49,974 nt of DNA. Origin: Spirogloea muscicola (lineage: Eukaryota > Streptophyta > Zygnematophyceae > Spirogloeales > Spirogloeaceae). A program made the position numbers and the translations under genes. The notes below the pieces were generated by a model. It did no database searches. It saw only the letters and a program-made list of their open reading frames with translations, and was not told the DNA's origin. This document shows, one piece after another, positions 1-49,974 of the stretch (position 1 is its first letter; every line of letters starts with the position of its first letter). The stretch lies in the NCBI GenBank assembly GCA_009602725.1, contig WELB01000183.1, positions 247,306 through 297,279 on the forward strand. Direction: 5' to 3'.

Positions 1-4
1 GGCC

Positions 5-43
<39 letters not shown>

Positions 44-855
44 TGGCGGCGGCGGCGTCGGGATGCCCTGTCGGGTTGCCTGCAGGGACTTGTCGCCCGC
101 GAGGCGTGCGACGCCTCTGCGACAGATTGGTTCAATCGTGGCCGTCAAGACCGAGTCGCCGGCGAGTCGCTTGCCGGGGGTCCCCCTCCGCCATGCACGA
201 CGCATTGCCCCGGGCACCGCTGACGGCACCACCGTCGTGCCGCTCTGCCGTTTAGCATAGCGGCTAAACGGCACAGTGCCGACGGTGGGTGCCAACTTTC
301 ACGATACTACTGCTGACATTCATGGAGTTGCGGCACTTCTGGAGTAAGTCCACATTACTGCAGCAAGCAAGAGTTGCTGGTGTGGACGTTCACGAGGTGC
401 TATAGAGGAAGAGACAGGGGTTGTGCTACAGAGCGTCAGGTACAGTCTCATGCAAGGCAACAGGAGGACATGTTCCCTGCTACTCTTTGCTTTGCCAGCT
501 CTGCCAACATGTATTGAATGTGGAATCTGCTGAATGATAGTCCCCAAATCCTAGACCAGCTGATTGGGCTGGGAACCACCTGACTGGGCCAGGCGGGCCT
601 TGTGAATCATGGGCGCTCTTCTTGCAATAAGGGTTGCCCGGAGCAAACTTTCTTTCATTCCGAAGGCAAGGCGATCGTGCCTGCTCCTGTGCGCCCTAGC
701 TGTGGCTGCCACCCACTTTGTGGGTGCGGTGCTAGTCTGATCTGTGTCTGCCGCCACGGGCGGATCTGTGATCGCACCGCCTGAGACGGGGTTAGTCTGC
801 TGGTCCTTCTGAGCTGGCGTTACACAGGCCCCGCACCTTTCAACGTTCTCTTCAC
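1..855. other. GCC-rich window start, no recognised gene
   Basis: The first 60 bases are a GCC/GGC trinucleotide tract (about 18-42) followed by an ATG-containing GC-rich stretch. In this window such tracts mark the 5' ends of genes, so a gene start may lie here. The open frame from 43 runs only 70 codons, is Arg/Pro rich and resembles no family I know. From 260 to 850 both strands are broken by frequent stops. Nothing further can be supported. Confidence 0.3.
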
Positions 856-1539
856 ATGGAAAGGGGCAAACATTCAGCAGCACACACGGAGTTGCAAGAC
901 GAGAAGCGGCAGTTGTTGGCACTGTTGAATTGCACACTGTCGAGAGGTGCACCGTCAGATGTTGCCAGAGATCTGGGGCACCAACAGCTTATGGGCCCAC
1001 TGCCTAGGCTGCGGAGACTTTACACATACATGTCTTGGCGCCTATGAGAGGGTCAAAAAAACAGTGTCTGCTTCATACGAGAATCTGGACTTCGACAAAG
1101 TGATACGAACTTCGCTCGGCAGAAACTTCGCAGTGGAAGCGCAGTCGCTGGCGAAGCTCTTTGCGAGCTCTTGAAGGGCTCACCTGCACTTGCTGGTCTA
1201 CATGATGTGGCCTAATTGACAACCAGGTGCTGCACAATGCTCGTACTTCAGCTGCTGTGAGTGGAGCCAGGAATGGAGTCTGGTGACGGAATGAAAGCAA
1301 ATACAGTAAGAGTTAATGTAGATCTGGATCTGGCAGCACAGCGTGCTGCCGTCTGCCCTCTCCGTGCTGCCGGACGTCCGATGCTGCTGCAAGTGGGGGT
1401 GAGGTGTGAAGCTGAAGAGGAGGTGGCAGGCAACATAACATGCCAAGTCATGTGTAGGTTTGCAGTATCGGAGATAGGCTTTGTCAAGGAGAATGAAAGT
1501 TCAATTATGGTGGGTCTCTACCAGCTGGAGGAGTGTTGA
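856..1539 (+). other. possible exons of an unrecognised gene
   Basis: Three plus-strand open segments follow each other: about 856-950 (Glu/Gln/Leu rich, coiled-coil-like, containing TELQDEKRQLLALL and followed by a GT at the end of the open part), about 1070-1172 (contains NLDFDKVIRTSLGR), and 1261-1539 (contains RPMLLQVGVRC and ends in a TGA after QLEEC). Each is compatible with an exon of a small multi-exon gene, but I could not join them with consistent phases and recognise no family. They could equally be chance open frames in moderately GC-rich DNA. Confidence 0.2.
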
Positions 1540-2543
1540 GGCCACAGCTAGCGGCAGTTGAGGACTTACAGTGCACCTGGATCTCGCTTGTGGAACTCGG
1601 CATTAGAGAACTGAAGACGATCAGAAGTTCCAACTGTAACAGCCTCTAGAGCATTGCATGCGCTGGCATCTGAGCATATAGATCTGGCTGCAGCTAGCCG
1701 CATCTGAAGTAAACTACATCTGGCGGAATGCAATGTACAACACTTGACAGTCTAGCTGGGGCATCTGCACTGAGCCGGTTGCTATTTTGCTGATACGTTA
1801 GACCTTCCATCTCATAGGACTCTGAGTGAAGACTTCTGATAGCTGCTATCTGACGTCCAACTAACATGTCAGCAATTGAGTCACATCGATGTATGGTCAG
1901 CTCTTATTTGAGCCAGCAATTATCACGAAGGCACTTTACTCTCCGATTGCATATCTCATCAACTTCAATCAACATTTGAATGTAAAAGAAAGCCTACTTC
2001 CTCCACACAAACAGTTGTAAGACACTTTCAGCATAGCCCCTTGGACAATGCAGCACCCAGCACTCACAAGTGCTACAAGGACAACTGGAGAACTGAAAGC
2101 CTGCTTCCTCTACGCAAGGTTGTTTGACACTTTCAGCATAACCCCTTAAGCAATGCAGCACTAAGCAGTCACCAGTACTACAATATCAACTGTGCTAAAA
2201 TGTCAATTGGATAGATTGACAGGAGAAGCAATAAAGAATGACATTGCTGTCTTAGATTCTACAGTAAGAAGCCGATACAAGATGCAAAGCCTACGTAAGG
2301 TGCTTGCACCAAAGAGTCTCTCAAAATTGGGACAATGTAAGGAATAAAGCCAAAGTGATTCAGACCAATGGAAGGCAGAATCAGTGATCAGTAAAGCTCA
2401 ACAATACCTAGTGAAGCACATGTCCAACTAGTAGCAAAATTGCAGTAGACCATGCTCTCAGAGGAGCACAGGCTCTCTGGGCTGGGTTTAGGATGTCCAG
2501 TTGTCCAAGAAACTGGATAAACCTCTCAGCTGAAAAGCTGAAT
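1540..2543. other. intergenic, nothing recognised
   Basis: About 1 kb of AT-richer sequence without a usable open frame. Between roughly 2010 and 2165 a phrase ending in 'acactttcagcata' followed by 'ccc(c)tt' and 'caatgcagca' occurs twice, an imperfect tandem repeat of about 110 bp. The stretch adjoins the 3' end of the minus-strand membrane-protein gene and may include its 3' UTR. Confidence 0.3.
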
Positions 2544-4174
2544 TTAAGGGTTCCGGCGAGTGTTGTTGGACGGAAGAGGAGCATACAGGTCCTCATTGCC
2601 GCTGCGGCCATAAGGCCAGCAGCCAGGGAAGCGGCTCGTGGAGATCCAAAGGTAGACAATGTAAGCGAGGTGGGCAACAACCACAACGAGGAGGATCCAT
2701 CCCAGGATGGTGGCAGCCCATGCCAGCAAGCTGTTCATGTCATTCTCTGCCAGGCAAAGAGCAGATGTAACAACATCAAGACACAATATCGACTTCCTTC
2801 GATGATATATTTCGGTGGTATATAAATATCAGGATGATAAATATCAACTGGACATATACAGAATGAAAAGCAAAATCAGAAGTGCCATATATACTATACC
2901 TCTGTAGATGGCAATGTGGTAGACGCCGGTCCGATGTTCCTCCCCAGTGACAGACACATAGACATGTGTTGTCAAGCCATTCTTGGACAGGAAGACAGTG
3001 TTGTTCTTCAAAGTCTCACCCTCAACGTCGTCAATGGTAATCTCATAGTCATAGTCATAGTCATGGTCCTGTACAACCGTCATGAAGTGAGATATTGCTG
3101 AATGAAGTACTGGATATGGATGTTGTCCTGTCTCTCTTGACAAATTTCTGAAGGAATTTGCTGTGCTTAAATTGCATCATTCTTGGTTCTGACTTCTGAT
3201 TTAGCCTGCGATAAATGCAACACAATACGTGATGGTCTGGACATTGACTAGCCTTTTAGATGCACATGAAAACTGACATCACCAAAGTGCAGGCTAAGTG
3301 CAGATGCAGACACTCACCACAGGCTTCCACAGCTTGGGGTGGATGTCCACAAATGAGACATTGGCATCGACAGTGGTTGAGTATTCGTAGATGGAGCCAT
3401 TGAAAGCAGGAGACAACACAGCGTCCTCGACGGTCAGGTTATGCAGGCGAGCCTTCGGCCAGTCCTCGGACGGGTGACGGCGGTGAGGAGGGGGAGGTGC
3501 GTCATCGTCCTCGGACCTTCGTGCGACAGTCCTGCACACACACACGTGTATGTAAGCGCCGGCGTGCCATCGCATCCTCAACATACTGCAGGCTTGACAA
3601 TACCTCTGACCAGCAAATTTGCATAGTGTAAGTATCGCACTAATGCTGAAGGGAAGGAGGAGCTGCAAAGATAGCTGCTTGCAGAGGGGTACTAGTATAA
3701 CGTACGGCGCAGCGACTGCCTCGGAAGTTGTCTCCTTAGCGGGCACAACAAGCGCGTCCAAGCTGCAATGACGAGCCACTGCATTAAGGACTAAGTTCGA
3801 ATACCTAGGGCGCTAAAGATCCTCTAGTGATTCAAGTGTCTCGAGCAAGTCATGGCAGGTCTGTGACAGCGCTTGGCCATCAGAGTCGCAAGTGAGAATG
3901 CCAGACTGAGGCTGTGCGCCAATCCTTAGCGGTGGCTGATTCCGAGCTCAACCGCAAGACCTCCACAAGCGCTTAGACGGCGCGGTTGTGGCGCTGCAGC
4001 TGCTGGGAGCCTCCCGCAACATCCGACCTCCAAGAGAGAGCGCCAGGGCGGCGAGCGACACAGGGTGAGCAGCCCGCCGTTAGCCGGACGGGGTGGAGGG
4101 CTACCTGGACGTCTCGGCGGCGACGGAGGCGGCGAGGAGGAGGAGGAGGGCGGTGGCGGCGGCGGCGGTCCTCA

Positions 4175-4175
<1 letters not shown>
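2544..4175 (-). CDS. secreted single-pass membrane protein with cadherin-like beta-sandwich
   Basis: Five minus-strand exons, 4105-4175, 3706-3762, 3318-3531, 2900-3068 and 2544-2746, join in frame with GT-AG introns (714 nt, 237 residues). The ATG at 4175 opens a classic signal peptide (Arg, then Ala/Leu run, about residues 1-20). A Pro/His/acidic linker leads to an ectodomain from about residue 70 with N-glycosylation sequons (NLT at 74, NGS at 87, NVS at 100, NNT later). The pattern LxNLTVEDAxLSPAFNGxIYEY resembles cadherin-like beta-sandwich repeats. An Asp/Tyr alternation (DHDYDYDYE) follows. A transmembrane helix spans about 177-199, then a roughly 38-residue cytosolic tail ending NNTRRNP. 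The function is unknown. Likely plasma-membrane or endomembrane, with extracellular or lumenal ligand contact by inference. The fold call is from motif spacing only. Confidence 0.7.
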
Positions 4176-4205
<30 letters not shown>

Positions 4206-4210
4206 TGCAG
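4150..4210. repeat. GGC trinucleotide tract at gene 5' end
   Basis: A GGC/GCC tract at about 4150-4204 surrounds and overlaps the ATG of the minus-strand membrane-protein gene and encodes part of its Ala-rich signal peptide. GC-rich sequence continues to about 4720 and is probably the promoter/5' UTR region. Open frames there in several frames are composition artefacts. Confidence 0.6.
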
Positions 4211-4729
4211 AAGGAAAGCTGGAGGAGAATTGATCCCATGCACTGTGACGACGGGATGTACCATTTCGGCCACCTCCCTCCCTCCTCGGCCGTTCCTCCC
4301 TCCCCTCTCGCCCCAGCCTCTCTCACCACCAGCAGGAAAGCCAATGGCGTGACTCCGTCGCTTTTGCGCATATTCCCTCTCCCCTCTCCGCAGCCCCGGC
4401 CCCCGGGGGGAGGCATCTCCGGGCCCCCGGGAGGCATCCGGCCCGACGCGGCCCGCCGTCGGCCCGACGGCGCCGTCGGGCCCCCTTCTGGCGGCGCCGC
4501 GAGATAGCGCCGCGTGGCGGTGGCGGGGCGCCGCTCAGGCGCTGCTGGAGCGCCGCGTGGCGGATCTGAACGTCGGGTGCATCGTCGCGGAGGGGGGCGG
4601 GGTGCCTGGAGCTCCCACCGGTAAGAGTGCGCCTGGCTGCGGCCCCCCCAGATCGCCGTCGTCGGCAAGACCGTCCGGTCGTCGGCCGCTCCTCGCCTCT
4701 GACGCAACTTCCCAGCTTGTGCTGTGAAC

Positions 4730-6640
4730 AGCCGCCAAACTGCCCGCTCAAGACGGGCAGGGAAAAATGTGAACGCCGTCCCCTTTCCTTGCGATTGCGG
4801 CACCCTACCCCTTCCATATTAGCAGGTGCCGTTAAATCTAACTCATGCCCGTCTGAAAACCTCCCTGCTGCCCGAGGAGCTCGGGCGCAGGCGCGCAGCA
4901 CCCCGTACTCCCGTGGCCATCCCGTGGCAATCTGCTTCGTCAAAGAGCTGCCGTGTGCGTCCGATATTTCACATCGACGGCCGCGGCAGCGCAGGAGCGA
5001 CAACACATATGTGTTGTGTATGCACTGAGGACCAAAGACCCGCTGCCGTGTACCCGTGCAACGGAGAGCTGCTACACGAGCTGGCGGGCCGTTTCAGGGA
5101 TTTAGGAATTTAGGTCGCGGTTGTTGTCAGGGGATTCCTGATTTACGAGAGCCCATAAGAGTCTTATGAGGGGGCGATGCTGAAACAGCTCTTCCTATAT
5201 ACATAACATCTTCCAATGTAAGGCAAAGGCTGCGAGAGAGAAGCCCGACGAAGTAAGATGAAGCTAGTGCAAAAGCGGAGCACTGGCTGTGAAGGGCAGC
5301 CCAACGGTTGAAGTGCCTGTGAAGAAGCTAGTGGCTCTTTCAAAGGGGCGGGGGCTGTGACCAGCCCCAAAAAATTGGACAAGGTCCAAAAGCCAAGAGG
5401 TGCTAAAACCACACAGCTGTGCAAGTGGCTATGGCGAGTGACATCTTAGTAACCCGAGTCAGCAGCCGCAAGTCGAAGACCCACAAAGATGCTCAGAAGC
5501 AGCAGCCAAAGTGTGGCCTCCCCGCAAGTGCACTGCATGAGCTTGGTATTGCTCAAAATGAGATGGAGAGTCGCATGCAAAACACCTGGGCAAGCAACCT
5601 GGCGGCAATGAAGTCGGTCACAAAGTCGTAGCCGGCAGAGTGGTCTGTGTACCTGCGCTCATTACCGCCTACAGCCTTGCTAACCGCGTACACTGCCTCC
5701 GCCGGCCTCCTCACAGCCTCCTCCTCACTGCCTCCTCACAGCCACTTTAAGGCCTCGCTTTGTGCAGGACCAAACTTTGCACTAGTATATCTTTCCGTGT
5801 GCACCGTGTATTTGCTCGGCTTGGCCACCCAATAACTTAGGTGCACTGCGCGCTTGTTCTCGTGCAGAGCCAGCGAGAAGCTTCTTGCATCTTCATCCCT
5901 GGAAGAGGTCCACTAGGTTCTCGAAGAGCCATCCGAAAGGGCTTCCTGACACCTTTGGGGGCGCTTTGATAGGTACTTGGAGCGCCTCTGCTGAGAGGTC
6001 GAGGAGTGGGAAGCTCACCAACCCAGGGCTCAGGAAAGTGCTGAAGAGCAGGAGGAAATAGCTCGCATAAGATGGCCACCGGAGCCTCAGGTTGTTACCA
6101 GAGGTTCGGGGCAGAGGGCCTGAGCGAGAGCTCTCCCGCCCTTCCGAAGCGCCTCGCACACGCTAAATTGCCAGCCATCTGTGATAGGGCTGCTTGACTT
6201 TGCCGCTTCGCCCTCGTCGTTTTGAGAGGCGACGCTGCTGCACGCTGCTCGGCCAGCTCCTCCATTGGCAGCTTTGCTGAACGAGCCAGACTGTCCTGGA
6301 GGCATTTGCTGCTACCATCGCCATGGGTGGTATGAGTGTAGATGCAAGCTCAAGCTTGGGAATGAGCAGGTACAACGCCCAGGCTGCCTCGTCCAAAATT
6401 TAGCTTGCTCTTGCGAGAGGATAGGGCGCCAGCACCTTGCAGCACCCTCTGCGTGCCCATTTGGGAGTGCGTCGGACGTTCTAAATGCCGTTTGGGTGAG
6501 GAGCAGGAGGTCCACCGTCCCGTGCCTGCCCAATACCAGCCAGGGAGAGGCGCGCGTTGCGCGTGCAAATAAAAGACAGTTCCAGGAGAGGAAAGAACTG
6601 GAAAGAAAGGGAATCCCTTCTAAACCAAAGCACCTTGGGA
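4730..6640. other. repeat-rich spacer with degenerate retroelement tail
   Basis: No gene is recognised in this 1.9 kb. Around 5440-5480 the minus strand reads a degenerate DLRLLTRV segment, the tail signature of the dispersed retroelement family described below. Around 5340-5380 lies a diverged copy of the hairpin unit. The rest, including long minus-strand open frames near 6000-6400, has no recognisable product. Confidence 0.4.
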
Positions 6641-6654
6641 GATGAAAGAAAGTG

Positions 6655-6948
6655 CTCGCCCATAGAGAAGAGTGGCTGGCAAAGCCAGCCCAAAAAAATG
6701 GACAATATCCCAAGCACCTTGGGACATGGTAGTGTCCGGCAAGTGAAGCGACGTCGCTGACCAGCTCCTAACGGCTCTGGCGGTTGCGGAAGTGTCAAGA
6801 GCATGGGCTGCCTAACCTCTCGTCTTGATAAGGCGGCGGCATGCGAAAGAAGAAAAGTTGGCGATGGCTCATTCTTCGGCTTTGGACATTGTCCATTCTC
6901 TTTTGGGCTGGCTTTGCCAGCCCCTCTTTCTCTATGGGCGAGCCTTCT
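6655..6948. repeat. inverted pair of hairpin repeat units
   Basis: A minus-oriented unit (about 6655-6706, 'GGCTGGCAAAGCCAGCC' core flanked by 'tcgcccatagagaag') and a plus-oriented unit (about 6887-6946, core 'gggctggctttgccagccc' followed by 'tctctatgggcgagcc') face each other about 180 bp apart. Each unit is itself a short hairpin, and the pair forms a larger imperfect palindrome. Both belong to the dispersed family seen more than 30 times in this window. Confidence 0.8.
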
Positions 6949-7049
6949 TTCTGATGGCTGTTGAGGAGCTAGCCCGGAAGAATGGACCGAGCTTCGAGGA
7001 AGGTGCTGCTGTTCAATCGTGCACCGGAGGATCGTCCTGCACATATGGA

Positions 7050-8100
7050 GGATCCCGTGGGAATGGGTTTTAGTCTTATATTGGAAGAGCTGTTTGTCTT
7101 TAGCATAGGCGTTGCGACAATCCACGTCCGGGCCCACGATAAAGATAGTGGTATCCATGCAGCATCGGGTCCCAACAGCCCGTGCCGGGAGAATGCCACT
7201 GTTGCGTTGGTCCCACGAAAGCCGGGCGGGACAGCGCCCCGGCTTGCCGGCGGGGGGGAGGGCTTGCACGGCAAACGATGCGCGCCGATCTCTCGGTGCA
7301 GAGTGCCCGCACGCTCGTGCGCGCCCCCGCGCAACAGAGATCCGTCGCGTATGGCCTGGAGCAAGCGCACGCACTGGGCGTGCGCAGCTAGCAGACGAAC
7401 CAACCCGCCTTCTCCGTACGCCTTGGGGCTCGGACACCAAGTTGATTGTCCGTGGCGCCTGGCCCAGGGGTTTCCTGGCCGCGGGGTCGCTAGCGGGGCC
7501 TCCCCGGAGGGCCCGCCGACGGGGACGTCCCCCAGCCCGTCGTGGCGAGCAATTGGGGACCGCGCCCGTCGCAGGCGCGCCCCGCCGACCGGGGGGGCGG
7601 GGGTTCGATCCCCCCCCANCCCCCCCCCCCCCCCCATGGGGCGCTTTTTTTGTGACGCGACCAGGCGCCCAGCCCCCCACCCCGGTGCCGTTTATATCGA
7701 CCCCACGTCCCCATCAAGGATAGCATATGTTTATGCAACCCTTATCGATTACCCCCACTTGTCGCTCTGGCTTTTGCTACGTACAGTGTACTGGCTTGAA
7801 TTGCCAACCCTTTTCATTCCATGCGCACCGCGCTCGCCTTGGCTCATTGCGGGGACGAGATCCGAGATCCCTGGAGCCGCGGCCGCCATAGCCGCCGCTA
7901 CCGTGCGGGCCCCCGCAACTGACCCCCCCATCTCCGGCTCCTCGCCCCGCGCCGCGCCCGCCCTCGCCGCCGCCTCTCGCGGCTCAGAGCCCGGGCGCCC
8001 GCCNGTGAGTGGCCTTCGTTCGCCTCGCCCGGGCGGCGCTCGCGCGCTCGCGACTCGGTGTCCGCCGTGGCGGCCGCGCCGCGGACCATCGCTCGGCGCG
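7050..8100. other. GC-rich spacer with a C-run and two ambiguous bases
   Basis: Very GC-rich spacer upstream of the root-cap gene. A homopolymeric C run (about 7611-7636) contains an N at 7619, and another N lies at 8004, typical of unresolved low-complexity sequence. At about 7780-7830 'tgtactggcttgaa' followed by a 'catgcgcaccgcgc' motif recurs near 36430 (plus) and 49280-49345 (minus), so part of this spacer belongs to the dispersed repeat family. The long open frames here are composition-driven, and I see no protein. Confidence 0.4.
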
Positions 8101-8662
8101 AGCGCCGGTCGGCCAGACAGGGGATGCGCACACCCCAGGGCTGTGTCGCTCTAGCACATCAGGGACGTCGGAGTCCGATGGAGCTCCGACGATAGCTCCT
8201 CACGGCTTGGCAGCCACAGAAGGCCGCACATCGAGCAGCTTCTGCAGCGAGTGTGGCCCGCTGGACACACATTACTGCGCTTAGAGGTCGTGGTAATGCA
8301 CGGTCGACTGTCCCTGTTGGTGGTCGACTTGAAGACGACGGGCTTGGAGCTAATCGCGGAAAATCCAGCTGCGCAGAGGAGAGCTGCTGCCGATGTTCCT
8401 GGCACGACTGGCCGGAACCATAATGCATGGCTCCCAGCATCATACATGCTACTTCGCCTCAACTCCAGGGCTTTCCTTATGCAATATGGTCCGCATTAGA
8501 GCTCAGCAGATGAAGGGCTGTGCGGAGCCTGTGCAGCGACCAGCGGGCTGCAAGGTTGCTCAGAGGAGTAGGGCCACTCTAGTTAGCAGAGAGTAGCTGC
8601 TGTGCATTGCTTTGTCCTTACCACAAATGTTGCACTCCCTCCTCAGGTATGGGCGAGCGAGG

Positions 8663-11464
8663 ATGGCAGACGGGATACATAGGCGCTCTGCTATGCTGGT
8701 CGCTGTGTATACGGCCTTATTACTCCTAGTGACAAGCCTGAAGGGCGCTGATGCGACCACCGGTGCGACTGTCACAGGAGAGGTGTGCCACTAGTAGGCC
8801 ACTTTTGGAGAGGAGCATGGAATCGTAACAGCAGGTTGTGGTGCTTGGATGGAACATCAGTTGTGCTGATGGGGCCTGGCACGCTTGGGAGGCTGGTCGT
8901 GCAAGTTGATGCACGAGCCGATGATGGAGTGTTGCTGCTTGCAGGTAGTATGCGACTCATGCAGCTCAGGTCTGGACCTGACCTGGGCTTCAGAGACCAA
9001 AGCTCAATGGCGCTCCATGCATCCTCCTGTCAATGGAGCGATGGTCACAATCACCTGTGACCTTGGGACCGGTGGGACCAAGATCATCAAGCAGCCTACT
9101 GACGCAAGTGAGCTTTCTGTTTTATCAGGCATGCTTCATTTGGTGCTGTAGTCATGGTGCCAGGGGCTCATTCATGAAGCTTGTCTATTAGTGAGAGGTC
9201 GACTCTTTGAAGATACAAAGGCTTGCCAGTGACTTTTGCTAGACTCATGAGTTAGGCTGCTGTTTGTATGTCACATCTTTGCAAGCATTGCATTACACAT
9301 CACAATCCACTCATGTCAGACTTGTGCCACACTCATGCAAGTGCTGGTCCTCCATGTACAGGTGGTGTTTTCCTACTGCAAAATGCTCCTTCAGCAGGGC
9401 AGTACAGCGACTTCCAAAGCTGTGTGGTGATATTGACTGGGGCTTGCCCAACTGAAAGTCAGAGCTGCAGCACAAGAAGTACATGCAGCGATGGGGATGT
9501 TGGTCAGATCATTCTCAATTCCACAGGTACTAGCCTGCAACGTGCACAGATGATTGTTGTAATCAGGATACAGAGTATAGATCTGAGCCCAAGACCAGCC
9601 TCACACTTGCATCTGTTTCTTAGTAGTGTACACACTGTCCTTCGTAGTTGTGGATGTGATGGTGATGAGGTGCCCTGCCAAAGGCATGCATTGCTGAGGC
9701 AGCATTGCCATGTGTACAGTAAAATGTGATGTTGACATACTTGTAGACTTGCCTATTATCAATAGCAGAAGGCCTGTTTTGATCTTGCTATTTGAAGCCA
9801 TCTCATACTCAAGTCCATCTCATGTCCTGTTCAACCTCTAACGCTGCCAGCCCCTCATACTCTATCAGGTGGCACCTGGCTGTTACCTGGGAAAACGTAT
9901 CAAGTAGGTCCATATTGCTTCGTACCAGATTCACCGCCAGATATCTGCACAGCCCCTGCGCCCATCACACAACCTGCTATTCTGAAATCGAAGCCAGATT
10001 GCTCAAAAGGAGGGGTTCTCTGTGGTGACCCAAGATTAGTTGGAGGGGATGGAGTACCATTCTGGTTTCATGGTCTCAAGGATGCAGATTTTTGTCTGGT
10101 CTCTGACCGGAATCTGCAAATAAACGCCCATTTTATTGGGCAGCCTAATCCACATGGCAGGCACGACTTCACCTGGGTTCAGGTGAGGCTGGATCATGCT
10201 ATCTTGTCGTGGCCAGCAAGCTCGCCTTGTACTCTTACGGATGGTCATTTTGCAGGAGAATGTACCTCAGATAAAGCATTTGGTGCAGTGCTCATGTAGT
10301 GTCTTGTAAGTCGTGCATGGCTGGTCCTAGAGGGGAGGCTCTTACCTGGATTCTGTCTAGGTTTTGAACTGAATGCAAGCTAATGTGCTTGTGTCATGAA
10401 GGCTGTTGCAATATTATATGGAGAACATAAGCTGTATGTGGGAGCTCAGCAGGAGGCCATCTGGGACAATCGGAAAGATCATTTGGTCTTCATCCTTGAT
10501 GGCAAGGTACTTACATGCACATTGCTTCAGCATGGTCCTTTACTGTGGAAGTCAAAGGTTTTGTTCACGCTCCGCTATGTAATTAGACCCTTGCAGGGAC
10601 GAAAACAAACATTGACAGTATACATGTCATCTGATGTGCTGGAGAGCCTCAGGAAAAGACCAGTTGCTGCTATCTACTGATGCATCAAGCCTGAGATTAT
10701 CAAGCTCTGTAGCGAAGTGATGCTTGCCCACTTCGTCCAACCGTGTCTGCTTGTTGCTCTTCATGCAGCCACTGCTGGATGTCACTGGGACAAAGTCGGA
10801 GGCCGTATATGATTCTGAGGATGCTGGGGTGCAAATAAGAAGACCAGGCTCAGCAAACCTTGGCTCAGTTGAGGTCCAGGGTCTCTTAAAATTGACACTG
10901 GAAGTGAAACCCATCCCAAAGAGGAACTGGACTGAGACCAGCTGTTTTGCACACATTGACATGGCTATGGACTTTGCGCAATTATCAAGTAAGGACCTTC
11001 CTGCCAGCCTGCCGTCTGTGATCTAGTCCAACCGGTAATTGTGCACCTGTACAGTGCATGGTGTTGCTGATTGAGTCAAACATTGACAAGCTTGGCTTTT
11101 CACAAGGATCAAGAATCTGTTCTCATGTGGTCACATCATGACTTCCTCAGATCAAGCAGAGGGTGTTCTTGGCCAAACGTATCAGAAGCTTTGGCACCCA
11201 CCAAATGTGAGGGAAGAAACAGCACGCTCAGGAATGAAGGCCTACATTTTGCAGGACGTTGAATCCTACCAGACATCATCCCTGCTGGAGCAGGACTGCC
11301 CAGTGTCTATATTTGAAGGACGGAAGTATGACAGGGCTGGGAGGGGCAGCACTGCCTGGCAGAAGGCTGTTGTGGACGATAAAGATGAGCCCGACGACGA
11401 CGGGTCCGCTTCGCATTGCTCGAATGATCGGGGAGGAGGCGGTCTCAAGTGCGTCAAGCGATAA
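8663..11464 (+). CDS. root-cap / LEA-related family secreted protein
   Basis: Seven plus-strand exons (8663-8782, 8945-9107, 9362-9526, 9869-10182, 10402-10506, 10769-10988, 11151-11464) join in phase to 1401 nt, 466 residues. The start at 8663 opens a signal peptide with hydrophobic core LVAVYTALLLLVTSL. A Cys/Ser-rich region follows (exons 2-3). Exon 4 carries the family hallmark: CGDPRLVGGDG at about 201-211, then FWFHGLKDADFCLVSD, INAHFIG and DFTWVQ. Later hallmarks are LVFILDGKPL, CFAHIDM and GVLGQTY, with a C-terminal YQTSSLLEQDC. These match the plant Root_cap (PF06830) order. The tail is acidic then basic, ending GGGGLKCVKR. Probably an extracellular/cell-wall protein; its biochemical role in plants is not established. 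This is the only recognised gene on the plus strand. The intron 10507-10768 contains an in-frame alternative reading that I rejected. Confidence 0.85.
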
Positions 11465-12129
11465 CATTAGACTAAGCACTAATTTTCTCCTCAGCAACCT
11501 CTTCAAACCCCCTCCCCTTTCCTAGCCTGTACCCTTGTGAAACCTGTGGCCAGCTGTCCTACTTCCTTACTCTCATCCTCTCTCGTGTTGTGTTAGTTCA
11601 CAAAAGCTGTTGGTTGAATAGGCTTCACTGAAGTCTGTACAAGTATGCAGACTTGCAGGTCAGATAACCAGGGCTGAGAGATGACGATGTTTTGAGAGAC
11701 ATCCACTTTCAGGGTGAATTTTCACCAGATTGCTGGTTCTAACACGTTTCCGATAATAGCAGTAGCTTGTTGCCGCAGAAGCACAAATATGCTACATTAG
11801 TGACACTTGTGAGCTTGTGAGCTTGTGAGAGCAAATCTGAAAGATGCCACACGGCAAATATACTCAGTGCTGCTCTGTAGTTTGCTCCAGTCAATCAGGA
11901 CTACTTGACATATCAACAACAGAATTTCAGGTAACTGGCTGGCAGCCAGTTTCCATACAGTCTCAGTACAAAAGGAGATACGGACATTTATCAACTTATT
12001 GTCTGACTTTGTTATATGCACATTCTGAAAGGTGAAGCTCTTACATCTGGAAATGAATGACAAATTGGTAGTGCGCTCTTTCTGTAACTTCTGTTAGCTT
12101 GACCAGCATTGACCACGAGTGATCAATGA
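11465..12129. other. convergent 3' intergenic region
   Basis: The region lies between the stop of the plus-strand root-cap gene and the stop of the minus-strand aldo-keto reductase, so it should hold two 3' UTRs. AT-richer than the genes. A small tandem 'gtgagctt' repeat lies at 11809-11827. No coding signal is seen. Confidence 0.5.
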
Positions 12130-15100
12130 CTAGCGGTACTCGTCCCCGCAGTCGCCAATAAGGCGCCTAAGATCTTTGCTCTGGTTGGTGACAGCACGGA
12201 TCGAGGCCATGTCGTCTTCGTCAAGAATCAGCCCAAAAGCCTGCAGCGTGTCTGCGATGTGGTCGCGCACCCCCAGCCTCACCCCAACCATTGACCCTGC
12301 CACGCACGGCTGACAACCAAGAGGGAGTCAAAGGCACTCAATTTGTCACCAGCTATGGTGATCAAGGGCAAGAGGCCACTAGGCCTGAACCGCAATTAGC
12401 TTGTGAATCAGTCAAGTACTGGTTTCTGCATTCAGGGACACATGATCTGCATTGCCAAGATATGCAACACTGCGTCCTGAATGGAAGTCAGCTGAGAGAA
12501 AGTCAGCTAAACAGGATCATGACGTATTCGTGATGTTGCCAATGACTGTGGGGCCATGCAGTCTTGACATACCTGGTCCAGGATGTAACGGAGACCGACA
12601 GTCGAGATTGACACGCCATGCTTCTTGGCGACAGAATCGACAGCCCTCAGGAGCTCCTGGAAGAGCCGCCAGCCTCCCCATGCGTCAATCATCTGCGATT
12701 GACATTTGAGCAATTTTGAGCTGTGGCTTTGAAGATCAACGACCGCATACCCGAGGCCTGAAAATCAATACTACATAGTATTGAGTGTAAGTGGTTGCCA
12801 GGCAAAGGAGATTGTCAAGCAGGAGATTGAGCAGGTCCTTCGTAAGGGCTTCACCACGTTACTCTTTCACATCATTCTGTCCTCATGCATCGCGATGAGC
12901 ACACACGAATTGTCAACTTTTATTGCTTCGCCTTTCCTGGACACATGCACGTGGATCACAAAACTTGCAAGAGCATGTAAGAGGTAACTGTGACGAGCAA
13001 TTACCCTTTTGTACTTGATCTGCGATGGTGTGGACAGCTTTGGTCCACCAAAAGAATTAGGCTCGCGAGAATCCAGATACTTTTCGGAGAGGAGGCCTCC
13101 CAGCAATGTGCCATAACTGCACAGCTTGGACTTAAGCATCATCATTATATGTTGATTCCTTGCAGGATCAGCTTCACAATATGATTAGGGTGTCTGATAT
13201 AGTGGCACGAACACCCAACTAAGGTGTCCATGCGTCATAGGCAGACACCTGCACAGAGGAAAGTGGCCTCTGGCACAATCAGCAGCTTGATTGCTAAGAA
13301 TGTGTTACACACTCACGTGATAAATTGCACTCCCATCAGTTTGCAGATCTCCACCATGTCCTGCTGAGGCCTCATGTCCACGATACTGTGCTGGACCTGA
13401 GTTGTTTTGCACACAGTTTGTGGCTTACTTTTTAAGCAATGCTAACTTTGCTCAATGATGCTGACGCTGCTCAATCCTGGCAGGATTCCACCACCTTTGT
13501 ACACCCATGGAATACTACTGCTTAGCTACAGTCCTGCAAGCCTGAACTGCAGTAGAAGTGGTGAATCACCTGGTTACTGACAACTGGTATTTTGTTCTCA
13601 AGTATGGTTTGGAGGCGCCTCGTGTCGAAGTTGGTCAGCGCCACCGTCTTCAACTTCCCTATATGTGAGACCCACTCCGGCACGTCAGCAATATCTCCAA
13701 AGCAGTCAGGTTGCTCAATGCAGACTATAGCTTATGGTCTCCTCGTCCACCCTGCTTGTGGAGATGACTCGCTCTGAGGATAGATACAGGTAGAGGCTGA
13801 GTGCCAGCACAAACTCAAAGTCCTTCCTGCATGATAGGGCCCTGGTTACTTAGCAGATTGCAGGGCATGCAAGTGATTGACATGAAGCATGCGAGTGGCT
13901 GACCTTCTTCTTTCAAGTCGGTCAGGTGCTTGAGAGCATCTATGTACCCGCTGACATCATAATCCCACCTGTAGACTCAAGCGCATGCGGCAAGTCTGCA
14001 ATCAGCTACTCAGATTGCATGAATCTTGTACTTGTACTGATTCACTAATCATAGGCTGGTGTCAGTCAGGCGACAAGTGGGACAATAATGAGGCTAACGA
14101 GGTGCACCTGTAACCCAAAAAGCCTAAGCCTATGCACCTAGCATGTAGTTGCACAAGCAGGCAGAGGGCCACAGCCTTGCAAGGGGGGCGTCCGCGGTAT
14201 TTGGCAGGGCTTGCCAGTGAAGCTGCACCATGTCAAGCACACTGACGTCCATGCGCCGCCGGCTGCGGTTGATGCCCTCCTCCACAATCTGCCGTGAGCC
14301 TGTGAGCGCAGAGAGCAAGCACACTAAGATCAGTGACTTGTGCCTCTGCATTGGACGCATAGACAAGCAGGGCAATCTGCAGAACTCAAGGATGAGCACG
14401 TACACGAAGTGGATGCCGCACTGCAGCCTTCGCTTCTTATGGGCTCTTGGCATGCTCAATTACTGCTGCTGGATTCTGAGCTTCTAATACTGCTTCACAT
14501 TAGGTGAGGTCTCCAGGCTGGATGGTATAAAGCCTGATACTTGGCACGGCAGTGCATGACCATCTCATAGCAGAACCACGCCGGCGCCTACCCCTGGATG
14601 CTGCCGGCAAACTGGTCGCCCTTCTCCCGCCGACACCGGTTGATGAACTGCCCATATAGCTCCTCCGCCGGCCCGTCTGACACCACGGCAGGCATGGCAG
14701 GTATGAGTAGTGTCAACGATAGATGCCATACGAGATTCTGATCACCGTCAGGCTAGCATCGAGCCAGCCCCTCGGGCATTTCCGGACCAAGCCATTGGGA
14801 GCTCTGTGTTTGTGCTTTTGGCAAAATGGCGCGCTCTAAGCAGCTGCTGCCAGTGGCGTCATTGTCGGAACCGGCGCCCTGACTGAGGGTCCTCAGCATG
14901 CAGGCGCTGGCTTTTGAGCTCTTGGACAGAAGAGCCTCTTACGTCCGAAGGTCTACACTTAAGCTGCCGATCATGCATTCTGCAGGTCAGACTCCTCACA
15001 TAGGATCTGACCTCCGCAGGCTAAGGTGTTGGTGCTTCTTATAAGAGGATTCCAGGTTTGTGTATCTGGGCTTCAAGGGCATAGGTATCAGTAACAGATC

Positions 15101-15493
15101 ATTTAACATGAGATTTCACAAAAGGACAGGAGCCCACATATGTCAGCGAGATCGAAGGTGGTGAGGCCGGCTTCGGCATGCCGCAGCATTGCGTCCACGG
15201 CCTGCCCTCACGATAACCATTGGGCGCCGCAGCAGCAGAGGCCCGACCACCCAGCAGTGGCACGTTAGAAGGCGACAATGGCCTTCTAGCGGCACTTGCA
15301 GAGGTCAGGCCAAGTGCTGGGCGGCGACGGCGACGGCCATGGAGGCGTGAGCGGCAAGTGAGGAGAAGGGGTTTGGGGTTTATGGCGGCGGCTGACCTTG
15401 GCGGGGTTAGTGGCGCCCCACGCCGCGCTGCTGACCTGCCACGTGCCCACCACGGCGCGCGCGATGCCCAGCTCGTCGCCATCCTGCGCCACT

Positions 15494-15525
<32 letters not shown>

Positions 15526-15570
15526 AAGTTTAGCAAGCGCAGGAGACTGTGAAGGAGAGCGCAAGCCCAT
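12130..15570 (-). CDS. aldo-keto reductase, plant-type NAD(P)-linked oxidoreductase
   Basis: Eleven minus-strand exons join in phase (15397-15570, 15138-15201, 14592-14676, 14499-14517, 14215-14288, 13904-13968, 13570-13658, 13317-13396, 13005-13116, 12573-12692, 12130-12309): 1062 nt, 353 residues. It closely resembles the land-plant aldo/keto reductase group with the C-terminal signature IGDCGDEYR. Recognisable blocks: GTWQVSSAAWG, AGLTTFDLADIYGPAEELYG, LDMVQLHWWDY, KTVALTNFDTRRL, VQHSIVDMRPQQ, TYGTLLGGLLSEKYL, IDAWGGWRLFQELL, VSISTVGLRYILDQ and AGSMVGVRLG. Catalytic Asp75, Tyr80 and His138 are visible. The usual Lys of the tetrad (TKW block) is not seen because the small exon 14499-14517 reads LETSPN. 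An Ala run near residues 15-25 comes from a GCC repeat. Substrate unknown; presumably a TIM-barrel NADPH enzyme. Intron 5 uses a GC donor. Confidence 0.88.
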
Positions 15571-15659
15571 CAAGCCTGCGCCGGAGGCCGGCGGCTCCGG
15601 CGGCCGCCCCGGCGAGAGCTGCGGCCGCCGCGACCTTGCGTGCGAGCGGCCTCCGGGAG

Positions 15660-15710
<51 letters not shown>

Positions 15711-15711
15711 N

Positions 15712-15759
<48 letters not shown>

Positions 15760-15765
15760 AGCTCG
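15485..15765. repeat. GCC tracts and 50-base poly-A run
   Basis: A GCC tract at 15491-15526 encodes the Ala run of the aldo-keto reductase. Upstream of its ATG a pure A run (15660-15710) is followed by an N at 15711 and a second GCC tract (15712-15760). The poly-A abutting an N and then a trinucleotide repeat suggests an assembly uncertainty. Open frames of poly-Lys, poly-Phe or poly-Pro here are artefacts. Confidence 0.75.
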
Positions 15766-15859
15766 CGGCGATCAGCACTCAGGACACGACTCTCGAACAC
15801 GTGATGGCCGTCTGCCCGCCCTGCCTGAGAATTCTAAAAATGAACAGATAAATATATCA

Positions 15860-16816
15860 AAATCATTCATGTGAATATTGCTCCCAATGAGCTCAGTCTC
15901 ACTGTGATACAGAATGGCTGTGGTTGGCCAGCCCAGAGAACAGAAGAGAGCAGAACTTCGAAGGGGCCAGAGAAGCGCTAAAGAGAAGCGCTAAAGCACG
16001 CAGCGAATCAAGTGGCCACTGCATCAAGTGCTCACTGTAAAGTCGCGGGTCTCGGCAGATTTACTCGATAGCCCCTTGGCCCCTGCTCCAAGGCACTCCA
16101 AGTTGTGTTCTTGTTCTGCCTGTTGTTCTCCTTGGACTTCTTGTTGTCTACGTGTTTGCGCGGACAATGAGCCGGACTTTCATGGCAATCTGAGCTGCGG
16201 CACCTCATCTTCATCTTTTACCAAGCCAAGCTCCGCGCAGGTCGCACCAGCCTCCAGTTTCCTTTAGCTGGAGCTGAGGCATACACAACAATTCCCCACC
16301 TTGGCCGGCCGGACAGTCTTCAGCAGCTGGGCGCACCCCAATGAAGCACCGTAGTGACGGGGTGATCGAATGTTCAAGATTACCTCCAAGCAGAAACACT
16401 CAACAACCCAGAGCTCCCCGAGTCACAATACTTATGGCGAGTGCCTTTCAGCGACTGCCACTGCTGGCGCTGGCTCGTTTAGCGGCCTGTTCTGCAGATG
16501 AAGCCCGCCGGCATCTGCGAAAGCGTGCAGTCTGCCCACTGTCTCCCCAAAGGATTCCTGAATCTGTGCTCGTCAAGCACCAGGCGATGTCAACAGAGCG
16601 CGGAAGATAGGCTGCAAAGAACTTGCAGGCTGCTTTTCAGCGGGGCTAAAGATAGACATGAGTGGCGTATACGCCTCAAGCATGATGTTTCTGAGTGGCT
16701 TAGAAGACTAGGGTTATGCTTGCGGCCCGGATAAATGTGGAAGCACGCGTCATTTAATCTCGAGTTAGAACCTCAGAGGGCCTGCCGCAGAGGCAAGCGC
16801 GGCCAAAACTCGAGCT
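15860..16816. other. intergenic, one hairpin-repeat copy
   Basis: Spacer between the aldo-keto reductase promoter and the 3' side of the LIP1-like gene. A minus-oriented copy of the dispersed hairpin family is visible at about 15915-15995 ('ggccagcccagagaacag', then 'cgaaggggccagagaagcg' with a duplicated 'aagcgctaaag'). No gene is recognised. Confidence 0.4.
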
Positions 16817-17159
16817 TCACTTGCTGAATAGGGACTTGCCGCCGCCAGCAGCGCGATGCTGGACTGTGCGGGGAGGGCTCAGCTGGAAGTCGCGCGACGC
16901 AAATGCTGCTGGCATGCTCACTGCTACATGCGATGGCAGCGCCGCTTCGCCACCCTGAGCACGTAGCTTCAAAGATGCAAGCAGCGAGGCCGAGGGTGGC
17001 AATATGGGCGGCGCTGCCACATTGATGCCATCAGGCAAAACGTCACACACGGTGACCTCGCCCAGCCGGCTGCTGCGCATGGCAAGACAACAGGCAGCCG
17101 CTGCTGAATGAGACGGCACCTTCGCTGTTATGGCCATGCCGCCATGGTCGAATGGCAGG
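16817..17159 (-). other. possible alternative last exon of the LIP1-like gene
   Basis: The last clear LIP1 exon reaches a TGA at 17217-17219, but that TGA lies inside a good donor (AG|GTGAGC at 17220). A 61-base stretch ends in 'tgctgcag', after which the minus frame is open from 17159 to a stop at 16817. The phase matches exactly, so splicing here would give a 437-residue protein with an Ala/Ser/Pro-rich tail instead of 324 residues. The tail matches nothing I know, and a 61-base intron would be shorter than the others in this gene. Confidence 0.35.
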
Positions 17160-17216
17160 CTGCAGCACCCAACCGCCCTGCCGTCCATCAGACACGAGCC
17201 ACTAGGTGCGCGACGC

Positions 17217-19368
17217 TCACCTCTGATCGACGTCGGCGAGGTCGGCAGAGTCCGCCTCACTAAAGGACCCCAGACTCAGCGTCGACTTCAGACCGCTGGC
17301 TTGTCCCAACGGACTCGGCAAGTAGTCATCCAGGGAGAGGGAGAGGGTCCTGGACGGGCTCCACATACTCGGCGACGCAGCTGCCGGCACCTCCTCCATG
17401 AAGTACCGCCTTTGGATGAGCTGGCAGATGACAACCCCCGGCAAGCCAATGGAGCATTTGATCGTGATGACTTGGCAGATTACTACAGGTTGTCTAGGCT
17501 TTGGAACACATTCTAAAGGGAGCTGTGAAATGAAGAAGTGAATCATCTGATTTTGACTGCGAAGTCTTGATATACTCAACTTATACATTCGCATGACTTC
17601 TGCACCTGAACTATTTCTGCATATGTCAATTGTCGAGCAAGGATAGGTGAGCTTTGCAAGCAACAGATAGGCTCACCTGGCAGAAGAAGGCATCCAGTGC
17701 ATCAGCGTCCAGCAGCCCCAACTTGGCGCTCTGCAAGAGGCAGCAGACGCAACATATGCAACATCAAAGCTAAGTGTGGGCTGCACAATGACTGTAACAC
17801 AGAAGGCCATTGATGATGATATAGCTGAGTGCAGTTGCAGTAAGCATCCAGCTTCTCCTTTATGCTGGTTTAGTAAGGTGCAGAAGCAGGTCTTGAAGTA
17901 TTCCACAGCAAGCACCACTTACCGCAGAGAGGCCGCTCGTCGGCTTCACGTACGTGGGCATGCCGTTGTGGGCCGCCGTCTGCACCAGGCGGTGCTTCTC
18001 AGCGAACTGCCGCGCGACTTCCAGGACCTTCTTCTTGCTGTGCTGCAGCGTCTTGCGCACGGGGTCCTTGTTCTCGATGTCCGCCTTGTTGCCGATGACG
18101 AGCAGCGGCACGGGGATGGAGGGTTCGCCGGCGTCGTTGCTCCCGCTGCTGCCGCCGTTGTGGAGCGCTGCTGGCGGCCGATTGGAGGGAGCCGAGAAGC
18201 TGCCGAGGCGCCCGAGCTCCACGAGCCACCGCTTGAGGATCTTGCGCGAATTCCCGCGCGTCAGGTCGTACACAAAGATAACGCCTGCATTGCAAGATCA
18301 CAGCCGTCAACATTGAGGACACTCACAACAGATTAGTCTCACAGAGAAGTCTTAGTAACATTGTTGTAAATGGGGAATTGACAGATGAACGAGCGTGATC
18401 TGCTGGCCACAAAGTGAGTGTGCAAAGCAGCCGGCTTCAGCATGCCGGCATTCCTGGGCAGCGGCGACCTGCAGCCCGAGGGCTGCTGTGCCAAGCACCG
18501 ACCGGCAATGAGCAAGGGCCAGTGGAGAAAGGGTTTCTGACGTGTTTTCTTAGCAGTCATTGAAATTCTACTAAGTTTTGCACTGAAACATTCCGGCAGG
18601 GAGCGGACCGTTGATCTGGCTGTAGAAGAGGGAGCGGCACTCGCGGTACTGCTCGTGGCCTGCAACATCCCAGAGCTCCACGAAGAAGCCGCGGCAGGGC
18701 GCGTCGCCGTGCCAGCTTGCCGCCGCACCGCCGCCGCCAACGCTGCCGCCGCCGCCGCTGCTCCTGCCGGCTGCGGCGCTGTACTCGAGGTACTGCGAGC
18801 GCAGAGTAAGACGAAGTCAGCGCTGCCGGAAGTCGCCTGGGGCTGCGGCTCGCTCGAGTGGTCAAGCCTTCTGACCTTGATGGCCACCGAGCAGCCGATG
18901 GTGCGGGGCGGGGTGGCCGTCGGGCGGCCATTGACGATCAGGTGCACCAGCGACGACTTGCCCACACCTGCCGGTGACGAGAGAGGCACACGCGCAGGCA
19001 TGCCTTGAGCAGCGGCCTCGAGACAGATGTTCGTGCTAGCAGCTTGCCTAGTGCGAGCATGTAGCAGTCACAGGAAGGAATGGGCAATAGGAATGAACGA
19101 GGGGGCAGGCGAGGTGCGGGAAGGCAGGGAGGACAGCGAAGTGGGAGGATCTCAGTGGGGGTGAGGGGCTGGAGGGGGACAAGGACAACAAGTGGGGGAG
19201 ACGAGAGAGGGGGAAAGCCATGAGTTGGGGAGTCGGAGATCTCCGTGCGCCTAGGCGTCCATGTGTTGTCGAGCGCGGGGGCCGCTCACCGCCGTCTCCG
19301 ACGACGAGGACGCGGACCTGGCCCGCCGGCGGGGCCCCAACCCGGCTCCCCTCCGGCCTCGCATTCAT
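17217..19368 (-). CDS. LIP1: LIP1-like small GTPase (Rab-like 3 family)
   Basis: Six minus-strand exons (19290-19368, 18876-18967, 18609-18792, 17923-18284, 17677-17730, 17217-17420) join in phase: 975 nt, 324 residues. LIP1 (LIGHT INSENSITIVE PERIOD 1) of plants and animal RABL3 are atypical Ras-superfamily GTPases; plant LIP1 acts in circadian-clock light input. Visible blocks are QVRVLVVGDGGVGKSSLVHL (P-loop), PPRTIGCSVAIK (switch I), FFVELWDVAGHEQYRECRSL (switch II/G3), INGVIFVYDLTR and NKAD (G4). A Gly/Ser-rich insert precedes FFVELW. The C-terminus has the family IQRRYFMEEVPAA motif and Ser-rich tail and no prenylation Cys, as in LIP1. The start Met at 19368 sits just downstream of a GCC tract holding an N (19420). 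Confidence 0.9.
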
Positions 19369-19374
19369 GCGCCA

Positions 19375-19385
19375 AGGCCAACGCC

Positions 19386-19416
<31 letters not shown>

Positions 19417-19520
19417 CCGNTTCGTCCGACGGAGAGCTCGTTGGCTCAGCTAACACCCCCACTCGGCCGCCAGCGCCACCGCCGCCGCCGCCGCCGCCGT
19501 CGTCGCCGCCGCCGCCAGGG
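19375..19520. repeat. GCC microsatellites at LIP1 5' end
   Basis: Two GCC/CCG tracts (about 19380-19419 and 19478-19518), the first ending in an N at 19420, lie just 5' of the LIP1-like start codon. They probably form part of its 5' UTR or core promoter. Several long open frames through them are composition artefacts. Confidence 0.7.
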
Positions 19521-19879
19521 CCAGGGAGCGCGGGCGCGGGATTAGGTGAGGACGAACCTTGCGTTGGGGGGATGGGGAAATTTGGTGGTCTGGACGTCGC
19601 CCGTTCGATAGGAAAGCGAACGGCGCCGCCGGCGCGTCTCGCCGTTTCCCCAGCCCCTGGCTCGGCTTCGCCAAACGGCGGCTTGCATGGCGTGCAATCG
19701 AACGTCGGCACGGTGGGCTGCCCGGCCTCAACCCCCCATCGGGAGAGCCACTTCTTTCCAACGTCGCCGGGTCGCTCGCCCAGGAAAAAGGTGTTCCCGC
19801 ATGCGGCTAACCCATGTCCTTCCAAACAGTCCCAGGCTCACGCGGTGCACTTGGGCAGGCCATGCCATGGCTGCTGCTT

Positions 19880-20060
19880 CTGCATCTCGTCGGGGTGCCT
19901 CTTCTGCAACTTACTCCAACTTGCGGCTGCTGACTCGGGGTTACGAAACTCCCATCCGCTGTAGTCTCTTGCATAGCTGTTTGGGTTTGGCGCCTTTCGG
20001 CCCTGTGGACCTTGTTTTTGCATTCAGTGCATCCCTTTAATCATATCATCTCCACACAAG
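19880..20060 (+). mobile_element. retroelement 3'-tail fragment
   Basis: The plus strand reads YSNLRLLTRGY at about 19913-19945, matching the conserved C-terminal tail of the dispersed element, here without an immediate stop. It is followed by 'cttgcatagctgtttggg' and a 'cctttcggccc' motif also found after the tail copy near 32540. It is a degenerate 3' fragment between LIP1 and CDC45. The rest of 20060-20676 shows nothing recognisable. Confidence 0.6.
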
Positions 20061-20676
20061 GCTAACGGTTTCAAGTGCTTCTCCAGCTTCTGACTGCTAC
20101 GGCAAAGACTCTGCTTGATAACAGAGGGATGGCTGAGGCAGCAAGAAGATGGGGAACTCTATCAGGATTTTACTGCACGTATTGCACCGGCTGCCAAATG
20201 GTGCACGATCTTTGCAGTCCGTCAGCAAGAGCATGTCGCAGTTGCATGAACTATGCCCGAGGTTGAGAACACTCTTTCTTTTCCCAGCTTTGAGTCTGGC
20301 ATTCAAGTAGTGTGGGCAAGCCAGTGGCAACATTGCTTTGCATAGTGGTGCCGCTGCTTTGAAGGTATTGGACAACAGCTTACAGGCTGCAGGCTAGTGG
20401 GCCTTCTCCTCGCTGCCAGGAAGGCAGCGCCTGAGAAGGACGACTAGCCAGCACCGCTGGCTGTTGAGAGAATGGTCTCTTTCATGCGCTTGTGCTGCGA
20501 GCACAACGAAAATGGAGCCGTGGCGGTCTCCACAGCTAGCCAGTCAGCGAACAAATTCAATGCTCAGTCCATCAAGCAGCAGCACTTTCCGAGGCCCGTA
20601 CTTGATGCTGATTGGCAGCTGCAAGTAGCTCATCGTTCTTTCGATGCCTGCTGCAGACTCCACCGGCAAGGCCACC

Positions 20677-23600
20677 TCATCTCCCAAGCTCCATGATGGC
20701 CAGTTCTTGGAGGAACCTTGTCGTCTAGACAGGTAGAATTGTGTGTGCAAAGTCAGCTCACAGCCTAACAACTGCAGCCGATAAGTACCATAATGCTTGA
20801 CAAAGCCACAACGAGCCCAGCGGCTTGCCAATCTGCGCCGCGGCCCTGCTGCCTTTTGGAGCAATTTAAGCACTATGTGGCACAGCCCGGCACTCACCTG
20901 GGCCTTGTCCACCTCAATCCACGTGGACTCAAAGCCATCATGCTTGTACATCAGGCCGAGCTTCTCGGCCGCCTTTCGGAAGGACATGCCAAAGCGGCTG
21001 CCAACGGCGACAGGCAGTTGTTGCAAACGGCACGTCAGCACACCAATGGTTATGTCAAGTGCCATGCAGCAGCGCACACGTAGATGGCAAGTCAGCAGAG
21101 CCAAGCTGAGCTCACTCACTTTCCGTGGACCTCGCCGACAGCGGGCTTGTGGGACAGGCCAGCAACGAGCGTCATTCGGGCACCGGGTGGAGTTGCAGCA
21201 ACCACCAGCGGCCGCGGCGGCAGGCCCATCTCCTGCAATCGCATGCACTACACGAGTCACAACTTGTGGCGCTTGCAATATGTCCAACTCATTAAGGCTT
21301 GTACAGGAGCCATTCGGTGGCCTCGTGGCGCTGCTAACAGTGGGCGGGGGCGGTACCCGCTGGGCAGCCATGAGGAAGTGCAGGAGCTTGAGCAGCGCGA
21401 GTGGGTGAGCAAGCAGGTCTGTGTCCTGGTTGTCCTCCAGCGCCAGCCACATGAACTTGCGCGACCGCCTGCCCCCGCCGCCGCCAAGGCCGCCGCCAGG
21501 CGCCCGCGCCCGCTGTCCACACCCGCCACCCACGTGCACGAAGCTCATGGGCCATCCAAAGCATCATACCAAAGCGATGCCTCAGAATGGCCATCAAATC
21601 TGTCAATGGGGCTTCATTAGAGGCTGGCCATGAGCGTGGAAGGGGCGGCAGGCACCTGCTTGGCAAGTGCCAGGCTGCCCTGCTTCACCATGGCGCGCTG
21701 CAGCTGGATGCTGCGATCGATGCCCCGCTGGAGCTGGTGCCAGCCCTTCCTGCACCGCCGGCCGCCGCGCCGCGTCCCAAGTAAGATCTCTGGCTAGCTC
21801 CTAGCTCGGCCGATGGTGCTGCATCGAAGCCATGGAAGCCCCTCTTGCCACGCCCAAAGGGTCCTCATCTGGAGCTCTATCTGTTAGTCACAGACAGCAT
21901 AACATGATGGCAGTAGCAGAGGAAGCACGCTCACGGCGACAATGCGGCGCAGGCCGTCCAGAAGTTGGCGGCCCAGTCGGTGCTGGCAGGCGGTCCATCC
22001 CCGCCGGTGCTGCCGGCCGCCGTTGCCGCCACTGGCCGGCGCGACTCCAGCAGCGCAGTGACGCCGTACACCACGTCGGATGCCGAGATCCGCATCCTGT
22101 AGCCAACCGTCATGGGACGACCGTCTCAGCGCACTGGCTTGGCATGACCAAAATTGCCAGCTACGCCTGATGTTGCTTGTTGGTGATTGCGGGCGAGCGC
22201 AGCCAGTTGTCTCACTTGTAGCAGTGCAGCCGCCGGAAGCCCTCGAAGAAGAGGTCAGCAAGCGCGTACTCGTCCTTGGCACGCTGCAGCTCTTGTGGCA
22301 GCCGCCTGGCCATGGCCACAGCAACGGCGCCCAAGACAGGTGTCAGCAGCGGCTGCTGCCAGGGCAAGCCCTGCCGCTCGTACCCAGCGATCACTGCCAT
22401 CCTCTTCACCTTGTGACGTCGGAGCTCATGTACTCGAACCGCTGCTCGGCCTCTCGCAGCGGCACGCCCATGCGAGCGAGCAGGAGGCGCAGCGCGCGCA
22501 TGCCCGGCTCGCTCCATGCCCGCAGCTTCGTTGCCGTGTAAGTCGAGTACTGGAGCGCCTCCAGCAGCGTCCAGAACGGCAGGCACATCAACCTCGGCCT
22601 GCGCCGGCAGCATGACCATGTGTTAGCATCGACGGCAGCCATTTCAGCTGGGCGAGGCTGCAAATCTGGAAGTACAGGCGGCAGTCACTGGCCATGGTGA
22701 CCCGCCACACACTCTTCGCATAGCTCGATGCGATATGCGTCGGGGATGCGGGTGCTGAGGCCGTCCTCAAGCGCCGCCGTTTGAGGCTGCTCTGCATGAC
22801 TCAGCAGCTGCAGATTGCCAGAGGAGGAGGCGGCAAGTAAGGAGCAGCTCTACTACGGATCATTGCTGCGAGAGCCACCACCAACTGCCGCCAACACTTG
22901 GCATTGGCCGCTGGAGGCAGGTCTCGAATTCACGCAATGGCCAATTGTCATCACTGACAATATTATGTATCGATTACAGAGTTTCATCTCCTTTATGTCA
23001 ATTTTGAAGTGGCATGTATGCAACATTTGTCCAAGTCAGATTGTAAGGTCAAGCACACAAGTAGCGTCACTGATGGTGGCACTAGGACCCACCTGCAGCT
23101 TGTACTCGGCAGCAGCGAGTGCATACTGCTCGTTGGGGATGCGCTCGTGCACGTACTGGTCCGTCACGGCGACGCAGGCTAGCCTGCGGAGCCCGCCAGA
23201 GGCGGCTGCGGCGTAAGGCGCAGCTCCTTGGGGTTACGTCGAATCTGTCATCTGATCTGGTGGTTGAGGTTGCTGCAGCATCCAACGCAAGCGGGAGCAT
23301 GGCAGCCATGGAGCTCACCAAAGGAGCTCGCTCGTGTCCTTGCGGAAGCGGTGCGCGGCCTCGAACAGCAGCGCGCCGGTGGACCGGCCGTGGTACGAGC
23401 CGCGGCCATAGTACTCGGCGCGCGCCTGCCGCCGCCGCCGCTTCGCCGCCCTGCCTTCCTGCGCGGCTCCTGCTCCCGCGCTGCCTGGCCGGCCCCGCCG
23501 CTTCCCGAGGTGGCCGCCGCCTTCGCCCTCGACAGCATCCCCGTCTCCGAACCACCTCCCGCCGTCGTCCTCGCCCTCACTGCCGCTGCTGCTACTGCCG

Positions 23601-24676
23601 GCGCCGTCCTCGCTCTCGGCGCCCAGCGCGCTCGCCTCCTCGAGCACGGCGGCATCCCGCACGTCCTCGTCTGTGCACAGCACCGTCACCTGGCCAATGC
23701 ACCGCTGCCGGCATCAGCTCAGACATCACAGCTTGCTGAGCCGCAGAGGCATCTGAAAACAATCTCGGACCAGGCAGCGGTCATGGCAAGCGCCGGGGGG
23801 CCGCGCCAGACCTGCCAGTTGTCGCGGGCGAGGTTCCGGTGATGGATCGGGCGGTGGCTGTCCGCCACGAACAGCGACGCGCAGCCGCCGAGGTCGAGGA
23901 AGCGGGCCAGGTCCTCGGTCGCGCCGCAGTTGATGAAGAGCGCGGCATAGGGCTGCGCGAGCAACCGGCCGCACGGCTGCTCAGCTGCATCGGGGTGACG
24001 GCCTTGCCGCAGCCGAGCGAAGCGCAAGCGTCCAGAGAGGGGCAAGAGGCCGAAGGCCGGCACCTCGGTCGCGTCGCGCATGCCCTTCTCGGCGTGCCCG
24101 AGGACGGTGTCGTAGCCGAGCACGGGGTATGCCGAGAAGCGCACCGAGTCGGACTTGAGCAGGTCCTGCAATACCCCGTGACGGCGCGGATGCCCACTTG
24201 AGAGTCAGCTTCCACACTCGGCATGCTCCCCACCTCACCATTGCCGCCTCACCATTGCCAGTTAGCCCAAATCACGGGCCTCCACAACTGGTACTCATTC
24301 AGCACGTGCCAGCGGACAAATGGAGCCTATATTGCCTTCCGGCGGCTAGGCTATCTGATTTGCGGCACCTAAGTAGAGGTTACTAAGTGATTATCCTCCA
24401 GGAAAAGCAATGGGAAAGCGATATTCGGCCCCCCCGGACCTTGTCATTTCTCTTCGGGCTGGCTGATCACAGCGCTGGGGGAGCCACTTTCATTCTACAC
24501 ATTCTGCTTTCGGAAAGGCCGACGGATTCCCCGGCGCTCACCAGAGCGATCTTGAGGGCGCAGAGGCTGTCGACGTCGCCGGCGGACACGAAGACGTGCA
24601 GCGTGCGGGCGGGGGTGCGGGCCGCGGCCTCCCGGAGCACGGCGTAGAACCGGTGGGGCTCCCTCTCGTGCACCAT
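20677..24676 (-). CDS. CDC45: CDC45, replicative helicase (CMG) subunit
   Basis: Minus-strand gene of at least a dozen exons. CDC45 joins MCM2-7 and GINS in the CMG helicase that unwinds DNA at replication forks. Firm exons: 24542-24676 (start; contains DVDSLCALKI), 23812-24165 (LLKSDSVRFSAYPVLGYDTV, LFINCGATEDL, FVADSHRPIH), 23319-23689 (acidic/Gly linker, basic KRRRRQAR, then YYGRGSYHGRSTGALLFE), 23093-23183 (ACVAVTDQYVHERI), then blocks RAWSEPGMRALRLLLARMG, RISASDVVYGVTALLES, QLQRAMVKQGSLALAKQ, TDLLAHPLALLKLLHFLM, 21120-21232 (RPLVVAATPPGARMTLVAG), 20898-20997 (FGMSFRKAAEKLG) and 20677-20724 (FLQELAIMELGR, stop). Joins of the firm exons are in phase; junctions between 23092 and 21357 were not all resolved. 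The linker after DSHRP is longer and more Gly/Glu-rich than I expect. Intron 1 holds a retroelement tail. Confidence 0.92.
24330..24500 (+). mobile_element. retroelement tail plus hairpin unit inside CDC45 intron 1
   Basis: Within the first CDC45 intron (24166-24541) the plus strand reads ARLSDLRHLSRGY-stop (stop at 24384). About 35 bases later comes the 3' segment 'accttgtcatttctcttcgg' and a hairpin unit ('gggctggctgatcacagcg' then 'gggggagccactttc'). This reproduces the tail-then-hairpin order of the family and lies antisense to CDC45. Confidence 0.75.
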
Positions 24677-25014
24677 GGCCGCACCATCTCACATCCTGCG
24701 TGGCTACCCCCACAGCTCCCACAGCTGAACCCGCAGCTCCCACAGCTCCTACAGCTCGAGGCGCCGCCTCAGCCTCGACTGCGGCCCTGCGCAGATTGGT
24801 CTCCCTCTCCGCCAGCAGCCGGGCCAGGGACGGTCGCTGCGCCCGCCGTCGCCGCCGCTGCCGCCGCCGCCGCCGCCGCTTCTTAGCTCCTCACGCCGCG
24901 CTAAGGCGGGCGGCCGCGGCGCTGAGGGGGCTGAACTTCGGGAGCTGGCCGGCTCACGCAGCAGCGAGGTAGAAGAAGGCGGGGTTGGGAGAGTGGGAAG
25001 TGGGGTAGGGCGAG

Positions 25015-25049
25015 CGCGAGAGAGAGAGAGGGGGAGGGAGAGGGAGAGA

Positions 25050-25137
<88 letters not shown>

Positions 25138-25155
25138 NNNNNNNNNNNNNNNNAG
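25015..25155. repeat. GA dinucleotide microsatellite with assembly gap
   Basis: An (AG)n tract of about 120 bp, initially interrupted by GGG, runs from 25019 to 25137 and ends in 16 N (25138-25153). The true length is therefore unknown. It lies upstream of the CDC45 start. Open frames of alternating Arg/Glu or Ser/Leu are artefacts of the repeat. Confidence 0.9.
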
Positions 25156-25424
25156 ACAGTGAGGGGAGAGGGGGTGAGGAGAGAGGGCGGGGGGGAGTTG
25201 GGGGGTGTGGAGGTGGGTGCTTTTTTTTCAAACGCGTCAAACACCCGCGCGCGGCCCTTGTGAGGAGGCTGACGAGCTGGCTGACGCTGTGGGCTTACTG
25301 GCGCTGACGAGCCCGTTTCGTCACACGGCCGGCTGCGTCGTCAGACGCGACGACCGGCGCCACCGCCCGCAGCTTGGGCCGACTTCCCGCCCCCGCCTTG
25401 TGAGAGCGCCCGATTTAAACGCGC

Positions 25425-26060
25425 TGGCTCGTTGGCCCAGGTCTACAGCCTGTCCATCTCCCTTCAGCGGTCCATGGCCCACGCCTTGCACCTGCGTGCT
25501 GGCCGTGCTCTCGCATCCTCCCCCTGCTCTACCATAGCCTCTTCAGTCCCCTTTGTAGCTGCTTCAAGCTTTTTCGGCCCCTTCGAACCTTTGTCAATTC
25601 TTCTTTGGGCTGGCTTTTCGCAGCCCTTGCCCCCATTGGGAGTGCCACTTCTTCGCTGCAGCCTCTGGCTTTTGTCAGCGGGGAGTCTTTTCTGGCAGCT
25701 ATCTGTCGGATTTGAGCCCCCATTTGGAGAGCCACTTCAATCTATTTCTTTCTATTTGCCTAGCCTGTGACCTTGTGCATTCTTTCTTGTGACCTGTGCG
25801 CTTTTGCCCCTTCGGACCCTGTCAGTTCTTTTCGGGCTGGCTGTTCACAGCCCTTGCCCCCTTTGGGAGAGCCACTTTCTCTTTCTCTGGCTCCGTTGAT
25901 GAAAGTATGGACACCCTACTCACCTGGCTGGCTTTTACAGCCTTTGTATATCAGCAGCCGCAGTCTTTTCATTCTTCATTCATTCTGGCTGGCCTTTCAC
26001 AGCCATTGCCTTACGTAAAGAAGCTGTTTCTTTTGTATATGGGCCCCACAAGAGCTTACC
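25425..26060 (+). mobile_element. retroelement tail remnants and hairpin cluster
   Basis: Around 25440-25510 the plus strand reads fragments of the element's coding tail (MAQVYSL, then in another frame RSMAHALHLRAGRALA), so the copy is frameshifted. It is followed at 25530-25660 by the 3' segment and a hairpin unit ('gggctggcttttcgcagccc', 'cccccattgggagtgcc'). More hairpin units follow at about 25835, 25930 and 25985, all plus-oriented. No functional gene is present. Confidence 0.7.
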
Positions 26061-26560
26061 TCAAACCCTTTTACGCGCCCCCTTAGGCAGGTGACGTACA
26101 TTTGTCCAATGTGCTTGCCCTTGTACTTGGCCACACATGGCTTCCCCATCTCTTAATACACACGCATTTTCCTTAGGAAGGAAAGAAGAGACGCTTCCAG
26201 CAGAGTGCAGTGGCTGTGAGAGGCCAGCCCAGAATGAAAAATTCACAAAGTTCGAAGGGGCCAGAGAAAGCTCTAAAGCACACAGTGACTCAAGTATCAC
26301 GAAGCACTTAGGATCCTCTGTTGAGCAGCTTCTTCTCGTTGGAAGTGCTACTTTCTGTACGGGTGACCCAGGGCAAGAAGGAGCAGCTCTTCTGAACGAA
26401 AGAGAGAGACGGTTCCAGTAGAGGGCGATGGCTGTGAGTGGTCAGCCCAGAAAATAGAATGCATGAAGTTCGAAGGGGCCAGAGAAAGAAAGGGCTCGCC
26501 CATTGAGGATATGGGCTGGAACAGCCAGCCCAGAAACAGAATGAGCAGAGCACAAGAAGA
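26060..26560 (-). repeat. cluster of minus-oriented hairpin units
   Basis: Three minus-oriented copies of the hairpin family lie at about 26205-26265, 26425-26460 and 26480-26540. Two carry the flank 'gttcgaaggggccagagaaa' and one the flank 'gctcgcccattgaggat'. Near 26110 'tgtacttggccacacatgg' resembles the element's CLPLYLA-coding stretch found also near 35580 and 49950. This is nested repeat debris. Confidence 0.65.
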
Positions 26561-26639
26561 AAGCGCTAAAAAGCACACAGTGACAAGTACCGCCGCGCCG
26601 TCCTCCCCCCACGTCGCCTCCCCCTCCGAGCCCTCCACC

Positions 26640-26975
26640 CCACGCTGCTGCTGCTGCTGCTGCTCCTACTCCTTCTCCGAGTCCCGCTCCTCCTCCTCCT
26701 CCTCCCAGTCCTCCACCACCTCCTTGCCTTTGCGAGACAGGGCCCGTTGCTGCTGGAAGAGACGCGCGCGCTCCGCTTCCACCCCACGCTGCTGCTGCTC
26801 CTCCTCCTCCTGCTCCTCCTCCTCCTCCTCCTCCGACGACGACGACGACGACGAGTTTCACTCCACCTCCTCCTCCTCCTCCAAGTCCTCCACCACCTCC
26901 ATGCCCTTGCGAGACAGGGCCCGCTGCTGCTGGAGGAAACGCACGCGCTCCGCTTCCACCCCATGTTGCTGCTGC
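26640..26975 (-). repeat. tandem CTC/CTG-rich repeat with coiled-coil-like minus frame
   Basis: A unit of about 150 bp containing 'cctccaccacctcc', 'gcgagacagggcccg' and 'cgctccgcttccacccca' occurs twice in tandem (about 26640-26790 and 26795-26970). A related piece recurs at about 28050-28160. On the minus strand the conserved reading is AERxRxxQQQRALSRKG followed by EVVEDxEEEEE, a charged coiled-coil-like peptide. In-frame stops interrupt it, so it looks like a decayed gene fragment carried by the repeats. Confidence 0.5.
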
Positions 26976-26981
26976 TGCTAC

Positions 26982-27996
26982 TCTAATGTCATCCGCCGTG
27001 AGGCCTTGCAAGATCTATCGTCCACAACACCCACAACCTTGTTAGTCACGTTGCTCTTCAGAGGATATCCATTGGCTAACTGTATATCTGTTGAGTAGGA
27101 GTAGGCCTCAATTATCGGGTGGGTATATATCTGTACACGCATCGTGTAACATGTACAAAGTTAGCTACGCCTATCAAGGAGTGACCTAAAGAGAGTTCTA
27201 TTGTGATGTCTGGTGTCTTTGAACTAAGAGCCTCCTCTGCTTCTTCTGGCATTCCTTGCCCTTGTAAAGTAGAAGGCACTTCAAGCTTGGCCATAGATAC
27301 ACGGCGCGCTTAACACTTCCTTTTGAAGAAGATTGAAGAAGTTAGCAAGTAGTATCTTGCTTTTTGCGCCATCCGACCCCCTCCAGACCTTGTCCATTCG
27401 TTTGGGCTGGCCTCTCACAGCCACCAGTCACTTTGGAAGCGCTGTTTCTCTTGAAGAGCATCATGAGTAACTTCATATGACACAAAGTCTGACTCTTTGA
27501 GACAAAGTTACTCATGAAGCTCTTCAAGAGAAACAGCGCTTCCAAAGTGACTGGTGACTGTGAGAGGCCAGCCCAAACGAATGGACAAGGTCTGGAGGGG
27601 GTCGGATGGCGCAAGAAGCAAGGTACTACTTGCTAACTTCTTCAATCTTCTTCAAAAGGAAGTGGTGAGCGCGCCATGTACCTGCGGCCAAGGGTGAAGT
27701 GCCTTCTACTTTGCAAGGGTAAGGAATGCCAGAAGAAGCAGAGCAGGCTCTTGTCATAGTGCACAGACACCAAATAGCACAATAGAAATCTCTTTAGGTC
27801 ACTCCTTGATAGGCTTCGTACATTTCACACAATGCGTGTACATTTATATACCCACCCGATAAACGAGGCCTACACCTACTCAACAGATACACAGTTAGCC
27901 AATGGATATCGTCTGAAGAGCAACGTGACTAACAAGGTTGTGGGTGTTGTGGGGACGATAGATCTTGCAAGGCACTCACAGCGGATGACATTAGAG
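26982..27996. repeat. 1-kb foldback palindrome
   Basis: The sequence from 26982 inwards ('ctaatgtcatccgc') matches the reverse complement of the sequence ending near 27996 ('gcggatgacattag'), and the arms continue with small differences to a centre near 27487. Matching landmarks include 'cacaaccttgttagtcacg' versus 'cgtgactaacaaggttgtg', 'gatatccattggctaac', 'gcttcttctggcattcc' and, at the core, 'gaagcgctgtttctcttgaa'. Arms are about 480-500 bp and highly similar but not identical. The innermost arms contain hairpin units in opposite orientation. No coding capacity is recognised. Confidence 0.9.
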
Positions 27997-27999
27997 TCG

Positions 28000-28600
28000 C
28001 TGTGTCTCAGGGTTTGGATGTAGATAAAGTTGGGCCTTATCAAGAGTGCCAGAAGACACCTCCTCCTCCTCCTCCGACGAGTCCCGCTCCACCTCCTCCT
28101 CCGTCTCCATGCCTTAGCGAGACAGAGCCAGGGCGACAGCCGGAGCCAGAGGAGACGCTTGCACTCCGCTGCCAGCCTCGCCTTGGCCGCGCACGATGCG
28201 CAGTGCGCCGCCTCCAGCTGCCTCCAGGCCTCCTCCAGCCTGGGGCGCTCCTCCCCCTCGCCCCCCAGCTCCTGAGCGACCCTGACCCGCATGTCCAGCA
28301 CGACGACATCGGCCCGGGCGCGCGGCGGTGTGCGGCCCCCGCCACCTGCACCTCGGCGGCTGCAGCGCCTCGGCCACAGTCTCCAGCTCCGCCCCCGTGG
28401 GCACGTGCCGCCGCCGTCGCCCGGCCCCACTGCCGCTGGTGCCTTCGCAGCCGCCGCCCTTGTTCACGCCGCCGCTACTGGGCAGGAAGTTCTCCATGTG
28501 CTTCAGGTGAGGCGTGACGGCCTCCATCCTCGACAGCAGGGCTGCTGTCGAGGACAGAGAGTTTGCGGCGGGCGCCACTCACCGACTTGCGAGTCGAGCT
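28000..28600 (-). pseudogene. possible captured host-gene fragment
   Basis: On the minus strand an open frame reads SRMEAVTPHLKHMENFLP, then a Gly-rich stretch and, in another frame, a charged helix (EEAWRQLEAAHCASCAAKAR). It looks like fragments of a coiled-coil-rich coding region, but frames are broken and I do not recognise the protein. The SRMEAVTPHLK part recurs on the opposite strand near 29795-29830 because it lies within the outer arm of the next palindrome. Confidence 0.35.
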
Positions 28601-29868
28601 GACGCTCAGCCTTGAGCGCTGCAGAATTGTGGAAGCGGACCTGCAGCTATATGCACGCTCAGCAGCACACTCCGAGCGCTCACGCTGCACCACACGAGAT
28701 ACGTCTTGCCCCTCGCCGACGTCGCCGGCTTCACAGCACTCGGGAGCCTGGCGCTGACCGAGACGCAGCTTCCGGTATCTGCTTCCTGCTGCCACACGCT
28801 GCCAGAGGTCTTGCTGGGTCCTGCTACTGGTGCCACTCGACTAGGAGGTCTGCATCCGAGCGTGAAAGCTCTTTTTTCCATACAGGTGATTGACCTTCGG
28901 CTTCAGATTCTGGAGATGCTGCTGACATTCAGATGCGTTAAGCTTGACCCTGTCAGGAGTCTCTCCTGCCAGCACATGCACGCCCGCCAACTGGTCAGTG
29001 CTTGCTCACAGTTGCAGGCACTGCACATCCAGAGCTGGCCCTGACATGACATGACTGTTCTTCTTGGTGACATACTCTCTACCTGCCCAAGTATCTGCGA
29101 GATCGGCCTTGTTTCTACTCGGATTCTCTTAGAGTGTAGAGTCCCCCTCAGTGTTTCTACCGCACTGAGTGGGACTCTACACCCTTAGAAATTCCGAGTA
29201 GCAGCAAGGCCGATCTCGCTTACTTGGGCAGGTGGAGAGTGTCAGAGAAGAACAGTCATGTCAAGTCAGGGCCAGCTCTGGATGTGCAGTGCCTGCAACT
29301 GTGAGCAAACACTGACCAATTGGTGGGCGTGCATGTGCTGGCAGGAGAGATCCAGAGTCAAGCTTAAGGCTGCTTCACGCATCCGAAATGTCAGCAGCAT
29401 CTCCAGAATCTGAAGCTGAAGGCCAATCACCCGTATCGTTAAAAGAGCTCTCAAGCTCGGATGCAGACCTCCTAGTCGGGTGGCACCAGTTGCAGGACCC
29501 AGCAAGACCTCTGGCAGCGTGTAGCAGCAGGAAGCAGATACCGGAAGCTAGCGTCTCGGTCAGCGCGAGGCTTCCGAAAGCTGTGAAGCCCGCGACATGG
29601 GCGAGGGGCAAGACGTATCTTGTGTGGTGCAGCGTGAGCGCTCGGAGTGTGCTGCTGAGCGCATGTAGCCCGGAAGGTGCGCTGCAGATCCGCTTCCTCC
29701 ATTCTGCATCACTCGGGGTTGAGCGTCAGCTCGACTCGCTAGTCGGTCAGTGGCGCCCGCCGCAAACTCTCTGCCGCCGCCCTGCTGTCGAGGATGGAGG
29801 CCGTCACTCCACACCTCAAGCGCATGGAGAAGGCGGCGGCGGCGGCGTGAACAAGGAGGGCGGCGGCG
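28450..29868. repeat. 1.4-kb foldback palindrome with LRR-like frame in both arms
   Basis: Left arm (about 28450-29140) and right arm (about 29170-29868) are imperfect reverse complements, centre near 29157. Landmarks: 'cttgttcacgccgcc' versus 'ggcgtgaacaag', 'gatggaggccgtcact', 'cagcacatgcacgcc' and, near the centre, 'ggccgatctcgc' versus 'gcgagatcggcc'. Both arms keep an open frame with Leu periodicity (LSSTLRALTLHHTRYVLPLA then GFTALGSLALTET), resembling part of a leucine-rich-repeat protein. A host-gene fragment therefore appears to be captured in inverted duplicate. It is not a complete gene. Confidence 0.85.
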
Positions 29869-29869
29869 G

Positions 29870-30245
29870 CGGGGTGGGTGCGGGGAGCGCTGACTGGGTG
29901 CGGTGCATGTGGTGCATGTGGGTGTGGAGCGGGGCGCCGGGTCCGCCTGCAGGCGTGGCGGGCTTTCTGCCCGCCAGGGGACGCCCTCGAGAACGCCGGG
30001 GGTTATCGACGGCGCACAGCGGGTGCCGCGGCGACAATCGACGGCTGTGAAATGGCCTGCTTGCGTGGGCGCCCAAAAAAGGGGGGAAAATGCCCCGCCT
30101 CGAGGTCGTGTCATCTGCCCCCACCGGCCGGGCAGCCCGCCACGCCCCCGCCCGCGTTTCCCCCCCTCCTTGGGCTCAGGTATACCGGATGAGATTGTCA
30201 GTGTCCCTCCAGCGGTCCATGGTCCATGCTCTACATCAGAAGAAA
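29870..30245. other. GC-rich stretch between palindrome and hairpin cluster
   Basis: A GC-rich 370-bp stretch containing 'gcatgtggtgcatgtggg', homopolymer runs (AAAAAA, GGGGGG) and a Pro/Arg-rich composition in every frame. I see no gene. Around 30190-30240 'ccagcggtccatggtccatg' resembles the retroelement coding tail (QRSMVHAL), so repeat sequence resumes there. Confidence 0.35.
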
Positions 30246-30625
30246 GAGCTCGACCATTGAGGATAGGGGCTGGAACAGCCAGCCCAAAAAAGAATGAGCA
30301 GAGTACAAGAAGCCCAAGAAGAACCCCCTTGTTTTTCTTAGCGCTTCCCCTGGCTCCCTTCTCGTACTTTGTCCATTCTTTTTTGGGCTGGCTGTTCCAG
30401 CCCCTATCCTCAATGGGCGAGCTCTTTCTTCTAAGAAGGGGGCCAGGCGAAGCACTAAGGCGAAGCACTAAGAAAGAAGCGCACAAGAAGAAACAAAGCA
30501 GATTTGCAGCTGCTTTCTTTCTTTGTGTGCTTTGTTTTCTTAGCGCTTCCTCTGGCCCCCCCCCCTTCTCGTACTTTGTTCATTCTTTTTTGGGCTGGCT
30601 TTTCCAGCCCCTATCCTCCAACGCT
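30240..30625. repeat. hairpin units, including a head-to-head pair
   Basis: A minus unit (about 30240-30300) and a plus unit (about 30372-30430) share nearly identical cores and flanks ('ctatcctcaatgggcgagct' and its complement) and face each other across about 70 bp. A third plus unit lies at about 30575-30620. Between them are copies of a short 'gcgaagcactaag' phrase that also occurs near 48740. Confidence 0.75.
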
Positions 30626-30649
30626 CCCTCGCCTATGCTGTCCACTCGC

Positions 30650-30864
30650 GTGCGGGCCGCGCTATCGCGGTGGACTTTCCTGCAGGCGGGTCGCTCGCCC
30701 AGGTGTATCGCATGCGCCTGGCCGTCTCGCTGCCGAGGTCAATGGCCCATGCGCTGCACCTGAGTGCCGGCCGAGCCCTCGCTGCTGCCTCTGGCTCTGG
30801 CCAGGGGACGTCCTTCCAGGAACATAGCCTCTCTGACCTGCGACTGCTTAGCAGGGGTTACTGA
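30650..30864 (+). mobile_element. retroelement 3' coding tail, most intact copy
   Basis: The plus strand is open to a TGA at 30862-30864. It reads VDFPAGGSLAQVYRMRLAV, SLPRSMAHALHLSAGRALAA and SLSDLRLLSRGY-stop without a frameshift, the clearest copy of the conserved C-terminal tail in the window. Upstream similarity is lost at about 30650, so the copy is 5'-truncated, as expected for target-primed retrotransposition. Downstream, a hairpin unit follows at about 30960. Confidence 0.7.
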
Positions 30865-30954
30865 GTATTTAGTAGCTGCTTTGTTTCTTCTTGTGTGCTT
30901 CTTCCTTAGTGCTTCGCCTTAGTGCTTCGCCTGGCCCCCTTCTTCTTGGGCTTC

Positions 30955-31655
30955 TTGTACTCTGCTCATTCATTTTTGGGCTGGCTGTTCCAGCCCCTAT
31001 CCTCAATGGGCGAGCTCTTTCTTCTATCGCGGCTGCTTCTGGATCGCGTCTGGATGCTTCTTTTCCTGCGTCGAGCTACTCCGACCTGATGTTGCTCACC
31101 CGGGGGTATTGAGCTTCCTGTGATTTCGTCGTGTCTTATTCTCTAGCTGCCTAGCTGTGTGTTTTTTGTTTTTTTCGGCTTTTGCCATTGTCCATTCTTT
31201 CTGGGCTGGCTTTGCTGGCCCCCTTTCTCTATGGGCGCGCACTTTCTTTTATCCTCAATGGGCGAGCCCCCTCTCTGGCTTTCGGCTGGGGGATAGCTTT
31301 CCGGCAGCTAGTCTGTCGGATCTGCGGCTCCTCACTCGTAACTAATGAGCGATCAATCCTCCCCCTGTGCTGCCATGACATCTTCAGGCCCTATGTAGCT
31401 GCTTAACGCTTGTCGGCCCCTCCGAACCCTTGTCAAATCTTTTTGGGCTGGCTTATCACAGCCCTTGCCCCCATTTGGAGTGCCACTCCTCTCCTTGTCA
31501 TGAACACCTGTATGCACCTGGCTGGCTTTTCACAGCCGATTCTTTAGTACCAGCAGCCGCTTTCCAGCAGCTGTTACTTGGGGGGTGTGCTCGGGGGCGC
31601 CTGCGGCGAGCTACTCTGACCTGCTGTTGCTCACTCACGGGAACTGAGCTTCTCT
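30955..31655 (+). mobile_element. string of alternating hairpin units and retroelement tails
   Basis: Three tail copies end in recognisable C-termini: SSYSDLMLLTRGY-stop (to 31112), SLSDLRLLTRN-stop (to 31345) and a SDLLLLTHGN-stop (to 31647). Between them lie plus-oriented hairpin units at about 30960-31025, 31190-31240 and 31432-31485. All elements share one orientation, giving a serial unit of roughly 250-300 bp. The tails differ by substitutions, so these are old separate insertions or diverged tandem copies. Confidence 0.7.
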
Positions 31656-31714
31656 CTGCATTGTCTTGTGCTCTGTAATGTAGTCCTTTTCTGGCTTCTC
31701 TTGCTTTTGGCTTT

Positions 31715-32045
31715 GGACATTGTCCATTCTTTTGGGCTGGCTTTGCCAGCCCCTCTTCTCTCTGGGCGAGCAATTTCTTTACTTTAGCCGCTTTCTGGAG
31801 ACAGCTCATGGTTCCCTCGTCAGGCACGCTTTTCGCGGGCGAGAGCCTTGAGGGCGACCCCCATGCACCCTGGAGCGGAATGGCACGGAGAAGCACCAGA
31901 GTAGAAAGTGCTCGCCCATAGAGAAGAGGAGCTGGCAAAGCCAGCCCAAAAAGAATGGACAACGTCCAAAGCTAAAGAAACTTTGTTCATTCTTTTTTGG
32001 GCTGGCTTTTCCAGCCCCTATCCTCAATGGGCGAGCCCTTTCTAC
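31715..32045. repeat. head-to-head hairpin pair plus third unit
   Basis: A plus unit at about 31715-31775 and a minus unit at about 31905-31965 are near-perfect reverse complements ('ttgtccattcttttgggctg' versus 'cagcccaaaaagaatggaca'). A further plus unit lies at about 31985-32042 with the alternate flank 'ccctatcctcaatgggcg'. The sequence between the pair is not itself palindromic. Confidence 0.75.
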
Positions 32046-32139
32046 TGCCGAGAAAGGACTACACTACAAAACACGACAAAACACAAGACGATGCAGAGGG
32101 AAGCTCAGAGTAAGGAGTAGAGAGAGACCCGACCGGAGG

Positions 32140-33303
32140 GCGTCAACTCAGTGAAGCTGTGAGAAAGGCAGCCCTGCTGCCTGCTGCTGTGCACATCGCT
32201 GCCGATCGCGGCTCGTTGCCGGTTCGCTCTGAAGACCTTGGCAGCGTCCCACTAGAGGCGAGTCTGCAGCGCGGGCCCAGGAGGTGGAGCTGCTGCCTAG
32301 CGGCAGCGCCGCAGGGCAAGTCTTCGGCTGTGTCGGAGTGCTTCCGCGTGGCGGGTGGTTTTCTTAATAGCCCCAAGCACTCAATGCTAAGAAGGACTCG
32401 GCTCTAACCTGCCTTTTAGGGACCGAACGCTACAAAAGACGTCCATGGGCCGTTTAGAGCTTTGGCTGCTTCTTCTTAATCTCGTCGATCTGATGGATTC
32501 CAGGCTGCAAGCAACTCTAATTTGCGGCTGCTGACGAGGTTTATGAACACCTACCTACTTGTTGTAGCCACTTGCTTAGCTGTTTGCTGTAGCGCTTTCC
32601 GGCCCCTTCGGACTCAGTATATCCTTTCCGGGCTGGCCTCTCACAGAGGAACATACCACAATGGCTGTGAGACGCCAGCCCAAAAGGAATGACACAGCCC
32701 ACGCCCCTTCTTGAAGAGCTGGTTGAGGCCTCAAGCTGTAGGCAGGGCACTTCTCCTCAGTGCTGGGGAACTCGGCTCTCCTTGGAGCAGCCGCAGACTT
32801 AGCCTCTTGTTTAAGTAACTGCACCCAAGCACGGAGCTCAATCTCCACTCGCTTTGCGGCTGGCGTCACCTTACACCACCTGTTGTGTGCTGCGAGTGCC
32901 ACAGCCACATCTAAATAGTCACACACTTTATTCAGACTCTGATTTACAACAAAGTACTTCAGCTTGACAAGTTGGCAGTGAAGTGACGCCTTGCGCTGTT
33001 TAAGTGATATTGAAGGCAAGAAGCTGATGCAGTGCAGCCACAGTGTGCCCTCTCATGGGAGCCTTGAAGCTCCTACATGTCGTTGTGGTGCTTTGAAGGC
33101 GCATGTGCTGCTCCACTTTCTCCAATGACATTATCCATGACGTTCTTATGAAGTGGGCGTGCAAGAGCAGCAGTGATGCTGAATGTAAGAAGCTGATCAA
33201 GAGGATAACTTGAGGTGATGCAAGGCAATACAATATACAAGAACATCAATGCTCCAAAAGCTAGCAGGCAACTAGCAACCACATCAAGTGAAGATGGATG
33301 ATG
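32140..33303. other. intergenic region with one tail copy and a tight hairpin pair
   Basis: At about 32505-32545 the plus strand reads SNLRLLTRF, a tail remnant. At 32628-32690 a plus and a minus hairpin unit lie almost back to back ('gggctggcctctcacag' and 'ctgtgagacgccagccc'), making a short foldback. A minus-strand open frame of 147 codons (32576-33019) contains Lys/Leu-rich helices but matches no family I know; it may be a gene remnant. The remainder towards 33300 is probably the CCB2 3' flank. Confidence 0.4.
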
Positions 33304-35923
33304 TCAGTCAGTCCGAGTGAATGTCAAGGCCAGTTTCGAACCCATCTTGCCGAGCCATGTCCTATCCTTCATTGTATATGCCCTCGGCACGTCTGAACTT
33401 ACCACTAGCAAGCCACCTACGTCACGTGAAATAGGTGCCATATTCCCTACTTCATGCAGTTGCGCATCAATGGATGACTGCAAGCTGGACCCCTGAAGCC
33501 CCCAGCTGTGCGCAAACAGGGACGCAGCGCTACTCGGAACCAGCGGCAGGAAGTCGTCTCCTGGACCAGATAACAACTTGTCATCAATATTCAGCCGTCG
33601 TTTCGGTGACAACTAGGTATATGATCACACTGGCTATTTTCTCTTCTTTCTTAAGTTGTGATGACGCCAAGCAAGTGCTGCGTGCCCAGAAAGAGCAGGC
33701 AAAGTGGGACAGGGCTAAGCAACTTCGTCAGTAGGAGCAGGGCTTGAATGATGCTTTTCATACCAGATCTCAAGGGCACGTAGAGTGAGGCAGTCTCCCC
33801 CACCGCGAGCCCTTTCAGCTCCGGTGAGTCTGCCGAGGCCTTCTGCACGCGGCCAGCCAGCTCCTCAAGGGCCACGCCCGGCTCGGCGCCGCCAACATCC
33901 CAGCTTCCTCTGGCGCACAAAATCTTTCCGCCTCTCCACACCAGCTGGCATAGATACATGGCTGATCAGCTCCTAAGCAAGCCCTGCTGCTGGAGTGCAA
34001 GCTTGCTGGTGTGGACACTAGCAAGCTTTTTGAAGTGCATGTCAGATTCTCGCATGATCAACAGGTGAAGATGGCAACCTGACTGATCATGAAGTACAGA
34101 GGTCCCACAATCCAAGCTGACTACTTGCATGCTTGATCGTTTTGACCTCAAGCAGAGCCACCACAGCATGGTGCTGCATGGTGTTTCTCTAGGCATGCGA
34201 ATGCAGAATGGGAGGCCTATGTCGTCCATTGGCCGACTTTCCCAAAAGTCGCCAAGGCTCAGGACAGTCATAGCTCTCACCACACCCGAGGTGGTGGTGT
34301 TGCGAAGGATGGCATAGGTCGCCCATGCAAGCTCCTGCCGCTCTGCATCACTTAGGGATGCCGCGAGGAGGAATGACTGGTTGCTTCCTTGGGCTGCCAA
34401 GGCCTCTCTTCCGCCCTGCGCTCTCTGCACACATGCGGCGGAGGATTGCGGCCTGACAAGCTGTACGTGTTGGGCCACAACGTCAGGCATCGTTGACTGG
34501 AAGGAAACATGTCGTATTCTGGAGTCACGAGCCTGGCTACCAGGCGAATGAGCTGTGTTAATATCAGATGCAAGTAAACGTCTAATCCATAGAGAAGACG
34601 TTTCCCATTGTAATTCCTCTAGCGGTGAACATCAATCACTACCGCAAGGACACACGAACAGATTCACACACAGCAGAGCTAGGATCAACCCAAAGGCACA
34701 CAAAGACGTTGGCTTTTACGCAGTTGTCCAGGCGATGTAGAGACCTTGAGCCTCCTGCCGAGATATGGAGTCGCAACGGCTAGGCCCGCCAGCAGCAAAC
34801 CCAGCACCTCCGACCTCTGCTCATTGCGAGCAATGCAGATTTGTCAAGGACTTTCACTCCGTTGCCTCAACTTCCAATATGGCCTGGGGTTTGGAGCTCG
34901 AAGTCTGAGATTTTGAACCTGGGAATTATGTGTGCATGCCTAGATGAGTGAGAGGTTGTCAGGCAGGTGAGTTGAGGAAGGTCCTAATAGCGTGCTGCTA
35001 CTGAGCGGCTGCATTTACCCTGAATTCGCTACGAGCGCAACTGTCCTCGAGCTGGCAGCACGCTAGTAGCTATCCCAGACTCATGTGTCTCATTTACAAC
35101 GTACAATACGAACAGAGGGCAGGGCCTTGTTGCTAAACCCAGCAAGTTGAAGCTAGCGAGGCGGGGGGCCAGCGCGCTGCTCACCCACTGAGCCGGTGCG
35201 ACGGCCCCCGCGGACGCGACGTGGTTGGCGGCCAAGAGGGCGCCCAGCAAGACGCCGACAGCGCGCGGCAGATCCGCGTCGTCGAAGCCGGGGATGCCTG
35301 CGCCCGCGGCCGGCTCGGGGAGGTCAAGGTCCTGGCTCTAAACCCTAACCCTAGACCTAACCCCTAAACCCTAAGTCCCTGACGGCATGGCCGTCTCTGC
35401 GCCTATTCGAGGTCTCTCCCCGACGGTCAGCGGGCCTCGGTGTCCTTTGCTCTTTGTGCAAAACAACACAACAACTCACTGATTTGTTCCTCTTCATAGC
35501 GACCTCTACATGCTAACTCGTGGTTACTGAGCGGGTCAGCTTAGCAGCAGCTACTGTACAGCTGATAGAGTGCTTGCCGTTGTACTTGGCCACTCAGCCC
35601 TTCCATCAATCAGTACACACTCCATTCCCTCTTCTCTGTCTTCTTGCTCTTTGTACAAAACAATACGACAACACAAGAATTGTTACCCATGTCATAAGAA
35701 ATACAGATTTGGGCGCGAGCCCGCTCGCACCGAGGGTGAAGCGGAAGACGGTGACGTCGAGGTCCGGCCCGCCGCCACCACCGCTGCCGCCGCCGCCGCC
35801 GGCCACCGCGACCGCCACCGCCGGCGCCGCCGCGGCCGCCGCCATGGGCGGCGGGGCTGCCGCGCGGTGCGCGACACTCCGGAAGGCTTCGTGGCGCTGT
35901 CCACTACTGAACGTCCGAGGCAT
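33304..35923 (-). CDS. CCB2: CCB2, plastid cytochrome b6 heme c(i) attachment factor
   Basis: Six minus-strand exons (35731-35923, 35185-35297, 34745-34819, 34281-34424, 33764-33944, 33304-33560) join in phase: 963 nt, 320 residues. CCB2 (HCF208), with its relative CCB4, belongs to the system that attaches heme c(i) to cytochrome b6 on the stromal side of thylakoids. The start at 35923 gives an Arg/Ser/Ala-rich plastid transit peptide. Conserved blocks follow: VTVFRFTLGIPGFDDADLP, a first hydrophobic segment (VLLGALLAANH), RSEVLGLLLAGLAVATPYLG (second membrane segment), LAWATYAILRNTTTSGV, WRGGKILCARGSW, LAVGETASLYVPLRS, FLPLVPSSAASLFAHSWG and GGLLVVSSDVPRAYTMKDR. Intron 1 (35298-35730) contains a telomeric repeat and a retroelement tail. 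I cannot fully exclude CCB4. Confidence 0.87.
35336..35376. repeat. interstitial plant-type telomeric repeat
   Basis: About five imperfect CCCTAAA units ('ctaaaccctaaccctagac' then 'ctaacccctaaaccctaa') lie in intron 1 of the minus-strand CCB2 gene, 39 bases from the exon 2 acceptor. The unit is the Arabidopsis-type telomere sequence. The chromosome does not end here, because CCB2 exon 1 lies beyond it, so the tract is interstitial. Confidence 0.85.
35480..35680 (+). mobile_element. retroelement tail fragments inside CCB2 intron 1
   Basis: The plus strand reads SDLYMLTRGY-stop (stop at 35528-35530), the tail signature. It is followed by a stretch reading CLPLYLATQPFHQSVHTPFP that parallels the CLPLYLAILAFNCFKYTKFF of the copy at 49.9 kb. 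The order is inverted relative to the coding element (tail before its upstream part), so two truncated copies are joined. Both lie antisense to CCB2. Confidence 0.65.
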
Positions 35924-35924
35924 C

Positions 35925-37085
35925 GATCGTGGGCTTCAACGTCGCTGGACCGCTTGCCCAGGTGAGCCGTGAGCGGCGATTCGTATCCTCCCAACGGTTC
36001 TTCCGTCGCATTGGGAGAATTGTTCCCTACTTGTTTTTCGGTTTCCTTTCTGGGCTGGCTTTTCACAGCCCTCGCCCTCTTCACATTCCTCAGGGCTGGC
36101 CTCGCACGGCCATTGCCGTACAATGGAGGTGGTTCCCTTTAGGAAGTGCCCCTTCTATCGTTTGGGCTTGCCTATTGCAGCTATACTTCTCACAGCCATT
36201 GCTTACAATGTAGGAGCTGTTTCTCTTTCACCACCATCAGCCTTACATGACTGTCTTGGCGCGCACAAAGCCAGGCCACTGGCTTGCGTGATGGTGTTGC
36301 AGCGCCCCAGTTTTGGCTGTCAGGGGAAATGGAGTGTACTGGAGTGTGTCAGGTATGTACGTGCTCGCTCGTGGATATTAGAGTCCTCCCTTCAGTTGTG
36401 TTTTCTTTAGCCCTTCTCTCTTACAAGCAGTGTACTGGCTTGATTTGACCTCCCTTGGTACAACACGCACCGCGCTTCCTCTCTCTTCACAGCATTCGCC
36501 AATTCTAGGATTGCTGCTTCTTCTTAGACTTCGTCCATCCTTTTGTGGGCTGGCTTTTCACAGCCCTCGCCCCCTTGGAAGAGCTGCTTCTTCTGTGGAC
36601 CTTATCCATTGGGCCACCTTCGGACCTCGTTCCCACTTCAGTGGGCTGGCCTGTCACTTCCATCGCCTCCTGGTGGAAGAGCTACTCTTCATTGGGCTGG
36701 CCTTGTCGTTCTTAGTTGCTGGCCCTTCACAACCGTCGCCCCCTTTGAAACAGCTGATTCCTCTCACAGCCATCGTGCCCTTCTGCAGTGCATTCTTCAG
36801 GCTGGCCAGGAGCAGCCTCGGCGGCTGGCCTTGGCGGCCGTGTTGCAGGCCCGAGCAATTCTCATTGCCAACAATCTCCTGCTTGCCCATCGAGAGGTCG
36901 GTGGTGCCACTTCTTGCCGTACCCCAGGGTCGCTGTGGGGAGGAACCAGCCCAACTCTGGAGAAGCGCCGGGAGCCCCGATACCATTGCTCTGGGCTGGA
37001 TGAGGGGAACTTGAGTTCGAAGCAGTGACCTCCTGGCAAATACACAAAGTCGCGGGCAAGATGCGGAACCTGTTGATTTCTGATC
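35925..37085 (+). repeat. repeat block between CCB2 and GCP3
   Basis: Immediately 5' of CCB2 the plus strand reads VGFNVAGPLAQVSRE, a piece of the retroelement tail coding sequence. Hairpin units or diverged halves follow at about 36045-36110, 36540-36580 and 36640-36700, with a 'tgtactggcttga' motif near 36430 shared with 7.8 kb and 49.3 kb. Long plus and minus open frames (for example 36430-37014) are made of this repeat and code for nothing recognisable. Confidence 0.55.
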
Positions 37086-37090
37086 ACAAC

Positions 37091-40000
37091 TCAAACTGCT
37101 GGGCTCAGTGTCAATGTCCTGCTGTAGTAGCCTGAGAAGTCCAGCCGGAAGAGCAGGTACTGCACGTTCACGGGCTTGGTGATAGCAAGCTGGCTCAGAA
37201 ACCCCTCAAGCAGGCTCGAGAACTCGGCAGCTAGGGCCTGCAGCTCAATGCTGAACTTGCGCAGCACCGATGCGGGCAGGGAGTGGTACGCCAGCTCCTC
37301 CTCGGTGGAACCCCACCGGCCGGCCGCCGAGCGCCGCGCCATCTCCTGCGCAGCCACTTCTCGCCTGCACATCACAAATCAAACCTGAATAATCAACTTG
37401 GCTTGTCTATGTCTGCAGCAGTCATGTCCTGCGTCTCACTCTACTCGTATATCTCATTCATTCCAAATCCCTGTTAAGGAGCTTGTCATCCTCATGGGCA
37501 TGGACTACAACTCAGCTGAGCAGCTGTGACAAGACCAAGTTTTGTAAGCAAGGAGCAGTTGCAGCAAGGACGCGCTTACTTCTCATGAGACTCCTGCAGG
37601 CTGGTGTGGAGTGAAGCAACAAATTCGTGGAAGCGCAGAATGCACTCGAGGGTCCTCATAAGCAAGCTCTTCAGCAGGCTAGAGTCTCGGCCAATGAAGG
37701 CCTTAGCCAAGACCGCTGCCAGGAAGGCCTGCAAGGCACGTAGGTAGTCATCCAAGCACTTGCCAGCCTGTACAATCCACGGGCCAAAAGTGCTAACATG
37801 TCACCGCCAAGTCCTTCAAAGATGCTCGAGGTGCTTGGGTCTGCAAAAGTCGTGCATGCATGCACTATCTCGCATAACCAGATTACCACAGACCATCTGA
37901 TGCACTCCACTGCTGGCTGAGAGCTGCTAAACGCACCTGGACGTTGCTCAGAAAAGATGCCCAAGATGTCTCCACTACCTCCAGCATGACGTAGTACTGG
38001 AGGTTGGTCATGAAGTTGTTCATCTCGCTGCGTAGGAACTCACTCTGCCGCAAGATGCGAGCTAGCTCCTTTTCCCTCTCTTGCCTCGCAAGACGGGAAC
38101 TAGCCTGCCTCACATATGGTGCTCATCATAGATCAGGATTCTATGTCAAAGTTGATGCACCCCAAGAGGATGCATTTGTGACCTGCAAGGAGGAAATCAT
38201 GGAGGAAGCTTGCAACTACAATGAGGGCAATCTTTGATGAGCAGAAGCCTTGCAAGACATTGTTTACCTTCAGGAGTGTCCAGGCTGCATACACGGAGCT
38301 CTCGACGCGCTTGAGGTGCCAGAGGAACCTAAAGGCAGTCTGATAACCCTGAACGGAGGCATGTGTGAAGAGTGCAGTCAGCGGTATCTCCAGGTTGTAC
38401 TCCAGCTTGAAAATGGCCCAACCATCATCCGAGCCCCTGCAGGAGCAATAGCAGGCCTCAGCTGGGGCAAGCAACCCAGGAAAACAAAGCAAGGGAATCT
38501 TGGAAACAATCTGGTATGACTAAGAAATAAGAGTAGCTATAAACAATCACACATATGCAAAGACTTCATGGTCATTGATGCTGTGGACTAACTCCCTCTT
38601 GTCAAGGCTGTGCCACTGGGCCTGAGACTGACGGGGTCATTTTGATATGTAAGTGGCACCTCCTTACAGCATATCTAAGGAGTGGATGTTCAGACGGTCC
38701 AGGTGCTCTGCATCATGGTACTGTGCGCTGGAGGACCTCTTTGCCGACTCCAGGATGCCAGACAGGTCGAACATGCTCACTGTGCTGGCTGGTTTCGAGA
38801 GCTCTGGAGCTAGTGTGTCCATCAGGCACTGTGTATGAGGCATCCATGCAGGCAACGTCAGTCGCCTGTGTTGATTATGGACTCCAGAAACGTCGTACCC
38901 CAGCAGAGATTGCAGTGCGGTCCACCAAGTACATGTCATTCTGCAATAAGAATGAATGAATTTACCTGTATGAACTCTCCTTGTCCCAGTAGGAAATACC
39001 GCTTGAATGCTCCACAATGCTCCATGAATTTGTACTTATCCAGCATGACCTAACGTTTGATAAGATCCACAGTACTCAAAAATGAGAAGGAAGAAATGCT
39101 TTTCATCAATAGCACACCAGCACTGTGATAATCATAAGACAGAGATGATACCACTGGCCAAATCGAGCTTATAATATACTTACTTGCGTTGAGGGTATGT
39201 CGATCCTACCTTGAGAAGATATTGGTCAATCTGACTAGACACCTTCTCAACCATTAGCTCCAGGGCTTCTGTCTTCCCATAGGCTATCTTCACATCCTCG
39301 ATGCCCAAAGATGCGACAGCCCCATCTGCAGCCTCCATCCAGCCCCCATCATTGCAACATCTGCATCCACAATCAGCTTCAGAGATTCTTTGGCAAATCC
39401 TTTTCTTCAATCAACAAATGTGGAGGCACCAACACATAGGTCATGAATGACGCAGCACGATAACTTCACATTTATTACCTACCGCTTCAGGAAGTTGATT
39501 GACTTCCCGCATCTGAGGATCTTAAGTGCCATCGATCTGGAAATGAAAGTTGGTAGCATGGCCTCATTGAGCCTGCAGCCGAGCACAGTAGTGGCATCTG
39601 ATCTCAGCAGACTTCATTGCTACTCTTATTCATCTGACTTCAAGCGTGTTGCTGAAGTGCACATTGACGCTTTATATTGGTCATTGAGTCCCCACTCCTC
39701 TATTTAGCGAGTCCAGATTGCAAATCTCTGAGCCATACTACTAGTTGCAAACCTGAAACCTGAGCTCCACAGCCTCTCCTCTTTGAAGTCGCTGCTCTGG
39801 ACGATGAACATCTCTTCCTGGGAGTCCGTGAGGTTGCCCTCCAAGATCCACTTCCGGAGGATGCTTAGATAGGAGCTGCAGCAGCCCTGGAAAATATGCG
39901 TCATGAGCTCATGCTCCTCCCGGATGCCAGGACGCGAGCGCTCGTAGACCTTGCCAATCATGGCTCCTCCTTTCAGGCCCCTGTCAAGTGCTGCAGGTGT

Positions 40001-42365
40001 ATCTAAGGCTCTAGAATGCCATCCTACGTCCTTGACTGGAATACAGGATGAATGCTCCACTGAGAGCGAGCTATGCTTCTGCAGAGCTCTGTGCATGAGA
40101 CAATGTTTCGATTACTCCTGCAATGACATGGCACATGAGCCTTATGCCCTCAATTTGGTACTTACTTGCAAACACTCACAAGCTCACAAAGCAGTCGCAT
40201 CTTCCTGAGTGGTTCTCCAAGCCAGCAGTACAAACGCCGCAAGGTGAGGTAGGACAATGGATCCGTTGGTCCGCCCTTCTCATCGGCATCGAGCAACTCA
40301 GACACGGCCTCGGGGGTGCTGTCCGACATAGGTGAGGGTATGGGTAGGAGGGCCTGCATGTCGTTTCAGCCCACTGCAAGCTTGAATGATGTTGATCCAT
40401 GAAGTGAAGAGGACATGAAGTGAAGAGGACACGCAAGCGCAATACAGCTGTTGCTATTTATCCCCTTGATGACCACAGATCCATGATGACCGCTTTACGG
40501 TAATCATGGATCTTCAGTCAGTAGCTTGTCTGCACTTGTGCAACATGACATCAACTGTCCACAGAACTTGATAAAGGACTTGCAGGTCATGAGCAGCCAA
40601 GTGACCAGGACATGTTTCTTATTGACGAACCTGCTGCGCAAGCTTTGCAAGGAGAGAGTAATATTCCTTGATCTCCTCATGGACGACTTGGCAAAACCCC
40701 TGCAGAACAATGATAAAGGTCAAAGTAGACTGAGCATCTTATAGCCGATGCTTGCTGCTTGTTGATATAGTCATAATCTATTCATGTGAGCAAGACCATC
40801 CTTCTGGAAGGGTTGTCATAGCCAGTTGCCTTGGCTACTCAGCAGCTAGCGCAACAAACAGCACGTTATATCCAAACTTCACCTTAAACCTGCAATACCT
40901 GTGGTGCAAGATGATGGCGAATATCTTGGACTCATTCACAACTTTAGTAGTGGCTACAGCACAGAATCCGCAAGTAGTAGACAAGCTCATTCACCTGCCA
41001 GACATGACCATCTGCGTCCACCTGGCCCTTCTCCAGCTTCTCGAGCACATCGAGTCTGAGCTTTTGATAGAGGCAGCCAGCCTCCCCGAGTTCCTCCACC
41101 ATCTTCTTGTGTATCTTGGGCACTTGCACGTCATCCTTGACCTTGTAAACCTCAGCTTGAGCATCATACGCAATGTATTTGCTGTCAATTCCCTGGCAGG
41201 CATACAGCACCCCACTCACAAGGTCCTCCTCTAGCACGCCGTCCTGCCAGCCCTGCCAAGTCCATGAGTCGCTATCAGCATGTGTAGTGAAGGGCCACCA
41301 TTTCTCTTAGGCACAACATCATAATCACCATCTGCAACCACGGATAGCCTATCCAAGTCTCTCAATTAATGAGCTTGGTCAAACCTCAAGCATCCATTGT
41401 AACTCTCATGGCCAGCCATCCTATTACCAGCTTATGCATGAAGTTCTTCCACGTGATTATCTTGGCAATTTCCATAGCCTTGAGCGTGTCCTCAGGTGCA
41501 GGCCGTCTCCTCTCGACTTTTGCAGGCAGACTGTCTCCAGGAAGGTTGCGAACGTTCTTAGAGTTGGAGGTGATTGTGTCAGAGTCGGAGCTGATGCTAT
41601 GGGCAGTGGCCGACGTGAAGTGCTTTGCATAGCTCCAAAGAGGATCACCCCCATCGCTTGAGACGTGCTCATTGCTCGCTTGCTCTGATATCCTCAGGAG
41701 GAGGTGGAGAAGGGCAGCCCGGCGTTGAATGGCGCCAGGCCCGCTGCCTGCTGAGAGCTTGCTCACAAGCCTGTCGAACTTAGCCACATCCTCTGTGCGC
41801 TTTGCCTGTCATCCAGCAGATAGCGTTTCAGCTTTCCGGCACTAGGTGCTGGCGAAGCGCATTGAATGGTTTGCAGACTCAGGCGTTCGATGCAGCTACC
41901 AGCCTGCATGAGGCAGGTGACTCATCGTAATCCGCCTCTCAAGAGCGCCTCCTCAGTGACAGGCCTCGATACTCAATGTGTGAGCTCAGAGGCAACATAT
42001 GGCCGTCTGGTCACAAACGAAGTTAAGCAACGACTTGAGCAGACGAAGACAGACTGCTGCTGGAGGTCCGGCTCCTTGGCGCCGTCCCTGTACGCGACTG
42101 TCGTGGGATAATCTGGGACGTACTAAGGAGCGACTATAGGCTGGCGGGGCAGTGCGGCTACCTTGGCCAGCCTGCGGCGCACGGCCTCGGCGGCGCCGGC
42201 CTCGGTGAGCTCCAGGCTCGCGCCCAGGAGGCTGCCGGCGACGCGCAGGCAGAAGCTCTCGGCGGCGCGCCGCTCGGCCGCCGCATTCCCGCCGCCGCCG
42301 CCGTCGCGCCACAGGCACCCGACCAGCTGGCGCACGAGCTGCGGCACGTTGTCCTCCGCGGCCAT
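37091..42365 (-). CDS. GCP3: gamma-tubulin complex component 3 (GCP3/SPC98)
   Basis: Fourteen minus-strand exons join in phase to 2610 nt, 869 residues: 42162-42365, 41428-41805, 40995-41252, 40631-40699, 40166-40353, 39753-39980, 39483-39572, 39210-39360, 38966-39049, 38668-38828, 38268-38436, 37937-38104, 37580-37767 and 37091-37364. GCP3 pairs with GCP2 and gamma-tubulin in the small gamma-tubulin complex that nucleates microtubules. GRIP1 blocks: LVSGVLYACQGIDSKYI, GFCQVVHEEIKEYYSLLAKL, LTLRRLYCWLGEPLRKMRLL, KWILEGNL and ILRCGKSINFLK. GRIP2 blocks: EHCGAFKRYFLLGQGEFIQ, TLAPELSKPASTVSMFDLSG, FRFLWHLKRVESSVYAAWTL, EMNNFMTNLQYYVMLEVVE and VQYLLFRLDFSGYY. Length and order match plant GCP3 (about 840 residues). 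The start Met at 42365 is followed by a Gly run from a GCC repeat. A Ser/Thr-rich low-complexity linker lies in exon 2. Confidence 0.95.
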
Positions 42366-42639
42366 GCCGCGGCCTCATCGCGGCGGGGCTCTCGGCGGCG
42401 GACCCCGCCGGGCCATACCCGCGCCGGCGCCCGCCATCGTTGCGCAGCGAGAACCCTTGCCACCGCCGCCGCCGCCGCCGTCGCCGCCGCAGAAGGCGGC
42501 GGGGAAGGCGGCGCGCCTGGCGGCAGGGGGCGAGTGCGTTTGAGGCGTTGCCGCGCGCGGGAGATCGCCCAGCGCTCCTTCGGGCTCTCCGTTGACGGGC
42601 GAGGCCCCGTAACGGGAAAGCTACTGAACTCCCCCGCCG

Positions 42640-43140
42640 TCTGGGCGTACCCCGTCAAGCTGGCTGTCCTGCCTACTTTCTCTGGGCTGGCCAATCACAG
42701 CCTACTGGACGATCCAATCCCTTTTCCATTCCCTTTTCCGCTTGTCTGGCTCCTCGGACACTGTTCATTCTATTTCTGGGCTAGCCAACAACGGCCATCG
42801 CCCTCTCCTATCCAGCAAGCGCGGCCAGATTGACTCTACCTCCTCTTTTTGGGCAGGCCTCTCACCGGCACTTTCTCACAGGCATTCCCTTTACACTATA
42901 AGAGCTGTTCCACGACTATTGTGTGCGTTCTTCTCATTTACCTTTCATATCCGTCATCCCTTTAGGAGAGCTATTCTGCATCACTGCAGCGGTCCATGGC
43001 CCACGCTCTGCATCTGCGAGCTGGCCGTGCTCTCGCTGCGGGCTCTGGCTTTCGTCAGGGTGATAGCTTCCCGGCAGCTAGTCTGTTGGATCTGAGGCTC
43101 CTCACTCGTACTTACTGAGTGATCCATCCTCCCCCTGTTT
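42640..43140 (+). mobile_element. retroelement tail with hairpin units upstream of GCP3
   Basis: The plus strand reads QRSMAHALHLRAGRALAA (from about 42988), then SGFRQGDSFPAASLLDLRLL and TRTY-stop, ending at 43118, another intact-looking tail. Hairpin-derived units precede it at about 42680-42705 and 42772-42800. The copy lies within 650 bp of the divergently oriented GCP3 start and could affect its promoter. Confidence 0.7.
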
Positions 43141-43194
43141 TACCATAGCATCCTCAGGCCCCTTTGTAGCTGCTCACCGCTCTTAGGCCCCTCT

Positions 43195-43475
43195 GAACCT
43201 TTGTGCATTCTTTTTGGGCTGGCCTTTCGCAGCCCTTGCCCCCATTGGGAGTGCCACTTCTTCACTGTGCGTGGGCCGGCCCAAAGTCCCCTCATGTTGT
43301 CCTTGACACAAGCTCTTCCCAAAAGTAGCGATGACTGTGAAAGCCAGCCCAAAATGAGTGGATAAGTCTGAAGGGACCGGAGGGCGCCACACAGCTGCGC
43401 AAGTGAATGGCTTCTACAAATCAATGCTTAGTAGTTCTAGTCAGCAGCCGCAAGTCAGAGTAGTTTGCAGCCAGA
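43195..43475. repeat. head-to-head hairpin pair and minus tail remnant
   Basis: A plus hairpin unit (about 43207-43258, 'gggctggcctttcgcagccc') and a minus unit (about 43325-43360, 'gactgtgaaagccagccc') face each other. Immediately right of the minus unit the minus strand reads a degenerate SDLRLLT segment (about 43435-43465). Two elements in opposite orientation are thus joined 3' to 3'. Confidence 0.65.
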
Positions 43476-43533
43476 TAGTTGTCACCATAGCGATCCCTAG
43501 AAGCAGCCAGACAACGAACACGACTCCTTGACC

Positions 43534-44013
43534 TGTCGTGCCATATGATGTCGGCTGCCATATAACGTTGATGAGTTGGATTAGCACAGAAGTAGCCGAC
43601 AAATCATCCCCACGTGATCAACAGAGCCAACCAGCAAAAGTAGAAGGATGACTTGCAATGTTTAGATGATATACTTTGCAGAAATAAATAATACGTAAGG
43701 AATGGTAGTTGCAGTTATCTGGTAGTTGGAGCACAGCTGGTGAATTTGATGTCTCAATTTGATGCACTTGATTTTGATTATTTTGGAGACATCAAATTCA
43801 CCAGCTGTGCTCTAAACACCAGATAATCACAACTACCATACCTTACGCGTCTTTCATATAAAATTCTGCAAAGTATATTATTGAAGCATTGCAAGTTATC
43901 CTTCTACACTTGCTGGTTGGCTCTGCTGATCACGTGGGGATTGATTTGTCGACTACTTCTGTGCTAATCCAACGCATCGGCGTTATATAGCAGCGGACAT
44001 CATACGGCACGAC
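43534..44013. repeat. 0.48-kb foldback palindrome
   Basis: Arms of about 235 bp are imperfect reverse complements, with centre near 43773. Landmarks: 'gtcgtgccatatgatgtc' against 'gacatcatacggcacgac', 'ttggattagcacagaagtag' against 'ctacttctgtgctaatccaa', 'ccacgtgatcaacagagcca' against 'tggctctgctgatcacgtgg', and the core 'gctggtgaatttgatgtct' against 'agacatcaaattcaccagc'. AT-rich and non-coding, without hairpin units. It looks like a distinct foldback or MITE-like family. Confidence 0.9.
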
Positions 44014-44280
44014 AGTCCCCGAGGGCCTGGAGGAGGTGCCACAGCGCCAGCTCTGCATTTCAAGCTCTGCCCCGAGCTAACTCACTAACTCGCTCGTGCC
44101 CTTGCTTCCATCATATCACGGAGGGGCACTGGGCCCAGCCGCTGCACGCTCTGCCCTGGCCTTGACCGCTTAACTATGCCTATATATAAGTACACGCAGG
44201 CATACAATTATGTGCATCGACTTCCAGAAATCATACAACTTCTCAGAAGATTGTGACGCTCTTCCAGGATAAGCCATGCC
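44014..44280. other. short spacer before ARMH3 3' end
   Basis: Spacer between the third palindrome and the stop codon of the minus-strand ARMH3-like gene; presumably that gene's 3' UTR. No coding sequence or repeat is recognised. Confidence 0.4.
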
Positions 44281-47200
44281 TCACATGGCCTCCAGTTCAA
44301 ATTTGGGCGTGCTTGCCCACTGCAGCTGCCGCTGCTGTGCAGTCAGTGTCCTGAGAAGGGAGTGTAGTATCCTGGTTTCTTTTGTGCCCTCGGAGTAGGT
44401 ATGCATGGGACCCGCGTGCCTGTTCTTCAACTTCAGGCCAGTCGTGCCCTTTTTGCGCACGGCTGCCAGCGCCTGCTGTTGTGACGGAACACCTTGCACG
44501 CCCATGGCTGCCACCTGGACTTCATAGTGCTGCTTCACAGCTGCTATATTGACCTGCACAATCAAGCAATTAACCTAGCCTGTCATCAACGTGCACAGCA
44601 AGCAGATGCGACGCACAATTAAAGATCACATATGAAATGACCAACAAAGATGCAATGTTATACAGTCACATAGTACACCTGTAGAATGCGAAGCCAAGTC
44701 TATTGATGACAAGCTGCTTGACTTGGAGAATTGAGATTGACCTACCAACTTGATGGGACCACTCTTAGGAGAAGGAAAACGTTCAGCAGTTGCTAGGAGT
44801 CCCTCAAATGCTGTCATTTGGCTAATGACAATGGAGTGCATCCTTTCCACCTCCTCTGTGGCCGCGAGCAGATCACTCCCAAGGCCCAAAGATGACTCCA
44901 CCAATGCCACAATCAATCCAGCCAATTCAGGAATATCTGGCTTCTGCAATTTCTAACATGCCCTGATCAGAACCATGTCCTGCAAACTTATAGACCGATA
45001 GAAGAGGAGAGCCAACATAGTGTGCATCATGTACATTTACTGGAAGGTGCTCATAGGCAGGAATATTTCGTTTGCTTGCATTTATTACATGAAACTTCCT
45101 GTAAGGTATTGTTGATCCAAAAGCTGCACTGACCTGAAATGTGCTCTCTGAAGTGCACCACCGGCAAGTAAAGATGAGGTTATGCCAAAGCGCTTGCCAT
45201 TTGCAGCTTGTTGAGCTGAATGGCTTGCTTTTCAGCAGAATGATGCAAACAAGCTCTGTTGCCCTTGTGTACAAGTCAGCATCCAGATATTTGAAATCCA
45301 TGGGAAGTGCTATGGCCAGAACTTGACTAGCAAGGTCAAGGAAGGTGCAGGCCATGCTGCAAGATGATCCAGGAGGTATGGCACCTGGCAAAAGCACTGA
45401 CACGACCTGTGAGTTGTTGCAGTGCCTAGTGACCGAAGTTTAGGCAGATACTGTCACGGCACAAGATCGTTGTCAACTTGGCTTAGAGTCAGAGATCTAA
45501 CTGCATGTGCTTCAAGACTTACCATTGGACAATGGCAGCTCCTCAGAGATGGCCGCATAAGTCTTCGGATCACAGTTTGAAAGAAAGTTGTAAGCAGTGT
45601 GGTCCTCAATGAACATTCTCAGAATGATCAGACTTAGTTTACCCTTTAATGCACCACTTGGTGTTCTAAGGTAGCTCTGCTGGCACATTGTTGTGGACAG
45701 GGTAATGAAGGCCTTGAACACGTCTCCCCAAGAGTGCGACAGGTGGCTGCTGCTAGCACCACCAGGTGTACCTTGCACAAAGCCCGTTGGAGACCAAGCC
45801 TGGCAGCGCATGTTTTGATAGTCGCATCATTTGGCTGGAAATCCAAGGTACTGTGGCATACTCAAGAAACCTGCCACCTGATGCACGCAGGTCGCTCTTC
45901 TGGCCAGATCATGAGGTGCAGAGTTGGCAATCTCACATTCTGCGATCTCATAATTGGGTTGAGATGGAAGAGGAAGTAGATCAAAAGTGTGGCAGCAGTG
46001 GTGTTCGATGCCCCTATGTCGCAGTCCAGCATCTCATGGCTGGCACCAGTGACATTCGCAGGAGACTCTTGACTTTTGCCATTTGACACTCCTAACCAGG
46101 AGTTGACATATGCCAGGATAGCTTCAGTCGCTGACACTGTGGTTGGACCTGCAGAGGCAACTGCCAGATATCTGACAACACAAACCCCAAGCTCATGTTC
46201 AGTGTCCCTCCTGCATGCTTGCTAACATACAGGTCGAAGTGCTGTCACAATGCTCTTGAGTCTGGTGTGACTGTGGCTCAAGGGGGAAGCCTCATGGGAT
46301 ACATACTAGCTGGACTCAAACCCAGCTTAAGGATCATCCACAGAGTACTCATCATGGACACGATGTACTACTAGCATATACTAAGGACCTCACAGCCTTG
46401 CAATCTTGACAAAGTGCAGGATTGCACCTCGAGGTAGAGAGGCTTCGTCTCTCACTTGGTCGTGAAAGAAAAGATGCAGTGGTGTTGAGAAAGGTGAGGA
46501 TAGGTGCCATGGGGGAGGAGAGCTTGGACACATAAGCATTTGGACTCTCCTTCCAGAGGAGGAGCAGAAGGAGACATAATGTGGCATCGAACTCTAGTCG
46601 CTTCCTCTCCTGAGGTATCTTCAGGGTCAGGACAGAGACGAGCCCATCAAATATGTCACAAGTGAAGAAAAAGGAAGCCACAGAGTTGGTGTTGATGTTC
46701 TCTGTAGCCATCAGTATCACCAAGAAGATTCTGTGAACAGCAGACACTGTGCTGTCAGTCTATCAACTCAAAGAACAATACATATATTACTTCTCAGAAA
46801 TTACATTCTCATTCTTGGAAGAACCTAGAGACAACATCAGAAGTAGCTATCCATGATAGTATTATTTGACTTTGAGGGAGCGTACCGTAGGCCTAAGGCC
46901 TTCAAGAGACAAGGGACATTGTCTTGAACAAGAAGGGAGGTAATATCTCCAAATAGCCGCTTGAAGAACGTATCAGCATGGTCAATGGAACCGGCTACCA
47001 AGGAGATAATAGTAAGGCCCTGCACAAGAGAATATCCCTAATTTGTTACCAAAATTTGTGATTGTCAATCAGCAGCATCCTTACTTTTATAAGAACAAAG
47101 CTTCGGCTGGGCATCCTGACATCACATGGTTGCCTGACTTGTCACGAGCAGGAGCTTTTACCAAACAATTGGAAGTTTGATGATGCTGAAAGCAGGCATC

Positions 47201-47973
47201 AGTCGCCTTTCAGCTAAATAGTGAACATGCGCTGACCTGCTCATTGAAACGCTTGCGGAGGATCTCGCGAAGAAAAATTGATAGGGTCTCAAGTGCGTGT
47301 GCAACACGAATGAAGTTGCCATCACTCAAGTACCTGGCAAATGTACGTGGAAGACAAGTGAGCACTTGGCTGAGGCAGCAGTTTGGTCAGACATGGTCTT
47401 AGCTGCTTTCTCAATGTCAGTCAAGTAGCTGCCCAGGAACACAAGCTCTTACAAACTCATTCAAGTAGCACAACGGTAAGATCCTCAAGGAGATTGCCTC
47501 TTAGAGAACCATCGTGGCCACAAGTAGAGCAGCACAACAGCGGAGCATGGATTACCTAACACAAGTGCCGAAGATCTCACTGACTGTGCTCTTCTGACGG
47601 CCAATGAAATCCTCTTCCGTCAACCTTGCCAGGCGCCCAGTCAAGTAGGCTTCGTTCACCTGCTCTTGAAGCGCAATGCAGCAAGTTCAAAGCATTTGAG
47701 AGTTAGTCTCTGCAGGAGCTTTGCGGCATCTGCATGAGAAGGCTGACTAGCCATTGAAGCGGACGGGAGAAGGCCGAGGCGGGGCACCTTGAGCAGCAGG
47801 AGCTCGTCCCAGAAACGCTGCAGGCCCTGGCGGCCGGCGAAGCCCTGGTCGCGCGCCGCCTGCAGCGGGCTGCGCCCTTCGAACACGTCCTCGTACACGC
47901 AGACGAACTTCTCCCGCAGCGCGGGCTTGAGGCCCGCGCCGGCGCCCGGCCTGCTCAGCGCCGGCGGCCTCAT
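44281..47973 (-). CDS. ARMH3: ARMH3-like armadillo-helical protein (C10orf76/DUF1741)
   Basis: Minus-strand exons 47788-47973, 47556-47659, 47237-47333, 46886-47019, 46428-46730, 45871-46171, 45523-45799, 45134-45406, 44746-44943 and 44281-44553 give about 715 codons; human ARMH3 is about 690 residues. One junction (45523 to 45406) is out of phase, so a small exon or different splice site there is unresolved. In animals ARMH3 binds the Arf factor GBF1 and PI4KB at the Golgi; the plant homologue's role is little known. Family blocks: REKFVCVYEDVFEG, FWDELLLLKVNEAYL, NFIRVAHALETLSIFL, LLLLLLWKESPNAYVSKLSS, LIYFLFHLNPIMRSQ, LSLIILRMFIEDHTAYNFLS, KWQALWHNLIFTCRW and IPELAGLIVALVESSLGLG. The C-terminus ends KFELEAM. 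Starts at Met 47973 beside a CGG tract. Confidence 0.88.
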
Positions 47974-48079
47974 GGGGCCATCGCTCGCCGGTTTGTGCGC
48001 CCGCCGCTGGGCCGAGGCAGGTCCCGAGGAGCTCGCAATTCCCTGTCGCGGTCCGATCGAGCATAGATCCGCTAGCGGT

Positions 48080-48125
48080 CCGGCGGCGGCGGCGGCGGCG
48101 GCGGCGGAGAACGCGGCGGGAATTT
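48080..48125. repeat. GGC tract upstream of ARMH3
   Basis: A (GGC)n tract at about 48083-48108 lies roughly 110 bp upstream of the ARMH3-like start codon, as for the other genes in this window. It is probably in its 5' UTR or core promoter. Confidence 0.6.
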
Positions 48126-48149
48126 TGAAGTGTCGGTGGCGGATTAGCA

Positions 48150-48780
48150 GACCGCGGCTGCTAATGTTCTTTCTTTCATATCAGCAGCCGCTTTCTTTCT
48201 TTAATGTGTCCAGAGCGTCGGTGAAAGCCAGCCAGGTGCATACAACGGGGTGATCATAATTGCATTAGCTGAGCCACTGGCTAGGCACTGGGGGGGGCAT
48301 GGAGCGTGTATGAGTGTGTGTATTGAGTTTGTAATGAGTGATGAAGGGTCAGACCTCGTACACTCCTTCGGGCGCCCTTGCAGCAGCCTCTGGCTTGCGC
48401 AGCGGGGTTGCTCTTCCTCCCCTCAGCTCATCTGACTTCCTACTGCTGACACGGGGGTATTGAGGGCGCCCTGTCTGCCTAGCCTTTGGCTCCGTCATGA
48501 ACATCTGTATGCATCTGGCTGGCATTTCACAGCCGATTCTTTCATATCAGCAGCCGCTTTCTATCTATTTGGCTTTTCCAGCCCCTATCCTCAATGGGCG
48601 AGCCCTCTTTTTGGGCTGGCCTCTGCCGTAGATCGGAAGAGCTGTTTCTTGAAAGAAGAAAGGGCTCGCCCATTGAGGATATGGGCTGGAACAGCCAGCC
48701 CAAGAAAAAGAATGAACACAGTTCAAGAAGAGGGCTAAGCGAAGCACTTAGGTGAAGCACTAAGAAGAAGCTGTTTCTTG
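48150..48780. repeat. retroelement tail and inverted hairpin pair
   Basis: At about 48425-48463 the plus strand reads SSDFLLLTRGY-stop, a tail copy. A plus half-unit (about 48568-48605) and a minus unit (about 48658-48715) share the flank 'tatcctcaatgggcgagcc' and its complement, facing each other across about 60 bp. 'ttctttcatatcagcagccg' occurs twice (near 48170 and 48540), marking a direct duplication that also duplicates a 'tggctggcatttcacagccg'-like phrase. Confidence 0.65.
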
Positions 48781-48789
48781 AAAGACTCT

Positions 48790-49588
48790 TCTACTAGAGG
48801 GCGATGGCTATGATTGGCCAGCCTAGAAAAAAGAATGAACATAGGCTTGTGGCCAAGTCCAAAGGAAAGCACATTGACAGATGTACATCAACCGCTGCTA
48901 AGCTGACCCACTCAGTAACCACGAGTCAACTGCCAAAGTTCGAGAAAGAGAAGTGCAGCTGCTTAATCAGGCGCATAAGTGGAGTAATATACTTTGGTTT
49001 AGATATAAGTATAATCTTGTAGTTAGTAGGTAAATCAAGTCGAATAAGCGGCTGCAAAAGCCAGCAGGGTGCATACGTGGGTGTTCGCAAGTATGTTAGC
49101 CAAGCCACAGTCTAGGAACACAGGTTGCTCTCAGTAACCACCGTGTCAGCAATAGGTAGTCAGATGAGCTGAGAGCTGAGAGGAGGAAGAGCCAGAGGCA
49201 AAGTAAGAAGTGGAATAAATAGCTCTTACAAGATTTAGGTGACAGCTGAGAGTGGCCAGCCAAAAGAAAGAGGCTCGTCCAAAGAGAGAAGGCGCGCAGT
49301 GCGCATGAAATTGAAAGGGAGGCTTGTTCAAGCCAATACATTGTTCAAGCAGAGGCTAGTGCAAACTAAACAAGGCTACATGATGCGGAGACCTACCCTA
49401 AGGTGCCTAAGGTGACACTAGTATCCACAGGAGAGCACAAACAAATCTGACAAGCTAACTTGGGGAGCTGAAAGAGAAAGCGCGGCCAGATTGACTGGTG
49501 GCTGGGAAAGGCCAGCCCAAAGGACTGGACAAGGTCTGTAGGAGCCGGAGTGCGAAGGACTAGGACGAAGACATCATCCAGGGGACGC
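48790..49588 (-). repeat. minus-oriented hairpin and tail debris
   Basis: Minus-oriented copies of the hairpin family lie at about 48800-48840, 49240-49295 and 49495-49535. Minus-strand tail-like segments (SSDYLLLTRW and similar) are seen near 49130-49175, and near 48915 a 'gtaaccacgagtc' motif matches the complement of the tail end. The 'tgtattggcttga' motif (minus) lies at 49330-49345. No gene is recognised. Confidence 0.5.
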
Positions 49589-49967
49589 TCAGTAACCTCT
49601 AGTCAGGAGATGCAAGTCTGAGTAGCTAGCCGGCGGAAAGACGTCGCCTTGACGGAAGCCGGAGGCTGCCGCCAAAGCTCGGTCTGCGCGCAAGTGAACC
49701 GCGAATGCAAGGGACCGCCAAACGCATTCGGAAGACGTGAGCGAGAGACCCGGCGACATTGAAGCCGGGCTGCTCTCCCTGCTGCCCGAGGCGGCGGGCC
49801 GCTGCACGCCGCGCAAGGAGGTGAAGCAAGTCAAGCCACTTTGTGCCAAAGGCTCCGTGCACGTCGACTGCCAGTAGAACAAACTCGTCGCCCACCTCCA
49901 AAGGGAAGAATTTCGTGTATTTGAAACAATTGAAGGCCAGTATGGCCAAGTACAGAGGTAAGCACAT
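49589..49967 (-). mobile_element. retroelement ORF C-terminal end (longest copy, frameshifted)
   Basis: Reading minus from 49967: CLPLYLAILAFNCFKYTKFF, then PLEVGDEFVLLAVDVHGAFG, TKWLDLLHLLARRAAARRLG and GFNVAGSLAHVFRMRLAV. A frameshift near 49730 follows, then AFAVHLRADRALAAASG and SYSDLHLLTRGY-stop at 49589. This is the longest version of the dispersed tail. The pattern FxPLxxxxxGAFGxxxxxLLxxLA resembles the region after the reverse-transcriptase domain at the C-terminus of non-LTR-like elements in algae and protists (from memory, uncertain). The window edge cuts the upstream part. The copy is inactive because of the frameshift. Confidence 0.6.
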
Positions 49968-49974
49968 CTTATGA

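Follow-up and report, generated by a model that had tools for sequence, protein, structure and literature searches.

The window analysed here, a stretch of 49,974 nucleotides of the genome of the zygnematophyte alga Spirogloea muscicola, raises the question of what protein, if any, the repeatedly encoded peptide tail SDLRLLTRGY belongs to. Very probably, the tail forms the C-terminal end of the one long protein encoded by a group of RLE-type (R2-like) non-LTR retrotransposons. Among LINEs, the RLE type is an old branch, often site-specific, and the R2 gene-insertion tools are based on it. Elements of this type are already known as a kind, and what is new here is a large, multi-lineage group within it. 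The zygnematophyte algae are the sister group of land plants; among the titles and abstract openings of part of the open literature, no account of RLE-type LINEs in these algae was found.

Tail repeats in the window and the assembly

A six-frame scan of the window for SDLRLLTRGY gave 10 matches with up to two substitutions, 13 with up to three and 16 with up to four. The corresponding means for 60 dinucleotide-shuffled windows were 0, 0.1 and 2.1, and the largest numbers found in any shuffle were 0, 1 and 6. When 60 scrambled peptides were compared with the real window, the means were 0, 0.05 and 1.6. The chance means of 2.1 and 1.6 indicate that about two of the 16 loosest matches are expected by chance. 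The initial annotation had reported the repeated tail at about 14 loci, which the scan recovers, and this is confirmed by the 13 matches at up to three mismatches against 0.1 expected. One additional diverged tail, SGMYVLARGY followed by a stop, was found near 36.35 kb.

The copies of the window are collected in Table 1. Mapping of real element pieces to the window DNA gave 60 rows covering 5,895 bp, including a few GC-rich chance matches (for example, 4127-4208) and hairpins scored on both strands.

Table 1. Copies and remnants of the element group in the window
Feature	Position	Strand	Tail position and remarks
H-lineage 3' remnant	5334..5477	-	tail 5448-5477, then frame lost; 77.6% to L034 copy
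E-lineage upstream coding piece without tail	5871..6550	-	74.7% to L053 piece q872-1569, E 7e-120
C-lineage, 3' hairpin end only	6868..6931	+	98.4%
H-lineage copy	19756..20014	+	tail 19915-19944, without stop
Tail-bearing copy with stop and 3' hairpin	24340..24498	+	tail 24354-24383
A-lineage 3' pieces	25410..25885	+	tail deleted in first piece; from DNA mapping
B-lineage 5'-truncated copy	30668..31023	+	tail 30832-30861; 79% to L048, E 1e-91; 89% aa over 64 residues
C-lineage 5'-truncated copy	31029..31267	+	tail 31080-31109
A-lineage 5'-truncated copy	31273..31496	+	tail 31316-31345; 86%, E 1e-71
F-lineage, 3' end only	31497..31564	+	92.6%
C-lineage 5'-truncated copy	31600..31757	+	tail 31615-31644
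H-lineage remnant	32516..32646	+	tail 32516-32545, without stop
E-lineage copy	35497..35592	+	tail 35498-35527; 84.5% to L053
Diverged copy	36258..36590	+	tail SGMYVLARGY and stop; coding part nearest G; 3' hairpin (36547) nearest H
A-lineage 5'-truncated copy, young	42975..43261	+	tail 43086-43115; 97.6% to L039, E 5e-139
Tail remnant SDLRLLTRTT	43430..43459	-	frame lost beyond tail
F-lineage 5'-truncated copy, young	48372..48562	+	tail 48431-48460; 98.4% to L050 copy
E-lineage remnant	48850..48944	-	tail 48915-48944 (LELWQLTRGY)
F-lineage remnant	49103..49192	-	tail 49135-49164
G-lineage copy	49273..49470	-	tail 49421-49450; 87.9%
D-lineage copy	49468..49892	-	tail 49592-49621; aligns with L049 aa 1407-1521, as two segments

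The D-lineage copy, which the initial annotation took to look like a region C-terminal to the reverse transcriptase (RT), is the longest tail-bearing stretch of the window. It covers the end of the putative RLE region plus a C-terminal extension; the strand is corrected to minus. The statement that the similarity always reaches the stop codon does not hold. The stop or the frame is lost at 5.4, 19.9, 32.5, 43.4 and 49.1 kb, the tail of the copy at 25.4-25.7 kb was removed by an internal deletion, and the minus-strand segment 5871-6550 comes from further upstream in an element and lacks the tail. A Pfam scan of a single window frame (31-3300 of the plus strand, with stops as X) gave nothing, and nothing in the window reached the Rfam gathering score.

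The assembly searched comprises 153.1 Mb in 471 contigs. Genes of beta-tubulin and FtsZ, named by eye from translations, are present in it, and several of its tubulin regions occur in threes.

The exact 31-base codon pattern of the tail occurs 4,549 and 4,630 times on the two strands of the whole assembly, 9,179 times altogether, while the control gave 0. At about one tail per 17 kb, the element group accounts for many of the repeats in this genome, and in the listed part of contig C1 the tails are spread throughout. With a query of 49 residues from the tail, 15,806 first-look candidates came up; 150 of them were scored, and every one of these matched. The counts drop going upstream in the element, from 9,179 tails to 2,364 DVVxT motifs of the RLE region (control 109) and 329 YADDT motifs of the RT (control 0), a ratio that is only rough because the three motifs are of unequal length and have not decayed alike. 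Eighteen viral-contig stretches matched a pattern, and none of them was confirmed as a relative.

The element protein and its putative endonuclease

Long open frames ending in the tail were found at L047 (1,418 codons), L048 (1,350), L049 (1,521) and L053-L056 (1,267 each). These lengths are distances between stop codons and take in some sequence ahead of the likely start; the frames of L047, L048 and L049 are free of N. A shorter frame of 833 codons at L039 (contig C149) ends with SDLRLLTRTY and matches RVT_1 with E 7e-18. When its protein was used as a query, 54 of 17,976 candidates were scored; frames above 1,000 aa, which may include runs of N, occur in over 30 of these 54, most of them at 65-68% identity. 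Frames of up to 15,922 aa might be taken for a giant gene, a reading that was rejected: the four such loci checked (L018, L019, L023 and L036, the 15,922-aa frame not being among them) cross runs of N.

RVT_1 was matched above the cut-off in all five frames scanned (L039, L047, L048, L049 and L053; E 2.5e-13 to 1e-18), and the 5'-shortened frames of L043 and L041 gave a partial match below it. The full-length frame with an RT and ending in the tail, which the initial annotation had proposed to seek, was therefore found. Neither full-length copies devoid of RT nor an intact multi-exon host family, either of which would have spoken against that proposal, was seen among the copies read. The LTR-type elements L001-L008 from the first RT search, of which L002 was scanned, do not belong to this tail family.

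The protein is a single long frame with weak zinc-finger-like motifs at the N-terminus, the RT, a block composed of CCHC and D-D-K, and a C-terminal extension ending in S-D-L-x-x-L-T/S-R-G/T-Y. The CCHC plus D..D..K block is located C-terminal to the RT, in the position of the RLE in R2. In a weak model, the secondary structure around D-D-K after the CCHC is RLE-like and R2 folds are matched. The best PDB matches, by the RT sequence (profile) as well as by fold, are R2 proteins, and the RT profile is nearer to R2 than to LINE-1. A PDB sequence search with the 1,418 aa frame of L047 alone was empty at E up to 0.01, while L039 alone and the profile gave matches. The RLE region has no Pfam match of its own, and an RLE-only profile had no PDB match at E up to 10. 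No Myb model matched in the long frames scanned. No APE model was found in four long frames at E up to 1, and the domain order together with this result fits the RLE group. From the motifs and the weak model, the endonuclease looks to be of the RLE type and R2-like.

It is important to consider whether these elements could instead be APE-type LINEs (L1, Zepp or Dualen-like) whose endonuclease escaped notice, with the CCHC plus D-D-K block representing no more than a C-terminal zinc-knuckle region. Dualen / RandI is a green algal LINE that has an RLE besides the APE. The lack of an independent sequence match in the RLE part agrees with such a reading; so does the CCHC finger, which is common in LINE ORFs (PMC10499050, available part), and the nested 5'-truncated arrays of Zepp are somewhat like the clusters described below (PMC8226300, PMC3446292, available parts). 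However, no APE model was matched before the RT in the four long frames, which speaks against L1, Zepp and Dualen / RandI, and the R2-like RT profile and the RLE-like secondary structure at D-D-K point the same way. The APE-type reading is therefore improbable.

Lineages, 3' ends and conservation of the tail

At least eight lineages, sorted by eye from the tail and the 3' UTR, share the tail: A (SDLRLLTRTY, L039), B (SDLRLLSRGY, L048), C (SDLMLLTRGY, L047), D (SDLHLLTRGY, L049), E (SDLYVLTRGY, L053), F (SDFLLLTRGY, L050), G (SDLFVLTRGY, L043) and H (xxLRLLTRGY, L034), where F, G and H are represented by their 3' part. The proteins of C and E have 39-48% of their residues in common and nevertheless keep the tail. 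Pairwise comparison of lineages A-D gave dN of 0.21-0.26 and dS of 1.25-1.45, and E compared with a second E sublineage (L010) gave 0.13 and 1.25. The tail codons vary synonymously, including exchanges of TCG for AGC and CGT for AGG, with the residues unchanged. The synonymous codons, the low dN relative to dS and the retention of the tail between diverged lineages mean that, at the level of sequence, the active lineages have kept the tail as protein; it decays after insertion.

The 3' regions were compared in 70 distinct tail-to-3' stretches out of 106 found, after near-duplicates were merged and ten loci (L001-L009, L014) and N-containing or too-short stretches were left out. A GGGCTGGC...CAGCC-type hairpin pattern occurs in 38 of the 70, at 42-164 nt past the stop and in 34 of the 38 within 120 nt. 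The 3' UTR of the elements is short, and the lineages with the pattern in it are, by eye, A-D, F and H. In lineage G the pattern is absent or far downstream only, and lineage E has another palindrome, GGCCATTTGGCC. Some of the regions outside the 38 carry a variant of the pattern or are interrupted by another insertion. A single hairpin common to all lineages was rejected on these counts.

The tail lies at the end of the RNA beside the 3' UTR, and this end is retained in short copies, as would be expected if it were kept as a cis signal in the RNA (for TPRT) and not as a peptide. However, the residues hold while the codons change synonymously, and they hold across lineages whose overall identity is as low as 39-49%. 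A role as RNA signal in place of the peptide is therefore very improbable.

Purifying selection on the protein would also be compatible with a host gene family or a satellite with a common C-terminal domain. This reading is hardly credible, since the long frames scanned contain an RT, the 9,179 tails occur on both strands, the 5' ends are variable, and long near-identical copies are found in different flanks. A host gene family was rejected, the copies being RT-bearing, dispersed and 5'-truncated.

Insertion pattern and relation to known elements

Returning to the retrotransposon reading, insertion was analysed at 30 loci of lineage A, including the window's own copy. The fixed 3' end ...GGGAGTGCCACTTCT is present in 27 of these 30, and the flanks differ among them. 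The 5' breaks were measured at 22 loci (L014, which coincides with the reference locus, was dropped, as were four loci with N upstream) and fall at different codons between 468 and 787 of L039, in agreement with the earlier observation that the upstream reach varies between copies. At 8 of the 22 loci the junction word was at least 7 nt long, compared with 35 of 462 mismatched pairs. The mean junction word is 5.8 nt, a value reached in none of 1,000 shuffles (shuffle mean 4.6), and the longest, at L030, is 12 nt. Short target site duplications thus occur in a minority of the copies; 14 of the 22 loci lack them. By eye, the sequence at the 3' junction looks rich in TTC. The variable 5' and fixed 3' ends, the gradient of copy numbers and the short duplications support 5'-truncated non-LTR insertions, and the idea of a non-LTR retroelement in the initial annotation was right in substance. 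The RLE-type look of the endonuclease, the number of lineages and the clustering of copies go beyond it.

The copies cluster near other copies, mostly head-to-tail. In successive 100-bp stretches, one every 120 bp past the 3' end, element sequence was present in 17, 19, 16, 15, 10, 12, 8, 8 and 8 of 27 loci and then in 6 of 26. Same-strand matches prevail in the first stretch, making up 14 of its 17 best rows (hand-calculated two-sided binomial, about 0.013), and in 8 of the 27 loci the next element starts within 10 bases of the 3' end. This arrangement is also seen in the window at 30.67-31.76 kb, where B, C, A, F and C follow one another.

Comparison with known elements was made as follows. 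R2 has the order N-terminal zinc finger, RT, CCHC and RLE (PMC10499050, in the part available), and the present elements agree with R2 (R2Bm, R2Tg, R2 of Platysternon) in this order, as judged here from motifs. However, R2 is confined to one target, while the copies here are dispersed, and the tail extends past the last aligned residue of R2Bm (1107). Confinement to 28S rDNA, judged from the dispersed tails and differing flanks, is not supported. Elements of the HERO clade have an RLE, and many are not site-specific according to the accessible part of PMC4640811; in this they would be like the present group, by description alone. The same partial source gives for Utopia a single protein with one to three N-terminal zinc fingers, RT and then a zinc finger plus RLE, which is like the layout read here from motifs, and U2 snRNA genes as the target. 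The copies here are dispersed, and confinement to U2 is not supported: the sole strong U2 match (C190) is uninterrupted, and the nearest elements precede it by about 460 bp and follow it at 77 bp. Zepp and ZeppL of chlorophyte algae are L1-type and form nested arrays of 5'-truncated copies (PMC8226300, PMC3446292, both in part). Truncated copies are likewise nested or adjoining here; in those accounts, however, Zepp clusters are mostly one per chromosome, while the copies here lie throughout contigs.

The following mechanism may be proposed. The element protein would bind the 3' UTR of its own RNA, and the RLE would nick DNA at TTC-rich sites. The freed DNA end would then prime reverse transcription from the 3' end of the RNA (TPRT), and the synthesis would mostly stop early, leaving 3' fragments with short target site duplications. 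The TTC-rich end of an element may serve as a new landing site, giving rise to clusters. It is possible, though somewhat less likely than not, that the elements represent an undescribed clade of RLE-only LINEs, separate from the known ones and belonging to zygnematophyte algae. Its hallmark would be a C-terminal extension whose conserved SDLxxLTRGY end takes part in binding of the 3' RNA or the target, and landing on the TTC-rich 3' ends of its own copies would have led to about ten thousand 3' fragments in one genome.

Recent activity of the E lineage follows from four copies with 99.9% identity across 3.9 kb: L054, L055 and L056 are 99.93-99.98% identical to L053 over 3,927-3,984 bp and have different flanks. 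A dispersed, multi-lineage and recently active group in a streptophyte alga would offer R2-like proteins in natural variants that are less strictly targeted and have a C-terminal part out of the ordinary. In the window, the young A and F copies (42975-43261 and 48372-48562) are 97.6% and 98.4% identical, respectively, to copies elsewhere.

Palindromes in the window

The palindromes are presented in the table below. The two D-lineage 3' ends (tail SDLHLLTRGY) of the probably R2-like LINE family, which lie inside one of them, are oriented so that they face each other.

Palindromes and the D-lineage 3' ends located in the window
Feature	Position	Strand	Arms	Complementarity
Palindrome with D-lineage ends	27022-27952		up to 248 nt	94%
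D-lineage 3' end, inside it	27342-27451	+		
D-lineage 3' end, inside it	27527-27636	-		
Long imperfect palindrome	28490-29831		six nested pairs, 57-163 nt	86-96%
Smaller palindrome	43533-44015		62-85 nt	87-89%

The long imperfect palindrome is a candidate repeat or foldback element. An arm segment, used as a query against the genome, has at least 40 matching places including itself (40 of 66 candidates scored), and many of those scored are grouped on contigs C204, C14 and C61.

U2 snRNA matches and F-lineage copy

The Utopia clade targets U2 snRNA genes. Among the 46 scored of 997 candidates, only one strong U2 match was found (175 bits, positions 1501-1696 of locus L057, contig C190), together with six others of 51.6-79.7 bits. 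At locus L058 (contig C26), a weaker U2-like match is surrounded by a dense nest of LINE copies of several lineages.

The F-lineage 3' part in locus L050 is 98.4% identical to the F copy of the window. A beta-tubulin gene is located near this part, on the opposite strand.

LTR-type retrotransposon

Pol frames of an LTR-type retrotransposon occur at several genomic places (loci L001-L008), with 1,003 aa within the stretch examined. L002, the only one scanned with Pfam, contains RVP, RT, RNase H and integrase domains.
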